This document shows positions 1 through 64,000 of a DNA stretch of 64,000 nucleotides, one piece after another (positions within the stretch are counted from its first letter, which is position 1; each line of letters begins with the position of its first letter). Source of the stretch: Vibrio vulnificus NBRC 15645 = ATCC 27562 (GTDB lineage: Bacteria > Pseudomonadota > Gammaproteobacteria > Enterobacterales > Vibrionaceae); NCBI RefSeq assembly GCF_002224265.1, contig NZ_CP012881.1, positions 2,914,001 to 2,978,000 of the forward strand, written 5' to 3'. Made by a program: the position numbers and the translations under genes. The notes below the pieces were generated by a model. It made no database searches and was not told the DNA's origin. It saw only the letters and a list, made by a program, of their open reading frames with translations.

Positions 1-664
1 CGTTGAGTTGCTCGGCGCGCTCAAACAAGGCGCGCGTATTGCTCGCTTTACTCACACCAAGGCAAGCGTAATGGAAATCCCAGCCTTGTTGCTGGCAATA
101 GTGCTGTATTTGATTGAAAGGCGTGCCGGAGCTTGGCTTGACATCGGCTTGTGAACTTGAAAAGGCGCGTAAGTCGAAATGCGCGTCGAAATTGATGATG
201 CCAATTTTTGGGGCTTTTTCTGGATGATGCTGTTCAAAATAACGTGCCAAACCCGAAAAGGAGGCCCATGCCACTTCGTGGCCACCACCTAGGGTAATGA
301 CAGGAGCACTCGGAAGGACATCTGCAATGATTTTGGCGCAGTGCTGCTGGCTTGATTCCAGCAGGTCGTCATCGCACACAACGGTGCCCAAATCGTAGAG
401 CGGTTGTGGCGAATGCCACGCTAAGTTGGCTAAAGCTCGACGGATCAAATCCGGTGATTTCTTTGCGCCAATACGGCCTTTATTACGCGCCACGCCCGCA
501 TCGCAGGCAAAGCCAAGCAAGGCGACGCCATAAGGTTTTTCACCGATATGGGTATAATCGATCGGCTGCACCACATGATGAACGCGCAAACCCGCGGCGC
601 CATCTTCTGCATCGTGACGACCTTGCCAATGAAATTCATTATGAAGAAAAAAATGTTTACTCAT
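1..664 (-). CDS. hutG: Formimidoylglutamase HutG (partial, 3' end outside window)
   Basis: Hydrolyses N-formimidoyl-L-glutamate to glutamate and formamide, a late step of histidine degradation in the cytoplasm. It is an arginase/ureohydrolase-family enzyme. The first 221 residues are present; GGGHE at residues 126-130 and DAHFD at 160-164 carry the histidine and aspartates that bind the two-manganese centre. The ATG at 664 overlaps the end of hutI by 8 bases, so the two are translationally coupled in one operon. The reading frame is open to the window edge; the missing C-terminus lies upstream of base 1. The family and role are well supported. Confidence 0.93.
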
Positions 665-1877
665 CACAACACTCCTTGTGCTGCTCGAATTGACCATCAA
701 CGACTCTTGCAAAGAGACGCTGAGTTCCGACTTGATAACTGAGATCGGCGGGATGCTCGATCTGCCAGATGGCGAGATCCGCGTCGTAACCTGTTTTGAT
801 TTGCCCTCGGCTGTCCGCATAGCCTAGTGCTTGCGCCGCATGCTGAGTGACGCCACGTAAAGCCTCTTCTGGCGTTAAGCGAAAGAGGGTGCAAGCCATG
901 TTCATCATTAAGGTTAAATCACAAAATGGTGAGGTGCCGGGGTTAACATCGCTGGCCACGGCCATGGGCACACCAAACTGACGCAACAGTTCAATCGGCG
1001 GCAATTGGGTTTCACGCAGAAAATAGAACGCGCCGGGCAATAGGGTTGCGACGGTTGATGAACGGGCAAGTGCTTCGACGCCGGCTCGATCAAGAAATTC
1101 AATATGGTCAGCAGAAAGCCCCTGATAACGAGCAGTTAAAGCGGTTCCGCCCAAATTTGACAGTTGCTCTGTGTGCCCTTTAACGCGCAGGCCGTGCTCG
1201 ACAGCACAGGCATAGACTCTTTCTGTTTGTGCCAAATCAAACCCAATTGACTCGCAAAATACATCGACGCTGGTGGCTAACTGTTCTTCTGCCACCAGTG
1301 GGATGATCTCTTGGCAAATAAACTCGATGTAGTCGTTCGCACGGCCAGTAAATTCAGGTGGGATGGCATGGGCGGCTAACAGTGTTGGTGTGACCTTCAC
1401 CAATCGATGCTGTGATAAGGACTTTACCACTCGCAGCATTTTGATTTCATCAACCAGTGTTAATCCATAGCCCGATTTGACTTCAACCGACGTGACGCCA
1501 CTGGCAAGCAAGCCATCAAGACGCGGTAGCGTTTGTTCGAGTAACTGCGCTTCGCTGGCTTGACGTGTCGCGTAAACGGTAGAAAGAATGCCCCCGCCTT
1601 GGCGAGCGATTTCTTGATAGGGAACTCCCTGCAATCGCATTTCAAATTCGTTGGACCGATTACCCGCGTAAACAAGATGTGTGTGGCAGTCGATAAGACC
1701 GGGAGTCACCAGCTTACCTTTTAGATCCATTTGCTTAGTAGCAGCCAGTGCCGTGTCATTACCGAGATAATGGATCTTCCCCGCCTTAATGCCAATCGAC
1801 ATCGGCGTGCTGGGTTGATAACCCATTTCCCCTGATTGCAAAGTGACAAGGCGTGCGTTGGTCAGCAACAGATCCAT
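657..1877 (-). CDS. hutI: Imidazolonepropionase HutI
   Basis: Opens the ring of 4-imidazolone-5-propionate to give N-formimidoyl-L-glutamate, the third step of histidine catabolism. It is an amidohydrolase-superfamily enzyme of 406 residues, the usual length. The HxH metal site is at residues 65-67 (DCHTHLVY), a further histidine lies in KGHTEQ, and the late aspartate is in [11 protein letters not shown]. It is first of the hutI-hutG pair and overlaps hutG by 8 bases. A perfect HutC-type palindrome lies 32 bases before its start, which fits repression by the adjacent hutC product and induction by urocanate. Confidence 0.95.
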
Positions 1878-1908
1878 GATTAAGGTTCCAATGATTTGTA
1901 TTGATTAA

Positions 1909-1920
1909 ATGTATATACAA
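1909..1920. promoter_or_regulatory. Putative HutC operator before hutI
   Basis: ATGTATATACAA holds a perfect 10-base palindrome, TGTATATACA, in the 120-base gap between hutC and hutI. It matches the TTGTATATACAA-like core known for HutC of other gammaproteobacteria. Assignment by similarity and position only. Confidence 0.65.
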
Positions 1921-1997
1921 ATAAATAGGAGAAAATAACCGTTGTGACAAGGTGAATGTTGCTGAAATGTGATCAAATCGAAGTGTGATACTCTAAA

Positions 1998-2705
1998 TTA
2001 CAACAAAATCTTAGAGCTCAGCTTGTAGCGATTACCCGGGTGATACAGCAGCGCCGTGCTGACGAGTTTGTCTTCACTCCAAGTACGACGATTGAGCAGC
2101 AGACAAGGTTCATTGACTTTCATGTTGAGCTCTTGGCGAATACGGGTATCGGGCATGATGGCTTCAACCGTATGTTCCATCGCACTCAAAGGGCAGTTCT
2201 CGGAAAGATAGTGATTGGGGGTCATTTGGGTGAAATCTTGTTGCAAATAGCGGGGTGCATAGAGGCTATTAACCCAGCGCAACTCGAGCTGGATAGGCTC
2301 CTTATCCTCATAGTGAATAATTTCGCTGTAAAACACTTTGGTGCCCAGCATTACACCGAGTTTGGTTGCAATCGTATCATCCGCTTTGAGGACCAACTGT
2401 TGAATGACTTTGCTGTGATGCGTCTTGCCGCGATTGACCACTTCTTCAGCAATGTTACGCACATCGAGCAGTGGAGATTCCGCCTTTTCTGGTTTATCAC
2501 AGACAAACGTGCCTAAACGGGGTCGCCTTTGCAATTTCCCCTCATTGACCAAATCGCGAATGGCTTTGTTGACGGTCATACGGCTAACGCCAAATTGCTC
2601 GGTTAGCTCTAGTTCAGTCGCGATCTTAAAGCCGATGTGCCACTCGCCACTGTCGATTTTTCTTTCAATAAACTGTTTGATCTGAATATACAGCGGTGAT
2701 GGCAT
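1998..2705 (-). CDS. hutC: Histidine-utilisation repressor HutC (GntR family)
   Basis: Transcription repressor of the hut genes, released by urocanate in characterised relatives. 235 residues: an N-terminal GntR winged helix (residues 1-75, with ELTEQFGVSRMTVNKAIRDL as recognition region and RRPRLGTFV as the wing) and a C-terminal UTRA ligand domain. It lies upstream of hutI on the same strand with a 120-base gap that contains an operator-like site. A second, imperfect palindrome before its own start suggests autoregulation. Length and domain order are normal. Confidence 0.93.
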   Translation of the reverse strand: MPSPLYIQIKQFIERKIDSGEWHIGFKIATELELTEQFGVSRMTVNKAIRDLVNEGKLQRRPRLGTFVCDKPEKAESPLLDVRNIAEEVVNRGKTHHSKVIQQLVLKADDTIATKLGVMLGTKVFYSEIIHYEDKEPIQLELRWVNSLYAPRYLQQDFTQMTPNHYLSENCPLSAMEHTVEAIMPDTRIRQELNMKVNEPCLLLNRRTWSEDKLVSTALLYHPGNRYKLSSKILL

Positions 2706-2719
2706 AATCTTTCCTCTAA

Positions 2720-2731
2720 TTGACTATACAA
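2720..2731. promoter_or_regulatory. Putative HutC operator before hutC
   Basis: TTGACTATACAA is an imperfect palindrome (complement TTGTATAGTCAA) close to the perfect site before hutI. It lies 15 bases before the hutC start codon, where a bound repressor would block the gene. Weaker match, so less certain. Confidence 0.45.
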
Positions 2732-2898
2732 ATAGTGCGTAATTAACGTTGAAAATGCAACTTCATCGCCACATTTTGTGGTGAAACACATTGTTACGAG
2801 CGAGGTGAGTTAATTTTCTTGCAGGTTTAAGTAGGGTTGTGTAAACAGAATCAGATAACAAAAACGACTGAAATAGTACAAAGATAGAAAGGAAAGGT

Positions 2899-3642
2899 AT
2901 GTTTAAGAAGTTAAAAGCGTCTTTGGGTATTGGGGCGGCGAAGGTCGATACAATTCTTGATGAAATGAGCGTGCAGCAAGGGCAAACTCTAAAAGGTCAG
3001 GTGCATATTCAAGGCGGTGATGTTGAGCAGAAAATCGACGCAATTACAGTCAAGCTCAACACGGAGGTCAAAGTTGAATCAGATAATGGCGTGAGCTATC
3101 AAACCTTCACCATCGACAAAATTCAAGCCGTAGAGCCATTTATCATTCAAGCGGGCGAGCAAAAAAGCGTGGCGTTTGAGTTAAAACTTCACGATGAAAC
3201 GCCAGTCACCGCAGTGAACGCATTGAAAAACCAATGCCATGTTTGGCTGGAAACGTCATTAGACATTGAGTTTGCGATAGACCCGCGAGACCGAGACTTT
3301 ATTGATGTTAAACCTTTGCCAGTGGTACAAAAAGTGATTGCCGCAATCACTAGCGCTGGTTTTAACATGGTGAAAGCGGATGTCGAGAAAGGTTTTCTTC
3401 GCGGGCAAAATTTTGCGTCGCGCTCTGGTTGTTATCAAGAGCTCGAATTTCGTAGCAATGGTTTCCTAGGCAGTAAAGAGATTGAGTTATCTTTTATTCT
3501 GGAGGGTGGTGTGGTGCATTGCTTAGCGGAAATTGATCGTTCGCTCAGTTTAGCTGGGGATCAGTACCGTTCATTCTCTCTGTCATTAAACGCAACGGAC
3601 TCGCAAGTCGCGCAAGCTATCGCGCCAGTATTAAGTGCCTAA
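2899..3642 (+). CDS. Spo0M-like (SpoOM family) protein
   Basis: 247-residue cytoplasmic protein of the Spo0M family, an arrestin-like beta-sandwich fold first named in Bacillus sporulation but common in non-sporulating proteobacteria, where its role is not settled. The start, with FKKLKASLGIGAAKVDTILD, and the later VEKGFLRGQNF segment are typical. AGGAAAGG stands just before the ATG. It is divergent from hutC (193-base gap) and convergent with the next gene (17-base gap), so it is probably a single-gene transcript. The family call is firm; the function is unknown. Confidence 0.85.
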   Translation: MFKKLKASLGIGAAKVDTILDEMSVQQGQTLKGQVHIQGGDVEQKIDAITVKLNTEVKVESDNGVSYQTFTIDKIQAVEPFIIQAGEQKSVAFELKLHDETPVTAVNALKNQCHVWLETSLDIEFAIDPRDRDFIDVKPLPVVQKVIAAITSAGFNMVKADVEKGFLRGQNFASRSGCYQELEFRSNGFLGSKEIELSFILEGGVVHCLAEIDRSLSLAGDQYRSFSLSLNATDSQVAQAIAPVLSA

Positions 3643-3659
3643 CCGTTCGTGATATGTAC

Positions 3660-4643
3660 TTAATCAGCGCGCGATTTGAAGAGATAGCGATATCCAAATG
3701 TAAACGCGATATCGGTACTGTTGTCCATATTTCTGGCGTTTTCTATCATCAAAACTTCGAGCGCTGAACTGTCCATCACATAACGATAGCCCAGCACAAA
3801 CTCATTTGACGGGTCTGAAAAATCATCAGGCCCTTCAGTCGCTCCCTGATAGATATGGTATTCCGCGAGAATGTGATGCTGACGAGTAAAGGCATAACGG
3901 TACCCGGTCGCAAAAGCGAGCGTGTCTTTACGGTAGGGGATATCTGCAATTGAGACTTCTTTGTTGCGATGAGTCATACCAAACATTGCATAAATTGCGT
4001 GTTGCTCCTTTTGGTAACCGTAATTGAGTTGTAAACCTTGTTCAAAACTACTGCCTTCGAAAGGCCCACTGTTTACATCGTTGTAATAGAGGCTCCCTCC
4101 CACAGATAAGGCGTGATGTTGATCTTGATAGAGTTGATATTGCACATAAGTGGATATGGCACTGCTGAGCGTTTCCCCTTCAAATCCTTCTTCATGAACA
4201 CCGTATTCTGGCATGGAGACATAAAAACGGTGTTTATCGACCGTGTCTCTGCCATTCTGCCCGATACCAAAAAAATCATGGAATGCAATCGTAAGGTTAT
4301 CTAAATGGTTGTCCGCAGCAAACGTCCAGCGATAGTTCAGCTCCCATTGCCACTGTTTGTTAACTTGCCATCTCGCGCCGACTTCCAATTGATTGTGATA
4401 GTAATCCAACATGTAATCATTGGTTTCCGCCCAAACGCTTGCTGCAGTGAGAGAGGTGTAAGCTTCTATCGAGTCATCAGGCAATGAACGTGCGTTTCTC
4501 AAAACATTGCTTAACGCGTTTGACTGCATCGGCGATTGTGCGTAACTCCGCGTTGGTCCATATAAGTCATCGGCGTAGATATCACCGCTAATGGTAAGTA
4601 ATATAGCTCCGCTCAATGATAAAGAAAGAATAGTCTTATCCAT
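3660..4643 (-). CDS. DUF3187-like outer-membrane beta-barrel protein
   Basis: 327 residues with an N-terminal signal peptide (hydrophobic residues 6-20, likely cleavage near IYA-DD) followed by many short alternating strands rich in aromatic residues and an aromatic girdle pattern (for example VGARWQVNKQWQWELNYRW). It ends in strands such as FTFGYRYLF, as expected for a barrel in the outer membrane. It resembles the DUF3187 family, which has no assigned function. It converges with the Spo0M-like gene and diverges from thrS. A porin or a structural barrel are both possible. Confidence 0.65.
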   Translation of the reverse strand: MDKTILSLSLSGAILLTISGDIYADDLYGPTRSYAQSPMQSNALSNVLRNARSLPDDSIEAYTSLTAASVWAETNDYMLDYYHNQLEVGARWQVNKQWQWELNYRWTFAADNHLDNLTIAFHDFFGIGQNGRDTVDKHRFYVSMPEYGVHEEGFEGETLSSAISTYVQYQLYQDQHHALSVGGSLYYNDVNSGPFEGSSFEQGLQLNYGYQKEQHAIYAMFGMTHRNKEVSIADIPYRKDTLAFATGYRYAFTRQHHILAEYHIYQGATEGPDDFSDPSNEFVLGYRYVMDSSALEVLMIENARNMDNSTDIAFTFGYRYLFKSRAD

Positions 4644-4797
4644 ATCTATATGATCTTACTGAAATAACCTCATTGCTTTTTGTTAGATTACTGCGCGAAT
4701 TGAGTTGTGCAAGAGGCAAGTCGGCTTTCTCCTTGGGAAGAAAAAACAATTCTGCTTACAAATCGTGTAGTTGCTGACAAGAAAAATTTTTTAATCA

Positions 4798-4825
4798 TTG
4801 TGATTTAGGTCTAATCGTTTACAAT
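4798..4825 (+). promoter_or_regulatory. Promoter of thrS
   Basis: TTGTGA (4798-4803), a 16-base spacer and TACAAT (4820-4825, five of six bases of the consensus). Transcription would start near 4832, just before the folded leader. Confidence 0.65.
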
Positions 4826-4834
4826 GTTTCGCTT

Positions 4835-4960
4835 CAGGCGCAGGTGCATCCGTATTTGTACTAAAGCCTGTAGCAGAATCTAAATTTATTTATGTTTGAT
4901 TATTAATATATTGATTTTCAAAGCGTAATTACTGAACACGTGTTGCTTGGTGTGCAACAC
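4835..4960 (+). promoter_or_regulatory. thrS leader: tRNA-mimic operator
   Basis: Two structures stand between promoter and start codon. The nearer is a perfect 7-base-pair stem, GTGTTGC (4940-4946) with GCAACAC (4954-4960), closing a 7-base loop TTGGTGT. Its middle bases GGT are the anticodon of threonine tRNA, preceded by the U found at position 33 of all tRNAs. The farther one has an outer stem CAGGC/GCCTG (4835-4839, 4866-4870) and an inner stem GTGCA/TGTAC whose loop contains CGT, another threonine anticodon. In E. coli, ThrRS binds such anticodon-like arms in its own leader and blocks ribosome binding. The Shine-Dalgarno AAGGA follows the second hairpin by 7 bases. Confidence 0.7.
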
Positions 4961-4978
4961 CACTGTAAAGGAATCAAA

Positions 4979-6907
4979 ATGCCTATTATTACTCTTCCTG
5001 ACGGCAGTCAACGTCAATTTGATAACCCAGTATCAACGATGGATGTCGCGCTATCTATCGGCCCTGGTCTTGCGAAAGCAACCATTGCTGGCCGTGTGAA
5101 TGGCCAACGTGTTGATGCATGCGATCTCATCGAAGAAGATGCAAGTTTAGAGATCATCACTACGAAAGATGAAGTTGATGGTCTAGAAATTGTTCGCCAC
5201 TCTTGTGCTCACCTACTTGGTCACGCACTAAAGCAACTCTATCCAAATGCCAAAATGGCTATCGGCCCAACCATTGACAATGGTTTCTACTACGATATCG
5301 ATTTGGAAGAGTCATTGACGCAAGAAGATCTAGAAAAGATTGAAGCGCGCATGAAAGCTCTGGCGAAAACCAAATATCAGGTTATCAAGAAAAAAGTAAG
5401 CTGGCAGGAAGCGCGTGACGCGTTTGAAGCTCGTGGTGAAACATACAAGATGGAAATCTTGGATGAAAACGTATCACGTGACGATCGCCCTGGTCTTTAC
5501 CATCATGAAGAATACATCGACATGTGTCGTGGCCCACACGTGCCTAACATGAGCTTCTGTCAGCACTTTACTTTGTTGAACGTGGCTGGCGCGTACTGGC
5601 GTGGTAATAGCGACAACAAGATGCTTCAACGTATCTACGGTACGGCTTTCCACGATAAGAAAGCGCTGAAAGATCATCTAACTCGTCTAGAAGAAGCAGC
5701 AAAACGTGACCATCGTAAGATCGGTAAACAGCTCGATTTGTTCCATATGCAGCAAGAAGCACCGGGCATGGTGTTCTGGCATCACAATGGTTGGTCTGTA
5801 TTCCGTGATCTTGAAGTGTTTATTCGTGAGAAGCTCACAGAATATAGCTATCAAGAAGTAAAAGGCCCGTTAATGATGGACCGTGTACTTTGGGAACGCT
5901 CTGGCCACTGGGATAAATACGCAGATGCGATGTTTACTACTTCTTCAGAGAACCGTGAATACGCTATCAAGCCAATGAACTGTCCTGGTCACGTGCAGAT
6001 CTTTAACCAAGGTCTAAAATCGTACCGCGATCTACCGCTACGTATGGCGGAGTTTGGCTCTTGTCACCGTAACGAGCCATCGGGTGCGCTACACGGTATC
6101 ATGCGTGTACGCGGCTTTACTCAGGATGATGCACACATCTTCTGTACAGAAAGCCAAATCCAAGATGAAGTGACCAACTGTATCAAGATGGTTTACGACA
6201 CGTACCAAACATTTGGTTTTGATAACATCGCGGTGAAACTGTCTACGCGTCCTGAACAGCGTGTCGGTAGCGATGAAATTTGGGATCAATCTGAGGAAGC
6301 GCTAAAGCAGGCCCTAGAATCTATGGACATCGCATACGAGATCCAAGAGGGCGAGGGCGCATTCTACGGTCCTAAGATTGAATTTACACTATTCGACTGC
6401 CTAGGTCGTGCGTGGCAGTGTGGTACCGTTCAGCTCGACTTCAACCTACCAAATCGCTTAGGTGCGACTTATGTGGGTGAAAATAATGAGCGTTTAGTGC
6501 CAGTGATGATTCACCGTGCAATTTTGGGCTCTCTTGAGCGTTTCATCGGTATTCTAATCGAAGAATATGCTGGTTTCTTCCCAACTTGGTTGGCACCTGA
6601 GCAGGCTGTTATCATGAACATCACTGACAAACAGGCTGATTATGTTCAGGAAATCGCCCAGAAACTACAAAAATGTGGAATTAGAGCAAAAGCGGACTTG
6701 AGAAATGAGAAGATTGGCTTTAAAATCCGCGAACATACTTTGAAACGTGTGCCGTTTATGTTGGTTTGCGGTGACCAAGAGATGGAAGCCGGCGAAATTG
6801 CAGTACGTACACGTAAAGGTAACGATTTGGGTAAATTTAAAGTGGATGACTTTGTTTCTTACATCCAAGATCAAATCGCTAGCCGTAAGCTCAATCTGGA
6901 GGAATAA
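4979..6907 (+). CDS. thrS: Threonine--tRNA ligase
   Basis: Class II aminoacyl-tRNA synthetase that charges threonine tRNA; 642 residues, the normal bacterial length. Domains in order: TGS (about 1-61), the SAD editing domain with [10 protein letters not shown], the catalytic core with the zinc cysteine in MNCPGH, motif 2 [15 protein letters not shown] and the histidine of [14 protein letters not shown], then the C-terminal anticodon-binding domain. The ATG at 4979 is preferred to an in-frame upstream TTG-type start because AAGGA precedes it and PIITLPDG is the conserved N-terminus. It is probably regulated at translation by its leader. infC follows after 3 bases. Confidence 0.98.
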
Positions 6908-6910
6908 ACT

Positions 6911-7462
6911 ATTAAAGGCGGAAGACGTGGCCAAGTTCCGGTCAAACAAAACCAGCACCGTTTAAACGGTGAAATTCGTGGCGTTCGTGAAGTTCGTTTA
7001 ACAGGCGCTGACGGTGAATCTGTAGGTGTCGTTTCGATCCAAGAAGCACTTGCTGCAGCAGAAGAAGCTGGTATGGATCTCGTAGAGATCAGCCCTAACG
7101 CCGAGCCACCAGTCTGTCGTGTGATGGACTATGGCAAGTTCCTCTTCGAGAAGAGCAAAGCTACGAAAGAGCAGAAGAAAAAGCAAAAACAGATTCAGAT
7201 CAAGGAACTAAAATTCCGACCTGGAACTGATATCGGAGACTATCAGGTAAAACTACGCAACCTGATCCGTTTCCTTGAAGAAGGCAACAAAGTGAAGGTA
7301 ACAATTCGCTTCCGTGGCCGAGAGATGGCTCACCAAGAGATCGGTGTAGACGTTCTTGAACGTTTGAAAGTGGATACAGTGGAACATGCCATTGTTGAAT
7401 CTTTCCCAACGAAGATTGAAGGTCGTCAGATGATCATGGTGCTTGCCCCTAAAAAGAAGTAA
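6911..7462 (+). CDS. infC: Translation initiation factor IF-3, ATT start
   Basis: Binds the 30S subunit and checks start-codon pairing. With an ATT start at 6911 the protein has 183 residues (KGGRRGQVP onward) and both IF-3 domains: N-terminal ([12 protein letters not shown]), lysine-rich linker ([15 protein letters not shown]), C-terminal ([18 protein letters not shown]). The first ATG (7073) would remove the whole N-terminal domain. GGAGG at 6898-6902 lies 8 bases before the ATT, inside the end of thrS. A rare ATT/AUU start is the known basis of IF-3 autoregulation in enterobacteria and is conserved here. Confidence 0.95.
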
Positions 7463-7481
7463 TTAACGGCTTACAAGTAAT

Positions 7482-7513
7482 AAAACCCAGCCGTTGAGAG
7501 GCGGCTGGGTTTT
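7482..7513 (+). terminator. Hairpin between infC and rpmI (terminator or attenuator)
   Basis: A 12-base-pair stem AAAACCCAGCCG / CGGCTGGGTTTT with an 8-base loop, followed by only a short T-rich stretch. It may be a partial terminator or part of the L20-controlled region before rpmI known in E. coli. Confidence 0.55.
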
Positions 7514-7565
7514 ATTCGCCCTAATTACGTTGTTATTAAACTACTACAATGCGGAGTTATTCATC

Positions 7566-7760
7566 ATGCCTAAGATGAAAAACAACAAAGGTGCTGCTAA
7601 GCGTTTCAAGAAAACTGCTGGTGGTATTAAGTACAAGCACGCTACTAAACGTCACATCCTGACTAAGCGTACTACTAAGAACAAGCGTCAGCTACGTCCA
7701 AACTCTCTACTTCCAAGATGTGAAGTAGCAGCAGTTGCTCGTATGCTTCCATACGCTTAA
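7566..7760 (+). CDS. rpmI: Large ribosomal subunit protein bL35
   Basis: Small basic protein of the 50S subunit, 64 residues, matching the family along its whole length ([19 protein letters not shown] at the N-terminus). The ATG at 7566 is chosen over an upstream in-frame start because the true N-terminus is MPKMK; GCGGAG precedes it. It lies 41 bases before rplT, in the usual operon order, which in E. coli is repressed at translation by L20. Confidence 0.97.
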
Positions 7761-7801
7761 TTCTTTTTAGTTTCATAATCGTTTAGTTTAGGAGAGACAT
7801 A

Positions 7802-8155
7802 ATGCCTCGCGTAAAACGTGGTGTACAAGCTCGTGCACGTCATAAGAAAGTTTTAAAACAAGCTAAAGGTTACTACGGTGCACGTTCACGTGTTTACCGC
7901 GTAGCTTTCCAAGCAGTTACTAAAGCTGGTCAATACGCTTACCGTGACCGTCGCGCTAAGAAACGTCAATTCCGTCAACTGTGGATTGCACGTATCAACG
8001 CGGCATCTCGTCAAAATGGTCTATCTTACAGCCGTTTCATCAACGGTCTTAAGAAAGCATCTATCGAGATCGATCGTAAGATCCTTGCGGACATCGCTGT
8101 ATTCGACAAAGCTGCATTTGCAGTTCTAGTTGAAAAAGCGAAAGCAGCTCTTTAA
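7802..8155 (+). CDS. rplT: Large ribosomal subunit protein bL20
   Basis: 50S assembly protein of 117 residues, normal length, with the basic N-terminal extension [22 protein letters not shown]. In E. coli it also represses its own operon by binding the mRNA before rpmI. AGGAGAG stands before the ATG. A strong terminator follows 19 bases after the stop, and the integron integrase lies beyond it on the other strand, a linkage seen in several Vibrio chromosomal integrons. Confidence 0.98.
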
Positions 8156-8174
8156 TTAGAGTTTAGGTTAAGAG

Positions 8175-8200
8175 AAAGGAGAGCTTCGGCTCTCCTTTTT
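8175..8200 (+). terminator. Intrinsic terminator of the rpmI-rplT operon
   Basis: A perfect 10-base-pair stem AAAGGAGAGC / GCTCTCCTTT with a stable TTCG tetraloop and a run of Ts. It lies between rplT and the 3' end of intIA and separates backbone from integron. Confidence 0.9.
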
Positions 8201-8212
8201 TATGCCTCAAAG

Positions 8213-9175
8213 TTAAAGGTTCGATAATGGGCTTAGCACGCCGCCAGCACCTCTCTCTAGTACGTGTGTGTATATCTGTGTCGTTTTGACGTCAGAATGG
8301 CCTAATTGCTCTTGTACTGTTCTTATATCAGCCCCTGATTCTAATAAGTGGGTAGCGAAGCTATGCCGAAGGGTATGACACGTGACAGTCTTTTCTATAC
8401 CCGCATCCTTAGCCGCTCTTTTAACCGCTCTTTGCAAGGACTGTTCGTTTATATGGTGCCTGCGCAATAGGTTTGACTCGGGATCAATGGATAACTTTTC
8501 TGAAGGGAAAAGATAGTGCCAGTTAAAATCCATTTCAGCACCGCGATATTTCCTTTGTAACGAATGTGTCAGCCAAACACCAGAATAGCCAGGTGTGTTG
8601 ATGTCCTTCTGATAGTAGCGAAGTGCTAACTCTTCTTGTTGTTTAAGCATGGGGAACAGCTCTTTTGCCAATGTTACTGTCCGGTTCTTACCTCCTTTTC
8701 CTTGCCATATCCGCAGTGCCCCATAGTGGTAATCTATGTCTTGAACCCTGAGCCGTACACATTCCATGACACGCAAACCTGATCCGTAAAGTAGCATGAT
8801 GTGCAGTTTGTAACGTGGGTCAATGTGCTGAATTAAGGAACGGAGTTCTGACTTAGTCAGGACTACTGGCAGCTTCCTATCTAGAAGTGATTTTTGAAAT
8901 TTTATCTCGTTACTTAATGGGGTTCTAAAGTATTCTCGATATAAAAACATTATCGAATTCAAAGCTAGCGCCTGGGTTTTTGCTGCCACTTTTTGTTCCA
9001 ACGCGAGATAACTTAAAAACTCTTCAACGTGTGTCTCATTCAGAGTCGAAGGATGAGCCATTTTGTGGAAAATAATGTATTGCTTAATCCAGCTTATATA
9101 CGCTTGTATGGTTTTACTCGCATAATGACGTGTTCTCATATGATCTTGAACACTTAAGAGAAACTGATTTTTCAT
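8213..9175 (-). CDS. intIA: Integron integrase IntIA
   Basis: Tyrosine recombinase that recombines folded single-stranded attC with double-stranded attI. 320 residues, the length of Vibrio IntIA. Catalytic residues are all visible: Arg135 (GSGLRVMEC), Lys160 (QGKGGKN), His267-Arg270 (CHTLRHSFATHLL), His293 (LGHSD) and nucleophile Tyr302 (IYTHVL). The extra segment special to IntI proteins is present at about residues 205-235 (GAEMDFNWHYLFPSE). The ATG at 9175 lies 12 bases from a LexA box, so expression should rise in the SOS response. No frameshift or missing residue; likely active. Confidence 0.97.
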   Translation of the reverse strand: MKNQFLLSVQDHMRTRHYASKTIQAYISWIKQYIIFHKMAHPSTLNETHVEEFLSYLALEQKVAAKTQALALNSIMFLYREYFRTPLSNEIKFQKSLLDRKLPVVLTKSELRSLIQHIDPRYKLHIMLLYGSGLRVMECVRLRVQDIDYHYGALRIWQGKGGKNRTVTLAKELFPMLKQQEELALRYYQKDINTPGYSGVWLTHSLQRKYRGAEMDFNWHYLFPSEKLSIDPESNLLRRHHINEQSLQRAVKRAAKDAGIEKTVTCHTLRHSFATHLLESGADIRTVQEQLGHSDVKTTQIYTHVLERGAGGVLSPLSNL

Positions 9176-9187
9176 CCTGATGAGTGC

Positions 9188-9203
9188 CTGTTTTTATATA
9201 CAG
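9188..9203. promoter_or_regulatory. LexA (SOS) box of intIA
   Basis: CTGTTTTTATATACAG fits the CTGT-N8-ACAG consensus exactly. On the minus strand it contains a TATATAA stretch able to serve as the intIA -10 element, so bound LexA would block the promoter. SOS control of integron integrases is established in other Vibrio. Confidence 0.85.
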
Positions 9204-9285
9204 TTATTCATTTTTAGCAGGATAAAAAAATTAGGCTACACATTGATACTTAATTGGGATCGTTAACATGTATTTCCATCCAAAA

Positions 9286-9314
9286 TTGATATTTGTTTCA
9301 TATGGTTATGTGAT
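9286..9314 (+). promoter_or_regulatory. Candidate cassette promoter Pc
   Basis: TTGATA (9286-9291), a 17-base spacer and TGTGAT (9309-9314), facing the first cassettes from the usual place between intIA and attI. The -10 match is poor, so this is a guess from position. Confidence 0.3.
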
Positions 9315-9324
9315 AGCATGCGAA

Positions 9325-9393
9325 TTATCTTCATCTTCGAGGATGCGGTAGCGTGGGCGATTATACCTACAAGTAGATGTATAGAGAGCGTTA
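9325..9393 (+). other. attI recombination site
   Basis: The primary insertion site. Its right end, GAGAGCGTTATG, has the GTTA cleavage core (9390-9393) that joins the first cassette. The stretch 9204-9390 between the LexA box and this core holds no gene. The left limit of attI is estimated. Confidence 0.75.
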
Positions 9394-9744
9394 TGTTTAG
9401 TCACGTAAAATCAGTTGGTTGCATCTTTTCTTTGTTCCTTCGTATTTCTAATTTTGGTCTTGTCGGCAGGTTAACTTCAGTGGTCGCTGTTTTCTGGACT
9501 CCAATTCGTGGGCGCTAAAAATTCAGAGAGTTGCCTCATTGAAATGCAGAGTGTAGGCGAGGTGAGTGAAGTGATTTTGATTTCAAAGTTAAAGCCCGGC
9601 TTTTCGGTTTTCCACGTTAAAACTCAAAGTCAGAACATTCAAAATTATGAGTTAATTCAGCTTTTTAGCGTCTGGTTTTGGTTTGCAAAGGTAAGTCGAG
9701 TTAAGCTATTGGTATCGCAAACTTAACCCTTTGAGCCTTAAACA
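9391..9744. other. ORF-less cassette 1 (type A body)
   Basis: 354 bases with no supported gene, standing in first position next to attI. Type A begins TTATGTTTAGTCACGTAAAA and ends in CTTAAACA before attC. Conserved blocks shared with type B are TTGTCGGCAAG, GAGAGTTGCCTCA and AAGTCGAGTTAA. A short ORF at 9508-9726 is not kept in other copies. This means no protein-coding gene occupies the place nearest the array promoter. Confidence 0.8.
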
Positions 9745-9865
9745 TAACAAGGCGTTTAAGTGGGATTCATGCCGCGTGGCATTTTTGGTATGCGGTGAAT
9801 TTTGGTGGTGAAAGTGGTCTGCGGAAAGTTGGTTTAGGCGGCACTCACCCCTTAACGCAGCGTTA
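9745..9865 (+). repeat. attC of cassette 1 (class 1)
   Basis: End match of 10 bases, TAAACATAAC, with the attI-proximal start of the cassette. Confidence 0.95.
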
Positions 9866-9895
9866 GGTTAATCTATTCAACGTAGGGAGTAATAA

Positions 9896-10369
9896 ATGGA
9901 ATTTGTCCCCGTAAATATTGAAACGGAGGGTACTCTCGATTTGTGTGTTCAATTTCGTCGTGATGCACATTTCGTAAGTTTTGGAGATGACACTAACTTT
10001 AATGTCGGCGAGACTAAAGCGTGGTTTACAAAGCTAAACACATTTGACAATTCTGGCTTTTATCATGTTTTCAAAAACAATGAGGTTATAGGTCAAATAG
10101 AATTCCGAAATGGCTTGCTGGATGAACAAGGAGTGAAGTTCGGCTACATTAACTTACTGTATTTGTTACCAGAATATCGCAATAAAGGTTTAGGTAGTGA
10201 GCTAGAAGACTTTATATTCGCTCAGTTCAAAAACGAGCGATGTGCGTATGCTCACTTGCGCTATACACCTGCTAATTTACAAGCAGTTAGTTTCTATCAT
10301 AAGCATGGTTGGACTGATGTGGGTGAGATTGGCGAGCGCGGACAATTAGCAGAAAAACGATTAACCTAA
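9896..10369 (+). CDS. GNAT-family acyltransferase (cassette 2)
   Basis: 157-residue GNAT fold protein that should transfer an acyl group from acetyl-CoA; the acceptor cannot be read from the sequence. The CoA-binding loop RNKGLG lies at residues 95-100 after a long beta strand (YINLLYLLPEY), and the N..A..FY.K.GW segment at 128-139 is the usual family ending. AGGGAG (9884-9889) precedes the ATG. The stop codon is the first TAA of the attC. It is the first protein-coding gene of the array, second cassette from attI. Confidence 0.8.
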   Translation: MEFVPVNIETEGTLDLCVQFRRDAHFVSFGDDTNFNVGETKAWFTKLNTFDNSGFYHVFKNNEVIGQIEFRNGLLDEQGVKFGYINLLYLLPEYRNKGLGSELEDFIFAQFKNERCAYAHLRYTPANLQAVSFYHKHGWTDVGEIGERGQLAEKRLT

Positions 10370-10487
10370 CAAAGCGTTAAAGAGGGATTCATGCCGCGTG
10401 GCATTTTTGGTATGCGGCGAGTTTTGGTGGTGAAAGTGGTCTGCGGAAGGTTGGTTTAGGCGGCATTCACCCCTTAACGCAGCGTTA
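10367..10487 (+). repeat. attC of cassette 2 (class 1)
   Basis: End match of 12 bases, GATTAACCTAAC. Its first TAA ends the acetyltransferase gene. Confidence 0.95.
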
Positions 10488-10978
10488 GTTGGCAAGAGGG
10501 AAAACGCAGCTATATCGCAAGATCTAGCGGTAAAAGCTTAAAGTTAAAATTGTCGTATCGGCGTTCGAACTCAGTGTTAATCAGCTCGGTAAAAATCCAA
10601 AATTGGCATCGTTGCACTAGTTGACTTGTTCTTTGGCTCTGAGACTTTTTGGGTAACTGAGTTGTACTTTCTTGCTGAAACTTTGCTCTTTGAATTTGTC
10701 GTTTTAAAAGCTGATTTACTTGCTGAAAGGACGTTTTCTTTAGTGTGGTCAATTCTACGTGGTTTCAGCGACTTTGTTGAAAGTCCGCATTGTGAGATTG
10801 GTTTTCCAAAAGCGCTTTTGGGTGTTGTGAGTTCGTTTTCTGCGGCGTTGAAAATTCCAAGTGGTTTCATTGAGTAGCCGCTTTGAGACTACGCCTGACT
10901 AAAGTGCATCAATGCACATAAAGTTTGTTGTTTTAAAAGTTTAAAATAACGTAAAATCAATGTTTTGGGTTTGCCAAC
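10485..10978. other. ORF-less cassette 3 (type C body)
   Basis: 494 bases with ORFs on both strands, none convincing. A sister at 27360-27852 shares long stretches, but the longest minus-strand frame (10577-10870) shifts frame between the two copies, so it is not kept as a protein. Starts GTTAGTTGGCAAGAGG. Confidence 0.7.
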
Positions 10979-11098
10979 TAACAAACTGTTCAAGAGGGAT
11001 TCACAACGCGTGGCATTTTAACTATGCGTTGGTTTTAGTGTTTAAGGCGGTATGCGGTGGCTTCGGTATTGCGTTGTTCACCCCTTAACAGGGCGTTA
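10979..11098 (+). repeat. attC of cassette 3 (class 3 variant)
   Basis: End match of 12 bases, TTGCCAACTAAC. Stem bases are GGG/CCC where most class 3 sites have GTG/CAC. Confidence 0.93.
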
Positions 11099-11127
11099 GC
11101 CGTCACGCTGAATGTTCAGGTGACGGC
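11099..11127. terminator. Long hairpin at the 3' end of the inverted gene
   Basis: GCCGTCAC and GTGACGGC pair over 8 bases, and inside them CTGAA pairs with TTCAG around a 2-base loop. It stands 8 bases beyond the stop codon of the reverse-strand gene, where it could end or block its transcript. No T run follows on the minus strand, so it is not a standard terminator. Confidence 0.5.
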
Positions 11128-11134
11128 ATAAGAA

Positions 11135-11476
11135 TTAGTTATTTACGAACATGTGGTTAGCTTTAGTTACACCTCTGTCGTAAGTACAGAATGTGTCTGT
11201 AGCAGCTTCAGTTTTACTGTGAATCTTGATGTTGGTAATCACCTCGACAGCACCCGCATCGTAGCAAGCTTGTTGCGCAGCTTTTACAATCTCTAGCAGT
11301 TGGTTTAGTTCGCCTTTTAAAGTGGTTTCCATCGCACTCACTTGAAATGGGACACCAGAGGCTTTGACAACCTCAATAGCTTTATCGACGACTTCAAAGT
11401 TATTCCCTTCTTTTAGTCGAGGTATAACTTGGAAAGCTAGCATGACTTGATCTAGCAGTGGTTTTTGATTTGACAT
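11135..11476 (-). CDS. MTH1187/YqgV-type thiamine-binding protein (cassette 4)
   Basis: 113 residues with the fold signature of the MTH1187 (DUF77) family, small ferredoxin-like proteins that bind thiamine: VMLAFQVIPRL at the first strand, SAMETTLKGELNQLLEIVKAA in the middle and VITNIKIHSKT near the end. The start at 11476 (MSNQKPLL) is preferred to an upstream in-frame ATG at 11593 that lies inside the attC. It is the only clearly inverted gene in the array, so it must have its own promoter inside the cassette or stay silent. The role in the cell is unclear, perhaps thiamine salvage. Confidence 0.75.
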   Translation of the reverse strand: MSNQKPLLDQVMLAFQVIPRLKEGNNFEVVDKAIEVVKASGVPFQVSAMETTLKGELNQLLEIVKAAQQACYDAGAVEVITNIKIHSKTEAATDTFCTYDRGVTKANHMFVNN

Positions 11477-11565
11477 CAATAATTTCTCACTGGTTTTTGT
11501 TGGTATTGAGCTGCGTATAGTAACATCAATTCGAAGCATCGAGGTTTCACGTTGAGAGTGTCGGC

Positions 11566-11685
11566 TAACAAACGCTTCAAGAGGGACAGCCAACGCGTGG
11601 CATTTTTACAATGCGTTGGTTTTTTTGATTACGAAGTTATGCGGCAAGTTGGCAGTTGCGTTGGCTGCCCCTTAAGCGGGCGTTA
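11566..11685 (+). repeat. attC of cassette 4 (class 6)
   Basis: End match of 8 bases, CGGCTAAC. It lies upstream of the inverted gene rather than downstream. Confidence 0.93.
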
Positions 11686-11703
11686 TGTTTAATGAGGTAA
11701 TTG

Positions 11704-12213
11704 GTGAGAGACTCAATCTTTTCAAAAGTGTTTTTTAGGAATTCAGGCTTAGATGTTGGTATTTTAACGTGGTTAAAGCTAACTCTGCTTGAGTCCTACT
11801 TAGGAGAGCAAGTTATTGATATTATTTTGTCAGTTTCATCATATCAGACAAAATCTATAACTTGGGAAGGAGATGATACTGTAGTGGGTGGCTACAAGGG
11901 AGCGCTAGAATATTTCATTCCGGCAACTTTGATTAATAAGTACCTCAAACCACAGATACTTGAACTATTAGAAGTGAAGTATTTTCGTCAATATCAAGTT
12001 TTAATTATGGAGCAAGGTGATGCTGGAGAGGAACTATATTCTGCCAATCCAGAAAACCTGCCAATATTGTCTGAGCTCAAGTTAAGCTATAACACGATCT
12101 GGGTAGCAATCAATATTGCTATCGATATTTTGGTTTACGTTCTTACAAACGATATCTCAGCAGCACTTTTAAGTGGTGCTGTTATTGAGTTTATAAGACG
12201 CTTTAAGTTTTAA
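11704..12213 (+). CDS. Unknown protein with hydrophobic C-terminus (cassette 5)
   Basis: 169 residues, not recognised. The GTG at 11704 is favoured over the TTG three bases earlier because GAGG (11693-11696) then has a 7-base spacing. The first 110 residues are mixed and soluble-looking. Residues about 127-165 (TIWVAINIAIDILVYVLTND and ALLSGAVIEFI) are hydrophobic and could form one or two membrane helices. It ends in RRFKF, a short basic tail. A membrane-anchored effector is possible but unproven. Confidence 0.6.
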   Translation: MRDSIFSKVFFRNSGLDVGILTWLKLTLLESYLGEQVIDIILSVSSYQTKSITWEGDDTVVGGYKGALEYFIPATLINKYLKPQILELLEVKYFRQYQVLIMEQGDAGEELYSANPENLPILSELKLSYNTIWVAINIAIDILVYVLTNDISAALLSGAVIEFIRRFKF

Positions 12214-12216
12214 ACA

Positions 12217-12338
12217 TAACAAGCAATTTAAGTGGGATTCACAACGCTCGGCATTTTTGCTTCTACTTCAAAGTTAGTGTTTATGGCACAATGCTTTAGG
12301 TTTGGTGGGGGCGTTGTTCACCCCTTAATTGGGCGTTA
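12217..12338 (+). repeat. attC of cassette 5 (class 2)
   Basis: End match of 11 bases, TTAAACATAAC. Confidence 0.95.
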
Positions 12339-12355
12339 TGTGTAATGAGGATACT

Positions 12356-12808
12356 ATGCAAAAATTCGCAGCTGTTTTAGGTTTGCTGTGTGTGCCTTAT
12401 GTGTATGCTGAATCAATTGAAGGGTGTTATTTGGTTGCTGATGAGATAACCAGTTTTTCATCTGAAGAGTCAGAGATTCAGTCTACTTACGTAAAAATTT
12501 CAAGGTCTGCTGGAAACTACTCGGTCGAGGGTCTGATTTGGGGGGCTAATTTTCATGTTTGCCATATTGCTTCTCCGATTGAAGGCGTTGGTGGGCCACT
12601 GCAAATGAACTATGTCGACAATAAACTCGTCTATAGCTACAGTGAGGCCGAATACAACATTAATTGTGAGCTAGAATTCTCCTTTAAAGATAACTCATTG
12701 ACAATAAAGGACTCTAATCATCATTGTTCTGAGTACGTCTTTTATTGTGGTGCTAGAGTTGGTTTAGATAAAGTTGAGTTACCCAAAGTAGCACAAGATT
12801 GCCCTTAA
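12356..12808 (+). CDS. Secreted or periplasmic unknown protein (cassette 6)
   Basis: 150 residues starting with a signal peptide (QKFAAVLGLLCVPYVYA, likely cut after YVYA). The mature part has at least seven cysteines, which suggests disulfide bonds in the periplasm or outside the cell. No family recognised. The ATG at 12356 is chosen because the signal peptide begins there and TGAGG lies before it; the longer frame starts inside the preceding attC. Confidence 0.7.
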   Translation: MQKFAAVLGLLCVPYVYAESIEGCYLVADEITSFSSEESEIQSTYVKISRSAGNYSVEGLIWGANFHVCHIASPIEGVGGPLQMNYVDNKLVYSYSEAEYNINCELEFSFKDNSLTIKDSNHHCSEYVFYCGARVGLDKVELPKVAQDCP

Positions 12809-12816
12809 ATTACACA

Positions 12817-12937
12817 TAACAAAGCGTTCAAGAGGGACTTGGCACGCGTGGCATTTTCGGTTTGCGTTGGGTTCGGTGGTTACGGCACTGTGCGGTAGCT
12901 TTAGTATTGCGTGCCTGCGCCCCTTAACGCGGCGTTA
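12817..12937 (+). repeat. attC of cassette 6 (class 4)
   Basis: End match of 12 bases, ATTACACATAAC. Confidence 0.95.
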
Positions 12938-13287
12938 TGTTTAGTCACGTAAAATCAGTCGGTTGCATCTTTTCTTTGCTTTCTCAGCTTTCTAATTTTG
13001 GTCTTGTCGGCAAGTTACGTTTAGTGGTCGCTGTTTTCTGGACTCCTATTCGTGGGCGCGAAAAATTCAGAGAATTGCCTCATTGAAATTCAGTGCGCTT
13101 GTGAGTCGAATGAAGCTGCCTTAGTTTTAAGTTTGAGCTCAAGTTTTCTGTTTCTCACGCTAAAACTCAAAGTCATTAAAACTAAATTTATGAGTTAATT
13201 CAGCTTTTTAGCGTCTAGTTTTGGTTTGCAAAGGTAAGTCGAGTTAAGCTCTTGGTATCGCAAACTCAACCCTTTGTGTCTTAAACA
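12935..13287. other. ORF-less cassette 7 (type A body)
   Basis: 353 bases, close to the copy at 23160-23512: both carry GTGCGCTTGTGAGTCGAATG and a CAAACTCAACCC ending. No gene seen. Confidence 0.8.
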
Positions 13288-13408
13288 TAACAAGGCGTTT
13301 AAGAGGGATTCATGCCGCGTGGCATTTTGGGTATGAGGTGAATTTTGGTGGTGAAAGTGGTCTGCGGAGGCTTGGTTTAGGCGGCACTCACCCCTTAACG
13401 CAGCGTTA
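13288..13408 (+). repeat. attC of cassette 7 (class 1)
   Basis: End match of 10 bases, TAAACATAAC. Confidence 0.95.
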
Positions 13409-13765
13409 TGCTTAATCAGGTAAAATCAGTGGTTTATGGTTTTTCTTTGCTCCCTCAGCTTTTCAGTTTGGTGTTTGTCGGCAAGTTGGCTGTTTTGAGC
13501 GCTGTTTTTCGGACATCCATTCTTTGGCGCTGGAAATTCCGAGAGTTGCCTCAATCAATTTTTGGGTAAGCGCGAGGTTAGGGCGGTTGGCTCAATCAGA
13601 AATCCATTTATAGGTTTTCAAACTTCAAACCAGATTTGCCAAAATTCCTAGTCTGATTATCAAAACTATGATTCATTTCGGTTTTCTACGTTTTGGTTTT
13701 TGTTTGTAAATCAAAGTCGAGTTAATCTTGTTTTTAGTAAAACGTAAGCCATTGAAGCTTAAGCA
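13406..13765. other. ORF-less cassette 8 (type B body)
   Basis: 360 bases. First type B copy: begins TTATGCTTAATCA, contains GAGCGCTGTTTTTCGGACA and GCGCGAGGTTAGGGCGGTTG, and ends GAAGCTTAAGCA. No gene seen. Confidence 0.8.
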
Positions 13766-13886
13766 TAACAAGGCGTTTAAGTGGGATTCATGCCGCGTGG
13801 CATTTTGGGTATGCGGTGAATTTTGGTGGTGAAAGTGGTCTGCGGAAAGTTGGTTTAGGCGGCACTCACCCCTTAACGCGGCGTTA
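13766..13886 (+). repeat. attC of cassette 8 (class 1)
   Basis: End match of 11 bases, TTAAGCATAAC. Confidence 0.95.
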
Positions 13887-13905
13887 TGCAATTTATGAGG
13901 ATATT

Positions 13906-14772
13906 ATGAAGAATACCAACTTCCTATATGGAAATTTTTGGCTTTGGTTCCCTTTTTGGATACTACTTCTAATAGTTGCGCTTTTTACTGAAAACGATCT
14001 CATCGAAGGTTTAGCGGCTAGTTTGCTACTTATGTGTCTAGCAGCTATGGCTACATTTCATAACATGGATATAAATGAAAAGAAAAAAAAGAGTCGAGAA
14101 GAACTAGATGACTATATCGAATTTCTCGAAATAATTTCCTCTCGTTATTTGGCAATAAGAAAATTATGCGATCTTTGTAATGAAGTTACGGTTAATGACT
14201 CAAGGTTTACTCGCGGACTCCAGGTGCCAGAACTTACCGTTACAACGCTACATACAGGGATAAAATACAGTAAATATAACTTTCTAATAAAAGCTATGCT
14301 GAATCAGGAAAAGATGAAAGGTAAGCGTTATAAAGCGCTGGATGTGATTACGTATACAGATTTGGAATTGCGATATCATAATCTAATGTCAATGATTGAA
14401 AAGAGAAACTGTGCGCACAATGAGATAATGAAAAAAATTAGTGGCGTTAGCCCATATGGGGGTGAGGAGTTCTTTTACCCAAATTTCAAAGAATTCTCAC
14501 AAATCATGAGTTTTTATGAATTATCTTCATTTTTGGAGCAAACTGAGAAAATTATTATTGAAATGAATTATTTGATTTTTGATTATCAAGAGGTGACTGA
14601 GCATCTGAAAAATTCGTTTGCGTTTATGTTTAGTCCGGAAGCTGTTCGTGAGTTCGGAGGAATATTTGAAGTCCCACTATATGAAGATAAGTTGAAATTC
14701 TCATATGTTGAATTATCAGAAACTGAAGTGTCTGTGCTAAAGGGTTCAAGATACCCTAACCCAATTGCATAA
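13906..14772 (+). CDS. Two-helix membrane protein with long cytosolic domain (cassette 9)
   Basis: 288 residues. Residues about 9-26 (FWLWFPFWILLLIVALF) and 33-50 (GLAASLLLMCLAAMATF) are membrane helices, followed by a lysine/glutamate-rich segment (NEKKKKSREELDDY) and about 230 mostly helical, soluble residues. Not recognised. The layout, two helices then a cytosolic domain, recurs in cassettes 15, 18 and 26 and is like that of some defence effectors, but no known effector motif is seen. TGAGG precedes the ATG; the attC TAA is the stop. Confidence 0.7.
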   Translation: MKNTNFLYGNFWLWFPFWILLLIVALFTENDLIEGLAASLLLMCLAAMATFHNMDINEKKKKSREELDDYIEFLEIISSRYLAIRKLCDLCNEVTVNDSRFTRGLQVPELTVTTLHTGIKYSKYNFLIKAMLNQEKMKGKRYKALDVITYTDLELRYHNLMSMIEKRNCAHNEIMKKISGVSPYGGEEFFYPNFKEFSQIMSFYELSSFLEQTEKIIIEMNYLIFDYQEVTEHLKNSFAFMFSPEAVREFGGIFEVPLYEDKLKFSYVELSETEVSVLKGSRYPNPIA

Positions 14773-14890
14773 CAAAGCGTTTAAGTGGGATTCATGCCGC
14801 GTGGCATTTTTGGTATGCGGTGTTTTTTGGTGGTGAAAGTGGTCTGCGGAAACTTGGTTTATGCGGCATTCACCCCTTAACGCAGCGTTA
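14770..14890 (+). repeat. attC of cassette 9 (class 1)
   Basis: End match of 11 bases, AATTGCATAAC. Supplies the stop of the gene. Confidence 0.95.
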
Positions 14891-14948
14891 TGTGTCTTGT
14901 TGGCTATCTGCCATACTTGTTAAGGGAAATTTGTTAGCAGGTAGCACT

Positions 14949-15230
14949 ATGGATGATAAGCAGTTGGATCGTAGCTTACGATCAATCGGCAAAGAGTGTT
15001 TTGTTAAATACTACGAGTTGTTTCAGGATCGAAGCTGGTCAAAAGAAGACTTGATTGAGCACTTGATAGCGGTTGAGGGCTATCAAGAGTCTGGTTGTAT
15101 TACGCGAATATCGCAATCTAGGCGTATATTCAATGATCACCGCGAATACGATGCTTTGGATATGATTATTAGTTCTAATCGTTTACCTATTGAAATTATT
15201 GAAAAAGCTAGAAAACTCAGACTTCAATAG
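14949..15230 (+). CDS. Small unknown protein (cassette 10)
   Basis: 93 residues, charged and probably helical, with an N-terminal part DDKQLDRSLRSIGKECFVKYYELF and a central segment SWSKEDLIEHLIAVEGYQESGC. No family recognised. A weak AGG stands 10 bases before the ATG at 14949; the longer frame would start inside the preceding attC. 58 bases of leader separate it from the cassette junction. Confidence 0.65.
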   Translation: MDDKQLDRSLRSIGKECFVKYYELFQDRSWSKEDLIEHLIAVEGYQESGCITRISQSRRIFNDHREYDALDMIISSNRLPIEIIEKARKLRLQ

Positions 15231-15238
15231 GCAACACA

Positions 15239-15358
15239 TAACAAACAATTTAAGAGTGATTCCCCACGCTTGGCATTTTTGGCTTGGGTTAAGTTTAGTG
15301 TTTACGGCGTTCAATTTTAGTGTCGTGGTCGCGTGGCTCACACCTTAATTGGGCGTTA
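15239..15358 (+). repeat. attC of cassette 10 (class 5-like)
   Basis: End match of 9 bases, ACACATAAC. Arms GATTCCCCACGCTTGG and GTGGCTCACACC, with TTAATTGGG at the end as in class 2. Confidence 0.93.
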
Positions 15359-15386
15359 TAGCGCTTGTGTAGCTAGGAGTATTAGC

Positions 15387-15965
15387 TTGCAGTATTTTGA
15401 TTTACCAGATTTAAGTAGTGTCTTACTGAAGAAACTCGGGGTGAAAGACTTGATAAAGGTTCGAGTAAGCCCTGATGTAGCTGCATTGCCTAGAAACTGC
15501 TTAAACAACGTCAACTCTTATATTGAAAGACATGGTGGTAGTGTACAGCTAGGGTGGATTTTTTCTTGCCTGGGCAATATAGCAATTAAAATGACCGCTC
15601 ACGCTGTTGTTAAGTTACCTGACAACTCATTGATCTGCGTTACACCAAATGAATATCGTTCTGGCTTATTAAAGTTTGCTCCGGACAGCTCGGTGGAAGA
15701 TTTAATTCATGATAATTTTCTTCCGACTAAGTTTGTAGCTCTGATCGACGACCAGTCTTTAAAAGACTACATTGCGATTGAAGTTGAGCAAGATCAATTG
15801 AGGCTAAATAGTAAGGGTTTTGTAGCTGCGTCCGACTTACAGCAGTTTCATTTGCGAGCATCTTTACTGTATCCAGCGATCTTAAATTTAGCCAAAAAGC
15901 ATACTGGTAGAAATGATCAGTGTTACTGTGGCTCTGGAAAAAAGAATAAAAAGTGTTGTGAATAA
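15387..15965 (+). CDS. SEC-C motif protein (cassette 11)
   Basis: 192 residues with a TTG start at 15387 behind AGGAG. The last 23 residues form a SEC-C zinc motif (GRNDQCYCGSGKKNKKCCE), the small C-terminal metal site first known from SecA and attached to many bacterial proteins. The first 165 residues are not recognised; VKDLIKVRVSPDVAALPRNC suggests a mixed alpha/beta domain. Function unknown, cytoplasmic. Confidence 0.8.
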   Translation: MQYFDLPDLSSVLLKKLGVKDLIKVRVSPDVAALPRNCLNNVNSYIERHGGSVQLGWIFSCLGNIAIKMTAHAVVKLPDNSLICVTPNEYRSGLLKFAPDSSVEDLIHDNFLPTKFVALIDDQSLKDYIAIEVEQDQLRLNSKGFVAASDLQQFHLRASLLYPAILNLAKKHTGRNDQCYCGSGKKNKKCCE

Positions 15966-15972
15966 ATCGCTA

Positions 15973-16092
15973 TAACAAACTGTTTAAGAGTGATTCGCAA
16001 CGCGTGGCATTTATACTATGCGTTGGTTTAGGTGTTTAAGGTGGTATGCGGCGGCATCGGTATTGCGTTGCTCACACCTTAACAGGGCGTTA
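15973..16092 (+). repeat. attC of cassette 11 (class 3)
   Basis: End match of 9 bases, CGCTATAAC. Confidence 0.95.
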
Positions 16093-16117
16093 TGTGTCTC
16101 ATAGGATAAATTTTCGC

Positions 16118-16531
16118 ATGAATGGATATACTAAATGGGCTGTTTTGTTCGTGGCAGTCGTAGTCACAGGGTGTGATGGGCGAGTTAAAACCGAGAGTGA
16201 ATCAGTGGGCTTCTTTATCTCTTCTGAATCTGTGTCAGGAATTCCAATTTCAGATCTTGTCTCGTCTCTCGAAAATCTTCCCAATCAAGTTGGTGGATGT
16301 GATGCTGTATATCAAAAGCCAACAAATGAGTTGTTGATTCAGTGCTCAAAGAGAGGTTTCAATTATACGAATGGTCAAGTAGAGGCAGCATTATCACAAG
16401 ATGTTGACTTAAAAGTAGCCGAAATTCATGGGCAGCTTATTTACAAATGGTCAGTGGATGACATTAATTGCTCTATAGCAATTGAGGAGGAAAATGACAT
16501 TTTCGAGCTTTGGTGTGGACGAGGCACATAA
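16118..16531 (+). CDS. Small lipoprotein (cassette 12)
   Basis: 137 residues beginning with a lipoprotein signal: basic-hydrophobic NGYTKWAVLFVAVVVTGC, with lipobox VTGC and Cys18 as lipidation site. The residue after Cys is Asp (CDG), the inner-membrane retention signal in enterobacteria, so it may stay in the inner membrane. The remainder has several cysteines and no known domain. The stop is the attC TAA. The Shine-Dalgarno is weak (AGGAT at 16102). Confidence 0.7.
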   Translation: MNGYTKWAVLFVAVVVTGCDGRVKTESESVGFFISSESVSGIPISDLVSSLENLPNQVGGCDAVYQKPTNELLIQCSKRGFNYTNGQVEAALSQDVDLKVAEIHGQLIYKWSVDDINCSIAIEEENDIFELWCGRGT

Positions 16532-16647
16532 CAAACGCTTTAAGACGGATTCGCAACGCGTGGCATTTTTACCATGCGTTCATTTTAGTGATTTAGGCGG
16601 TTTGCAGAAGCATCGTATTGCGTTGCTCACCACTTAAGCGGGCGTTA
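16529..16647 (+). repeat. attC of cassette 12 (class 7)
   Basis: End match of 8 bases, CACATAAC. Overlaps the lipoprotein stop codon. Confidence 0.94.
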
Positions 16648-16664
16648 TGCTTAATCAAGTAAAA

Positions 16665-18593
16665 GTGTGCCGTGGGCACAGGATCCTGTTATCTAAGGAA
16701 GGTAAACAGGAGAATGAGCATAAGCTCATGAAGAGATGGAGGTAGGCCCTCCAGAGTCTGCTGTCGGAAGTCGGCTCTAAACCACTTTCAAGTGGCTGTT
16801 ATTAAGAGTAATGGTCAGAAGCGTTGAAGGAAAGTCAGAATAGAATTCTGGCAAGGTAGAGTGCAAGGAGATGAGTAATCCCGAACCCATGTGGACGCGT
16901 CGTTAATTAGAACCAGCATCAAAACTGAGGTCGTTTTATTATCTCAGGACGAGTACACCGGTAAATTCCGAATGCTGGGTGTGCGGTGCTCGGCGTAAAG
17001 TGGGCATGACTTTGCACTAGGCTCTTTGTGGGAACCACGGGAACCAGTCATCACGATGTAAAGGAAGAAATATAAATGACTAAATTCATGAGTATGAGAG
17101 TACCGATGCGTGATACTGGGGCGGAGCAATTCGTAGTAGTGATGAAGGGCTTGTAATGAGCGTGGAGCGAAGGGATTGCGTCAAGTCGGTTGGAACGATG
17201 ACTCAACTGCCGACAGGCAGGAGGAGGTCGCACGGACAACCAAAACCTTTTGCAATATCCAAATGGGATGTAATGACTGCGTTCGAGAAGGTAAAAGCCA
17301 ACAAAGGCGGAGCCGGAGTGGATGGAGTAACGATAGAGGACTTTGAAAAAGACCTTAAAAACAACCTTTACAAGATATGGAACAGAATGTCATCGGGGTC
17401 CTACTTTCCCACACCGGTCGCAGCGGTAAGTATACCGAAAAAGTCTGGTGGAGAGAGGGTATTGGGTATCCCAACGGTCAGCGACCGAGTGGCGCAAACT
17501 GTGGTAAGAGACAAGCTTGAAATCATGCTCGAGCATCACTTCCTAGATGACTCTTACGGCTATCGAGTGGGTAAATCTGCTCATGATGCGATAGAAGTCA
17601 CTAGAAGACGATGTTGGCAGTATGATTGGGTACTAGAGTTTGATATCAAAGGTCTCTTTGACAATATTCGTCATGACTTGTTGATGAAAGCGGTAAAGAA
17701 ACATGTTCAGCTCGCTGAAGAGAGTCAGAGCCGGGATTATCAATGGATAACACTGTACATCGAAAGGTGGTTAGTTGCTCCGTTACAGAAAGCAGATGGG
17801 ACGCAAACAGAAAGAGAGTTAGGAACGCCACAAGGTGGCGTGGTAAGCCCAGTGCTTGCCAACCTATTTCTTCACTATGTTTTTGATAAATGGCTGGAGA
17901 AGAATTATCCAGACAACCCATGGTGTCGATACGCAGATGATGGACTTGTCCATGCAAGGACAAAGCCGAAAGCGGAGAAGTTGAGGGATGAGCTAGCGAA
18001 GCGCTTCAAGGAGTGCGGACTGGAGATGCACCCAATTAAGACGAAGATTGTTTACTGCAAAGATGATATTAGACGAGGGTCAGGTAAGCATATAGAGCAT
18101 AAACAATTTGATTTTCTAGGGTATACCTTCAGGGCCAGAACAAATAAGTGTAAACGTACAGGTCAACTCTATAATCGATTCCTGCCTGCGGTCAGTATGG
18201 CAGCAAAGAAAGTCATGCGAAGGCAAATCAGAGAGCTAAGAGTTCGCCAGGAAACGCAGTACAGCTTAGAGCAATTAAGCAGATGGTTAAGTCCAATGCT
18301 GAATGGTTGGATAAACTACTACGGAAAGTTCAGGCGAAGCGAATTAGACTCGGTATTCAGACACTTCAACAAGACTTTAGTACGTTGGGCGAGAAGGAAA
18401 TTCAAATCGCTAAAATGTCACAAAAGTCGAACCGTAGCGTTCTTTGATAAGCTATCGGCTCAATGCCCTAGATTGTTTCCTCACTGGAAATTTGGTTCAG
18501 CAAGAAGTTTTACTTGATGGGAGCCGTATGAGCTGAGAGGTTCACGTACGGTTCTGCGAGAGGCTGCTGGGGTGGTTCCGGTGGCCTACTCAC
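16665..18593 (+). mobile_element. Group II intron
   Basis: About 1929 bases. It begins GTGTGCC, fitting the GUGYG start rule, and ends ...CTACTCAC, fitting the AY end rule. Domain V is plain at 18521-18554: GAGCCGTA pairs with TACGGTTC and holds the AGC triad. A domain VI-like stem (GGCTGCTGG / CCGGTGGCC with wobble pairs) follows. Domains I-III should lie in 16665-17155, a stretch without a gene. The flanks are the two halves of a type B ORF-less cassette, so the target is 20 bases inside a cassette and not an attC. The exact 3' edge may be off by one base. Confidence 0.88.
17156..18517 (+). CDS. ltrA: Group II intron reverse transcriptase/maturase
   Basis: 453 residues. It helps the intron fold and copies it at a new site. 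Reverse-transcriptase blocks in order: GVDGVTIEDF, the SIPKKSGGERVLGIPTVSDRV region, LEFDIKGLFDNI, GTPQGGVVSPVLANLFL, the active site WCRYADDGLVH (YADD with two aspartates), then LGYTFR. The maturase (X) domain follows with WLSPMLNGWINYYGKF. The protein ends soon after (FPHWKFG), so the C-terminal HNH endonuclease domain is absent, as in several bacterial intron classes. All catalytic residues are present, so it may be active. Domain V starts 3 bases after the stop. Confidence 0.95.
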   Translation: MSVERRDCVKSVGTMTQLPTGRRRSHGQPKPFAISKWDVMTAFEKVKANKGGAGVDGVTIEDFEKDLKNNLYKIWNRMSSGSYFPTPVAAVSIPKKSGGERVLGIPTVSDRVAQTVVRDKLEIMLEHHFLDDSYGYRVGKSAHDAIEVTRRRCWQYDWVLEFDIKGLFDNIRHDLLMKAVKKHVQLAEESQSRDYQWITLYIERWLVAPLQKADGTQTERELGTPQGGVVSPVLANLFLHYVFDKWLEKNYPDNPWCRYADDGLVHARTKPKAEKLRDELAKRFKECGLEMHPIKTKIVYCKDDIRRGSGKHIEHKQFDFLGYTFRARTNKCKRTGQLYNRFLPAVSMAAKKVMRRQIRELRVRQETQYSLEQLSRWLSPMLNGWINYYGKFRRSELDSVFRHFNKTLVRWARRKFKSLKCHKSRTVAFFDKLSAQCPRLFPHWKFGSARSFT

Positions 18594-18936
18594 CTCAGTT
18601 GGTTATGGTTTTTTCTTTGTTCCCTCGGCTTTTCAGTTCGGTGTTTGTCGGCAAGTTGGCTTTTTTTGAGCGCTGTTTTTCGGACGCTTATTCTTTGGTG
18701 CTGAAAACTCTGAGTGTTGCCTCAATCGATTTTCGGAGAAGCGCGAGGTTAGGGTGGTTGGCTCAATCAGAAATCCATTTCTAGGTTTTCAAACTTCAAA
18801 CTGGATTAGCCAAAATTCCGAACCTGAATATCAAAACTATGATTCATTTCGGTTTCCTACGTTTTGGTTTTTGTTTGTAAATCAAAGTCGAGTTAATCTT
18901 GTTTTTAGTAAAACGTAAGCCATTGAAGCTTAAGCA

Positions 18937-19057
18937 TAACAAGGCGTTTAAGCGGGATTCATGCCGCATGGCATTTTTGGTTTGCAGTGAGTTTTGGTGG
19001 TGAAAGTGGTCTGCGGAAAGTTGGTTTATGCGGCATTCACCCCTTAACGCGGCGTTA
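18937..19057 (+). repeat. attC of cassette 13 (class 1)
   Basis: End match of 11 bases, TTAAGCATAAC, with the cassette start on the far side of the intron. Confidence 0.95.
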
Positions 19058-19187
19058 TGCAAATATTCAAATCAGCCCATTTCTCAGTGCTTATGTCTTA
19101 GGCTTTGGATGTAAATAAAATGGCTAACTGGCCAAAGCATTCTGGTAAACTGCGTCCAAACTAAGCGGTATTATTAGGACCAAAGCA

Positions 19188-19409
19188 ATGAGCCAAGATC
19201 AGCCAAACAACCCTTTACATGGATTAACGTTAGAGAAAATCCTTGTTCGCTTACAAGAGCACTATGGTTGGGAAGGGTTAGACAGAGAAATTCAAATTAA
19301 CTGTTTTTACAGCAATCCATCAATCAAATCTTCTCTCAAGTTTTTGCGTCGCACACAGTGGGCGAGAGACAAGGTTGAGGCTTTGTATATAGATACGTTT
19401 TGCCGTTAG
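19188..19409 (+). CDS. VF530-like DNA-binding protein (DUF2132, cassette 14)
   Basis: 73 residues matching the VF530 (DUF2132) family end to end: [53 protein letters not shown]. The family is a small helical protein reported to bind double-stranded DNA; its role is not settled. The family is normally met as a lone chromosomal gene, so its capture in a cassette is notable. It has an unusually long leader (130 bases after the junction), which could hold its own promoter. Start ATG 19188 with AGGA upstream. Confidence 0.88.
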
Positions 19410-19419
19410 AACATTTGCA

Positions 19420-19540
19420 TAACAAAGCGTTTAAGAGGGATTCATGCCGCATGGCATTTTTGGTTTGCAGTGAGTTTTGGTGGTGAAAGTGGTGTGCGGA
19501 AACTTGGTTTATGCGGCACTCACCCCTTAACGCGGCGTTA
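19420..19540 (+). repeat. attC of cassette 14 (class 1)
   Basis: End match of 11 bases, ATTTGCATAAC. Confidence 0.95.
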
Positions 19541-19556
19541 TAAGCAAAAGGACAGT

Positions 19557-20390
19557 ATGAAGACAGTTATCATCACACTTCTATCAATTCTTCTCTTTCA
19601 AGGGATTTTGGTCGTTTTTTCAGGAGCTTCTGTGGTCTTTAATGACTTAAATGGTGGCTTTACTCTATTTGTAGATGTCGCATCGAAAGGCGCTACAATT
19701 GGTGTGTTTATTTGGGCTGTTTTCCTTTTTCAAGAGCAACGGAAGGAAAAGAAGGCAGATACTAGCCTACAGCGTTCAAAAGATCTTAGCTTTAGGCTTA
19801 TTGACTTCGTAGGTAGTTCTAATTATTCACTGAATAAAAATTCAGCGAATGTATTGATAGCATACTTATCATCGTTGAAAGCCGAAGTTGGGAATAAGAA
19901 CTCAACGGAAACACATTTAAAAGAATACAAGTTGGCTCTTGATATTGTAAATGAGTCACTAAAGGTAGTGACTCTTAGAGATATAATCGGTGTTGAGAGT
20001 GAAAATGATTATGATGGTGTTATCGAAACACTCACAGCCCAATATAAAGTTCAAGATAGCTTGAAGGCAATTGATCCAGACCTGTGTAGACGGATTGAAA
20101 GTGGCGAAATTAGTAATACAAATTTCTCTATTAATCCGCCTGATAGCGCATTGCGTTTATGGCAAATAGAAGAAATTATGAAATATGTCTTTGAGGCTAC
20201 AGAAGAACAAGTCGTAGAATCACTGGAACGTGAGCCAAATTGCTTCACAGATAAGCATCATCATATTCCTGTTTTGTTTGCCTATTATTACTTCTATACG
20301 GAAGGCTTATTGCACGTTAGTAAAGACAAAACATGGAGCTTTTCAACTAATGGGATTTTGATGGCATGTGAACGTGAATTTTGCTTATAA
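19557..20390 (+). CDS. Two-helix membrane protein with cytosolic domain (cassette 15)
   Basis: 277 residues; membrane helices at about 4-28 (VIITLLSILLFQGILVVFSG) and 42-63 (ASKGATIGVFIWAVFLF), then a charged linker (EQRKEKKADTSLQRSKD) and about 200 soluble, mostly helical residues. No family recognised. AAGGACAG precedes the ATG at 19557. The attC TAA is the stop. Same overall layout as the proteins of cassettes 9, 18 and 26 but without clear sequence likeness. Confidence 0.7.
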   Translation: MKTVIITLLSILLFQGILVVFSGASVVFNDLNGGFTLFVDVASKGATIGVFIWAVFLFQEQRKEKKADTSLQRSKDLSFRLIDFVGSSNYSLNKNSANVLIAYLSSLKAEVGNKNSTETHLKEYKLALDIVNESLKVVTLRDIIGVESENDYDGVIETLTAQYKVQDSLKAIDPDLCRRIESGEISNTNFSINPPDSALRLWQIEEIMKYVFEATEEQVVESLEREPNCFTDKHHHIPVLFAYYYFYTEGLLHVSKDKTWSFSTNGILMACEREFCL

Positions 20391-20510
20391 CAAGCAATTT
20401 AAGAGGGATTCACAACGCTTGGCACTTTTGCTTCTACTTCAGTTTTAGTGTTTATGGCACAATGCTTTAGGTATGGGGGAAGGCGTTGTTCACCCCTTAA
20501 TTGGGCGTTA
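20388..20510 (+). repeat. attC of cassette 15 (class 2)
   Basis: End match of 13 bases, TTTTGCTTATAAC, one of the two longest in the array. Supplies the stop codon. Confidence 0.95.
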
Positions 20511-20860
20511 TGCTTAATCACGCAAAATCAGTGGGTTATGATTGTTCTTTGTTCCCTTGGCTTGTGAGTTTTGTGTTGCTCGGCAAGTCGACTTCGTTTG
20601 GCGCTGTTTTCCGGACACTTATTCTTTGGCGCTAAAAATTCTAAGAGTTGCCTCAGTCAATTTTCGGGCAAGCGCGAGGTTAGGGCGGTTGGCTCAATCG
20701 GAAATTTGATCTTAGGTTTTTGAGTTTTGACTGCCAAAGTTCAAAGTCTGATTTTCAAAATTATGAGTCATTTCTGTTTTCTACGTTTTGGTTTTTGTTT
20801 GTGAACCAAAGTCGAGTTAATCTTGGCTTGGGTAAAACGTAAGCCATTGAAGCTTAAGCA
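20508..20860. other. ORF-less cassette 16 (type B body)
   Basis: 353 bases; a sub-branch with CGCAAAATCAGTGGGTTATG and GGCTTGTGAGTTTTGTG, like the B part of the chimeric cassette at 58901. No gene seen. Confidence 0.8.
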
Positions 20861-20981
20861 TAACAAAGCGTTAAAGAGGGACTTGGCACGCGTGGCATTT
20901 TCAGTTTGCGTTGGGTTTAGTGGTTACGGCACTATGCGGTAGCTTTTGTATTGCGTGCCTGCGCCCCTTAACGCGGCGTTA
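20861..20981 (+). repeat. attC of cassette 16 (class 4)
   Basis: End match of 11 bases, TTAAGCATAAC, on a class 4 arm: a type B body joined to a different attC class. Confidence 0.95.
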
Positions 20982-20999
20982 TGTGTACAGGAGAAAGCA

Positions 21000-21302
21000 A
21001 TGAGAGTTATTGATACTGAAGAGCAGCGGTGGTTCTTGTTTGAACATGAAGATGTGCTCTACTTAGATGCTAACTGTAATCATAGCTTTTTGGGCTACAC
21101 ATATATGATTAAACTCAACGAGGCTGAATTAAACCTATATCAATCCGAAGGTAGGGAGTATCTAAACCTGCTTTCTCACGATATCCATTATTCGGCACCT
21201 ATCGCTCAAGGGAGCCAGTCAGCTTTTAAAGGTCGAGATGTGACTAAACAGTTTTCAACTCTATCCCTTGAAGCTATAGAAAAATGGCGAGCGTTGAAGT
21301 AA
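21000..21302 (+). CDS. Unknown small protein (cassette 17)
   Basis: 100 residues, soluble, with an alternating strand-rich N-terminal half (EEQRWFLFEHEDVLYLDANC) and a polar second half. Not recognised. CAGGAGA precedes the ATG at 21000, an excellent ribosome site only 19 bases after the cassette junction. Confidence 0.7.
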   Translation: MRVIDTEEQRWFLFEHEDVLYLDANCNHSFLGYTYMIKLNEAELNLYQSEGREYLNLLSHDIHYSAPIAQGSQSAFKGRDVTKQFSTLSLEAIEKWRALK

Positions 21303-21307
21303 ACACA

Positions 21308-21430
21308 TAACAAGCAATTTAAGAGGGATTCACAACGCTTGGCATTTTTGCTTCTACTTCAAATTTAGTGTTTATGGCACAATGCTTTAGGTGTGGGTGG
21401 TAGCGTTGTTCACCCCTTAATTGGGCGTTA
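21308..21430 (+). repeat. attC of cassette 17 (class 2)
   Basis: End match of 9 bases, ACACATAAC. Confidence 0.95.
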
Positions 21431-21452
21431 AGTTTATAATGGAGTTCAATAA

Positions 21453-22094
21453 TTGATCGGAAAATCAGATTTTACAGTCGTATATGTTTCAGCCATAGTT
21501 TTAATCTCGTTTGGGCTCCTGATTGGGATAAACCTTCCAAGCGAAGGTGATATTAAATGGACAGACATATTGTCCTCAGTTTCCAATTTTGCTATGGCAT
21601 TAATTGCATATCGGGCATTAAATGTATGGAAATCTCAATTAAAGCACTCCAAGCGGGTCGAACAAATTGAAACCTTAAGAATGCGACTCGATGTATTAAT
21701 AAGTGCGTTTAATACAAAACTATTGAGGGTATATGACCAAAAACGCAATGACGTAGGCGATTTACTAGATAGTTTCAATCCTTGTGAACAATATTTGAAC
21801 AACAAGAAAGAATATGAATGCAATCACATTCATGAACTTAATGAAGCGATTAAAGAGTACACGTTCAACTTAGATAACTATCAGTCATCGTTTGGATATC
21901 CACTTCCAGAATCATTGATGTTTACAGAAATTAAAAAACATCTAGATGAGCTTGAGCAACAACTTTATTGCTGTTATTTGAATCAAGAGAAAGCATTTCC
22001 AGTATTTTATAATTCAGTTTCATCCAAATTGTCTAACTATCGGATCCAAATGCAAGCTGATCTAAAAGATGAAATGAGTGCGCTTTGGAAATAA
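21453..22094 (+). CDS. Two-helix membrane protein with coiled cytosolic domain (cassette 18)
   Basis: 213 residues from a TTG start behind GGAG. Membrane helices at about 7-28 (FTVVYVSAIVLISFGLLIGI) and 38-57 (ILSSVSNFAMALIAYRAL). The cytosolic part begins KSQLKHSKRVEQIETLRMRLDVL and looks coiled. Proteins with two N-terminal helices and a helical tail of this kind are common in phage-defence and cassette settings, but no named family is recognised. Confidence 0.7.
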   Translation: MIGKSDFTVVYVSAIVLISFGLLIGINLPSEGDIKWTDILSSVSNFAMALIAYRALNVWKSQLKHSKRVEQIETLRMRLDVLISAFNTKLLRVYDQKRNDVGDLLDSFNPCEQYLNNKKEYECNHIHELNEAIKEYTFNLDNYQSSFGYPLPESLMFTEIKKHLDELEQQLYCCYLNQEKAFPVFYNSVSSKLSNYRIQMQADLKDEMSALWK

Positions 22095-22097
22095 ACT

Positions 22098-22217
22098 TAA
22101 CAAACGGTTCAAGAGGGACAGCCAACGCGTGGCATTTTTATTATGCGTTGGTTTTTGTGGTTATGATGTTATGCGGAAGCTTGGTAGTGGCGTTGTCTGC
22201 CCCTTAACCGGGCGTTA
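22098..22217 (+). repeat. attC of cassette 18 (class 6)
   Basis: End match of 11 bases, ATAAACTTAAC. Confidence 0.95.
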
Positions 22218-22260
22218 TGGCTTCTTTCAAAAGTTACACTGGTTGGATGAACAGTGTTTA

Positions 22261-22289
22261 TTGTTTGTGTTCTATTCGTTGTGTAAAGT
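22261..22289 (+). promoter_or_regulatory. Candidate promoter inside cassette 19
   Basis: TTGTTT, a 17-base spacer and TAAAGT in the 107-base leader of a small gene. Modest match; position supports it. Confidence 0.35.
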
Positions 22290-22323
22290 ATTGTTTTTAC
22301 TTTAATCAAAGAGGGCATAATGA

Positions 22324-22542
22324 ATGCGTGAATCCTTACGCTGTAAAGTGCTAGATGTTTGTGCTAAGAAAATCGCACAAAAGGGTGAGAATGTTGGTGT
22401 TTCATTTTATGCATTTTTCGCTAATAAAAACGACGATCCAATGTTGTTAATGGAAGCAGCTACTTGGTGGATTCAAACTCACCAGCTAGATCACTTCGAA
22501 AAAGCCAACAAAATCATAGAAATGATTAAATCAGGCAAGTAA
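22324..22542 (+). CDS. Unknown small protein (cassette 19)
   Basis: 72 residues, soluble, with MRESLRCKVLDVCAKKIAQKG at the N-terminus and a segment DDPMLLMEAATWWIQTHQLDHFEKA. Not recognised; a small regulator or one half of a two-gene module cannot be excluded, though no partner gene is present in the cassette. GAGGG lies 8 bases before the start. A nearby ATG at 22319 is in another frame and stops after three codons. Confidence 0.6.
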   Translation: MRESLRCKVLDVCAKKIAQKGENVGVSFYAFFANKNDDPMLLMEAATWWIQTHQLDHFEKANKIIEMIKSGK

Positions 22543-22564
22543 AGAACACCTTAAGTCCAAGCCA

Positions 22565-22685
22565 TAACAAGGCGTTTAAGAGGGATTCATGCCGCGTGGC
22601 ATTTTTGGTTTGCGGTTGGTTTTGGTGATGAAAGTGGTATGCGGAAGGTTGGTTTGTGCGGCACTCACCCCTTAACGCAGCGTTA
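22565..22685 (+). repeat. attC of cassette 19 (class 1)
   Basis: End match of 10 bases, AAGCCATAAC. Confidence 0.95.
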
Positions 22686-23041
22686 TGCTTAATCACGTAA
22701 AATCAGTTGGTTATGGTTTTTCTTTGTTCCCTTAGCTGATTAGTTTTGTGTTTGTCGGCAAGTTGGCTGTTTTTAGCGCTGTTTTTCGGACACTTATTCT
22801 TTGGCGCTAGAAATTCAGAGAGTTGCCTCAATCAATTTTTGGGCCAGCGCGAGGTTAGGGCGGTTGGCTCAATCAGAAATCCATTTCTAGGTTTCAAACT
22901 TCAAATTGGATTTTGCCAAAATTCCAAGTCTGATTCTCAAAACCATGATTCATTTCGGTTTTCTACGTTTTGGCTTTGCGTGTAAATCTAAGTCGAGTTA
23001 ATCTTGTTTTTAGTAAATCGTAAGCTATTGAATCTTAAGCA
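22683..23041. other. ORF-less cassette 20 (type B body)
   Basis: 359 bases; first of six ORF-less cassettes in a row (22683-25410). No gene seen. Confidence 0.8.
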
Positions 23042-23162
23042 TAACAAGGCGTTTAAGTGGGATTCATGCCGCGTGGCATTTTTGGTTTGCAGTGAGTTTT
23101 GGTGGTGAAAATGGTCTGCAGAAATTTGGTTTATGCGGCACTCACCCCTTAACGCGGCGTTA
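23042..23162 (+). repeat. attC of cassette 20 (class 1)
   Basis: End match of 11 bases, TTAAGCATAAC. Confidence 0.95.
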
Positions 23163-23512
23163 TGTTTAGTCACGTAAAATCAGTTGGTTGCATCTTTTCT
23201 TTGCTTTCTCAGCTTTCTAATTTTGGTCTTGTCAGCAAGTTAACTTCAGTGTTCGCTGTTTTCTGGACTCCAATTCGTGGGCGCGAAAAATTCAGAGAAT
23301 TGCCTCATTGAAATTCAGTGCGCTTGTGAGTCGAATGAAGCTGCCTTAGTTTTAAGTTTGAGCTCAAGTTTTCTGTTTCTCACGCTAAAACCCAAAGTCA
23401 TTAAAACTAAATTTATGAGTTAATTCAGCTTTTTAGCGTCTGGTTTTGGTTTGCAAAGGTAAGTCGAGTTAAGCTCTTGGTATCGCAAACTCAACCCTTT
23501 GTGTCTTAAACA
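23160..23512. other. ORF-less cassette 21 (type A body)
   Basis: 353 bases, nearly the same as cassette 7. No gene seen. Confidence 0.8.
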
Positions 23513-23633
23513 TAACAAGGCGTTTAAGCGGGATTCATGCCGCGTGGCATTTTTGGTTTGTAGTGAGTTTTGGTGGTGAAAGTGGTCTGCGGCAGCTTGG
23601 TTTATGCGGCATTCACCCCTTAACGCAGCGTTA
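23513..23633 (+). repeat. attC of cassette 21 (class 1)
   Basis: End match of 10 bases, TAAACATAAC. Arms of the inner part differ from cassette 7 although the body is alike. Confidence 0.95.
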
Positions 23634-23985
23634 TGCTTAATCACGTAAAATCAGTGGTTTATGGTTTTTTGCTCCCTCAGCTTTTCAGTTTGGTGTTTGT
23701 CGGCAAGTTGGCTGTTTTGAGCGCTGTTTTTCGGACATCAATTCTTTGGCGCTGAAAATTCTGAGTGTTGCCTCATTCTATTTTCGGGCAAGCGCGAGGT
23801 TAGTACGGCTGGCTCAATCAGAAATCCATTTTTGGTTTTTAAACTCCAAGCCAGTTTTGCCAAAATCCGAGCCTGATTATCAAAACTATGATTCATTTCG
23901 GTTTTCTACGTTTTGGTTTTTGTTTGTGATTCAAAGTCGAGTTAATCTTGTTTCCAGAAAAACGTAACCCATTGAAGCTTAAGCA
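23631..23985. other. ORF-less cassette 22 (type B body)
   Basis: 355 bases. Carries GGTTAGTACGGCTGGCTC where most copies have GGTTAGGGCGGTTGGCTC. No gene seen. Confidence 0.8.
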
Positions 23986-24106
23986 TAACAAAGCGTTTAA
24001 GTGGGATTTGGCACGCGTGGCATTTTCAGTTTGCGTTGGGTTCAGTGATTAAGTCGCTGTGCGGTAGCTTTTGTAGTGCGTGCCTGCACCCCTTAACGCG
24101 GCGTTA
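23986..24106 (+). repeat. attC of cassette 22 (class 4)
   Basis: End match of 11 bases, TTAAGCATAAC. Class 4 variant with GGGATTTGGCACGCG and GCGTGCCTGCACCCC. Confidence 0.95.
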
Positions 24107-24462
24107 TGCTTAATCACCTAAAATCAGTGGTTTATGCTTTTCTTTGTTCCCTAGGCTTTTCAGTTTTGTGTTTGTCGGCAAGTCGGCTTTTTTGAGCGCT
24201 GTTTTTCGGACTCTTATTCTTTGGTGCTGGAAATTCAGAGAATTGCCTCATTCAATTTTCGGGCAAGCGCGAGGTTAGGGCGGTTGGCTCAATCAGAAAT
24301 CCATTTCTAGGTTTTCAAACTTCAAACTAGATTTGCCAAAAATCCGAGCCTGATTATCAAAACTATGATTCATTTCGGTTTTCTACGTTTTGGCTTTTGT
24401 TTGTGAATCAAAGTCGAGTTAATCTTGGTTCTGGTCAAACGTAACCCATTGAAGCTTAAGCA
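24104..24462. other. ORF-less cassette 23 (type B body)
   Basis: 359 bases; begins TTATGCTTAATCACCTAAAA like those at 54153 and 61115. No gene seen. Confidence 0.8.
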
Positions 24463-24583
24463 TAACAAGGCGTTTAAGCGGGATTCATGCCGCGTGGCAT
24501 TTTTAGTTTGCGGTGAGTTTTGGTGGTGAAAGTGTTCTGCGGAAAGCTGGTTTAGGCGGCATTCACCCCTTAACGCAGCGTTA
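24463..24583 (+). repeat. attC of cassette 23 (class 1)
   Basis: End match of 11 bases, TTAAGCATAAC. Confidence 0.95.
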
Positions 24584-24936
24584 TGTTTAGTCACGTAAAA
24601 TCAGTTGGTTGCATCTTTTCTTTGTACTCTCGGCTTTCTAATTTTGGTCTTGTCGGCAGGTTAACTTCAGTGTTCGCTGTTTTCTGGACTCCAATTCGTG
24701 GGCGCTAAAAATTCAGAGAGTTGCCTCATTAAAGTTCAGTGCGTTTTTGAGTCGAATGAAGCGATCTTAGTTTCAAAGTTTGAGCACCAGTTTTTCGGTT
24801 TCTCACGCTAAAACTCAATATCAGTACAATCAAATTTATGAGTTAATTCAGTTTTTTAGCTTCTAGTTTTGGTTTGCAAAGTTAAGTCGAGTTAAGCTAT
24901 TGGTTTCGTAAAACTTAACCCTTTGTGTCTTAAACA
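24581..24936. other. ORF-less cassette 24 (type A body)
   Basis: 356 bases; a sub-branch with GAAGCGATCTTAGTTTCAAA and CTCAATATCAGTACAATC. No gene seen. Confidence 0.8.
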
Positions 24937-25057
24937 TAACAAGGCGTTTAAGAGGGATTCATGCCGCGTGGCATTTTTGGTATGCGGTTGGTTTTGGTGG
25001 TGAAAGTGGTCTGCGGAAGGTTCGTTTATGCGGCATTCACCCCTTAACGCGGCGTTA
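24937..25057 (+). repeat. attC of cassette 24 (class 1)
   Basis: End match of 10 bases, TAAACATAAC. Confidence 0.95.
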
Positions 25058-25410
25058 TGTTTAATCGCGTAAAATCAGTTGGTTGCATCTCTTCTTTGCA
25101 TTCTCGGCTTTCTAATTTTGGTCTTGTCGGCAAGTTAACCTCATTGGGCACTGTTTTCTGGACTCCAATTCGTGGACGCTAAAAATTCAAAGAGTTGCCT
25201 CATTGAAATTCAGTGCGTTTGTGAGTCGAATGAAGCGATGTTAGTTTCAACGTTTGAGCACCAGATTTCGGTTTCTCTCGCTAAAATCTCAATATAAGTA
25301 CAATCAAATTTATGAGTTAATTCAGCTTTTTAGCTTCTAACTTTGGTTTTCAAAGATAAGTCGAGTTAAGCTCTTGGTATCGCAAAACTTAACCCTTTGA
25401 GTCTTAAACA
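25055..25410. other. ORF-less cassette 25 (type A body)
   Basis: 356 bases; begins TTATGTTTAATCGCG, one base nearer to complement its own end than most type A copies. No gene seen. Confidence 0.8.
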
Positions 25411-25530
25411 TAACAAGGCGTTTAAGAGGGATTCATGCCGCGTGGCATTTTTGGTATGCGGTGGTTTTGGTGGTGAAAGTGGTCTGCGGAAAGTTGGTTT
25501 ATGCGGCATTCACCCCTTAACGCGGCGTTA
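25411..25530 (+). repeat. attC of cassette 25 (class 1)
   Basis: End match of 11 bases, TTAAACATAAC. Confidence 0.95.
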
Positions 25531-25557
25531 TGTGTTTTGAAGTAGTTCGGAGTTATT

Positions 25558-26118
25558 TTGATAAAAGTAGTATTTGGTGTGATCTTAGGGTTCGCAGCAA
25601 CAATTTGGTACGTAGCATTAGATCTTCGGTTTGACTTTGACTCATCGTTGTCTGTGAACATTGTCATTGCTATAGCAACAGCGATAGCTGCCGCAATTCA
25701 CTTTGACTCAGTAAAAAGCCAAGAACGAGAAAGGGTTTGGGAGCTGAATAAAGCAGAACTACTTAATTTGTCCAAAGAGTTGTCTGAAGTAATTCACGAA
25801 ACAAAGCAAGCTATAGATTATGAGTATTCTTCTAGTGACCCTGAACATCAAACGAAAGCGCCTAGCAACCCCAAGGCTTATAAGGTTCTGGACGAAAGGT
25901 TGTTTGTTCTAATTAATGTTCAAAAACCGCTATTGCCAAAAAAGTTTATGCAGTGTGTTGAATCATTGCATGCATTAGACAAAGAGATCACACGTCAGGT
26001 TTTTGAAGAAGATTTAGACAACATTTCTGCCCATGAAGATATGCTTTCAAAATACATAGAATTACATCAAGAACTCAATGTGTTTATTCGAAAAATGGCA
26101 GGCATAAAAAACACATAA
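25558..26118 (+). CDS. Two-helix membrane protein with cytosolic coiled domain (cassette 26)
   Basis: 186 residues from a TTG start with GGAG 6 bases before it. Membrane helices at about 3-22 (KVVFGVILGFAATIWYVAL) and 32-47 (LSVNIVIAIATAIAAAI), then a helical, charged cytosolic part starting SVKSQERERVWELNKAELL. Not recognised beyond this layout. The attC TAA is the stop codon. Confidence 0.7.
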   Translation: MIKVVFGVILGFAATIWYVALDLRFDFDSSLSVNIVIAIATAIAAAIHFDSVKSQERERVWELNKAELLNLSKELSEVIHETKQAIDYEYSSSDPEHQTKAPSNPKAYKVLDERLFVLINVQKPLLPKKFMQCVESLHALDKEITRQVFEEDLDNISAHEDMLSKYIELHQELNVFIRKMAGIKNT

Positions 26119-26235
26119 CAATCTGTTTAAGAGTGATTCGCAACGCGTGGCATTTTTACTATGCGTTGCGTTTAGTGTCTAAGGTGGTATGCGGCGGCAT
26201 CGGTATTGCGTTGCTCACACCTTAACAGGGCGTTA
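26116..26235 (+). repeat. attC of cassette 26 (class 3)
   Basis: End match of 12 bases, AAAACACATAAC. Provides the stop codon. Confidence 0.95.
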
Positions 26236-26254
26236 TGTAGCAAGGAGATTCGGT

Positions 26255-26662
26255 GTGCTTAACTTTTTGAATAAAAAGTCTTATGTTCAGTCAGTAGCTA
26301 AAGATATGGCTCCGAAACTGTGTGCTAAGTTTGGGAAAAAGCCCGTTTATTCTTTTCAGGAAATTAGTTGGGCATTGAGCGAGATTAAGCGCAGTGATGA
26401 CCAGTTTTATAAGTCAGTTTCTTACGGCATGTTGCTGCCATACAGCAATGAGTTGGCTATCGAGTTACAAGAAGACTTAGGCGACTTGTTAGAGTTTCAA
26501 AAGTCTGTTGGTGAGCTCTTATTTAACGTGTCGGAAGTTCCTTCGTTTGAAAGTTACCTGTTATATGCAGAGGTAAATTCGGCACCAAAATGTAAAGTTA
26601 CGAACACGACTTTAGATAGTTCCGGTGGAGTAAACTTTCTTGATTTTGGTGGCGGTGACTAG
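26255..26662 (+). CDS. Unknown soluble protein (cassette 27)
   Basis: 135 residues from a GTG start with AAGGAGA 8 bases before it. N-terminal LNFLNKKSYVQSVAKDMAPKL is basic and helical; the middle (SYGMLLPYSNELAIELQEDL) is mixed; the end is glycine-rich (NFLDFGGGD). No signal or membrane segment and no family recognised. Confidence 0.65.
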   Translation: MLNFLNKKSYVQSVAKDMAPKLCAKFGKKPVYSFQEISWALSEIKRSDDQFYKSVSYGMLLPYSNELAIELQEDLGDLLEFQKSVGELLFNVSEVPSFESYLLYAEVNSAPKCKVTNTTLDSSGGVNFLDFGGGD

Positions 26663-26667
26663 CTACA

Positions 26668-26788
26668 TAACAAGGCGTTTAAGCGGGATTCATGCCGCGT
26701 GGCATTTTTGGTTTGCAGTGAGTTTTGGAGGTGAAAGTGGTCTGCGGAAGGTTGGTTTAGGCGGCATTCACCCCTTAACGCAGCGTTA
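26668..26788 (+). repeat. attC of cassette 27 (class 1)
   Basis: End match of 10 bases, GCTACATAAC. Confidence 0.95.
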
Positions 26789-26796
26789 GGTGACAT

Positions 26797-27243
26797 ATGG
26801 AAATTATTCTTTCAAAATTTAAAAAACACGAACACTCGTCGGCATTCGATGATTTCAGATTATATATGAAGCCAATCGTTGATAGTGCAATTGGTTGGGA
26901 TGAAAATTTTCAAAGAACTTCGTTTGAATCTAAGTTAAAACCAGAGTGGTTTAGTTGGATTTTGTGCAATGGTGAAAAAGTTGGCTATGTATGCAGTCGC
27001 CTTAAATCGAGTAGTATCCACATCCACCTGCTCATTATCTACACGGATAGTCAAAGGAAAGGTTTCGCATCAACGGTCATTCAAAAACTCAAACAACAGG
27101 CAAATTCACAGCAACTGGATTTAACATTGAGTTGTTTTAAAAATAATGAACCTGCTGCGCGCATGTACAAACAGTTGGAGTTTGTTATCGACTCAGAGGA
27201 TGCGTTTTTTTATAACTTCATAAGCGCGGTAGAAAGCACCTAA
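26797..27243 (+). CDS. GNAT-family acyltransferase (cassette 28)
   Basis: 148 residues. IHLLIIYTDSQRKGFASTVIQKL (about 87-110) is the beta-4 strand and acetyl-CoA loop, with Q/R-x-x-G-x-A as QRKGFA; EPAARMYKQLEF is the usual C-terminal segment. Substrate unknown. The ribosome site AGGTGA is formed by the cassette junction itself (GTTAGGTGACATATG), an extreme case of a gene fitted tightly to the recombination point. The attC TAA is the stop. Confidence 0.78.
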   Translation: MEIILSKFKKHEHSSAFDDFRLYMKPIVDSAIGWDENFQRTSFESKLKPEWFSWILCNGEKVGYVCSRLKSSSIHIHLLIIYTDSQRKGFASTVIQKLKQQANSQQLDLTLSCFKNNEPAARMYKQLEFVIDSEDAFFYNFISAVEST

Positions 27244-27362
27244 CAAACAATTTAAGAGGGATTCCCAACGCTTGGCATTTTTGCTTCTACTTCAATTTTA
27301 GTGGTTACGGTGCAATGCTTTAGGTTGGGTGGTAGCGTTGGTCACCCCTTAATTGGGCGTTA
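27241..27362 (+). repeat. attC of cassette 28 (class 2)
   Basis: End match of 8 bases, CACCTAAC. Provides the stop codon. Confidence 0.95.
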
Positions 27363-27852
27363 GTTTGCAAGAGGAAAAACGCAGCTATATCGCAAGGTCT
27401 AGTGGTAAAAGCTCAAAGTCGAAATCGTCATATCGGCGTTCAATTTCAGTGTTAACTAGCGTGGTGAAAAACCCAAATTGGCAGCGTTTCTACGGTTGAT
27501 TTGTTCTTTGGTGCGGCGATTTTTGGGTTAACTGGGTTGAACTTTTTTGCTGAAACTCTGCTCGTTGAGTTTGTTGGTACAAAAGCCGGTTTATTCGCTG
27601 AAATGACGTTTTCTCTGGTGTGGAAAGTTCACGTGGTTTTAGTGACTTTGTTGAAAGTCCGCACTGTGAGATTGGTTTTCCAAAAGCGCTTTTTGGTGTT
27701 GTGAGTTCGTTTTCTGCGGCGTTGTTTGTTCCAAGTGGTTTCATTGAGTAGCCGCTTTGAGACTACGCCTGACTTAGATGCATCAAAACACATAAAGTTT
27801 ATTGTTTGCAAAGTTTGAAATAACGTAAAATCAACGCTTTGGGTTTGCAAAC
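27360..27852. other. ORF-less cassette 29 (type C body)
   Basis: 493 bases, close to cassette 3 in length and sequence (shared GAAAGTCCGCA, GTGAGATTGGTTTTCCAAAA and TTGAGACTACGCCTGACT). Frames are not conserved between copies. No gene supported. Confidence 0.7.
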
Positions 27853-27972
27853 TAACAAACTGCTCAAGAGGGATTCGCAACGCGTGGCATTTTTACTATG
27901 CGTTGAATTTAGTGATTAAGGTGGTTTGCGGCGGCTTAGGTATTGCGTTGCTCACCCCTTAGCAGGGCGTTA
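27853..27972 (+). repeat. attC of cassette 29 (class 3 variant)
   Basis: End match of 12 bases, TTGCAAACTAAC. Stem has GGG/CCC and TTAGCAGGG. Confidence 0.94.
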
Positions 27973-28056
27973 TATTTTTCATCAAATCTACCTTTCGTTT
28001 CGGGCTGAATTAGTTATGATAGATCTTAATTCAGTTGTTAGAAGTGCGAGGGTAAT

Positions 28057-28881
28057 GTGTTAGTAGAAAAATGGTTAGATATCGATGGTGACCAGCTTTA
28101 TTGTTTGTCTACTGAACTCAAAGAATCTCAAGAAACGCTAGTGTTGATTCACGGTTTAGGCGAGTCGCATCTCTGCTTTGCGGATGCATTCGACTGGTTG
28201 CCGAATTATAACCTGATAATGTTTGATTTGTGTGGTTACGGTTATTCTCCTGCTTCAGTTATCTCCCACTCTACGGAAACTCAAGCAAAACGTATATTAA
28301 AAGCTCTTGAGCAATTAAAGGTTCATGATTGTTTTCTCCTTGGGCACTCTTGGGGAGGTGATACGTCTACCTTGGTTTGCAAATACGATACGAAAGGTGT
28401 TGTACGTGGCTTTATTAATGCCGAAGGTGGGGTCCATGAAGAGAATATAATTTTGTCCCAGATTATTGCTGAACAATACTCTGAGTTAAGTAGTGATGAA
28501 TTTTCCAAATGGGTGAAAGGTACAGGTTTTTCACAACGTTTTTCTATGTCTTGGAGCCACGGAGCTGGTATTAAGTATCTTTCGTCTGTTAGGCGTTGTG
28601 AACCAGTCGTTCTAGGTAATACAGCTAGTGAAATTTATGCTCAGCACGCAACCCAAGATATGCGGGGGGTTGTTAGTTGGGGCCAAGTTTATGAAAGCTT
28701 ATCGATACCTAAAGTTTACTTTTGGGGTACACAGAGTTTAAGTGGTTGTGAACGAGCTACTAAATTCATTTCTACATTAAACAATGTTTCGTTCGAAGGG
28801 GCCAATCACTGGGTTCAAAATGAACCGTCTAAGTTTTACAAAGAAGTGGACAAATTCATCACTAACGTTCCCAAAATATAA
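28057..28881 (+). CDS. Alpha/beta hydrolase (cassette 30)
   Basis: 274 residues from a GTG start behind GAGGG. Serine hydrolase with oxyanion loop IHGLGES (31-37), nucleophile elbow GHSWGG with Ser98, and catalytic His251 in GANHWVQ; the acid is probably near FWGTQSLSG. No signal peptide, so it acts in the cytoplasm; substrate unknown. An 84-base leader precedes it, with a TATGAT -10-like element near 28013. The attC TAA is the stop. Confidence 0.85.
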   Translation: MLVEKWLDIDGDQLYCLSTELKESQETLVLIHGLGESHLCFADAFDWLPNYNLIMFDLCGYGYSPASVISHSTETQAKRILKALEQLKVHDCFLLGHSWGGDTSTLVCKYDTKGVVRGFINAEGGVHEENIILSQIIAEQYSELSSDEFSKWVKGTGFSQRFSMSWSHGAGIKYLSSVRRCEPVVLGNTASEIYAQHATQDMRGVVSWGQVYESLSIPKVYFWGTQSLSGCERATKFISTLNNVSFEGANHWVQNEPSKFYKEVDKFITNVPKI

Positions 28882-28997
28882 CAATAAATTTAAGAGTGAT
28901 TCACAACGCTTGGCGCTTTCACTTCAAGCCAGTTTAGTGTTTATGGCACAATGCTTAAGCTAAGGTGTCTGCGTTGTTCACACCTTAATTTGGCGTT
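28879..28997 (+). repeat. attC of cassette 30 (class 5-like)
   Basis: End match of 10 bases, AAAATATAAC. Unusual core TTAATTTGGCGTTA. Provides the stop codon. Confidence 0.93.
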
Positions 28998-29017
28998 AGG
29001 CATTCCAGGAGGAAAAA

Positions 29018-29410
29018 TTGAACAGCGAGTTTCTTTCAAATGTTGAAGCATATAATACGGAATATTGCTCAATCAAAATTAATACGTGTTTCGAAAATAT
29101 CGTTCTACCTTTTTGGTCTCTGGTAGAAATTGAATCAGGCCTTAAGCTTCGACAGGAATGGGATGTTCCTGATAACTTAATTCCATTTCAAGGTGATTGG
29201 CATGAGCTTTTATGCCTTGATACAGATTCAGGAGAGGTAGTCTATATAAATGATGATCGTGAGGTGGTTTGTTCTTGGACAAGTACAGAAAAATTCATCG
29301 CTTCGTTATCAAAGGAAGAAATAGCATGTAATACTGAACCCGAATTAGTTAGTTCATGGTTATCCGCCGACTTATTAGTAAAAGTAAATGAGTTCAAGAA
29401 AAAACAGTAA
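29018..29410 (+). CDS. SMI1/KNR4 (SUKH)-like protein (cassette 31)
   Basis: 130 residues from a TTG start with a perfect AGGAGG before it. The pattern of a short helix (LVEIESGLKL), strand-rich middle (WHELLCLDTDSGEVVYINDD) and final helix (TSTEKFIASLSKEE) resembles the SUKH superfamily, whose bacterial members are mostly immunity proteins against secreted nuclease toxins. No toxin gene lies beside it. An orphan immunity role is inferred, not shown. Confidence 0.55.
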   Translation: MNSEFLSNVEAYNTEYCSIKINTCFENIVLPFWSLVEIESGLKLRQEWDVPDNLIPFQGDWHELLCLDTDSGEVVYINDDREVVCSWTSTEKFIASLSKEEIACNTEPELVSSWLSADLLVKVNEFKKKQ

Positions 29411-29415
29411 ATGCC

Positions 29416-29537
29416 TAACAAAGCATTTAAGAGTGATTCCCAACGCTTGGCATTTTTCATTCCATCGTTGGGTTTTGTGTTTACGGTGGTATGGTGGGGT
29501 TTCGTGGTAGCGTTGCTCACACCTTAATGCGGCGTTA
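29416..29537 (+). repeat. attC of cassette 31 (class 5)
   Basis: End match of 10 bases, AATGCCTAAC. Confidence 0.95.
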
Positions 29538-29866
29538 TGTTTAGTCACGTAAAATCAGTTGGTTGCAGATTTTTTTGCTTTCTAATTCTGGTCTTGTCGG
29601 CAAGTAGGCTTTCGGTGGTCGCTGTTTTCTGGACTCCTATTCGTGGGCGCGAAAAATCCAGAGAGTTGCCTCATTGAAATTCAGTGAATTTGCGAGTGAA
29701 TGAAGCCATCTTAGTTTCAAGTTTTCGGTTTTTCACGCTAAAACTCAAAATCATTAGAATCAAATTTATGATTTAATTCAGCTTTTTAGCGTCTGGTTTT
29801 GGTTTTCAAAGTTAAGTCGAGCTAAGCTCTTGGTATCGTAAAACTTAACCGTTCGAGTCTTAAACA
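29535..29866. other. ORF-less cassette 32 (type A body)
   Basis: 332 bases, shorter than most type A copies by small deletions (TTGCAGATTTTTTTGC replaces the longer ATCTTTTC block). No gene seen. Confidence 0.8.
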
Positions 29867-29987
29867 TAACAAGGCGTTTAAGAGGGATTCATGCCGCGTG
29901 GCATTTTTTTCATGCGGCTAGTTTTGGTGGTGATGGTGGTGTGCGGAAAGCTGGTTTAGGCGGCATTCACCCCTTAACGCGGCGTTA
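29867..29987 (+). repeat. attC of cassette 32 (class 1)
   Basis: End match of 10 bases, TAAACATAAC. Confidence 0.95.
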
Positions 29988-30003
29988 GCTGGTAGGAGGT
30001 TAT

Positions 30004-30396
30004 ATGGAAATTAATACCGACTTTGAGAAGATGAACTTTCATGATGTATCTATCGAAGATGTCTCCAGAACTGACTCTAAAATTATCATCGTTCTCAGTG
30101 GTATTTTCATCAGCAAAGAGCACCCAAGTTCAAATGGAAGCGATCTAATTGTTCAAAATGGGGTGATGACTCTATACAACGTATCCAATGAAAAAAGTCT
30201 CACCTGGTTAAATAATGTTGCGCCTATCAGCCACAAAACGCCAGAGTACCCAATTGATGAAATCATGAATGCGAAGTTTGATGGAAGCACATTCCACTTT
30301 GATGGCTTTAAGGAAACGATGCCTTGGCATGAGTGGTTTATTCAGGCTACAAGTTTCAATTTGGTCGCCTCCGATGTTGTGGAGACAACCAGCTAA
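30004..30396 (+). CDS. Unknown soluble protein (cassette 33)
   Basis: 130 residues behind a perfect AGGAGG. Strand-rich and without membrane or signal segments: FHDVSIEDVSRTDSKIIIVLSG at the start, then FDGSTFHFDGF and MPWHEWFIQATSFNLV. It may be a small beta domain, but no family is recognised. The attC TAA is the stop codon. Confidence 0.7.
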   Translation: MEINTDFEKMNFHDVSIEDVSRTDSKIIIVLSGIFISKEHPSSNGSDLIVQNGVMTLYNVSNEKSLTWLNNVAPISHKTPEYPIDEIMNAKFDGSTFHFDGFKETMPWHEWFIQATSFNLVASDVVETTS

Positions 30397-30516
30397 CAAG
30401 CAATTTAAGAGGGATTCACAACGCTTGGCACTTTTGCTTCTACTTCAAATTTAGTGTTTACGGTACAATGCTTTAGGTTTGGGTGGTAGCGTTGCTCACC
30501 CCTTAATTGGGCGTTA
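30394..30516 (+). repeat. attC of cassette 33 (class 2)
   Basis: End match of 10 bases, ACCAGCTAAC. Provides the stop codon. Confidence 0.95.
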
Positions 30517-30547
30517 TGTGCAAGTTCAATAATAAGAGGTCGCGCAC

Positions 30548-30892
30548 TTGAATTATGAATTCCCAGATGAATTGGATTTTTTTGAAAGAGGATTCGGTTG
30601 GTCTGAAGAGTACAGCCATGATGAAGGACAATTCTCATTTATAATGCAGTACGATAATGGAGATAGCTTAATCTTTACTCATTCACCATTTTGTAACTGT
30701 TCAGTGAGCGTGAAATTGGTTCAAGATGAAGTGGTTGTTTTTGATGTATTTAAAGAAAATGTTTCTTCGATTGCTTTCCAAACATGGGGAGAAGAAAAGG
30801 TTATAAGAGTATATTTCACTAAAGACACTGAAAATAATGACTTTCTTGTGTATTTTAACCCTAAACCAAGGCTACGTTACTCCGAGCTTTGA
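30548..30892 (+). CDS. Unknown soluble protein (cassette 34)
   Basis: 114 residues from a TTG start (no in-frame ATG or GTG nearby); AAGAGGT lies upstream with a rather long spacing. Acidic, strand-rich (GQFSFIMQYDNGDSLIFTH, KVIRVYFTKDTENNDFLVYF). No family recognised. Confidence 0.6.
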   Translation: MNYEFPDELDFFERGFGWSEEYSHDEGQFSFIMQYDNGDSLIFTHSPFCNCSVSVKLVQDEVVVFDVFKENVSSIAFQTWGEEKVIRVYFTKDTENNDFLVYFNPKPRLRYSEL

Positions 30893-30901
30893 GTTTGCAC
30901 A

Positions 30902-31023
30902 TAACAAGCAATTTAAGAGGGATTCACAACGCTCGGCATTTTTGCTTCTACTTCAAATTTAGTGTTTATGGCACAATGCCTTAGGTTGGGTGGTAGCGTT
31001 GCTCACCCCTTAATTGGGCGTTA
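30902..31023 (+). repeat. attC of cassette 34 (class 2)
   Basis: End match of 10 bases, TTGCACATAAC counted from its last ten. By eye the same sequence as the attC sites at 34781 and 39757, which belong to a different gene. Confidence 0.95.
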
Positions 31024-31375
31024 TGTTTAGTCACGTAAAATCAGTTGGTTGCATCTTTTCTTTGCTTTCTCAGCTTTCTAATTTTGGTCTTGTCGGCAAG
31101 TTACGTTTAGTGGTCGCTGTTTTCTGGACTCCAATTCGTGGGCGCTAAAAATTCAGAGAGTTGCCTCATTGAATTCCAGAATGTAGGCGAGGTGAGTGAA
31201 GTGATTTTGATTTCAAAGTTAGAGCCCCATCTTTTCGATTTCTCACGTTAAAACTCAAAGTCGGCACAATCAAAATTATGATTTAATTCAGCTTTTTAGC
31301 GTCTGGTTTTGGTTTGCAAAGGTAAGTCGAGTTAAGCTATTGGTATCGCAAACTTAACCCTTTGAGCCTTAAACA
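31021..31375. other. ORF-less cassette 35 (type A body)
   Basis: 355 bases; a sub-branch with CCAGAATGTAGGCGAGGTGAG, shared with cassettes 1 and 54. No gene seen. Confidence 0.8.
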
Positions 31376-31496
31376 TAACAAGGCGTTTAAGAGGGATTCA
31401 TGCCGCGTGGCATTTTTGGTTTGCAGTGAGTTTTGGTGGTGAAAGTGGTCTGCGGCAGCTTGGTTTATGCGGCATTCACCCCTTAACGCAGCGTTA
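31376..31496 (+). repeat. attC of cassette 35 (class 1)
   Basis: End match of 10 bases, TAAACATAAC. Confidence 0.95.
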
Positions 31497-31838
31497 TGTT
31501 TAGTCACGTAAAATCAGTTGGTTGCAGATTTTTTTTGCTTTCTAATTTTGGTCTTGTCGGCAAGTTAACTTCAGTGTTCGCTGTTTTCTGGACTCCAATT
31601 CGTGGGCGCTAAAAGTTCAGAGAGTTGCCTCATTAAAGTTCAGTACGTTTGTGAGTCGAATAAAGCGTCTTGGTTTCAAAGTTTGAGCTCTAGTTTTCGG
31701 TTTCTCACGCTAAAACTTGAAATCATTAGAATCAAATTTATGAGTTAATTCAGCTTTTTAGCGTCTGGTTTTGGTTTTCAAAGTTAAGTCGAGTTAAGCT
31801 ATTGGTATCGTAAAACTTAACCGTTCGAGTCTTAAACA
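31494..31838. other. ORF-less cassette 36 (type A body)
   Basis: 345 bases; shares the shortened GCAGATTTTTTTTGC block with cassette 32. No gene seen. Confidence 0.8.
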
Positions 31839-31959
31839 TAACAAGGCGTTTAAGCGGGATTCATGCCGCGTGGCATTTTTGGTTTGCAGTGAGTTTTGGT
31901 GGTGAAAGTGGTCTGCGGAAAGTTGGTTTAGGCGGCATTCACCCCTTAACGCAGCGTTA
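31839..31959 (+). repeat. attC of cassette 36 (class 1)
   Basis: End match of 10 bases, TAAACATAAC. Confidence 0.95.
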
Positions 31960-31997
31960 TATGTTTGAATTGGCTAGTGTACAAAAGGAAACAAAGA

Positions 31998-32561
31998 ATG
32001 TTTGAAGAACTAAAAGATAAGCATAAAAATCATGTGTATAGTTTAGAGGCGGCATACTCGGAATCTAAAAAGTTATCTTTATCCCCTGAATTGCTTGAAT
32101 ATCGTGCGCTAGACAAGAATGACTTCAACAAACTATTTCAAATCGTGGACATGCTTCAGGCTCAGTTGGGCTACGATCATCTAGCTGGTGCGTGCTTGCT
32201 AGTCCATTCGAACCTTAAAAATGCCTTTGCCAGATATGGCTACAAATCTGAAATAATCTTGGGTGATGCAATTGTTAATGGTACTCCATATATGTCTTGT
32301 AACTTAGACGATTTGAAGGAGCAGCTTGCAGAAGGTATTGAACATAAAGGTCAAAAAATACATAGTTGGCTACTTTTAGAAAACGGACAGTTTTTTGATG
32401 CAACAATTGTTCGAGATCTGACTGATGGAAAAATGGCAGCAGAATTGTATTGTTTCGATGTACATAGTGACGACAATGGTAATGTTATCGAGTACAAACC
32501 GCTCTTAGTGGGTTCTGACTTTGTAGAGAGGACTAATCCAGTTTCTTACGCACACATATAA
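31998..32561 (+). CDS. Protein with possible Cys-His-Asp triad, copy 1 (cassette 37)
   Basis: 187 residues, not assigned to a family. The order Cys66 (LAGACLLVHSNL), His122 (KIHSWLLLENG) and Asp134 (QFFDATI) looks like the active-site triad of transglutaminase-like or papain-like folds, in which a cysteine on a helix is followed by HSW-type and D-type strands. This is inferred from pattern only. ATG 31998 behind AAGGAAA; a longer frame starts in the attC. The attC TAA ends the gene. An identical copy is at 38293. Confidence 0.72.
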   Translation: MFEELKDKHKNHVYSLEAAYSESKKLSLSPELLEYRALDKNDFNKLFQIVDMLQAQLGYDHLAGACLLVHSNLKNAFARYGYKSEIILGDAIVNGTPYMSCNLDDLKEQLAEGIEHKGQKIHSWLLLENGQFFDATIVRDLTDGKMAAELYCFDVHSDDNGNVIEYKPLLVGSDFVERTNPVSYAHI

Positions 32562-32680
32562 CAAAGCATTTAAGAGTGATTCCCAACGCTTGGCATTTTT
32601 CATTCCATCGTTGGGTTATGTGTTTACGGTGGTATGGTTAGGTTTCGTGGTAGCGTTGCTCACACCTTAATGCGGCGTTA
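32559..32680 (+). repeat. attC of cassette 37 (class 5)
   Basis: End match of 9 bases, ACATATAAC. Provides the stop codon. Confidence 0.95.
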
Positions 32681-33029
32681 TGCTTAATTACGTAAAATCA
32701 GTGGTTTATGTTTTTTCTTTGTTCCCTCGGCTTTTCAGTTTGGTGTTTGTCGGCAAGTTGGCTTTTGTGAGCGCTATTTTCTGGACATCCATTCTTGGGC
32801 GCTAAAAATTCCGAGAATTGCCTCAATCAATTTTCGGAGAAGCGCGAGGTTAGGGCGGTTGGCTCAATCAGAGATTTGAACTTAGGTTTTTTCGTTTTAG
32901 CTGCCAAATTTCAAAGTCTGATTTTCAAAATCATGAGTCATTTCAGTTTTTTGGTTTTTGGCTTTTGTTTGTGAATCAAAGTCGAGTTAATCTTGTTTCC
33001 AGAAAACATAACCCATTGAAGCTTAAGCA
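32678..33029. other. ORF-less cassette 38 (type B body), copy 1
   Basis: 352 bases, with TTATGCTTAATTACG and TGTGAGCGCTATTTTCTGG. Same length and, by eye, same sequence as cassette 51 (42284), including the attC. No gene seen. Confidence 0.82.
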
Positions 33030-33150
33030 TAACAAGGCGTTTAAGCGGGATTCATGCCGCGTGGCATTTTTGGTTTGCAGTGAGTTTTGGTGGTGAAAAT
33101 GGTCTGCAGAAACTTGGTTTATGCGGCACTCACCCCTTAACGCAGCGTTA
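33030..33150 (+). repeat. attC of cassette 38 (class 1)
   Basis: End match of 11 bases, TTAAGCATAAC. Confidence 0.95.
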
Positions 33151-33166
33151 TATTTTCGGGGGAGAT

Positions 33167-33874
33167 ATGAGTTTAGTCGAAGATTTTCTAAGTGAATTTT
33201 GTGAAATCGAAAAGTACTTACGTGTACTAACCAATAGCGACGAACACAAGTCATTTAGCAAAATGCTACAAGAATCTAAAACAAAAAATAGAGTCGTCAG
33301 TCGCTATATTGGTGAACTGGGCACGTTTGCAAGTTTAAGAAACTTGCTAAGCCATGAAAGATTTAGTGGTGCACATGTAGCATCACCCTCAGAACAAGTC
33401 GTTGAACGTATAAAAGAACTTAGAGCAAAAATAATTTCACAGCCTCGGCTATTGAAACTGTGCTCAGTTGAACTCTTAACTTTCGACAAGTCGGATACTA
33501 TTCAAAAAGTTTTGCTCGAAATGAGGAAAAATGATTTTTCACAGGTCCCAATTCTATCGGGGGGCACTTTGTTTGGTGTGTTGTCGTCAAATACGATTTC
33601 TAGATGGCTTGGGTCTGATGCTTTTGAAGGTCTTTTCTGTACATCGGAAGCAACGGTTGAAGAAGTTATGGCACATCAAGAGTTTTCTGACAATTACGAG
33701 ATTTTACCGCAAGATCAAACTTATGGTAAGGCAGTGGCAAAGTTTGAAAAAGCGACATCAAAAGGTAAGGCTCTGGATGCAATTCTGATCACGCACTCAG
33801 GCAAACCAGAACAAAAGTTGCTCGGTATAGTTACAATGGCTGACATGCCTAAGATTATGAGTGAGCTGTACTAA
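33167..33874 (+). CDS. CBS-domain protein (cassette 39)
   Basis: 235 residues. The C-terminal half (about 105-235) reads as a pair of CBS motifs: DTIQKVLLEMRKNDFSQVPIL then GTLFGVLSSNTISRWL, and KLLGIVTMADMPKIM at the end. CBS pairs usually bind adenine nucleotides and regulate an attached domain. The N-terminal 100 residues are helical (SEFCEIEKYLRVLTNSDEH, GTFASLRNLLSHE) and not recognised; the latter contains a RNLLSH segment loosely like a HEPN motif. GGGGGAG precedes the ATG at 33167. Confidence 0.78.
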   Translation: MSLVEDFLSEFCEIEKYLRVLTNSDEHKSFSKMLQESKTKNRVVSRYIGELGTFASLRNLLSHERFSGAHVASPSEQVVERIKELRAKIISQPRLLKLCSVELLTFDKSDTIQKVLLEMRKNDFSQVPILSGGTLFGVLSSNTISRWLGSDAFEGLFCTSEATVEEVMAHQEFSDNYEILPQDQTYGKAVAKFEKATSKGKALDAILITHSGKPEQKLLGIVTMADMPKIMSELY

Positions 33875-33879
33875 AAATA

Positions 33880-33999
33880 TAACAAACTGTTTAAGAGTGA
33901 TTCGCAACGCGTGGCATTTTTACTATGCGTTGTGTCTAGTGTTTAAGGTGTTATGCGGCAGCATCGGTATTGCGTTGCTCACACCTTAACAGGGCGTTA
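33880..33999 (+). repeat. attC of cassette 39 (class 3)
   Basis: End match of 10 bases, AAAATATAAC. Confidence 0.95.
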
Positions 34000-34025
34000 T
34001 GTTACTGCACTTTACGAGTAATTGA

Positions 34026-34778
34026 ATGAATAAAAAGTTGTTAGTTGGCGGTTGTTTACTCGGTGTGACCGCTCTATTTTTTGTCGGTAAACGAAGTGGT
34101 GAGGAGTTATCGCTCCCCGTGTGTGATTCCGTCCCTAAAATTGATACGCCAGTGCATTTTTTCACAGATGGCTCCATTAGTGAGGCACGAATTGAAGAGT
34201 TTATTGACTATTCAAACCTTGTTCTAGAGAACTCTTGCATTCCAATTAGAAGGACTCTGTCAGGAATCACCAAACTTGATTTGACCAGTTTTAAAAGTCT
34301 AGACAGTGGTAAGTTACATCAACAGTTACTCCTAAATGTTGGTAACTCGACTCTTGAGCCAATGCAAAAAATTGGAAGCTATTATGTTCTAGTTCTTCCT
34401 AAAGACTTTCCTTTTGCAAAAGACAGTGTAGGAACAGCTCATGTAAATTTTAGTCGCAGTTTTTTAGTTCTATCTTCTGATGCAGAACTTCATGTACTTG
34501 AGCATGAGTTGGGGCATCTGGCTTGGGCATGGCACGACAACACAGCAATACATTGGTTAAAAGGGCAACTCCTAAAAGAGCATCACAAGCAAATTAAGCC
34601 CTATGCCTTTGGGGCATTGTGTCATGAAGCAGGTACGGTAATGACTTATGCAGAGAAGCCGTTGCCAGTCTATTCATCACCGGATATCAAATATTATGGA
34701 CAGGCTTGTGGTGATGCGGAAACTGCTGATAATGCGCGTCATATGCGAGAGTTTGCGCAATCACTGATAGCTCCGTAA
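34026..34778 (+). CDS. Metzincin-like zinc metalloprotease, copy 1 (cassette 40)
   Basis: 250 residues with an N-terminal hydrophobic segment (LLVGGCLLGVTALFFVG) that may be a signal peptide, anchor or lipoprotein signal. The zinc site is HELGHLAWAWH: His160, catalytic Glu161, His164 and His170, with spacing HExxHxxxxxH. Met206 in GTVMTY fits the Met-turn that defines metzincins. The usual glycine of HExxHxxGxxH is a tryptophan here, so it is a divergent member. Predicted to act in the periplasm or outside the cell. An identical copy is at 39002. Confidence 0.8.
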   Translation: MNKKLLVGGCLLGVTALFFVGKRSGEELSLPVCDSVPKIDTPVHFFTDGSISEARIEEFIDYSNLVLENSCIPIRRTLSGITKLDLTSFKSLDSGKLHQQLLLNVGNSTLEPMQKIGSYYVLVLPKDFPFAKDSVGTAHVNFSRSFLVLSSDAELHVLEHELGHLAWAWHDNTAIHWLKGQLLKEHHKQIKPYAFGALCHEAGTVMTYAEKPLPVYSSPDIKYYGQACGDAETADNARHMREFAQSLIAP

Positions 34779-34780
34779 CA

Positions 34781-34902
34781 TAACAAGCAATTTAAGAGGG
34801 ATTCACAACGCTCGGCATTTTTGCTTCTACTTCAAATTTAGTGTTTATGGCACAATGCCTTAGGTTGGGTGGTAGCGTTGCTCACCCCTTAATTGGGCGT
34901 TA
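34781..34902 (+). repeat. attC of cassette 40 (class 2)
   Basis: End match of 10 bases, GTAACATAAC. Confidence 0.95.
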
Positions 34903-34929
34903 GGCCCAAATAGTATACAAGGAGGTTCA

Positions 34930-35664
34930 ATGAGTAAATTAGTGGTTTATTTGTCGGCAATTGTTGTTGCATGTTTAGTGGTGGCAGAGCCCGCATTTGC
35001 TGGCCCTGGAGGAAAAATTGCAAGCGTATTATCTGAGACATTCTGGGGAAAGGTAATAATACTATGTTTATTAGTCTTTTTTTCACCATTTATAGTGTAC
35101 GCCTTTTGTAAGGAGAAACTAGCTGAGCAACGTGCTAGAAAAGATCTAAGGTTTATGGCTGGCTATAGTGAACTGTTTGAGTGGTTAAAAGTACAAGAAA
35201 GAGTCAAGGATTGTTTCTATCGAGTGCATGCTGGTTGGGAGAGTGAAGACCTATCGAGTGTTTCAGACTGGATGACAGATTGGTATTGGCAAAATCAGCA
35301 GCAAGTACATCTTGAGAATTGGAAAAAACAAGGGTTGGTTAATGTATGTAAGGTAACCCATTTGTCCAAAATTAAGCCGTTACTATTTGTTCATAGGAAT
35401 CAATCTGTAGAACACGAAGGTTCTATGGTTGTGGTTGCTATTACGGGAGAAACTCAAGATTACCTAATGGTTAAAGAGACAGGAAAAATTGTTGAAGGGA
35501 GTAAAAAATTCAAAGATGTCGAAACAATTTGGACTTTGACCTTAACTAATGGGGTTTGGAAAGTCTCTAACATTGAAAGCTGTACGATGTTTATAGATTA
35601 TGTCAATGAAGCTAAGCATTTACCCAAGATTGAGACTACGGTTGTAAGCGACTTGAGGGCCTAA
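34930..35664 (+). CDS. Tim44-like domain protein (cassette 41)
   Basis: 244 residues: signal peptide (SKLVVYLSAIVVACLVVAEPAFA, cut before GPGG), a glycine-rich start, one membrane helix (KVIILCLLVFFSPFIVYAF, about 41-60), then a cytosolic or periplasmic domain whose order of helix and strands (FYRVHAGWESEDLSSVSDWMTDW ... WTLTLTNGVWKVSNIE) resembles the Tim44/NTF2-like fold found in bacterial membrane proteins of unclear role. A perfect AAGGAGG precedes the ATG. The attC TAA is the stop. Confidence 0.65.
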   Translation: MSKLVVYLSAIVVACLVVAEPAFAGPGGKIASVLSETFWGKVIILCLLVFFSPFIVYAFCKEKLAEQRARKDLRFMAGYSELFEWLKVQERVKDCFYRVHAGWESEDLSSVSDWMTDWYWQNQQQVHLENWKKQGLVNVCKVTHLSKIKPLLFVHRNQSVEHEGSMVVVAITGETQDYLMVKETGKIVEGSKKFKDVETIWTLTLTNGVWKVSNIESCTMFIDYVNEAKHLPKIETTVVSDLRA

Positions 35665-35782
35665 CAAAGCGTTTAAGAGGGACTTGGCACGCGTGGCATT
35701 TTCAATTTGCGGTAAGTTTAGTGGTTAAAGTGTGATGCGGTCACTTTTGTATTGCGTGCCTGCGCCCCTTAACGCGGCGTTA
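35662..35782 (+). repeat. attC of cassette 41 (class 4)
   Basis: End match of 9 bases, GGGCCTAAC. Provides the stop codon. Confidence 0.95.
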
Positions 35783-35808
35783 TAACCACGGCATAAAATG
35801 GAGTATTT

Positions 35809-36120
35809 ATGATAGCAAGGGAATGGAAAGCTACCTGTCCGAAGGAGCATGAAGAAGGGTTTATTGTGTACCTTTACGAGACAGGCATAAAAGACACATC
35901 AGCCACCAAAGGTTTTCTTGGGGCACAAATTCTGAATCGAGATTTAGGAGATGATGCTGAAATCACGTTGCTGACTTACTGGGAAGACCTAGATTGTATT
36001 AAGTCGTTTGCAGGTGAAGATATCAGTATTGCTAAGTTGTACCCAGAAGACGAGAAGTACAAATTAAATCCTGATCTCCACGTGAGCCATTATGAAGTCC
36101 GCGAGAACATGTGGTTATAA
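35809..36120 (+). CDS. ABM-domain (antibiotic biosynthesis monooxygenase-like) protein (cassette 42)
   Basis: 103 residues, a single dimeric alpha+beta barrel: REWKATCPKEHEEGFIVYL, GFLGAQILNRDLGDDAEITLLTYWEDLDCIKSFAG and a C-terminal HYEV strand. ABM proteins include small oxygenases and proteins of unknown role; no catalytic residue can be assigned. TGGAG precedes the ATG. The attC TAA is the stop. Confidence 0.8.
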   Translation: MIAREWKATCPKEHEEGFIVYLYETGIKDTSATKGFLGAQILNRDLGDDAEITLLTYWEDLDCIKSFAGEDISIAKLYPEDEKYKLNPDLHVSHYEVRENMWL

Positions 36121-36238
36121 CAAAGCGTTTAAGAGGGACTTGGCACGCGTGGCATTTCCAATTTGCGTTGGGTTTAGTGGTTAAGGTGCTATGCGGTCAC
36201 TTTTGTATTGCGTGCCTGCGCCCCTTAACGCGGCGTTA
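36118..36238 (+). repeat. attC of cassette 42 (class 4)
   Basis: End match of 11 bases, GTGGTTATAAC. Provides the stop codon. Confidence 0.95.
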
Positions 36239-36271
36239 TGAATATTTATAAAACTATAGCAAGGAGCTCTC

Positions 36272-37501
36272 ATCAATAAATTACTTTCCTCAATCTCAAT
36301 ATATAAAGGATTGCCAAAAAATATATACTATCTAGCTGTAGCTAGGATGATTCTAGGTATGGGTAACTTCATTATCCCTTTTTTAGTACTTCTTTTAACG
36401 GATAAACTGGGTTACTCCGTCACTATTGCTGGGATGCTGGCAATGACTGTAACAGCCACTTACTTGGTCGGTGGGTTTCTTGGTGGCAAATTATCTGATT
36501 CGTTTGGACACAAGCGCACCATGATATGTGGGGAACTGTTTGGTGCCATTCTACTATTGTTTTGTGGCTTCTTCCCCGAGAATCAGTTGCTTGTACCTGG
36601 CTCATTATTTTGTGCTTACTTTTTCATAGGGTTAGCATTACCAGCAAGTAATGCGCTAGTGGCAGACCTATCAACGTCAGAAAACCGCGATGCTGTAATG
36701 TCTCTTAGTTACCTAACGTATAACCTAGGCTCAGCGATTGGTCCTGTGATCGCTGGATATTTGTTCTGGAGTTATACAGAATGGATATTCTGGGGAAATG
36801 GGTTAGCGGCTCTATTTGGTGTCTTTATCATTTATGGTTTGGTGAACCAGACTCAAGCTAAAGAAAGCATTAGTGAAAATGAATCAGAAAAACCAGTAGA
36901 TGGCAGCGTATGGAGTGTACTTGCTTCAAGACCCAGATTAATAGTTTTCACTTTTTTATGTGGTCTGTTGTGGTACGCACTCAATCAAATGACTATGGCT
37001 AGCCCCTTGTACTTGAGTTCAATATTTGGTGATAAAGGGGCAGTGATTTTTGGTCAACTAATGACTTATGCATGTATCGTGGTAGTCGTCATCACACCAG
37101 TATTGATGAAGCTAACGTCAGAAAAAACAGAGGTAGTAAGTTTGGCTTATGCTGGTTTGCTATTTGTTGTTGGCTACAGCTTAGTGATGGTATTTCCTAA
37201 TATACCGGTTCACTTTTTTGCTTGGTTCTTCTTAGCAGCTGGTGAAGTACTTTTGCTGACAAAGGAAGGGGTATATTTAGCAAACAACTCACCTTCTAGC
37301 CATAGGGGACGAATACAGGGTGTTTTAGTCACCCTTCGAAGTGTATTTGTTATGCCAAGTTTTGTGCTTATTGGATATATGATCGATAAATATGGATTTA
37401 ATACAACTTGGATTAGTGTCATTGCATGTGCATTGATTGCTTCGCTAGGTTTGTACTTAATGAATAGACATAAAAAGTTCTATAAAACAGTGCGTGCGTA
37501 G
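36272..37501 (+). CDS. MFS transporter with probable ATC start (cassette 43)
   Basis: Major facilitator with about 12 membrane helices; the loop 2-3 motif GGKLSDSFGHKRTM (GxLaDrxGrkr) is clear. It is drug-efflux-like, substrate unknown. The first conventional start is a TTG at 36311, but that has no ribosome site. AAGGAG (36261-36266) stands 5 bases before an in-frame ATC at 36272, giving (I)NKLLSSISIYKGLPKNIYYL, the kind of basic N-terminus usual before helix 1. I therefore place the start at ATC (409 residues), probably a weak start; from TTG it would be 396. It is the largest coding cassette apart from those with insertions. Confidence 0.85.
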   Translation: MNKLLSSISIYKGLPKNIYYLAVARMILGMGNFIIPFLVLLLTDKLGYSVTIAGMLAMTVTATYLVGGFLGGKLSDSFGHKRTMICGELFGAILLLFCGFFPENQLLVPGSLFCAYFFIGLALPASNALVADLSTSENRDAVMSLSYLTYNLGSAIGPVIAGYLFWSYTEWIFWGNGLAALFGVFIIYGLVNQTQAKESISENESEKPVDGSVWSVLASRPRLIVFTFLCGLLWYALNQMTMASPLYLSSIFGDKGAVIFGQLMTYACIVVVVITPVLMKLTSEKTEVVSLAYAGLLFVVGYSLVMVFPNIPVHFFAWFFLAAGEVLLLTKEGVYLANNSPSSHRGRIQGVLVTLRSVFVMPSFVLIGYMIDKYGFNTTWISVIACALIASLGLYLMNRHKKFYKTVRA

Positions 37502-37509
37502 CATATTCA

Positions 37510-37632
37510 TAACAAGCAATTTAAGAGGGATTCACAACGCTTGGCACTTTTGCTTCTACTTCGAATTTAGTGTTTATGGCACAATACTTTAGGTTTAGGG
37601 GGAGGCGTTGTTCACCCCTTAATTGGGCGTTA
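37510..37632 (+). repeat. attC of cassette 43 (class 2)
   Basis: End match of 11 bases, ATATTCATAAC. Confidence 0.95.
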
Positions 37633-37651
37633 TAAATCTAAAGGAGCAGTT

Positions 37652-38137
37652 ATGTGGAAATTGATTAAAGCTATGTTTTCATCTGACTGGAAACCCGACG
37701 GGGAACAGGGTTCTCTGTTTGAACGTGTTGAGCATGAGTTAAAGCTCAAAAAGCAGCAGGAAGATAATTTGACAGCGCTTTTTGTAGAGCGGCTGCAAGT
37801 TTTGGAAAACCATCTAAACTCCCTGTTTGGTACTCGAGGGAGGGTAGAAGTTTTTGTGAATGGACAGAAACAGCTAGTAAAGCCAATTTACGTTAGCAAA
37901 TTGATTGATGATTTTGAATGCTTTCCTGAAAAGAATGAACTGATGTTTTGTGTAAATTTTCAATTTGATCATTCGCGAATAATTGAAATAGTTGAGGCAA
38001 AGGCTTTTCAAGGGGATGTCTTGTTTAAATACACAGATTCGACTGGCTCATTTCAATCAGCAGTTGAGTTTGCGGATTCTATTAAAGAAGTGGTGCTGAA
38101 AAAAGTAGGTTTGAACGCAACGAATACAGATTTATAA
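37652..38137 (+). CDS. Unknown soluble protein (cassette 44)
   Basis: 161 residues behind AAAGGAG. A helical, coiled N-terminal part (ERVEHELKLKKQQEDNLTALFVERLQVLENHL) is followed by a strand-rich domain (GRVEVFVNGQKQLVKPIYVS, ELMFCVNFQFDHSRIIEIVE). No family recognised. The attC TAA is the stop codon. Confidence 0.7.
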   Translation: MWKLIKAMFSSDWKPDGEQGSLFERVEHELKLKKQQEDNLTALFVERLQVLENHLNSLFGTRGRVEVFVNGQKQLVKPIYVSKLIDDFECFPEKNELMFCVNFQFDHSRIIEIVEAKAFQGDVLFKYTDSTGSFQSAVEFADSIKEVVLKKVGLNATNTDL

Positions 38138-38254
38138 CAAACGCTTTAAGACGGATTCGCAACGCTCGGCGGTTTTGGTTTGAGTTAGCTTATGTGTTTA
38201 CGGTGTAATGGTTGAGTGTCGTGGTAACGTTGCTCACCACTTAAGCGGGCGTTA
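38135..38254 (+). repeat. attC of cassette 44 (class 7)
   Basis: End match of 11 bases, AGATTTATAAC. Provides the stop codon. Confidence 0.94.
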
Positions 38255-38292
38255 TATGTTTGAATTGGCTAGTGTACAAAAGGAAACAAAGA

Positions 38293-38856
38293 ATGTTTGA
38301 AGAACTAAAAGATAAGCATAAAAATCATGTGTATAGTTTAGAGGCGGCATACTCGGAATCTAAAAAGTTATCTTTATCCCCTGAATTGCTTGAATATCGT
38401 GCGCTAGACAAGAATGACTTCAACAAACTATTTCAAATCGTGGACATGCTTCAGGCTCAGTTGGGCTACGATCATCTAGCTGGTGCGTGCTTGCTAGTCC
38501 ATTCGAACCTTAAAAATGCCTTTGCCAGATATGGCTACAAATCTGAAATAATCTTGGGTGATGCAATTGTTAATGGTACTCCATATATGTCTTGTAACTT
38601 AGACGATTTGAAGGAGCAGCTTGCAGAAGGTATTGAACATAAAGGTCAAAAAATACATAGTTGGCTACTTTTAGAAAACGGACAGTTTTTTGATGCAACA
38701 ATTGTTCGAGATCTGACTGATGGAAAAATGGCAGCAGAATTGTATTGTTTCGATGTACATAGTGACGACAATGGTAATGTTATCGAGTACAAACCGCTCT
38801 TAGTGGGTTCTGACTTTGTAGAGAGGACTAATCCAGTTTCTTACGCACACATATAA
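38293..38856 (+). CDS. Protein with possible Cys-His-Asp triad, copy 2 (cassette 45)
   Basis: Same 187-residue protein as at 31998, with Cys66, His122 and Asp134. The whole cassette (721 bases from junction to junction) has the same length and reads the same by eye, including leader and attC. Here it is directly followed by the second copy of the metalloprotease cassette, whereas in the first location two other cassettes lie between them. Confidence 0.72.
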   Translation: MFEELKDKHKNHVYSLEAAYSESKKLSLSPELLEYRALDKNDFNKLFQIVDMLQAQLGYDHLAGACLLVHSNLKNAFARYGYKSEIILGDAIVNGTPYMSCNLDDLKEQLAEGIEHKGQKIHSWLLLENGQFFDATIVRDLTDGKMAAELYCFDVHSDDNGNVIEYKPLLVGSDFVERTNPVSYAHI

Positions 38857-38975
38857 CAAAGCATTTAAGAGTGATTCCCAACGCTTGGCATTTTTCATTC
38901 CATCGTTGGGTTATGTGTTTACGGTGGTATGGTTAGGTTTCGTGGTAGCGTTGCTCACACCTTAATGCGGCGTTA
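38854..38975 (+). repeat. attC of cassette 45 (class 5)
   Basis: End match of 9 bases, ACATATAAC; copy of the attC at 32559. Confidence 0.95.
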
Positions 38976-39001
38976 TGTTACTGCACTTTACGAGTAATTG
39001 A

Positions 39002-39754
39002 ATGAATAAAAAGTTGTTAGTTGGCGGTTGTTTACTCGGTGTGACCGCTCTATTTTTTGTCGGTAAACGAAGTGGTGAGGAGTTATCGCTCCCCGTGTGT
39101 GATTCCGTCCCTAAAATTGATACGCCAGTGCATTTTTTCACAGATGGCTCCATTAGTGAGGCACGAATTGAAGAGTTTATTGACTATTCAAACCTTGTTC
39201 TAGAGAACTCTTGCATTCCAATTAGAAGGACTCTGTCAGGAATCACCAAACTTGATTTGACCAGTTTTAAAAGTCTAGACAGTGGTAAGTTACATCAACA
39301 GTTACTCCTAAATGTTGGTAACTCGACTCTTGAGCCAATGCAAAAAATTGGAAGCTATTATGTTCTAGTTCTTCCTAAAGACTTTCCTTTTGCAAAAGAC
39401 AGTGTAGGAACAGCTCATGTAAATTTTAGTCGCAGTTTTTTAGTTCTATCTTCTGATGCAGAACTTCATGTACTTGAGCATGAGTTGGGGCATCTGGCTT
39501 GGGCATGGCACGACAACACAGCAATACATTGGTTAAAAGGGCAACTCCTAAAAGAGCATCACAAGCAAATTAAGCCCTATGCCTTTGGGGCATTGTGTCA
39601 TGAAGCAGGTACGGTAATGACTTATGCAGAGAAGCCGTTGCCAGTCTATTCATCACCGGATATCAAATATTATGGACAGGCTTGTGGTGATGCGGAAACT
39701 GCTGATAATGCGCGTCATATGCGAGAGTTTGCGCAATCACTGATAGCTCCGTAA
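39002..39754 (+). CDS. Metzincin-like zinc metalloprotease, copy 2 (cassette 46)
   Basis: Same 250-residue protein as at 34026, with HELGHLAWAWH and the GTVMTY Met-turn intact. The cassette spans 903 bases in both places. The lack of any difference suggests a recent copy event. Confidence 0.8.
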   Translation: MNKKLLVGGCLLGVTALFFVGKRSGEELSLPVCDSVPKIDTPVHFFTDGSISEARIEEFIDYSNLVLENSCIPIRRTLSGITKLDLTSFKSLDSGKLHQQLLLNVGNSTLEPMQKIGSYYVLVLPKDFPFAKDSVGTAHVNFSRSFLVLSSDAELHVLEHELGHLAWAWHDNTAIHWLKGQLLKEHHKQIKPYAFGALCHEAGTVMTYAEKPLPVYSSPDIKYYGQACGDAETADNARHMREFAQSLIAP

Positions 39755-39756
39755 CA

Positions 39757-39878
39757 TAACAAGCAATTTAAGAGGGATTCACAACGCTCGGCATTTTTGC
39801 TTCTACTTCAAATTTAGTGTTTATGGCACAATGCCTTAGGTTGGGTGGTAGCGTTGCTCACCCCTTAATTGGGCGTTA
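39757..39878 (+). repeat. attC of cassette 46 (class 2)
   Basis: End match of 10 bases, GTAACATAAC; copy of the attC at 34781. Confidence 0.95.
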
Positions 39879-39902
39879 TACGACGTACGGCGTTAAAATA
39901 TG

Positions 39903-39930
39903 TTGCATATCATTTCCTTATGGTTAATAT
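39903..39930 (+). promoter_or_regulatory. Candidate promoter inside cassette 47
   Basis: TTGCAT, a 16-base spacer and TAATAT in a 111-base leader. Weak match. Confidence 0.3.
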
Positions 39931-39989
39931 TCGTTGAATCGTTTGTGGGAATGCTTTCTGTAACTTTTTAACCCAAACGAGGAAATGGT

Positions 39990-40397
39990 ATGTATGATAT
40001 TTCTGATTTTTCAATAGCTAATGGTCGCCTGTCTATCAGGGAAGATGTCTATGAGCTTTCCAAAATTAAGAGCGTCAAAGTAGTCAAAAACAAACTGAGG
40101 TCGCATCTAGTCAAGGCGTTTGTTACTTCAGCTATAGCTTCAAGCATTTTATGGATATTCGAGCCATTTGCTACACCTTGGGGATTTGATATCAATGCTG
40201 GAGTTGTAGCTCTAGCCATCACATTCCCAGTAGTTTTTTTGCTCTCTATTTTTCGCTCAAAGTATCAGCTTCAAATTGAGTTTGAACATCAAGATGAGGT
40301 TGGTTTGCAATGGGTAACGGTAGCAAGTGGTAGGGCAGAGCAAGAACTGACAGCGTTTAAAAAAGTAGAGCAAGAGTTGTTGCAAGCTGTCGTATAA
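39990..40397 (+). CDS. Unknown membrane protein (cassette 47)
   Basis: 135 residues. A short strand-rich start (FSIANGRLSIREDVYELSKIKSVKVVKNK) is followed by two membrane helices (about 45-60, AFVTSAIASSILWIF, and 70-88, AGVVALAITFPVVFLLSIF) and a soluble tail with strands (KYQLQIEFEHQDEVGLQWVTVA). The layout, a beta domain split by a helical hairpin, is seen in several small membrane-protein families; none is firmly matched. GAGGAAA precedes the ATG. The attC TAA is the stop. Confidence 0.7.
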   Translation: MYDISDFSIANGRLSIREDVYELSKIKSVKVVKNKLRSHLVKAFVTSAIASSILWIFEPFATPWGFDINAGVVALAITFPVVFLLSIFRSKYQLQIEFEHQDEVGLQWVTVASGRAEQELTAFKKVEQELLQAVV

Positions 40398-40516
40398 CAA
40401 ACAATTTAAGAGTGATTCCCAACGCTTGGTTTTTTTCATTCCATCGTTGGGTTTCGTGTTTAGGGTGGTATGGTTTCGTTCCGTGGTAGCGTTGCTCACA
40501 CCTTAATTGGGCGTTA
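40395..40516 (+). repeat. attC of cassette 47 (class 5 variant)
   Basis: End match of 10 bases, GTCGTATAAC. Closes with TTAATTGGG as in class 2. Provides the stop codon. Confidence 0.94.
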
Positions 40517-40538
40517 GGGCGATATGAAGGAATCAACT

Positions 40539-41171
40539 ATGCAAGAATCGTCAATTTGGTCAGTTGAGCAATTTAAAAGTGATTTAGGTGCTTTAATTCT
40601 TCATTTCAACTCGCTGTTTCTAAGCGAAGTTAATAGTGTAATAAATAACCCAAGAGGCGATAGAAAGAATTCAATGAAAGCCTTGGCAGTTATGGATTTA
40701 GTTTCTATAAATAACAGTGCCTTAAGAGCTATTGATGAAATCGAAAGAGAGCTGAGAAGTAACGTGTTTCGATGTTTAACTGCATACGACATACCAGAGG
40801 AGCAAGCTAACTCATTTATTGCTCAAAGGTTTTATCCCGGTTCACTAAAGGCATTAATGATAGACGATATAAATTCAACCATCCAACAGTTAGACGAGCT
40901 AAAATCCGGAGCCATCATACATTTACAGGTTCTTGAAAATAGCTCAGGTTTTAAGGGGATGTTTCGTGGTTTGGTTAAGGGCTACACAAATCCTATTGAT
41001 GGGCTATCTCATGCATGTGGTCAAGGGTCTATGCAGACTGAATTAGCTACAAGCGTCTCGCACTTTAATGCGCTGGCGATGAGAACTGGATGTTCCATAG
41101 ATGCGGTTTCTCAACGACTTCAAGTGGTTGTTCTAGATAAATGGAATAAAGACTTAAGTCACATTCTGTAA
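40539..41171 (+). CDS. Unknown helical protein (cassette 48)
   Basis: 210 residues, mostly helical and soluble (SDLGALILHFNSLFLSEVNSV, NSALRAIDEIERELRSNVF, TSVSHFNALAMRTG). No family recognised. The ATG at 40539 has AAGGA with 7-base spacing; an in-frame ATG at 40524 has only a 4-base gap to AGGG and is less likely. Confidence 0.68.
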   Translation: MQESSIWSVEQFKSDLGALILHFNSLFLSEVNSVINNPRGDRKNSMKALAVMDLVSINNSALRAIDEIERELRSNVFRCLTAYDIPEEQANSFIAQRFYPGSLKALMIDDINSTIQQLDELKSGAIIHLQVLENSSGFKGMFRGLVKGYTNPIDGLSHACGQGSMQTELATSVSHFNALAMRTGCSIDAVSQRLQVVVLDKWNKDLSHIL

Positions 41172-41180
41172 GAATCGCCC

Positions 41181-41300
41181 TAACAAACTGTTTAAGAGTG
41201 ATTCGCAACGCGTGGCATTTTTACTATGCGTTGGTTTAAGTGTTTAAGGTGGTATGCGGTGGCTTTGGTATTGCGTTGCTCACACCTTAACAGGGCGTTA
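41181..41300 (+). repeat. attC of cassette 48 (class 3)
   Basis: End match of 11 bases, ATCGCCCTAAC. Confidence 0.95.
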
Positions 41301-41665
41301 GTTGCCAACGAGGAAAACGTAGCTAAAGCAGAATGTTTAGGGCTAATGTTCGTGTGTTTTTGGGCTTGTTTTCGTATTTTAATTTTTAGTTTTTTGGGTT
41401 TGTGAAAATCGTGCTTTGGTTTCTTGTGCGGTTTGGATCTTCTGTTTCAGAAACCGATTTACTTGTTGAAAGTCAGCTTGGTAACACTGTCTGCCTAAAA
41501 GAGCTTTCTGGAGTTGTTAATCCGATTTCTACGGCGCTCCATGTTCCAAGTGCTTTCAGTGACAGTCGCTTTGAAACTACGCCTGATTTTAGTTTTTCAA
41601 AACACATAAAAACAGTGTCGGCAAAGCTGTAATAAACTCCAAATCCTAGTTTTGGGCTTGGCAAC
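41298..41665. other. ORF-less cassette 49 (type C body, short)
   Basis: 368 bases. Begins GTTAGTTGCCAACGAGGAAAA, related to cassettes 3 and 29 but about 125 bases shorter; shares TTTGAAACTACGCCTGAT. Its two overlapping frames (41402-41632 plus, 41473-41664 minus) are not supported. Confidence 0.65.
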
Positions 41666-41787
41666 TAACAAAGCATTCAAGAGGGATTCACAACGCTTGG
41701 CAGTTTTGGTTTGAATTAGCTTAAGTGTTTACGGCACAATGGTTTAGGTAGGGTGGTTTGCGTTGTTCACCCCTTAATGCGGCGTTA
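41666..41787 (+). repeat. attC of cassette 49 (class 5/2 mixed)
   Basis: End match of 12 bases, TTGGCAACTAAC. Left arm GGGATTCACAACGCTTGG, right end TTAATGCGG. Confidence 0.93.
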
Positions 41788-41804
41788 TGCTCTAGGAGGT
41801 AATT

Positions 41805-42155
41805 TTGCTCGATTTACTCAAAAAAGTGGTTCTAATTAACCTCTCAGCGGCTCTTGTTGTTATCGTTCTAGCCCAGTTTGTTCCATTCTTTGCTACTACT
41901 CAGTTAGTCGACTTTCTTTTCTTTGTTGTCATCGTCATATGGGTTTTGGCGAAGCTAATGTGGGAAGGTGGAGTTCATAGTAAGACGACTCGGTTAGATG
42001 ACCCTAGAGCAGACAAAGTCTACAAAATGGTAGAAGGGCATGATTTCGACAAAGACGAACGTGAGCACTATCGAATGAACTACCAGACGGGCTTAGTTTT
42101 CTTTATAGCTGGACTGCCAGCGTTTGTTGCTTGTTTAGTCCTTCAATTTCTTTGA
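41805..42155 (+). CDS. Unknown membrane protein (cassette 50)
   Basis: 116 residues from a TTG start with TAGGAGG 5 bases before it. Three likely membrane helices: about 8-28 (VLINLSAALVVIVLAQFVPF), 33-51 (LVDFLFFVVIVIWVLAKLM) and 97-115 (GLVFFIAGLPAFVACLVLQF), with a charged loop between (HSKTTRLDDPRADKVYKMVEG). Not recognised. Confidence 0.7.
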   Translation: MLDLLKKVVLINLSAALVVIVLAQFVPFFATTQLVDFLFFVVIVIWVLAKLMWEGGVHSKTTRLDDPRADKVYKMVEGHDFDKDEREHYRMNYQTGLVFFIAGLPAFVACLVLQFL

Positions 42156-42164
42156 GCACGAGCA

Positions 42165-42286
42165 TAACAAGCAATTTAAGAGGGATTCACAACGCTTGGC
42201 ACTTTTGATTCTACTTCAAATTTAGTGTTTATGGCACAATGCGTTAGGTTGGGTGGAGGCGTTGTTCACCCCTTAATTGGGCGTTA
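42165..42286 (+). repeat. attC of cassette 50 (class 2)
   Basis: End match of 9 bases, GAGCATAAC. Confidence 0.95.
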
Positions 42287-42635
42287 TGCTTAATTACGTA
42301 AAATCAGTGGTTTATGTTTTTTCTTTGTTCCCTCGGCTTTTCAGTTTGGTGTTTGTCGGCAAGTTGGCTTTTGTGAGCGCTATTTTCTGGACATCCATTC
42401 TTGGGCGCTAAAAATTCCGAGAATTGCCTCAATCAATTTTCGGAGAAGCGCGAGGTTAGGGCGGTTGGCTCAATCAGAGATTTGAACTTAGGTTTTTTCG
42501 TTTTAGCTGCCAAATTTCAAAGTCTGATTTTCAAAATCATGAGTCATTTCAGTTTTTTGGTTTTTGGCTTTTGTTTGTGAATCAAAGTCGAGTTAATCTT
42601 GTTTCCAGAAAACATAACCCATTGAAGCTTAAGCA
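42284..42635. other. ORF-less cassette 51 (type B body), copy 2
   Basis: 352 bases, duplicate of cassette 38. Both have 470 bases from junction to junction. Confidence 0.82.
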
Positions 42636-42756
42636 TAACAAGGCGTTTAAGCGGGATTCATGCCGCGTGGCATTTTTGGTTTGCAGTGAGTTTTGGTGGT
42701 GAAAATGGTCTGCAGAAACTTGGTTTATGCGGCACTCACCCCTTAACGCAGCGTTA
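42636..42756 (+). repeat. attC of cassette 51 (class 1)
   Basis: End match of 11 bases, TTAAGCATAAC; same as the attC at 33030. Confidence 0.95.
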
Positions 42757-42794
42757 TGTGTCTACCCACAAGTTATCAATTTAGAGTATAAATA

Positions 42795-43283
42795 ATGAAT
42801 GAAAATCAAAGAACTATGTTGCTTAAGTGGAGGGCTCGTTGCAAAAGAGCTCAGATGGCGCATAACTTTAATGAGATCAGCTTTCGTAGATTTCATATGT
42901 CACTTGGGGTGATGCTTATTGTTTTCACTACCTTTGCGAGTGTATTAACCTTTGCAGATTTTCCTGATTACCCGTGGTTACCGGCTACAGTAAGCATTGC
43001 AGCTACGATTTTTGCTGCATTTCAGACCTTTATGAAGTTCTCTGAGAGAGCTGATATTCATAAAGTATCAGCTCGTCGCTATGGAGAAATAAAAAAAGAA
43101 ATAGAGTTTATTATTAACTTCGATTCTGACGAAAATTCTCTATTAGGTCGCGTTGACTCCATTAGACAAAAGGAAAGTGAGATTTCTCAAGAATCACCGA
43201 ATACTATTTCTTACAACTGGAAACGAGCGAAAAAAGAAACAATTAGCGAAAACGATGGATATAGTATCCGAAACAACACATAA
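42795..43283 (+). CDS. SLATT-like two-helix membrane protein (cassette 52)
   Basis: 162 residues. Two adjacent membrane helices (about 37-54, LGVMLIVFTTFASVLTFA, and 63-80, PATVSIAATIFAAFQTFM) are followed by FSERADIHKVSARRYGEIKKEIEFII, which fits the SLATT family pattern (helix pair, then an H..A..RY..I..EIE segment). SLATT proteins are thought to be membrane-attacking effectors that act with nucleotide-signal or other sensor partners in phage defence. No partner gene is in the cassette. The Shine-Dalgarno is weak. The attC TAA is the stop. Confidence 0.72.
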   Translation: MNENQRTMLLKWRARCKRAQMAHNFNEISFRRFHMSLGVMLIVFTTFASVLTFADFPDYPWLPATVSIAATIFAAFQTFMKFSERADIHKVSARRYGEIKKEIEFIINFDSDENSLLGRVDSIRQKESEISQESPNTISYNWKRAKKETISENDGYSIRNNT

Positions 43284-43399
43284 CAAACTGTTTAAGAGTG
43301 ATTCGCAACGCATGGCATTTTCACTATGCGTTGAATTCAGTGTTTAAGGTGGCTGCGGCAACTTCGGTATTGCGTTGCTCACACCTTAACAGGGCGTTA
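43281..43399 (+). repeat. attC of cassette 52 (class 3)
   Basis: End match of 9 bases, ACACATAAC. Provides the stop codon. Confidence 0.95.
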
Positions 43400-43427
43400 T
43401 GTGATTTAATCAGAGTTTGGTAACAAC

Positions 43428-43925
43428 ATGGTCCGAAAAGCTAAAATTGAGCCTAGCATACATATCCACCACGATATTTTTCTAGGACGTGGTGGTAAAA
43501 GTAATGATTTTATAATTATGTTGCTGAAAGGGCATCTTGTCATCGAGGCGGTGCTAGCCAAAATTCTTAACCACTGTGGTCATGGAGAGGAAATCTGGCG
43601 CTGGAGCTTTCCCCAAAAAGTAGATAAATGTTATGAGTTAGGCGTTATAGACAATGTTGGCGTGGTTGTAAGTAAAGACATTAACGATATACGAAATGAT
43701 TTTTGTCACTCACTGGGACATGATATTAGCTTTGATACAATGTATGACTTCTTAATCAAATGGAACAGTGTAGGGTTGGATTACGGTGACGATTTGGATT
43801 TTACTTATGAAGTTCAAAAAGAAGAGTTCGGTATCGAAGGAATTCTGGATGAGTCAATGTCTTACTTGATCGAAAGTTTGTATGCTGATGCTGTCCATTT
43901 CGGTGTAGATATCGAAGTATATTAA
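43428..43925 (+). CDS. Possible HEPN-like protein (cassette 53)
   Basis: 165 residues, helical in the first two thirds. LLKGHLVIEAVLAKILNHC, SFPQKVDKCYELGVI and DINDIRNDFCHSLGHD follow the order of HEPN-type helical bundles, with IRNDFCH as the R-x4-H motif that is catalytic in HEPN ribonucleases. Length and motif fit, but the family call rests on pattern alone. HEPN proteins often act in toxin-antitoxin or defence systems; no partner is seen. Weak ribosome site. Confidence 0.55.
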   Translation: MVRKAKIEPSIHIHHDIFLGRGGKSNDFIIMLLKGHLVIEAVLAKILNHCGHGEEIWRWSFPQKVDKCYELGVIDNVGVVVSKDINDIRNDFCHSLGHDISFDTMYDFLIKWNSVGLDYGDDLDFTYEVQKEEFGIEGILDESMSYLIESLYADAVHFGVDIEVY

Positions 43926-43933
43926 AAATCACA

Positions 43934-44055
43934 TAACAAACAATTTAAGAGGGATTCCCAACGCTTGGCATTTTTGCTTCTACTTCAAATTTAGTGGTTA
44001 CGGCACAATGTTTTAGGTTGGGTGGTCGCGTTGCTCACCCCTTAATTGGGCGTTA
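43934..44055 (+). repeat. attC of cassette 53 (class 2)
   Basis: End match of 12 bases, AAATCACATAAC. Confidence 0.95.
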
Positions 44056-44407
44056 TGTTTAGTCACGTAAAATCAGTTAGTTGCATCTTTTCTTTGTTCC
44101 TTCGTATTTCTAATTTTGTTCTTGTCGGCAAGTTAAATTCAGTGGTCGCTGTTTTCTGGACTCCAATTCGTGGGCGCTAAAAATTCAGAGAGTTGCCTCA
44201 TTGAATTCCAGAATGTAGGCGAGGTGAGTGAAGTGATTTTGATTTCAAAGTTAGAGCCCCATCTTTTCGATTTCTCACGTTATAAGTCAAAGTCGGCACA
44301 ATCAAAATTATGATTTAATTCAGCTTTTTAGCGTCTGGTTTTGGTTTGCAAAGGTAAGTCGAGTTAAGCTATTGGTATCGCAAACTTAACCCTTTGAGCC
44401 TTAAACA
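44053..44407. other. ORF-less cassette 54 (type A body)
   Basis: 355 bases, of the sub-branch of cassettes 1 and 35 (CAGAATGTAGGCGAGGTGAG). No gene seen. Confidence 0.8.
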
Positions 44408-44527
44408 TAACAAGGCGTTTAAGAGGGATTCATGCCGCGTGGCATTTTTAGTTTGCGGTGATTTTTGTGGTGAAAGTGGTCTGCAGAAGCTTGGTTTAGG
44501 CGGCATTCACCCCTTAACGCGGCGTTA
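44408..44527 (+). repeat. attC of cassette 54 (class 1)
   Basis: End match of 10 bases, TAAACATAAC. Confidence 0.95.
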
Positions 44528-44875
44528 GCTTAAAACAATAAAAATCAATTGTTTGCAGCCTGTTTTTTCTTCCTTTGGCCATTCGTTCAGGTTTCTCGGC
44601 AAATTAACATTGTTTGCCAACGCGAGTTTTGAGCAGTTGCCTCAATTGAGTTTTTGGGTTACTCGAGGTTAGCCAGATTGGCGCAAAGTTGCTTTGGAAG
44701 TTTTGCTTTCGCTTTGAGTTCTTAGAAAATGATCTATCAAGTTTTGCTGCATTTCAAAGCACATGAAAGGCTACAAAATTTGAGTTGTTTCGGGTTTTGA
44801 GGTTCAAGCGGTTTGTTGGTTTTCCAAATCGGTTTAATCTCTGGCTTGGGAAATCTAAGGTGCTGAAATTTAAGC
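44525..44875. other. ORF-less cassette 55 (type D body)
   Basis: 351 bases, a remote relative of types A and B. It keeps the block order (AAAATCAATTGTTT, TCTCGGCAAATTAAC, GAGCAGTTGCCTCAATTGAG, CGAGGTTAGCCAGATTGGC) at the same spacing though most bases differ. No gene seen. Confidence 0.7.
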
Positions 44876-44995
44876 TAACAAACTGCTTAAGTGGGATTCG
44901 CAATGCGTGGCATTTTTAGCATGCGGTGAGTTTTGTGATTAAGGCGGTGCGCGTTAACTTCTGCAGTGCATTGCTCACCCCTTAGCAGGGCGTTA
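44876..44995 (+). repeat. attC of cassette 55 (class 3 variant)
   Basis: End match of 11 bases, TTTAAGCTAAC. Confidence 0.93.
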
Positions 44996-45022
44996 TATTG
45001 TTTTTTGAGTTCTGGAGCTAAT

Positions 45023-45319
45023 ATGAATGAGTTATTAAATACTCTGATGGTTTGTGCAGTGTTGGTATCACTGTTTCCGCTTATAAAATCTAGCAAGGGC
45101 TTTTATGAGGAATGGAGTGAAATGGAGAATGAACACTGGCGATCTAGAGGTGCTCCACCGTTTGTAGTTTTCCATTTTGGTATGTTCTTATTTGTTCCGA
45201 TGCTCTTTGGTAAAGATTTAGACCAATTGAATAATAACAGGCTGCTAAAGCTTAGGAGTGACCTTAGATACAGTTTTGCGATTTTTTCGTTACTGCTGCT
45301 TTCATCTCAGTTGAACTAA
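45023..45319 (+). CDS. Unknown membrane protein (cassette 56)
   Basis: 98 residues with three hydrophobic segments: about 5-19 (LNTLMVCAVLVSLFPL), 46-60 (PFVVFHFGMFLFVPML) and 80-96 (YSFAIFSLLLLSSQ). The loop after the first (KSSKGFYEEWSEMENEHWRSRG) is charged. Not recognised. GGAGC precedes the ATG at 45023; the longer frame begins inside the attC. Confidence 0.68.
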   Translation: MNELLNTLMVCAVLVSLFPLIKSSKGFYEEWSEMENEHWRSRGAPPFVVFHFGMFLFVPMLFGKDLDQLNNNRLLKLRSDLRYSFAIFSLLLLSSQLN

Positions 45320-45344
45320 TAAGTTGACTTGTCCTGCATCAATA

Positions 45345-45465
45345 TAACAAGGCGTTTAAGTGGGATTCATGCCGCGTGGCATTTTTGGTATGCGGTGATT
45401 TTTGGTGATGAAAGTGTTCTGCAGAAGGTTGGTTTATGCGGCATTCACCCCTTAACGCAGCGTTA
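45345..45465 (+). repeat. attC of cassette 56 (class 1)
   Basis: End match of 9 bases, CAATATAAC. Confidence 0.95.
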
Positions 45466-45482
45466 TGTTTCCGGAGGGAAAG

Positions 45483-45887
45483 TTGAATTATCCAGAGTGG
45501 GATGAGTCTGTAAGTGATAGAGTTCTTATTAGTGAGTTCTATGACCAATTCCTGAAACGATATCCAGAAGTCCGAGAGGATATAGAGTTTAATGAAGGTT
45601 TGTTGCACCTTGATATGGCTAGTTTGCAGAGAGTGGCGGAAAAACTGTGCAAAGAGAGGAAGTTAGCTGAACTAGAAAGTTGCTTTCTCTGGGTTAACTC
45701 TTTGTTTTGCCGGAGTAGAAATGAACTGTTAAACGCCATAAATGTTTCATTTCTAGAGTGCTTTCTGTATTCCCCGTACCTGAGTAAACAGGAGTTTAAA
45801 AATGCTATGCCCCCGGAGTTGTATCAAGGCTATGAAGAAATAATGAGTTATATCGAGGAGCTGGGGAAACAGAGTATTTCACAATAA
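45483..45887 (+). CDS. Unknown soluble helical protein (cassette 57)
   Basis: 134 residues from a TTG start with CGGAGG 7 bases before it; the ATG at 45465 in the same frame is part of the attC junction and has no ribosome site. Helical: LISEFYDQFLKRYPEVREDI, LQRVAEKLCKERKLAELESCFLW, ELLNAINVSFLECFLYSPYL. It may belong to the DUF7674 family, a guess from the NVSFLE segment and length. Function unknown. Confidence 0.65.
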   Translation: MNYPEWDESVSDRVLISEFYDQFLKRYPEVREDIEFNEGLLHLDMASLQRVAEKLCKERKLAELESCFLWVNSLFCRSRNELLNAINVSFLECFLYSPYLSKQEFKNAMPPELYQGYEEIMSYIEELGKQSISQ

Positions 45888-45899
45888 GTACTTGAAACA

Positions 45900-46019
45900 T
45901 AACAAGGCGTTCAAGTGGGATTCATGCCGCATGGCATTTTGGGTATGCAGAGAGTTTTGTGGTGAAAGTGGTCTGCGGAAAGCTGGTTTAGGCGGCATTC
46001 ACCCCTTAACGCGGCGTTA
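45900..46019 (+). repeat. attC of cassette 57 (class 1)
   Basis: End match of 9 bases, GAAACATAAC counted from its last nine. Confidence 0.95.
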
Positions 46020-46056
46020 TATGCTTTCAAAATCTGTGAGTAAAAAGGAGCTTAAA

Positions 46057-46425
46057 ATGATTCTAAATCACGTCTCAGTTGGTGTTTCAAATGTGGCATC
46101 TGCTGTGGCTTTTTACGATTCAGTTCTATCCGCATTATCGGTAAAGCGTTCGCATTACATTGAAAATGTGGCGGCTGCCTACGGTGAGAATTTTGAGTTT
46201 TGGGTAGGTTGTCCATGTGAAAATGGAGCTTCTTCTGGTAACGGAACTCACATCGCTTTCAATGCGCCAAGTAAAGAAGCTGTTGACCTGTTTTATGCTA
46301 CTGCATTAGAGCTTGGAGGCTCGTGTGCAGGTAAGCCTGGCTTACGTCCAGAGTACGGTGAGACTTACTATGCGGCATTTGTCCGCGATGCTGATGGAAA
46401 CAAAGTTGAAGCAGTCTTTATGTAG
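46057..46425 (+). CDS. VOC/glyoxalase-like protein (cassette 58)
   Basis: 122 residues of the vicinal-oxygen-chelate fold: NHVSVGVSNVASAVAFYDSVLS at the start (His4 as first metal ligand), THIAFNAPSKEAVDLFYATALELGG in the middle, and YYAAFVRDADGNKVEAVFM at the end with a glutamate as last ligand. Members include glyoxalases, dioxygenases and antibiotic-resistance proteins; substrate unknown. ATG 46057 has AAGGAG with good spacing and is preferred to the upstream in-frame starts at 46021 and 45892. Confidence 0.85.
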   Translation: MILNHVSVGVSNVASAVAFYDSVLSALSVKRSHYIENVAAAYGENFEFWVGCPCENGASSGNGTHIAFNAPSKEAVDLFYATALELGGSCAGKPGLRPEYGETYYAAFVRDADGNKVEAVFM

Positions 46426-46440
46426 TTAAAACAACGCATA

Positions 46441-46561
46441 TAACAAAGCGTTAAAGCGGGACTTAGCACGCGTGGCATTTTCAATTTGCGTTGGGTTTAG
46501 TGGTTAAGTTGTCATGCGGTCACTTTTGTATTGCGTGCCTGCGCCCCTTAACGCGGCGTTA
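46441..46561 (+). repeat. attC of cassette 58 (class 4)
   Basis: End match of 9 bases, GCATATAAC. Confidence 0.95.
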
Positions 46562-47034
46562 TGCCTAAGATGAAATTGATGATAAGGCAGCTTGATGCTA
46601 ATGAAAAATCGGTGGTTGAACTGTCAGAGCGTTGCTTCGATGAACTTCGTCAAGTTTACAGGCCAACTGAGCTCGCAGTTAGCAATAAAAACAGTGCTAA
46701 AAGTGAGCGGAGTTGCTTTGGTTTCCATGTTGATGAGGTTTTAGTTGGAGTAGTTGAAGCTAAACAGGTTGGCTCAGAATTACAGCTTAGCTCGTTAGCA
46801 GTCGCACCAAGTTTTCGCCAAAAAGGTGTAGCTAGAAAGCTCGTAGATTTCGTTGTTACACAGTTTAAGTCTATTAACTCAGTCTCGGGTTGGTGTGTTG
46901 AGCAAACAGGTAATGTCGCAGTTTTTAAGGCACTAGGCTTTAATGTGGTTCAACGTTTTGATTCAGACTTTTTCATACTTTCCGACGGTTCAAAAGCGGT
47001 AGAAGTTCAGTTAAAACAAAAAGTAACGGCATAA
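46561..47034 (+). CDS. GNAT-family acyltransferase (cassette 59)
   Basis: 157 residues if started at 46561. ELQLSSLAVAPSFRQKGVARKLVDF is the beta-4 strand and acetyl-CoA loop (RQKGVA), and NVAVFKALGF the usual C-terminal segment. The first ATG is formed by the junction itself (GTTATGCC); ATGs at 46570 and 46579 are in frame and none has a clear ribosome site, so the start is uncertain and the message may be nearly leaderless inside the cassette. The attC TAA is the stop. Confidence 0.75.
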   Translation: MPKMKLMIRQLDANEKSVVELSERCFDELRQVYRPTELAVSNKNSAKSERSCFGFHVDEVLVGVVEAKQVGSELQLSSLAVAPSFRQKGVARKLVDFVVTQFKSINSVSGWCVEQTGNVAVFKALGFNVVQRFDSDFFILSDGSKAVEVQLKQKVTA

Positions 47035-47152
47035 CAAAGCGTTTAAGAGGGACTTGGCACGCGTGGCATTTTCAATTTGCGTTGTGTTTAGTGGTTAAGG
47101 TGTTATGCAGTCACTTTTGTATTGCGTGCCTGCGCCCCTTAACGCGGCGTTA
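47032..47152 (+). repeat. attC of cassette 59 (class 4)
   Basis: End match of 8 bases, GGCATAAC. Provides the stop codon. Confidence 0.95.
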
Positions 47153-47170
47153 TACGTTTAAGGAGAAATC

Positions 47171-47557
47171 GTGGTCGTCATATATGGAATAAAAGATCAT
47201 TTGAATCCAATTAAAGCTGAGTTGTCCGATGTGATTCAGAACTCAATGACTCAAGCTCTAGGCTTGCCCGAGGATAAACGAGCGCACAGGTTTATTCCGC
47301 TTGATAAAAGTGATTTCTACTATCCTAGTGGTCGCACTGATGCCTACACGGTGATTGAAGTAAACATGATGGAAGGTCGCAAAGTAGAAACGAAAAAGGC
47401 ATTGATCAAAGCGCTTTTTAGTAACATTGAATCTCGATTAGGCATTTCCCCCGTTGATATTGAAATCACAATTAAAGAGCAGCCTTCCCATTGTTGGGGT
47501 TTCAGAGGCATTACAGGTGACGAAGTCGCCGACTTAACCTACAAAATCCACGTATAA
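47171..47557 (+). CDS. Tautomerase-family protein (cassette 60)
   Basis: 128 residues from a GTG start behind AAGGAGAA. Matches the tautomerase (MIF-like) fold along its length: VIYGIKDHLNPIKAELSDVI, YPSGRTDAYTVIEVNMMEGR, SPVDIEITIKEQPSHCWGFRG. In characterised members Pro at position 2, freed by methionine removal, is the catalytic base. Here codon 2 is GTC (Val), so the usual catalytic proline is missing and the protein may lack tautomerase activity. The attC TAA is the stop. Confidence 0.8.
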   Translation: MVVIYGIKDHLNPIKAELSDVIQNSMTQALGLPEDKRAHRFIPLDKSDFYYPSGRTDAYTVIEVNMMEGRKVETKKALIKALFSNIESRLGISPVDIEITIKEQPSHCWGFRGITGDEVADLTYKIHV

Positions 47558-47675
47558 CAAGGCGTTTAAGTGGGATTCATGCCGCGTGGCATTTTTGGTA
47601 TGCGGTTGGTTTTGGTGGTGAAAGTGGTCTGCGAAAAGTTGGTTTAGGCGGCATTCACCCCTTAACGCAGCGTTA
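47555..47675 (+). repeat. attC of cassette 60 (class 1)
   Basis: End match of 9 bases, ACGTATAAC. Provides the stop codon. Confidence 0.95.
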
Positions 47676-47704
47676 TGTGCTAGGGAAAGAAATCAGGTTT
47701 GGTG

Positions 47705-48238
47705 ATGGAAAGAATTAATGTAATAGGTACGAGTGGCAGTGGTAAAAGTACTTTCAGTCGCCAGCTTGCTGATAAGCTCAAATACCCATATTTGGAAATG
47801 GATGCCATATTCTGGAAGCCAAATTGGCAAGAGTCTACAGACGAAGAGTTCTTCGCAAATTTAACTGAGAGTCTAAGCGGCGAGCAATGGGTGCTTGATG
47901 GCAACTATAACAGGACAGCCGAAATCAAGTGGGCTAGGGCTGACACCATCATTTGGGTGGACTATTCATTTTCAAGGACGCTATTCCAAGCGGTGAAACG
48001 AGCATTAATTCGTATTGTTACTAAGCAGGAGCTTTGGGGTAAAGCAGGTAATGTTGAGTCATTCAAAAAATCGTTTCTTAGCAAAGATTCGATTATTCTC
48101 TGGACATTAAAAACGTATAAAACAAATCGCATTGGCTACAATGAGTTACTGAATGATTCAAGGTACAGTCATATAAAGTTCGTTAGGGTAACTAGCCCGA
48201 AAAAGGCTAGGATGTTCATCGATGGGTTGCGCACATAA
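47705..48238 (+). CDS. P-loop NTPase, adenylate-kinase/topology-modulation type (cassette 61)
   Basis: 177 residues. Walker A GTSGSGKS at 8-15, then FSRQLADKLKYPYLEMDAIFWKPNW and WVLDGNYNRT, a layout shared by small kinases annotated as FlaR-like or topology-modulation proteins. Probably a nucleotide or small-molecule kinase of unknown substrate. Start ATG 47705 is taken because AGG lies 6 bases before it; TTG and GTG codons just upstream are also in frame. The attC TAA is the stop. Confidence 0.8.
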   Translation: MERINVIGTSGSGKSTFSRQLADKLKYPYLEMDAIFWKPNWQESTDEEFFANLTESLSGEQWVLDGNYNRTAEIKWARADTIIWVDYSFSRTLFQAVKRALIRIVTKQELWGKAGNVESFKKSFLSKDSIILWTLKTYKTNRIGYNELLNDSRYSHIKFVRVTSPKKARMFIDGLRT

Positions 48239-48356
48239 CAAGGCGTTTAAGAGGGATTCATGCCGCGTGGCATTTTTGGTTTGCAGTGAGTTTTGGTGGT
48301 AAAAGTGGTCCGCGGCAGCTTGGTTTATGCGGCATTCACCCCTTAACGCGGCGTTA
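48236..48356 (+). repeat. attC of cassette 61 (class 1)
   Basis: End match of 9 bases, GCACATAAC. Provides the stop codon. Confidence 0.95.
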
Positions 48357-48713
48357 TGCTTAATTAAATAAAATCAGTGGTTTATGGTTTTTCTTTGTTC
48401 CCTTGGCTTTGCAGTTCGGTGTTTGTCGGCAAGTTGGCTTTTTTGAGCGCTGTTTTCTGGACACTTATTCTTTGGCGCTAAAAACTCTGAGAGTTGCCTC
48501 AGTCAATTTTCGGGTAAGCGCGAGGCTATGGCGGTTGGCTCAATCAGAAATCCATTTCTAGGCTTTCAAACTTCAAACTAGATCTGCCAAAGTTCCGAGC
48601 CTGAATATCAAAACTATGAGTCATTTCGGTTTTCTAATCTTTGTCTTTTGTTTGTGAATCAAATTCGAGTTAATCTTGGTTCTAGTTAATCGTAAGCCAT
48701 TGAAGCTTAAGCA
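48354..48713. other. ORF-less cassette 62 (type B body)
   Basis: 360 bases; begins TTATGCTTAATTAAATAAAA. No gene seen. Confidence 0.8.
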
Positions 48714-48834
48714 TAACAAGGCGTTTAAGCGGGATTTGGCACGCGTGGCATTTTCGGTTTGCGTTGGGTTCAGTGATTAAGTCGCTGTGCGGTAGCTTTT
48801 GTATTGCGTGCCTGCACCCCTTAACGCGGCGTTA
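48714..48834 (+). repeat. attC of cassette 62 (class 4)
   Basis: End match of 11 bases, TTAAGCATAAC. Same class 4 variant as the attC at 23986. Confidence 0.95.
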
Positions 48835-48858
48835 AATTGCAATCGAGGATGGTGGGTT

Positions 48859-49620
48859 ATCAAAGTTGATATTTATGATGTGTTTATTGGAGAATCGGCC
48901 TTTGGCAATCCTTGTGCAGTGTTAGAGCTGAATGACTGGCTTCCTGATAGCGAGTTATCTCAAATAACACGTAACGTTGGGCAGCCTGTTACGTCCTTTA
49001 TAACTAAAATTGACGGGCAATTTCATATTCGCTGGTTTGCATTGGATGGTGAAATCAATCTTTGTGGTCACGGAAGTTTGGGTGCAGGAGCTGCCATTAT
49101 TTCAAAGTACCAATTGGATAATGTTGTTTTCAATAGTAAACACGGTGAGGTGGTGATCACTAAGAGAAATGGCCTGTATACCCTCGTATTACCAAGTTGG
49201 GAAGGTATAGCTTGTCCTGTTCCAGAAGAAATATCGGATGTAGCTGCTGGTTCTATTGATATTTTTTCTACACGAGACTTAGTCTTAGTTTTCCCCACTG
49301 TAGAAAGGGTAATTAGTTTCCAGCCAGACGATGAACGCTTGAGAAAACTCAATGAGTATCATGCTCTGATCGTGACAGCAGCTAATGGTAAGAGTGGTTA
49401 TGTCCTAAGATACTTCGCCCCAAAAATCGGCATATCTGAAGACTTGGCGACAGGTTCAGCACAATGCTCTCTTGCACCATATTGGTTTAAGAAACTGAGC
49501 ACGGACTCATTAACGGTTCGCCAACTTTCAACTTCGGGTGGTTATTTTGAGGTAGAGCGCAATACAAATAGTTTAATCACAGTGTTCGCACAAGCAAAGC
49601 TAAGGGAAATTGCAATTTAA
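48859..49620 (+). CDS. PhzF-family isomerase-like protein, probable ATC start (cassette 63)
   Basis: About 253 residues of the PhzF fold, two similar halves: DIYDVFIGESAFGNPCAVLE at the start and GYVLRYFAPKIGISEDLATG and AQCSLAPYW in the second half. Relatives isomerise or epimerise small metabolites; substrate unknown. No ATG, GTG or TTG stands in frame between the junction and the conserved start. GAGGA (48845-48849) lies 9 bases before an in-frame ATC at 48859, giving (I)KVDIYDVF, where relatives have methionine. So the start is probably ATC, or a former ATG lost by mutation. The attC TAA is the stop. Confidence 0.85.
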   Translation: MKVDIYDVFIGESAFGNPCAVLELNDWLPDSELSQITRNVGQPVTSFITKIDGQFHIRWFALDGEINLCGHGSLGAGAAIISKYQLDNVVFNSKHGEVVITKRNGLYTLVLPSWEGIACPVPEEISDVAAGSIDIFSTRDLVLVFPTVERVISFQPDDERLRKLNEYHALIVTAANGKSGYVLRYFAPKIGISEDLATGSAQCSLAPYWFKKLSTDSLTVRQLSTSGGYFEVERNTNSLITVFAQAKLREIAI

Positions 49621-49738
49621 CAAGGCGTTTAAGCGGGATTCATGCCGCGTGGCATTTTTGGTATGCGGTGAGTTTTGGTGGTGAAAGTGGTCTGCGGAAG
49701 CTTGGTTTAGGCGGCACTCACCCCTTAACGCAGCGTTA
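49618..49738 (+). repeat. attC of cassette 63 (class 1)
   Basis: End match of 13 bases, ATTGCAATTTAAC, joint longest in the array. Provides the stop codon. Confidence 0.95.
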
Positions 49739-49756
49739 TATGCACGGGAGAGTTCA

Positions 49757-50188
49757 GTGGAAGAAAGAGTCCGAAAACGGGAAGTAAAAGTCTGCCCTGT
49801 AGTGCTCAGAAAGTCAGGAAACTATCGTGAGTTACTGTTGTTTGAACATCCATTAGCTGATGTTCAACTTGTTAAAGGAACACTAGAATCGTCGGACATT
49901 TCTATCGTAAGTGCCGCTTTGAGAGAGCTGGAAGAAGAATCTGGGTTATCTAGTGTATCGAGCGCTCACTATCTCGGCTGCTGGGAAAGCGGTTTTCAAA
50001 ATCAACTGTGGCATTTTGTGCTTTGCGAAATAGACCAAGAACTACCGAATAGCTGGAGTTTCTTTACTCAAGATGACGGTGGGCATGAGTTTAGTTTCTT
50101 CTGGCATAAAGTAGGAAGTAAGCCCGATTTTAAGTGTCATAAAGTATTCTTTGACGCCATAAAGCAAGTCGAAATTCTGTGCATATAA
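49757..50188 (+). CDS. NUDIX hydrolase (cassette 64)
   Basis: 143 residues from a GTG start behind GGGAGAG. The Nudix box lies at 41-64 (G-x5-D-x7-TREL-like), with ALRELEEESGL supplying the metal-binding RExxEE core (Arg56, Glu57, Glu60, Glu61); the glutamate usually six residues after the first glycine is Asp. Members hydrolyse nucleoside diphosphates linked to other groups; substrate unknown. The attC TAA is the stop. Confidence 0.85.
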   Translation: MEERVRKREVKVCPVVLRKSGNYRELLLFEHPLADVQLVKGTLESSDISIVSAALRELEEESGLSSVSSAHYLGCWESGFQNQLWHFVLCEIDQELPNSWSFFTQDDGGHEFSFFWHKVGSKPDFKCHKVFFDAIKQVEILCI

Positions 50189-50307
50189 CAAACAATTTAA
50201 GAGGGATTCCCAACGCTTGGCATTTTTGCTTCTACTTCAAGTTTAGTGTTTATGGCACAATGCTTTAGGTTGGGTGGTAGCGTTGCTCACCCCTTAATTG
50301 GGCGTTA
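50186..50307 (+). repeat. attC of cassette 64 (class 2)
   Basis: End match of 10 bases, GTGCATATAAC counted from its last ten. Provides the stop codon. Confidence 0.95.
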
Positions 50308-50658
50308 TGTTTAGTCACGTAAAATCAGTTGGTTGCATCTTTTTTTTGCTTTCTCAGCTTTCTAATTTTGGTCTTGTCGGCAAGTTACGTTTAGTGGTCG
50401 CTGTTTTCTGGACTCCAATTCGTGGGCGCTAAAAATTCAGAGAGTCGCCTCATTTAAGTTCAGTGCGTTTTTGAGTCGAATGACGCGATCTTAGTTTCAA
50501 AGTTTGAGCTCCAGTTTTCGGTTTTTTACGCTAAAACTCAATATCAGTAAATTCAAATTTATTAGTAAATTCAGTTTTTTAGCGTCTGGTTTTGGTTTTT
50601 AAAGATAAGTTGAGTTAAGCTTTGGTATCGCAAAACTTAACCCTTTGAGCCTTAAACA
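50305..50658. other. ORF-less cassette 65 (type A body)
   Basis: 354 bases; carries GAGAGTCGCCTCA where other copies have GAGAGTTGCCTCA. No gene seen. Confidence 0.8.
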
Positions 50659-50778
50659 TAACAAGGCGTTTAAGCGGGATTCATGCCGCGTGGCATTTTT
50701 GGTTTGCGGTGATTTTTGTGGTGAAAGTGGTGTGCGGAAACTTGGTTTAGGCGGCACTCACCCCTTAACGCAGCGTTA
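50659..50778 (+). repeat. attC of cassette 65 (class 1)
   Basis: End match of 10 bases, TAAACATAAC. Confidence 0.95.
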
Positions 50779-51128
50779 TGCTTAATCATTTTAAAGCAGT
50801 GGTTTAGTGTTCTTCTTTGCTCCTTTGGCTTTTCAGTTTTGTGCTTGTCGGCAAGTTGGTTTCAGTGGGCACTGTTTTCTGGACACTTATTCTTTGGCGC
50901 TAAAAATTCTGAGAGTTGCCTCAGTCAATTTTCGGGCAAGCGTGAGGTTAGGGCGGTTGGCTCAATCAGAAATTTGATCTTAGGTTTTTGAGCTTTGACA
51001 GCCAGAGTTCAAAGTCTGATTCTCAAAATTATGAGTCATTTCTGTTTTCTACGTTTTGGTTTTTGTTTGTGGATCAAAGTCGAGTTAATCTTGGTTCTGG
51101 TAAAGCGTAAGTCATTGAAGCTTAAGCA
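50776..51128. other. ORF-less cassette 66 (type B body)
   Basis: 353 bases. It holds GGTTTCAGTGGGCACTGTTTTCTGGACAC, a mix of type A (CAGTGGGCACTGTTTTCTGG) and type B wording. No gene seen. Confidence 0.8.
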
Positions 51129-51249
51129 TAACAAAGCGTTAAAGAGGGACTTGGCACGCGTGGCATTTTCAGTTTGCGTTGGGTTTAGTGGTTACGGCAC
51201 TGTGCGGTAGCTTTTGTATTGCGTGCCCGCGCCCCTTAACGCGGCGTTA
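51129..51249 (+). repeat. attC of cassette 66 (class 4)
   Basis: End match of 11 bases, TTAAGCATAAC. Confidence 0.95.
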
Positions 51250-51302
51250 TGAGTTAAAAAAGTATCCAGTCGTGCTGCTATAAGTTATAGGTAAAAAGAA
51301 TC

Positions 51303-51593
51303 ATGGGGCATAAATTACCTCCAGAACAGCTAGAATTATATAAAAGAATTGATGAGATTCTTTATTACAAGTGGGACCCAATCGGAGTATCAGATAGTGG
51401 TTGGGCACGAGATGAATACCAGTCTTATTTACCGCAACTATTTAGCTTGGTGATGAAAAGTCAATCACCACAAGAAATCTGCAAGTATCTAACAGAGTCA
51501 ACTCAGTATATGGGTCTACAACTATCGAGGGATCATGATTTAGCTATTGCTAAGTTAATCCTTGAAGTTAAGGATTCGTTAGATATTGAGTGA
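51303..51593 (+). CDS. Conserved small protein, DUF1871-like (cassette 67)
   Basis: 96 residues, acidic and helical. EQLELYKRIDEILYYKWDPIG and ARDEYQSYLPQLFSLVMKS are reminiscent of a widespread small family (DUF1871-like) of unknown function; the assignment is from memory of the DEILYYKWDPIG and DEYxSYLPQ pattern. Weak ribosome site (AAAAGAA). A 54-base leader precedes it. Confidence 0.6.
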   Translation: MGHKLPPEQLELYKRIDEILYYKWDPIGVSDSGWARDEYQSYLPQLFSLVMKSQSPQEICKYLTESTQYMGLQLSRDHDLAIAKLILEVKDSLDIE

Positions 51594-51613
51594 ATCCAGC
51601 GTATCTAAACTCA

Positions 51614-51735
51614 TAACAAGCAATTTAAGAGGGATTCCCAACGCTTGGCATTTTTGCTTCTACTTCAAATTTAGTGTTTATGGCACAATGCGTTAGGTTG
51701 GGTGGTAGCGTTGCTCACCCCTTAATTGGGCGTTA
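51614..51735 (+). repeat. attC of cassette 67 (class 2)
   Basis: End match of 10 bases, AACTCATAAC. Confidence 0.95.
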
Positions 51736-51752
51736 GGCTTATCTGGAGGAAT

Positions 51753-52550
51753 ATGAAACAACACGGATTATTGTACCAAGGCAAGTACAAATATAAATAT
51801 GTCTCTTATGGCGACGGTGCAAAAGCAATATTAGAACAGTCAACTATAAAATTTACCGATCCACTCGAATTTAACGATCCATTTGACTGCTATCCATCGT
51901 ACGATGAAGAAAAAATAATTGAAGTGCATAGGAGTCTATTTAAAAACTTATGCGTTCAATCTGGTGTTTCTCCTGCTAAGAGAATGATGAAATGGAAAGA
52001 AGTCGAAGCAAAATTTAGGGTTGATGAAATAGATAGTTCCATTCAGAGGACATTACAAAAACAAGTTGGAATATGCTCATTGACAACTAAAGCATGTAAC
52101 CTGCTGATGTGGGCGCATTATGCTAAGAATCATACTGGTCTTGTATTTGAATTTAGCAATACAATTCCCAAAGATATGCAAGAACAATCAAAATATTTGT
52201 GCGCAATGCATGTTGATTATATGGAGTGTAAACCTGTAATTGATATGCTCGATGCAAACTATGTGCATAGTTTTCTTGTTAAAGGACAAGATTGGCAGTA
52301 CGAAGATGAGATTCGCTGTTTGAACCTAGATGGTGCTGGTATTTATAAGTATCTCCCGGAGCTTCTCGAGTCTGTAATCTTGGGTGCAAAGATTTCTGAA
52401 AAGGACGAAAAAGAAATAAAACTTATTATTTCTAGACTTAACAAAGTTAGAAAAAAGCCAATAGCGTTATATAAGGCTAGGCTAATTAAGGATAAATTTA
52501 AATTATATATACCTCAACATCCAGTATATGGTGACATGAATTGGACATAA
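51753..52550 (+). CDS. DUF2971-family protein (cassette 68)
   Basis: 265 residues with the family landmarks: KYVSYGDGAKAILEQSTIKF, the strongly conserved LEFNDPFDCYP, VGICSLTTKACNLLMWAHYAKNHTGLVFEF and DWQYEDEIRCL. DUF2971 proteins are widespread, often in defence islands and on mobile DNA; their biochemical role is not established. TGGAGGA precedes the ATG at 51753; the longer frame begins inside the attC. Length is normal, no truncation. Confidence 0.85.
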   Translation: MKQHGLLYQGKYKYKYVSYGDGAKAILEQSTIKFTDPLEFNDPFDCYPSYDEEKIIEVHRSLFKNLCVQSGVSPAKRMMKWKEVEAKFRVDEIDSSIQRTLQKQVGICSLTTKACNLLMWAHYAKNHTGLVFEFSNTIPKDMQEQSKYLCAMHVDYMECKPVIDMLDANYVHSFLVKGQDWQYEDEIRCLNLDGAGIYKYLPELLESVILGAKISEKDEKEIKLIISRLNKVRKKPIALYKARLIKDKFKLYIPQHPVYGDMNWT

Positions 52551-52553
52551 GCC

Positions 52554-52673
52554 TAACAAACGCTTCAAGAGGGACAGCCAACGCGCGGCATTTTTACTAT
52601 GCGTTGGTTTTTGTGATTATGGTGTTATGCGGAAAGTCAGTAGTAGCGTTGGCTGCCCCTTAAGCGGGCGTTA
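52554..52673 (+). repeat. attC of cassette 68 (class 6)
   Basis: End match of 11 bases, ATAAGCCTAAC. Confidence 0.95.
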
Positions 52674-53023
52674 TGCTTAATCACCTAAAATCAGTGGGTT
52701 ATGGTTTTTCTTTGTTCCCTCGGCTTTTCAGTTTTGTGTTTGTCGGCAAGTTGGATTTTTTGAGCGCTGTTTTTCGGACACTTATTCTTTGGCGCTGGAA
52801 ATTCAGAGAGTTGCCTCATTCAATTTTCGGGTAAGCGAGAGATTAGGCTGGTTGGCTCAATCAGCAATTTGATCTTAGGTTTTTGAGTTTCAGCAGCCAA
52901 ATTTCAAAGTCTGATTTTCAAAATCATGAGTTATTTCGGTTTTCTACATTTTGGTTTTTGTTTGTAAATCAAAGTCGAGTTAATCTTGTTTTTAGTAAAA
53001 CGTAAGCCATTTAAGTTTAAGCA
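52671..53023. other. ORF-less cassette 69 (type B body)
   Basis: 353 bases; GAGAGATTAGGCTGGTTGG replaces the common CGCGAGGTTAGGGCGGTTGG. No gene seen. Confidence 0.8.
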
Positions 53024-53143
53024 TAACAAGGCGTTTAAGTGGGATTCATGCCGCGTGGCATTTTTGGTTTGCGGTGCGTTTTGTGCTGAAAGTGGTCTTC
53101 GGGAAGTTGATTTATGCGGCACTCACCCCTTAACGCAGCGTTA
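53024..53143 (+). repeat. attC of cassette 69 (class 1)
   Basis: End match of 11 bases, TTAAGCATAAC. Right arm has several changes (GTGCGTTTTGTGCTGAAAG). Confidence 0.93.
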
Positions 53144-53471
53144 TGCTTAATCACGTAAACCAGTGGTTTGTGAATTTTTCTTTGTTCCCTCGACTTTTCA
53201 GTTTGGTGTTTTTCGGCAAGTTGACTTTATTGGGCGCTGTTTCTGGACACCTATTCTTTGGCGCTAAAAATTCAGTGAGTTGCCTCAGTTAAGTTCTGTG
53301 CAAGTGCGTGGTTAGGGTGTTTGGTTTACTCTGCAATTTGTTCGTTGGTTTTGTGAGTTCTAATTGCAAAAATCTGTGTGATTTCTGGTTTTTAGGTTTA
53401 AGTTTTTGTGCGTAAATCTAAGTCGAGTTACTCTTGGTTTTGGTAAAATTGTCCGCTTTGGAGCTCAAGCA
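53141..53471. other. ORF-less cassette 70 (diverged type B body)
   Basis: 331 bases. Starts as type B but the second half has diverged (GTGCAAGTGCGTGGTTAGGG, TGATTTCTGGTTTTTAGG). No gene seen. Confidence 0.75.
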
Positions 53472-53591
53472 TAACAAACAATTCAAGCGGATTCCCAACG
53501 CGTGGCATTTTTGGTTTGCGGTGATTTTAGGTGTTTAAGGTGGTGTGCGGCAGGTTGGTTTGTGCGTTGCTCACCACTTAATTGGGCGTTA
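53472..53591 (+). repeat. attC of cassette 70 (class 7 variant)
   Basis: End match of 9 bases, AAGCATAAC. Left arm CAAGCGGATTCCCAACGCG. Confidence 0.93.
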
Positions 53592-53624
53592 TAAGTATTG
53601 GTCTTAGACTTCAAGGATAAATGA

Positions 53625-54029
53625 GTGAAAAAAGTTCTATTTTTGTTGCCATTGGCATTTAGTTTACATGCAGCAGACAGCGCTAAATATGATGAAAAAA
53701 GACGCCTTTTCTGTGAGTTGACGTCAATGACTCCACTGCTAAGTGATTTGCAAAAAGGGGATATTAGAGATGGTTGGCTTCGAATTCAAAACGATATGTA
53801 TTATTCTATCGAAATTGGTGGTTGGGTCATGATGAGTTATGGTTCAAATGATGGCGTAAATATATCTAACACGAAAAAAAGTCTTTTTATCAAGGATTAT
53901 ATTGGACTTACGAAGTTTGATAAAACGACCGGTAAGGTAACAATGAATTATTCGACAAAAGACATGTCACAAAAATTAGTTTGGTCATGTGATGTAGGTA
54001 TGAACCAACCGAATAACACCGAAATGTAA
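53625..54029 (+). CDS. Secreted or periplasmic unknown protein (cassette 71)
   Basis: 134 residues from a GTG start (AAGGA 7 bases before it). A signal peptide KKVLFLLPLAFSLHAAD, cut after HAA, is followed by a strand-rich domain with two cysteines (LFCELTSM and VWSCDVG) that may pair. An ATG at 53621 is in another frame and soon stops. No family recognised. Confidence 0.7.
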   Translation: MKKVLFLLPLAFSLHAADSAKYDEKRRLFCELTSMTPLLSDLQKGDIRDGWLRIQNDMYYSIEIGGWVMMSYGSNDGVNISNTKKSLFIKDYIGLTKFDKTTGKVTMNYSTKDMSQKLVWSCDVGMNQPNNTEM

Positions 54030-54035
54030 TACTTA

Positions 54036-54155
54036 TAACAAGGCGTTCAAGAGGGATTCATGCCGCGTGGCATTTTTGGTATGCGGTGGTTTTGGTGGTG
54101 AAAGTGGTCTGCGGAAAGTTGGTTTAGGCGGCATTCACCCCTTAACGCGGCGTTA
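54036..54155 (+). repeat. attC of cassette 71 (class 1)
   Basis: End match of 12 bases, AATACTTATAAC. Confidence 0.95.
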
Positions 54156-54505
54156 TGCTTAATCACCTAAAATCAGTGGTTTATGGTTTTTCTTTGTTCC
54201 CTAGGCTTTTCAGTTTTGTGTTTGTCGGCAAGCTGGCTTTTTTGAGCGCTGTTTTTCGGACACTTATTCTTTGGCGCTAGAAATTCAGAGAATTGCCTCA
54301 TTCAATTCTTGGGCAAGCGCGAGGTTAGGGCGGTTGGCTCAATCAGAGATTTGATCTTAGGTTTTTTCGTTTTAGCTGCCAAATTTCAAAGTCTGATTTT
54401 CAAAATCATGAGTCATTTCAGTTTTTTGGTTTTTGGCTTTTGTTTGTGAATCAAAGTCGAGTTAATTTTGTTTTTAGTAAAACGTAAGCCATTGAAGCTT
54501 AAGCA
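54153..54505. other. ORF-less cassette 72 (type B body)
   Basis: 353 bases, very close to the IS-split copy at 61115. No gene seen. Confidence 0.8.
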
Positions 54506-54626
54506 TAACAAGGCGTTTAAGCGGGATTCATGCCGCGTGGCATTTTTGGTTTGCAGTGAGTTTTGGTGGTGAAAGTGGCTTGCGGAAGGTTGGTTTATGC
54601 GGCAATCACCCCTTAACGCAGCGTTA
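54506..54626 (+). repeat. attC of cassette 72 (class 1)
   Basis: End match of 11 bases, TTAAGCATAAC. Confidence 0.95.
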
Positions 54627-54661
54627 GTACGAAACAACTTTTTACGTGTTCAGAGGAAATA

Positions 54662-54955
54662 ATGGTCATCAGGAAGACCCCACTGTGTATTGGAATATGT
54701 TTGTTAGCATTAGTGACTGCGAACTTCTTAATTGGATTATTAAAAGGTTTTAGCAATGGTTCGCGTGCATATATGAATTATGATTCCTTCTATTTCGTAG
54801 GATGCTCATTGCTTCTTGTTATGGGCGTTTCATTGGCAAAATATAGCATCTCGAGAAATGGTCGACTGGGAAGGGCTGGAGAATTCTTTTTCAAATTTTA
54901 CTTGCGCAGTATGCGACGGTTTCGCACTAACAAAGCATTTAAGAGTGATTCCTAA
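54662..54955 (+). CDS. Unknown membrane protein read into its attC (cassette 73)
   Basis: 97 residues; two membrane helices (about 8-28, LCIGICLLALVTANFLIGLL, and 43-60, FYFVGCSLLLVMGVSLA). Arginine-rich tail (RSMRRFRTN). The frame has no stop before the attC: the last nine residues (NKAFKSDS region) and the TAA at 54953 are attC sequence. Either the gene lost its own stop or the protein naturally ends in recombination-site sequence. GAGGAAA precedes the ATG. Confidence 0.62.
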   Translation: MVIRKTPLCIGICLLALVTANFLIGLLKGFSNGSRAYMNYDSFYFVGCSLLLVMGVSLAKYSISRNGRLGRAGEFFFKFYLRSMRRFRTNKAFKSDS

Positions 54956-55049
54956 CGCTTGGCATTTTTCATTCTATCGTTGAGTTCAGTGTTTACGGTG
55001 GTATGGTTGGGTTTCGTGGTAGCGTTACTCACACCTTAATGCGGCGTTA
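54928..55049 (+). repeat. attC of cassette 73 (class 5)
   Basis: End match of 12 out of 13 bases (GTTTCGCACTAAC against GTTAGTACGAAAC), with the central mismatch inside. Overlaps the end of the gene by 28 bases. Confidence 0.94.
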
Positions 55050-55080
55050 TGCCCTTAATAATTTGGAGTCTAATTTAGGA

Positions 55081-55638
55081 ATGTTTAGCAAAATTTATAA
55101 AAATTATCAGATGATTAGTCCTTTGCCGGTATTTTGGTGGTTGGCTGTTGGTTTGATTGCTCAGAAAATTTACCCTCTGACAAAGTTGAATTCTGACAAT
55201 GTTTCAGTAACAACTTTACAGTTTGGTTTGGTATTGGCTTTCATTTTGACTATGTTAGCAATGTTCCTTTCGTTTCTATGGGAGGATAAGTCCAATGATA
55301 GCAAGTTTCTAAACTTCATCTATTCAAGCTCTAGGCAGTTTGCTGACCTTGCAATGGGGGTTGCTGGGTTTTCTTCTGCCTATTTCTTGTTGGACTCAGT
55401 TTACTGGCTTCCAGCCGTATTGATAATTTCATCCCTTGTACTTTCGACGTGCTTAAATCACATATACTTGGTTGTTTTTAACAAGAGCGATGTTGGTACA
55501 TATGGCTGGATAAGCTCGGTTGATAAGAGCAAGGGAAAAGTTTGTAACCCAGTCATTGTCAAAGTGTTTGCGGGACTGCTCGCATTAGGTGCCATGACAA
55601 CAATTATCTTTTTTGTACTTGGCTGGTTAAAGGCATAA
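55081..55638 (+). CDS. Unknown polytopic membrane protein (cassette 74)
   Basis: 185 residues with about five membrane helices: PVFWWLAVGLIAQKIY, LQFGLVLAFILTMLAMFLSFLW, FADLAMGVAGFSSAYFLL, WLPAVLIISSLVLSTCLNHIYLVV and FAGLLALGAMTTIIFFVLGWL. No family recognised. ATG 55081 has only a close AGGA; GGAG 11 bases before may serve. The attC TAA is the stop. Confidence 0.68.
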   Translation: MFSKIYKNYQMISPLPVFWWLAVGLIAQKIYPLTKLNSDNVSVTTLQFGLVLAFILTMLAMFLSFLWEDKSNDSKFLNFIYSSSRQFADLAMGVAGFSSAYFLLDSVYWLPAVLIISSLVLSTCLNHIYLVVFNKSDVGTYGWISSVDKSKGKVCNPVIVKVFAGLLALGAMTTIIFFVLGWLKA

Positions 55639-55757
55639 CAAAGCATTTAAGAGTGATTCCCAACGCTTGGCGATTTCAGTTCAAGGTTGGGTTTCGTGTT
55701 TATGGCGCAATGGTTCAGGTTTGGTGGCAGCGTTGCTCACACCTTAATGCGGCGTTA
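55636..55757 (+). repeat. attC of cassette 74 (class 5)
   Basis: End match of 8 bases, GGCATAAC. Provides the stop codon. Confidence 0.95.
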
Positions 55758-55776
55758 TGAACTACAAGGTTAATCT

Positions 55777-56223
55777 ATGTATATGATCGAAAGAGCGACC
55801 ATAGACGACATTGAAAAGTTAGTGGAGATTCAAGTTTCAGCTTTTGCGAACGATCGCAAACAATGCGGTTCTGGTCCTCCAGGTTTCGATAGCCACGAGT
55901 ATCAAACTCGATGTCTGGAACGTTATTCTTACTTTGTCATTAAAAGTTCAAGTAACGTTGTTGGCGGATTTTACTATTCGCTTTCGGAAGAAAATTTAAG
56001 CCTGATTAGGCTATTTGTAGATCCGAACTTTCAACGTCAAGGTTTTGGGGGGAATGCACTCAATTTCCTGATAAATCAGGTTAGAACTGGTATGTATATT
56101 GAGTTAGAGACACCGACCTTTAGTGTAGAAGCTCAAAGGTTCTATGAAAAGAGTGGCTTTCAAAAGGTACAAAGAATTCAATATCCGTCAGGTAGCTCGT
56201 ATTTGTACAGAAAGTTGTGCTAG
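55777..56223 (+). CDS. GNAT-family acyltransferase (cassette 75)
   Basis: 148 residues. IERATIDDIEKLVEIQVSAF is the typical N-terminal helix pair; LIRLFVDPNFQRQGFGGNALNFL gives the beta-4 strand and the QRQGFG acetyl-CoA loop; EAQRFYEKSGFQKV is the classic ending. Substrate unknown. ATG 55777 or 55783 could start it; AAGG lies before them. Confidence 0.83.
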   Translation: MYMIERATIDDIEKLVEIQVSAFANDRKQCGSGPPGFDSHEYQTRCLERYSYFVIKSSSNVVGGFYYSLSEENLSLIRLFVDPNFQRQGFGGNALNFLINQVRTGMYIELETPTFSVEAQRFYEKSGFQKVQRIQYPSGSSYLYRKLC

Positions 56224-56236
56224 ATAACCACGTTCA

Positions 56237-56357
56237 TAACAAGGCGTTTAAGAGGGATTCATGCCGCGTGGCATTTTTGGTATGCGGTTGGTTTTGGTGG
56301 TGAAAATGGTCTGCGGAAACTTGGTTTATGCGGCATTCACCCCTTAACGCAGCGTTA
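56237..56357 (+). repeat. attC of cassette 75 (class 1)
   Basis: End match of 9 bases, GTTCATAAC. Confidence 0.95.
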
Positions 56358-56391
56358 TGTTGTTCAAGTGCAATTAATTTCATTGGAGTGG

Positions 56392-56421
56392 TTGGCTTTT
56401 TAAACAAAGATCCCATATATA
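56392..56421 (+). promoter_or_regulatory. Candidate promoter inside cassette 76
   Basis: TTGGCT, an 18-base spacer and TATATA, ending 33 bases before the start of a small helix-turn-helix gene. Fair match. Confidence 0.4.
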
Positions 56422-56454
56422 AGTAATGCTTTAGTTGCAAAGAGGATCTAGCAA

Positions 56455-56715
56455 ATGCCAACAGAAAACTACCACAACGTTCGCGCCGCTTATTCGTTTT
56501 TTCGTGAAAATGAAGGAAACCAAATAAAGCTTCAACAAGTAGCCGAAGCAGCTGGCTGGAAAGAAAGTACGGTATCTACCTACTTCAATAAAAAATGGAA
56601 AGACTTAGTTTTATCTCGAGTTAAACCTGGTCTTTACGAAGTTTGTATGTCTAAAGAAATGTCGTTGGAAGACTTTGGAGCTTTACATTCACAAGTTGAC
56701 GAGCATTTGCGTTAA
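56455..56715 (+). CDS. Small helix-turn-helix-like protein (cassette 76)
   Basis: 86 residues. KLQQVAEAAGWKESTVSTYFNKKW (about 25-48) reads as a helix-turn-helix: a first helix, the turn at Gly34, and a recognition helix. The N-terminus AAYSFFRENEGN may be a third helix. It could bind DNA as a small regulator or be the detached N-terminal domain of a larger protein. GAGGA precedes the ATG by 10 bases. It follows one of the better promoter candidates in the array. Confidence 0.65.
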   Translation: MPTENYHNVRAAYSFFRENEGNQIKLQQVAEAAGWKESTVSTYFNKKWKDLVLSRVKPGLYEVCMSKEMSLEDFGALHSQVDEHLR

Positions 56716-56725
56716 ATCAACAACA

Positions 56726-56848
56726 TAACAAAGCATTTAAGAGTGATTCCCAACGCTTGGCAGTTTTGGTGCTAATCGTTGGGTTTTGTGTTTAAGGTGG
56801 TATGTTTTAGCTTCGTGGTGGCGTTGCTCACACCTTAATGCGGCGTTA
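56726..56848 (+). repeat. attC of cassette 76 (class 5)
   Basis: End match of 11 bases, AACAACATAAC. Confidence 0.95.
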
Positions 56849-57197
56849 TGCTTAATCACGTAAAATCAGTGGTTTATGGTTTTTCTTTGTTCCCTTAGCT
56901 TTTCAGTTTTGTGTTTGTCGGCAAGTCGGCTTTTTTGAGCGCTGTTTTTCGGACATCAATTCTTTGGCGCTGGAAATTCAGGTAATTGCCTCAATCGATT
57001 TTCGGGTAAGCGCGAGGTTAGGGCGGTTGGCTCAATCAGCAATTTGATCTTAGGTTTTTGAGTATCAGCAGCTAAATTTCAAAGTCTGATTTTCAAAATC
57101 ATGAGTTTTTTCGGTTTTCTACGTTTTGGTTTTTGTTTGTAAATCAAAGTTGAGTTAATCTTGTTTCCAGAAAACGTAACCCATTGAAGCTTAAGCA
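56846..57197. other. ORF-less cassette 77 (type B body)
   Basis: 352 bases, with TATCAGCAGCTAAATTTCAAAG shared with cassette 69. No gene seen. Confidence 0.8.
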
Positions 57198-57317
57198 TAA
57201 CAAGGCGTTTAAGCGGGATTCATGCCGCGTGGCATTTTTGGTTTGCGGTGATTTTTGTGGTGAAAGTGGTGTGCGGAAACTTGGTTTATGCGGCATTCAC
57301 CCCTTAACGCGGCGTTA
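57198..57317 (+). repeat. attC of cassette 77 (class 1)
   Basis: End match of 11 bases, TTAAGCATAAC. Confidence 0.95.
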
Positions 57318-57351
57318 GCCCAATCCGGTAAAAATGGAGATTTAGAGACGA

Positions 57352-57891
57352 ATGGAAGTCGTATTTGTAAGGCATGGCGTGCCTGACTACTCGTTATCTG
57401 ACGAGCGAAAAATGAGCCAACTTGAAAAAGATTATGCTCCTTTACATCGAGACCACATACATGAATTGCACGCTGTTGCTCAAGAAATTCAACTCGAGAA
57501 AGCAGAAGTGATCATATCTTCACCGTATACAAGAGCTCTTCAAACTGCAGAAATTATAAACCGTAAACTCGGTTTAGAACTCTTTGTTGAACATGACCTA
57601 CGTGAGTGGCGAGCGGACTTGGACGGTGGCTATGTAGATCTTCAAGAAAGAGATCGCCGTTGGCATGAGTATCGCGCTTCACTGAAAAATAATGCAGAGC
57701 CTAATAATGTCCCGTATGAGTCTTGGATAGTACTTAGAAACCGCGCTGAAAATGTGTTATCGCGATACAGGCATTATTCTAAGATAATAGTCGTATCTCA
57801 TTTCAATGTGTTTGAAAGTTTGGCTGGCTACCAAGAGAACGGTATTGGTTGCGGAAGCTATTGTTCGCTAACGTTGTGCAAATTGGGCTAA
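57352..57891 (+). CDS. Histidine phosphatase family protein (cassette 78)
   Basis: 179 residues. The phosphohistidine motif is VRHG (His8), the SSPYTRALQTAEII segment supplies the usual arginine, and the second catalytic histidine is in IVVSHFN. The acid is probably in EWRADLDGG. Likely a cytoplasmic phosphatase or phosphoglycerate-mutase-like enzyme; substrate unknown. The attC TAA is the stop. Weak ribosome site (AGAGA) before ATG 57352. Confidence 0.85.
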   Translation: MEVVFVRHGVPDYSLSDERKMSQLEKDYAPLHRDHIHELHAVAQEIQLEKAEVIISSPYTRALQTAEIINRKLGLELFVEHDLREWRADLDGGYVDLQERDRRWHEYRASLKNNAEPNNVPYESWIVLRNRAENVLSRYRHYSKIIVVSHFNVFESLAGYQENGIGCGSYCSLTLCKLG

Positions 57892-58009
57892 CAAAGCGTT
57901 TAAGAGGGATTTGGCACGCGTGGCATTTTCGATTTGCTTTGGGTTCAGTGATTAAGTCGCTGTGCGGTAACTTTTGTAGTGCGTGCCTGCACCCCTTAAC
58001 GCGGCGTTA
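57889..58009 (+). repeat. attC of cassette 78 (class 4)
   Basis: End match of 11 bases, ATTGGGCTAAC. Provides the stop codon. Confidence 0.95.
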
Positions 58010-58027
58010 TGCATATAAGAGGAAATC

Positions 58028-58765
58028 ATGGCTATTTCGGATAAGAATCGGAAAATTCTTTGGGGTAAATCTGGAAACAAATGTGCAATGTGCAGGCACA
58101 CCTTGGTTTTCGAAAAAACTGATCATGATTCTGAGTCGGTTGTTGGGGAAGAATGCCATATTATTTCTGGCGCAAAAAATGGTCCTAGAAGTGACGTAGA
58201 CTTCCCAAGAGACAAAATAGATGATGTATCAAACTTAATCTTGCTTTGTAGGCTTCATCACAAACAAATAGATGATCAGGTTGAGACATATACCGCAGAG
58301 TTATTGCGAATTATCAAAACGAACCACGAAACGTGGGTAGAAGAAAAATTAAAAGACGCTCCTAGCATTCGAAATGTCAGAGTCGTTCGTGATAAGTCTC
58401 AGATTCCAAGTAAGTTAAATGTTGTCCATACTGGCAAAGAAATGTTTGAAATCATCACTGGTTGCCAAGCATTTTATATGGATTACACAGATAACCTTTC
58501 AGACGATGAACTTGAGCTCGTTGGTAACTTTCTACAGAATGTAAAGGATTGGTCTGAAATCGCGCAAGAATTAGAACCAATTCAAAAAATTAATGCCAGT
58601 AAAGATATCGGCTTGGAGCTAGCAGCTCTTCGTGATTGTAACCTATTCGCTTTTACTGCAGTAGAAATACAGAAAATGGTCGGTGGCATAAGTGGTGAGT
58701 TACCTTTCCCTGTTTTGCACCTGACCGTCAGTAAGGCAAGTGATCCTAATGTAGTTTCGAGTTAG
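58028..58765 (+). CDS. HNH endonuclease-like protein (cassette 79)
   Basis: 245 residues. The first 85 form an HNH domain: CAMC (Cys19, Cys22), EECHIISGAKNGPRSD with His44 as catalytic histidine, NLILLCRLHHKQID with Asn69 and His77/78. The C-terminal 160 residues (starting near NVRVVRDKSQIPSKL) are helical and not recognised; a fused sensor domain is possible. HNH proteins of this size occur in restriction and phage-defence systems. GAGGAAA precedes the ATG. Confidence 0.85.
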   Translation: MAISDKNRKILWGKSGNKCAMCRHTLVFEKTDHDSESVVGEECHIISGAKNGPRSDVDFPRDKIDDVSNLILLCRLHHKQIDDQVETYTAELLRIIKTNHETWVEEKLKDAPSIRNVRVVRDKSQIPSKLNVVHTGKEMFEIITGCQAFYMDYTDNLSDDELELVGNFLQNVKDWSEIAQELEPIQKINASKDIGLELAALRDCNLFAFTAVEIQKMVGGISGELPFPVLHLTVSKASDPNVVSS

Positions 58766-58780
58766 TCGGAAAAATATGCA

Positions 58781-58903
58781 TAACAAGCAATTTAAGAGGG
58801 ATTCACAACGCTCGGCACTTTTGCTTCTACTTCAAATTTAGTGTTTATGGCACAATGCTTTAGGTTTGGGCGGTGGCGTTGTTCACCCCTTAATTGGGCG
58901 TTA
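58781..58903 (+). repeat. attC of cassette 79 (class 2)
   Basis: End match of 11 bases, ATATGCATAAC. Confidence 0.95.
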
Positions 58904-59252
58904 TGTTTAGTCACGTAAAATCAGTTGGTTGCATCTTTTCTTTGCTCCCTTGGCTTGTGAGTTTTGTGTTTGTCGGCAAGTTGGCTTCGTTTGGCGCTGC
59001 TTTCTGGACATCTATTCTTTGGCGCTGGAAATTCAGAGAATTGCCTCAGTCGATTTTCGAGTAAGCGCGAGGTTGGTTCGACTGGCTCAATCAATATTTT
59101 GATCACAGGTTTTTGGGCTTGATTGCCGAAATTCAAAGTCTGTTTTTCAAATCTATGAGTCGTTTCAGTTTTTTAGTTCTTGGCTTTTGTTTGCGAATCA
59201 AAGCTGAGTTAATCTTGGTTTTTGTAAAACGTAAGCCCTTGAAGCTTAAACA
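58901..59252. other. ORF-less cassette 80 (A/B chimera)
   Basis: 352 bases. The first about 45 bases are type A (TTATGTTTAGTCACG, AGTTGGTTGCATCTTTTC), then the body is type B (GGCTTGTGAGTTTTGTG, GCGCGAGGTT, AAACGTAAGC) and the end returns to the type A form CTTAAACA. No gene seen. Confidence 0.8.
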
Positions 59253-59373
59253 TAACAAAGCGTTAAAGAGGGACTTGGCACGCGTGGCATTTTCAGTTTG
59301 CGTTGGGTTTTGTGGTTACGGCACTGTGCGGTAGCTTTTGTATTGCGTGCCTGCGCCCCTTAACGCGGCGTTA
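59253..59373 (+). repeat. attC of cassette 80 (class 4)
   Basis: End match of 10 bases, TAAACATAAC. Confidence 0.95.
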
Positions 59374-59399
59374 TGTACTTTATTGGAATATTGAACTTT

Positions 59400-59996
59400 A
59401 TGGATGATAGCTCAGCGACTTGGCGTCAATACTACGAAAAATCATTGTTACGTCCCCACAATTCGCGCACTGAAATCGCAATTGAGTTGAATCAGTCCGG
59501 ACTGAAAACCGCTGTCGATTGCGGTTGTGGAACGGGAAGTGAGATAGCATATCTAGAGCAGCAAGGTTATCAGGTGCATGGCTTTGATATTAACCCAGAC
59601 TCTGTTGCGATATGTTCTGAAAGGTTTAGTTCAAAACCACTGGTTAAACTTTCAGAGTGTTCATTTGAGTCTTTCAAATATCCTTCTGCTGGTATAGTGA
59701 TAGCAAACTCAAGTTTGTTCTTTGCTGACCCGCTAGAGTTTAAAAATACATGGAGTAAAATTGCCTCTTCTATTGCGGTTGGTGGTGTCTTCGTCGGCGA
59801 TTTTATGGGGCCTAGAGATAGTTGGGCAACGAATTATCGTTTACCTACGGCGCCGTTGAGTAAAAAACAAGTTGAGCTCTTGTTTAAAGAGTTTGAAATA
59901 GTCAGTTTCAATGAGCGTGATGAGCCTGGTGCAACAAGGATTGGATATCCTAAGCATTGGCATATTTTTTCAGTGATTGCCGTAAAACGTACATAA
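59400..59996 (+). CDS. Class I SAM-dependent methyltransferase (cassette 81)
   Basis: 198 residues. Motif I AVDCGCGTGSEIAYL (38-52) binds S-adenosylmethionine, GFDINPDS holds the acidic residue that contacts the ribose, and IVIANSSLFFADP is motif IV. Substrate unknown; the layout resembles small-molecule (TehB-like) methyltransferases. The ATG at 59400 is preferred; the one at 59373 is formed by the junction and is also in frame. No strong ribosome site. The attC TAA is the stop. Confidence 0.85.
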   Translation: MDDSSATWRQYYEKSLLRPHNSRTEIAIELNQSGLKTAVDCGCGTGSEIAYLEQQGYQVHGFDINPDSVAICSERFSSKPLVKLSECSFESFKYPSAGIVIANSSLFFADPLEFKNTWSKIASSIAVGGVFVGDFMGPRDSWATNYRLPTAPLSKKQVELLFKEFEIVSFNERDEPGATRIGYPKHWHIFSVIAVKRT

Positions 59997-60114
59997 CAAA
60001 GCGTTTAAGAGGGATTCATGCCGCGTGGCATTTTTGGTATGCGGTGAGTTTTTGTGGTGAAACTGGTTTGCGGAAGGTTGGTTTGGGCGGCATTCACCCC
60101 TTAACGCAGCGTTA
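59994..60114 (+). repeat. attC of cassette 81 (class 1)
   Basis: End match of 9 bases, GTACATAAC. Provides the stop codon. Confidence 0.95.
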
Positions 60115-60131
60115 TGTACTAAGGAGGCAGG

Positions 60132-60512
60132 ATGCCAAAAACGTATTCCGGTTCATGTCACTGTGGTCTCATTAAATTCGAAGTTTTAGCCGATATTGAC
60201 CATCTTCGAGAGTGTAATTGTTCCATCTGTATCCGTAGAGGTGCGCTAAATTTTAGAGTGCCAGCAGAGAATTTGACGGTTCTAACTCCCCTAGAAAATG
60301 CAGTTTTATACCAATGGGGTAGTGAGACCGCAGAAGACTACTTTTGCCCTAAATGCGGTATTCTGCCGTTTCGTAAACCTAGCCAATTGACCAAAGCTGA
60401 AATCGAGGCAGGCAAAATCCCATTTACTGGTTGGGCTGTAAATGCTCGTTGTTTTAGTGGGTTAAATATCAGTGAAATTCCAATCGTTAAAATAGATGGA
60501 GCATCCCTTTGA
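60132..60512 (+). CDS. GFA-family zinc protein (cassette 82)
   Basis: 126 residues of the glutathione-dependent formaldehyde-activating (GFA/CENP-V) family. Zinc-binding cysteines: Cys9, Cys11 (SCHCG), Cys28, Cys30, Cys33 (CNCSIC), Cys72, Cys75 (FCPKCG). Most members have no proven reaction. AAGGAGG precedes the ATG. Cytoplasmic. Confidence 0.87.
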   Translation: MPKTYSGSCHCGLIKFEVLADIDHLRECNCSICIRRGALNFRVPAENLTVLTPLENAVLYQWGSETAEDYFCPKCGILPFRKPSQLTKAEIEAGKIPFTGWAVNARCFSGLNISEIPIVKIDGASL

Positions 60513-60521
60513 GCACGTACA

Positions 60522-60643
60522 TAACAAGCAATTTAAGAGGGATTCTCAACGCTTGGCACTTTTGCTTCTACTTCAAATTTAGTGTTTACGGTACAATGCG
60601 TTAGGTTGGGTGGTGGCGTTGCTCACCCCTTAATTGGGCGTTA
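60522..60643 (+). repeat. attC of cassette 82 (class 2)
   Basis: End match of 9 bases, GTACATAAC. Confidence 0.95.
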
Positions 60644-60996
60644 TGTTTAATCACGTAAAATGAGTTGGTTGCATCTTTTCTTTGCATTTTCGGCTTTCTA
60701 ATTTTGGTCTTGTCGGCAAGTTAACTTCAGTGTTCGCTGTTTTCTGGACTCCAATTCGTGGGCGCTAAAAGTTCAGAGAGTTGCCTCATTTAAGTTCAGT
60801 GCGTTTGTGAGTCGAATGAAGCGATCTTAGTTTCAAAGTTTGAGCTCAAGTTTTCGGTTTCTCACGCTAAAATTCAAAGTCATTACGACTAAATTTATGA
60901 GTTAATTCAGCTTTTTTAGCGTCTGGTTTTGGTTTTCAAAGGTAAGTCGAGTTAAGCTCTTGGTTTCGTAAAACTTAACCCATTGAGTCTTAAACA
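60641..60996. other. ORF-less cassette 83 (type A body)
   Basis: 356 bases, with TGAGTTGGTTGCATCTTTTC and GCATTTTCGGCTTTC. No gene seen. Confidence 0.8.
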
Positions 60997-61117
60997 TAAC
61001 AAGGCGTTTAAGCGGGATTCATGCCGCCTGGCATTTTTGGTATGCAGTGAGTTTTGGTGGTGAAAGTTGTCTGCAGAAGCTTGGTTTATGCGGCATTCAC
61101 CCCTTAACGCGGCGTTA
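60997..61117 (+). repeat. attC of cassette 83 (class 1)
   Basis: End match of 11 bases, TTAAACATAAC. Left arm GCCGCCTGG instead of GCCGCGTGG. Confidence 0.94.
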
Positions 61118-61434
61118 TGCTTAATCACCTAAAATCAGTGGTTTATGGTTTTTCTTTGTTCCTTAGGCTTTTCAGTTTTGTGTTTGTCGGCAAGCTGGCT
61201 TTTTTGAGCGCTGTTTTTCGGACACTTATTCTTTGGCGCTAGAAAATCAGAGAGTTGCCTCATTCAATTTTCGGGCAAGCGCGAGGTTAGGGCGGTTGGC
61301 TCAATCAGAGATTTGATCTTAGGTTTTTTCGTTTTAGCTGCCAAATTTCAAAGTCTGATTTTCAAAATCACCCCCTCTGGCAGGATAGTTGTCACTGTTA
61401 AAATTTAACCAGTTTGGGTGGTAATGAGTGAGTT

Positions 61435-61935
61435 TTGAATCGCATTCCAACAGAAAGAAAAGAAGCCATATTGAAGAAGCTACTGCCTCCTTATTCAATG
61501 TCTGTAAGCCAAGTAGCAAAAGAGGAAGGTATTAGCACAGCCACCCTGTATCATTGGCGGCAGCAACTTAGACGTTCAGGAGCCGCTGTGCCAAATAGTC
61601 ATACTTCATCAGAGCAGTGGTCTGCTCAAACTAAACTCGCCATTGTCGCTGAAACTTACTCGATGACGGAGAATGAACTCAGTCAGTATTGTCGCGAGAA
61701 AGGCTTGTTCCCTGAACAAGTGCAAGGTTGGCGAAGTGAGTGTATGCAAGGGTTTATGTCTGCCAAAGAGCGTGAGGCTGAAGCCAAGAAACAAGCTAAA
61801 GCTGACAAACTTGAAATTAAAGAGCTGAAAAAAGAGTTACGCTTTAAAGAAAAAGCGTTAGCGGAAACGGCGGCGCTATTGGTGCTTCGAAAAAAGCTGA
61901 GAGCCTTTTACGGGGAAGAGCCAGAGGAAGATTAA
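61435..61935 (+). CDS. IS3-family transposase OrfA
   Basis: 166 residues from a TTG start. A helix-turn-helix (MSVSQVAKEEGISTATLYHWR, about 22-43) binds the element ends, and the second half is a leucine-rich coiled coil (KADKLEIKELKKELRFKEKAL) for multimer formation. Near its end the heptamer A AAA AAG (61890-61896) is in the right register for a -1 ribosomal frameshift; the -1 frame is open from there into orfB, which would give the OrfAB transposase. Confidence 0.88.
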   Translation: MNRIPTERKEAILKKLLPPYSMSVSQVAKEEGISTATLYHWRQQLRRSGAAVPNSHTSSEQWSAQTKLAIVAETYSMTENELSQYCREKGLFPEQVQGWRSECMQGFMSAKEREAEAKKQAKADKLEIKELKKELRFKEKALAETAALLVLRKKLRAFYGEEPEED

Positions 61936-61958
61936 CCTCAACCGATGAAAGGCAATAC

Positions 61959-62969
61959 TTGCTCACTCTTATCCACGATGCCAAGCGAAGTGGCTGCCGT
62001 CTAGAGTACGCCTGCAATGAAGTTCAAATCGACTTGAGAACGTATCGACGCTGGTATCAGCGAGGTGAAATACGGACAGACAAAAGACCGACCTGCGTTA
62101 GACCTGTGCCTGCTAACAAGCTATCACCGCAAGAGCGCAATGCGATTATTGAGGTGTGCAACCGCCCTGAATACGCAAGTTTACCACCAACTCAAATTGT
62201 CCCGACGTTGCTTGATAACGGTGAGTATATTGCTTCAGAGTCGAGCTACTATCGGGTTTTGAAAGCAGAAGGTCAGCTTCATACCCGAGGTCGTCAGCGA
62301 AGTCGACAAAGGCAGGCCAAGCCAACAAGTTATACGGCAACAGGTCCCAATCAGGTGTACACATGGGACATTACGTACTTGCCATCTGTGGTTAAGGGAC
62401 AGCACTATTACCTCTACGTGATTGAAGATATCTATAGCCGAAAAATCGTTGGCTATGATGTCTACGAATGTGAATGCGGTGAGTTAGCGTCACAGTTATT
62501 GCAGCGGACGCTGATGCGCGAGCAATGCTTTAATCAGCCACTGGTACTTCACTCGGACAATGGTGCGCCAATGAAGTCACTGACGTTCAGAGCGAAAATG
62601 GATGAGCTTGGTATTACTTCATCATACAGTCGCCCGAGAGTCAGTGATGATAACCCGTATGTTGAGTCGCTGTTCCGCACAGTGAAGTACATGCCTAGCT
62701 GGCCAACAAAAGGCTTTGAACAACTCGATGCAAGTCGTAGTTGGGTTGAGGCGTTCGTACGTTGGTACAACACCGAGCACAAGCACAGTAAGTTAAATTA
62801 CGTTACGCCATCAGAGCGTCACAGTGGTAAAGATAGCGAGATTTTAAGACGTCGTTCGGATGTGTTGTCGGTAGCAAGAGAGCGACACCCAGAGCGTTGG
62901 TCAGGCAAGATAAGGAACTGTGAACCCGTTGGTGAGGTTCATCTAAATCCAGAAAGAAAAGCCGCTTAA
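61959..62969 (+). CDS. IS3-family transposase OrfB (DDE catalytic part)
   Basis: 336 residues if read alone from TTG 61959, but probably made as a fusion with OrfA by -1 frameshifting. Integrase core with the DDE triad: Asp in YTWDITYLP, Asp in LHSDNGAPM, Glu in NPYVESLFRTVKY. An HTH-like region lies at the N-terminus (CNEVQIDLRTYRRWYQRG). All parts are intact, so the element may be able to move. Confidence 0.9.
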   Translation: MLTLIHDAKRSGCRLEYACNEVQIDLRTYRRWYQRGEIRTDKRPTCVRPVPANKLSPQERNAIIEVCNRPEYASLPPTQIVPTLLDNGEYIASESSYYRVLKAEGQLHTRGRQRSRQRQAKPTSYTATGPNQVYTWDITYLPSVVKGQHYYLYVIEDIYSRKIVGYDVYECECGELASQLLQRTLMREQCFNQPLVLHSDNGAPMKSLTFRAKMDELGITSSYSRPRVSDDNPYVESLFRTVKYMPSWPTKGFEQLDASRSWVEAFVRWYNTEHKHSKLNYVTPSERHSGKDSEILRRRSDVLSVARERHPERWSGKIRNCEPVGEVHLNPERKAA

Positions 62970-63109
62970 TAACTAAGCGAATGATGACAACTACCTTGAA
63001 AAACGCCGATCATGAGTCATTTCAGTTTTTTGGTTTTTGGCTTTTGTTTGTGAATCAAAGTCGAGTTAATCTTGTTTTTAGTAAAACGTAAGCCATTGAA
63101 GCTTAAGCA

Positions 63110-63230
63110 TAACAAGGCGTTTAAGCGGGATTCATGCCGCGTGGCATTTTTGGTATGCGGTGAGTTTTGGTGGTGAAAGTGGTCTGCGGAAGCTTGGTTT
63201 AGGCGGCATTCACCCCTTAACGCAGCGTTA
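63110..63230 (+). repeat. attC of cassette 84 (class 1)
   Basis: End match of 11 bases, TTAAGCATAAC, with the cassette start at 61114 on the far side of the IS. Confidence 0.95.
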
Positions 63231-63586
63231 TGCTTAATCACGTAAAATCAGTGGTTTATGGTTTTTCTTTGTTCCCTAGGCTTTTCAGTTTTGTGTTTGT
63301 CGGCAAGCCAGCTTTTTTGAGCACTGTTTTTCGGACACTTATTCTTTGGCGCTGGAAATTCAGAGAATTACCTCATTCAATTCTCGGGCAAGCGCGAGGT
63401 TAGGGCGGTTGGCTCAATCAGAAATCCATTTTTAGGTTTTCAACTCCAAGCCAGTTTTGCCAAAATCCGAAGTCTGATTATCAAAACTATGATTCATTTC
63501 GGTTTTCTACGTTTTGGTTTTTGTGTGTAAATCAAAGTCGAGTTAATCTTGGTTTTGGTCAAACGTAACCCATTGAAGCTTAAGCA
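63228..63586. other. ORF-less cassette 85 (type B body)
   Basis: 359 bases; carries GAGAATTACCTCA where others have GAGAATTGCCTCA. No gene seen. Confidence 0.8.
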
Positions 63587-63707
63587 TAACAAGGCGTTTA
63601 AGCGGGATTCATGCCGCGTGGCATTTTGGGTTTGCGGTGAGTTTTGGTGGTGAAAGTGGTCTGCAGAAGCTTGGTTTATGCGGCATTCACCCCTTAACGC
63701 GGCGTTA
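63587..63707 (+). repeat. attC of cassette 85 (class 1)
   Basis: End match of 11 bases, TTAAGCATAAC. Confidence 0.95.
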
Positions 63708-64000
63708 TGTTTAGTCACGTAAAATCAGTTGGTTGCATCTTTTCTTTGTTCCTTCGTATTTCTAATTTTGGTCTTGTCGGCAAGTTAAATTCAGTGGTCG
63801 CTGTTTTCTGGACTCCAATTCGTGGGCGCTAAAAATTCAGAGTGTTGCCTCATTTAAGTTCAGTGCGTTTGTGAGTCGAATGAAGCGATGTTAGTTTCAA
63901 CGTTTGAGCACCAGTTTTCGGTTTCTCACGCTAAAACTTCAATATCAGTACAATCAAAATTATGAGTTAATTCAGCTTTTTAGCTTCTAACTTTGGTTTT
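63705..64000. other. ORF-less cassette 86 (type A body), cut by window end
   Basis: First 296 bases of a type A copy, close to cassettes 24 and 25. No gene seen. Its attC lies outside the window. Confidence 0.75.

Follow-up and report, generated by a model that had tools for sequence, protein, structure and literature searches.

A family of gene-less cassettes in the Vibrio vulnificus array

What do integron cassettes without a recognizable gene carry? The question is raised by the window analysed here, a 64,000-nt stretch of V. vulnificus DNA with part of a cassette array, in which a sequence-only reading had singled out 30 cassettes of nearly constant length as one diverged family. Combining an attC profile with a family profile, we have recovered the same 30 gene-less members, namely 29 of the 85 complete cassettes in the window and one more that is cut by its end (Table 1). 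Of the 29 complete members, a group II intron interrupts one and an IS3-type element another, and a third is a distant 351-bp relative. The whole array, with 226 attC sites, holds 74 family members among 226 cassettes; 73 family bodies sit between neighbouring attC sites, to which the first cassette has to be added, and the bodies are flanked by attC in a head-to-tail array, as is the case for integron gene cassettes.

Both the near-constant length and the fixed spacing were confirmed. Bodies measure 331-370 bp (median 354; 66 uninterrupted copies of the whole array), about 475 bp with the attC included, and 72 of 73 family copies have 60-62 nt between the inner ends of TCGGCAA (the 5' box) and TTGCCTCA (the 3' box). 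The three blocks quoted in the earlier reading are real as well, with 29 matches of TTGTCGGCAAG against 1.3 expected (one mismatch allowed), 29 of GAGAGTTGCCTCA against 1.05 and 39 of AAGTCGAGTTAA against 6.7 (two mismatches allowed in both), and so are its chimeric copies, as seen by alignment and recombination analysis.

The family could be tied to a published one, which the earlier reading had been unable to do. Boucher et al. (2006; PMC1382264) described a non-coding family, rich in paralogues, that has 45 copies in the V. vulnificus CMCP6 array and 34 in a second array of the species, and this is probably the family found here, matched by description and not by sequence: both are non-coding and have many copies in arrays of this species. 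They counted 107 non-coding cassettes among 219 in V. vulnificus CMCP6, reported that such cassettes resemble their homologues over the whole length and have homologues in vibrios only, and proposed selfish, promoter or RNA roles for them. Relative to the available part of that description, the superfamily, the boxes and their predicted pairing are additions of the present analysis.

Table 1. Members of the gene-less cassette family in the window, with the features of one worked example.
Feature	Position	Strand	Evidence
Body 1, type A	9391..9744	+	family profile match; alignment
Body 2, type A	12935..13287	+	family profile match; alignment
Body 3, type B	13406..13765	+	family profile match; alignment
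Body 4, type B, split by group II intron at 16665-18594	16645..18936	+	family profile match; Rfam intron match
Body 5	20508..20860	+	family profile match
Body 6, first of six-member run	22683..23041	+	family profile match
Body 7, type A	23160..23512	+	family profile match; alignment
Body 8	23631..23985	+	family profile match
Body 9, type B, worked example	24104..24462	+	family profile match; alignment
TAAAAT, -10-like hexamer in body 9	24119..24124	+	same place in 58/66 uninterrupted array members
5' box TCGGCAA, body 9	24175..24181	+	
3' box TTGCCTCA, body 9; TTGCC can pair with GGCAA of 5' box	24243..24250	+	
Body 10, type A	24581..24936	+	family profile match; alignment
Body 11, type A	25055..25410	+	family profile match; alignment
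Body 12, short type A	29535..29866	+	family profile match; alignment
Body 13, type A	31021..31375	+	family profile match; alignment
Body 14, type A	31494..31838	+	family profile match; alignment
Body 15, type B	32678..33029	+	family profile match; alignment
Body 16, type B	42284..42635	+	family profile match; alignment
Body 17, type A	44053..44407	+	family profile match; alignment
Body 18, distant relative, 351-bp subfamily, different box spacing	44525..44875	+	joint alignment
Body 19	48354..48713	+	family profile match
Body 20, type A	50305..50658	+	family profile match; alignment
Body 21	50776..51128	+	family profile match
Body 22	52671..53023	+	family profile match
Body 23, diverged short copy	53141..53471	+	family profile match; alignment
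Body 24	54153..54505	+	family profile match
Body 25	56846..57197	+	family profile match
Body 26, chimera: start type A, remainder type B	58901..59252	+	family profile match; alignment
Body 27, type A	60641..60996	+	family profile match; alignment
Body 28, split by IS3-type element	61115..63109	+	family profile match
Body 29	63228..63586	+	family profile match
Body 30, type A, truncated by window end	63705..64000	+	family profile match; alignment

Coding potential

The family bodies are non-coding by their pattern of indels and substitutions. Of 130 internal deletions, 120 have a length that is not divisible by three, the substitutions show no 3-base periodicity (p = 0.66; 119 sequences), and a Pfam search with three of the longest frames, of 71-79 codons, gave no match. 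Coding on either strand was discarded, and these three results also uphold the earlier view that the bodies are not decayed genes. The related statement that no reading frame is kept holds for indels and substitutions but not for frame length, since sense-strand frames have a median of 53 codons against 41 in shuffled bodies (95th percentile of the shuffles, 68). Frames of at least 30 codons span the middle of most copies, and 61 of 66 uninterrupted copies lack an ORF of at least 70 aa. Because about half of the copies have frames of 50 codons or more, not all of them pass the 150-bp cut-off of Boucher et al. (2006). Low-variation columns are clustered along the bodies (79 adjacent pairs versus 56, with a maximum of 70 in 2000 permutations), and the longest conserved run, of 9 columns, lies inside the permuted range.

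Two candidate peptides were considered and rejected. A minus-strand reading from the 3' box, starting MRQ, was examined because TTGCCTCAT is ATGAGGCAA read backwards; neither its length nor its continuation is kept and its first base can be T, A or G. A 13-aa sense peptide of type-B copies is missing from type A, as judged from the alignment by eye. It is extremely improbable that the family derives from the decay of a single coding gene: one gene-less cassette, from V. parahaemolyticus, did prove to be a decayed gene (PMC11014356), and the somewhat long sense-strand frames point the same way, but the lack of periodicity, the indels not in threes, the inconstant minus-strand reading and the absence of Pfam matches for the frames searched all argue against it.

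A superfamily of box-bearing cassettes in Vibrionaceae

Partial profile matches and a joint alignment show homology with other ORF-less cassette families of Vibrionaceae. The present family is thereby part of a superfamily whose ORF-less members contain either one module or two, and which is spread over many Vibrio and a second genus of Vibrionaceae. While AAGTCGAGTTAA is a block at the level of the family, TCGGCAA and TTGCCTCA are kept across the superfamily, with a spacing specific to each family. A total of 196 out of 210 distinct motif-holding bodies fall into seven clusters, the remaining 14 being a few further relatives and chance coding cassettes.

A search of other Vibrio integrons had been proposed for the blocks. 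The box pattern is matched in 103 of 223 Vibrio genomes (16 matches in all for the reversed-pattern control), and a stricter version in 69 of 315 Vibrionaceae genomes belonging to 2 of 13 genera (one control match) and, at the level of the class, in 3 of 369 genomes, including the source genome. Relatives also appear in other genomes, in plasmid records and in one phage record. As to known RNA families, the group II intron was the sole Rfam match above the gathering threshold in the window, six loci of relatives gave no match, and a permissive scan of the run of six consecutive family members gave one, at chance level. We have found no description in the literature of membership in such a box-bearing superfamily.

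Predicted pairing of the two boxes

Among 639 profile-found modules, 483 carry GGCAA/TTGCC and 92 AGCAA/TTGCT, mixed versions being found in 2 and 2 modules. At one position of their 5-bp match, the two boxes change together. In the 49 modules with neither main core, pairing is broken in 29, kept as wobble in 19 and replaced by other pairs in one; no clear strand bias emerged from wobble intermediates in the 639 modules. The two modules of a 463-bp type carry different box versions, each internally matched. In 30 genomes chosen for richness there were 368 G/C doubles (in 29 of the 30), 184 A/T, 3 A/C and 6 G/T, the last seemingly outside arrays.

The covariation test that the sequence-only reading had called for gave a divided answer. 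With 362 profile-found modules the box pair is the top covarying pair, with a score of 260 against a highest null of 240 in 60 tree simulations, a result that depends on one or two double changes in the tree, one of them at a node with support 0.27; two other pairs, not in a helix with the box pair, also reach E < 0.05, and the other four pairs of the box match add little. The box pair has an E of 2.5 in an initial, smaller set of 111 modules picked by motif, where the best pairs are elsewhere. These statistics assume a tree, an assumption that recombination among copies breaks.

Folding predictions were examined at the level of the module and of the whole body. The sense-strand stem probability is 0.74 versus 0.68 with shuffled interior (higher in 103 of 145 modules, p = 8e-4), and over all 145 modules the excess is significant in sense only (antisense p = 0.5). 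In the length class of the family the values are 0.83 versus 0.59 in sense and 0.78 versus 0.55 in antisense; one length class shows the opposite trend, and the folding energy of modules is not significantly better than with shuffled interior. A whole-body consensus RNA fold was abandoned given the weak RNAalifold signal; on the sense strand z ranges from +0.3 to -2.1, and in six of seven clusters the antisense strand gave the more negative value. A local hairpin directly after the 5' box was dropped as weak too, its only informative pair having standard pairing at 0.64 versus 0.46 expected.

The boxes, being an inverted repeat, could also work as DNA, either as a protein-binding site or as a single-stranded fold for cassette recombination or replication. 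Integron recombination acts on folded single strands, specifically the bottom strand of attC, and both the better antisense folding of whole bodies and the stem excess on both strands in the family's length class fit such a role, which is decidedly unlikely all the same in view of the sense-only excess over the 145 modules. Extra complementarity of the cassette ends, a possible recombination aid, is no greater than in other cassettes.

Promoter and terminator signals

For gene-less cassettes of the same kind of arrays, including V. vulnificus, sense-strand promoter activity has been reported in most of those tested (Blanco et al., 2024; PMC11014356). Cassettes count as gene-less there when they carry neither an annotated gene nor an ORF longer than 70 aa. 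In that study 5- to 20-fold sense-strand reporter activity was obtained from 11 of the 13 V. vulnificus cassettes and not from pieces of lacZ, and the promoter activity of gene-less Vibrio cassettes was not predictable in silico. Those cassettes are defined by reporter activity and the present family by sequence, and the available part of the report describes no sequence family or conserved box; their membership in our family is uncertain because they measure 491-666 bp, compared with about 475 bp here with the attC included.

The family bodies might then be kept for driving the downstream cassette, the boxes being incidental or part of a non-canonical promoter. Along with the reporter data, the hexamer TAAAAT, which 58 of the 66 uninterrupted copies share in an identical position and which lacks a good -35, speaks for this. 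So do the best sense-strand sites of the family, which in 15% of members score higher than 95% of the shuffles (mean 7.58 versus 7.01). However, sigma-70 sites were not clearly in excess, whether within the body or across the attC, the run of six has one promoter-like site versus 3.8 expected, the best scores of other clusters equal those of shuffles or fall below them, and the family scores much like other cassettes. TAAAAT is missing from some superfamily clusters (our reading of the clustering results), the tested cassettes were longer, and the paired change of the boxes is left unexplained. On balance we consider a purely promoter function somewhat unlikely. The run of six also has eight terminator-like sites versus 4.1 expected, seven of them, by our reading, in attC and one at a 5' box.

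Dispersal and recombination of the copies

Family members are placed at random in the array (23 adjacent pairs versus 23.4 expected), and tandem amplification was rejected because of this. Copies exchange short tracts: among those with a type-B start, r2 decays with distance, being 0.24 below 40 bp and 0.04 above 80 bp. A group II intron present in five copies is 99.95-100% identical while the bodies are 84-94% identical. High copy number, random dispersal, exchange among copies and the near-identical intron in diverged bodies are all what could be expected of selfish or hitch-hiking cassettes that lack a host function and are homogenised by duplication and recombination. We hold this to be quite unlikely, as recombination within one array leaves unexplained the shared, co-changing boxes of otherwise dissimilar families; yet it overlaps with the RNA reading, since a selfish element may need the boxes for its own spread.

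A possible RNA cargo and its meaning

Of the RNA, promoter and selfish options offered by the earlier reading, RNA gains from the covarying boxes and the stem and loses from the weak whole-body fold, and a canonical promoter finds no clear sigma-70 excess. Tentatively, and with slightly less than even confidence, we favour the view that these mobile integron cassettes carry a non-coding nucleic acid, most likely RNA, rather than a protein gene; such an RNA element could possibly be a promoter cassette as well. The cassette would be transcribed by read-through or from a weak start of its own, close to the 5' end at the -10-like TAAAAT, the sense strand, which shows most of the published promoter activity, being the likelier. 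The RNA would close a 5-bp stem around some 60 nt, and the stem or the flanking parts may target adjacent cassettes or the mRNAs made from them. Spread would proceed via integrase-mediated cassette movement, for which the random placement of the copies and the relatives in other genomes, plasmid records and a phage record are indirect support. The near-constant length may derive from shared descent and continual recombination among copies. Expression of non-coding cassettes is known in Vibrio sp. DAT722 (PMC2945992). A known likeness, by description, is sRNA-Xcc1 of Xanthomonas, also a cassette-borne non-coding RNA moved between species, in a cassette that differs in encoding SymE as well, both oriented against the array (PMC12444791).

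Non-coding cassettes can account for as much as half of some Vibrio arrays (PMC1382264), the present family being about a third of the cassettes here. Why they are retained was asked in 2006, and promoter assays answer in part (PMC1382264, PMC11014356). Annotation can put a DUF3265 CDS into the attC adjoining such gene-less bodies, which may hide them from surveys of unannotated cassettes. Many gene-less cassettes can now be grouped in a single superfamily that has two defined boxes predicted to pair, so mutating a few bases would be enough to test the selfish, promoter and RNA readings. It is possible, if doubtful, that an ancient superfamily of mobile RNA genes resides in the integrons of Vibrionaceae, in the form of gene-less cassettes with one or two box-paired modules; if so, the integron would be a platform for regulatory RNAs besides genes.

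A family of non-coding cassettes

The array has 226 good attC sites across 157 kb (attC profile), and the window covers about one third of it. The family profile recovers 30 members of the ORF-less family (among them types A, B and chimeras) in the window, of which 29 are complete and the last is truncated by the window end; complete cassettes of all kinds number 85 there. In the whole array there are 74, namely 73 of the 225 cassettes flanked by two attC sites plus the first cassette. Insert-free bodies, the part between attC sites, measure 331-370 bp (median 354; 66 copies, whole array), and the cassette with attC included about 475 bp. The family of nearly constant length described in the sequence-only reading is real, and of the three conserved blocks cited there two occur 20 to 30 times above chance and the third 6 times.

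The family bodies are non-coding, and the claim that no reading frame is kept through them holds. An alignment of 119 sequences covering several species contains 130 internal deletions, 120 of them of a length not divisible by three, and shows no 3-base periodicity in column variability (p 0.66). The assignment rests on these two observations; frame length alone is insufficient to show it, the longest frame on the sense strand (the forward strand of the bodies in the array) having a median of 53 codons in bodies versus 41 in shuffled bodies and reaching at least 70 codons in 5 of 66 own copies. Three of the longest frames had no Pfam match. Low-variation columns of the same alignment are clustered (79 neighbouring pairs versus 56 expected and a maximum of 70 over 2000 permutations), although the longest conserved run (9 columns) is not unusual among permutations.

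At loci carrying relatives of the family, all five inspected CDSs labelled 'DUF3265 domain-containing protein' are attC sites that have been translated, and the frame used is not always the same. Two of them, when scanned against Pfam, had no match, so the label depends on how the records were annotated.

Dispersal and recombination among copies

The family is dispersed. Adjacent family pairs in the array number 23 versus 23.4 expected. A type-B copy used as query found matches in 22 of 227 Vibrio genomes, several at 91-93%, a type-A copy matched five plasmid records at 66-93%, and one phage record matched a family copy at 90%. This record (Vibrio anguillarum phage, MK672802) also contains other cassette-like bodies.

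In a joint alignment with a partial foreign set, 41 of 58 own copies were nearer another own copy than any fetched foreign copy, with median identities of 94.6% (own-own) versus 92.9% (own-foreign). Family copies recombine with one another: where the start is of type B, r2 declines from 0.24 below 40 bp to 0.04 past 80 bp, and where it is of type A more slowly, from 0.19 to 0.05 by 160 bp. Pooled over all copies r2 is flat, because types A and B differ at both ends.

A group II intron of 1,930 bp is found in five family copies, at the identical site AAAA^TCAG and in a common orientation. The intron copies are 99.95-100% identical and their host bodies 84-94%. Read as a natural clock, this agrees with recombination: either recent duplication of cassettes was followed by overwriting of their bodies with tracts from elsewhere in the family, or a single site received the intron by homing several times. 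The 5' flank is common to all five and similar in only 1 of 66 uninterrupted copies. Given recombination and the intron, constant length and family-level conservation are partly the product of concerted evolution.

Where the intron reading frame ends lies an 11-nt stretch that complements, without mismatch, the final 11 bases of the 5' exon next to the insertion site; 13 strings were compared, each with a chance of about 5e-4 by our own arithmetic. Another family copy is interrupted by an element, probably of IS3 type, whose two reading frames resemble those of transposases. A stretch repeated at a spacing of 6.3 kb (98% identical) seems to be a cassette from outside the family that was duplicated.

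Coordinates of the window and of the features discussed (C1, larger contig; L061-L064, loci with relatives)
Feature	Location	Remark
Window	2,914,001-2,978,000	larger contig of the 5.0-Mb two-contig genome
Group II intron	window 16665-18594	in family body; RT/maturase 453 aa, NCBIfam TIGR04416
11-nt complement in intron	window 18508-18518	
Further intron copies, same genome (starts)	C1:2989638, 2996371, 3030497, 3060418	
Interrupted family copy	window 61115-63109	
Repeated stretch	window 31939-32238 and 38234-38533	
Family copy in phage record	L062:2501-2847	
DUF3265-labelled CDSs in attC	L061:655-783, L061:2845-3003, L063:1836-1958, L064:3367-3468, L064:4629-4751	

Promoter signals

A non-coding cassette family of V. 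vulnificus (45 and 34 copies), probably the present one, has been reported, with selfish, promoter or RNA roles proposed in the accessible part of that work (PMC1382264). PMC11014356 found that, of 13 V. vulnificus cassettes without genes, 11 had sense-strand activity, and judges finding such promoters in silico impossible; the sizes stated for its cassettes (491-666 bp) exceed the family's, so they are at most candidate members. The best sense-strand promoter score in the family is 7.58 versus 7.01 in shuffles, with 15% of members exceeding the shuffles' 95th percentile, and equals that of other cassettes; in the other superfamily clusters it is not above shuffles. A run of six consecutive members has 1 promoter-like site versus 3.8 expected. 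A -10-like TAAAAT, lacking a good -35, is found 15 bases from the cassette start in 58 of 66 copies.

A superfamily with two conserved boxes

Following up partial matches to the profile brought out further types of ORF-less cassette: two-module ones of about 517 bp and 463 bp, and one-module ones of about 351, 430, 405 and 350 bp. The family belongs to this Vibrionaceae superfamily, whose modules (a box pair and its surroundings) are alignable over about 165 nt and best kept in a 5' box, TCGGCAA, and a 3' box, TTGCCTCA; box conservation in the joint alignment is partly by choice, because modules had been selected with a relaxed version of the box motifs. Between the two boxes lie 60-62 nt in the family and mostly 34, 59 or 63-65 in other types. 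The box pattern matched 103 of 223 Vibrio genomes (reversed-pattern control, 16 matches in all), an upper figure because certain single matches are plainly due to chance, on chromosomal DNA. A stricter pattern (control, 1 match) was found in 69 of 315 Vibrionaceae genomes and 2 of 13 genera, the second, possibly Aliivibrio, with 6 of 14 genomes. At class level the stricter pattern occurred in 3 of 369 genomes, this one among them; the other two are probably chance. The literature searched, mostly open-access main texts, gave no description of superfamily, boxes or box pairing, and Rfam at its thresholds no such family.

TTGCC is the complement of GGCAA, and the two boxes probably pair with each other. 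A profile search that did not demand the motif, from a motif-chosen seed, returned 639 module hits, of which 597 were near-full (539 distinct), with GGCAA/TTGCC in 483, AGCAA/TTGCT in 92, and AGCAA/TTGCC and GGCAA/TTGCT in 2 each. In a five-base core recount, 49 hits had neither main version, pairing being broken in 29, kept by wobble in 19 and by other standard pairs in 1, and 14 hits had a gap. Among 30 genomes chosen for richness, G/C doubles number 368 (29 genomes) and A/T doubles 184 (one match far from any array), versus 3 A/C and 6 G/T, the latter apparently outside arrays. The 463-bp type has AGCAA/TTGCT in its first module and GGCAA/TTGCC in its second. Covariation, to which the earlier reading had looked as a sign of an RNA, has the box pair as its leading candidate: in 362 modules (<93% identity) the G/C-A/T position has the top score of all pairs, 260, versus at most 240 in simulations on the tree (n=60), but its E was 2.5 in an earlier run of 111 modules and the tree holds one or two double changes there, with node support of 0.27 for one of them. 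Two more pairs at E < 0.05 in the 362 modules form no helix with the box pair.

The stem was predicted in 145 modules (160 sampled from the 362, the remainder lacking the two main box versions). Its probability on the sense strand is 0.74 versus 0.68 with shuffled interiors (higher in 103 of 145, p 8e-4), and on the antisense 0.63 versus 0.62. The family's length class has a stem excess on both strands, and one other class is reversed. Folding energies of the 145 modules do not differ significantly from interior-shuffled ones; whole-body consensus folds are weak, the antisense more negative in 6 of 7 clusters.

Expression of non-coding cassettes in Vibrio sp. DAT722 (PMC2945992) and a small RNA carried by an integron cassette (PMC12444791) are reported in the accessible parts of those papers. 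We infer that the family may act as RNA. Conservation across the superfamily is harder to explain by concerted evolution than that within the family.
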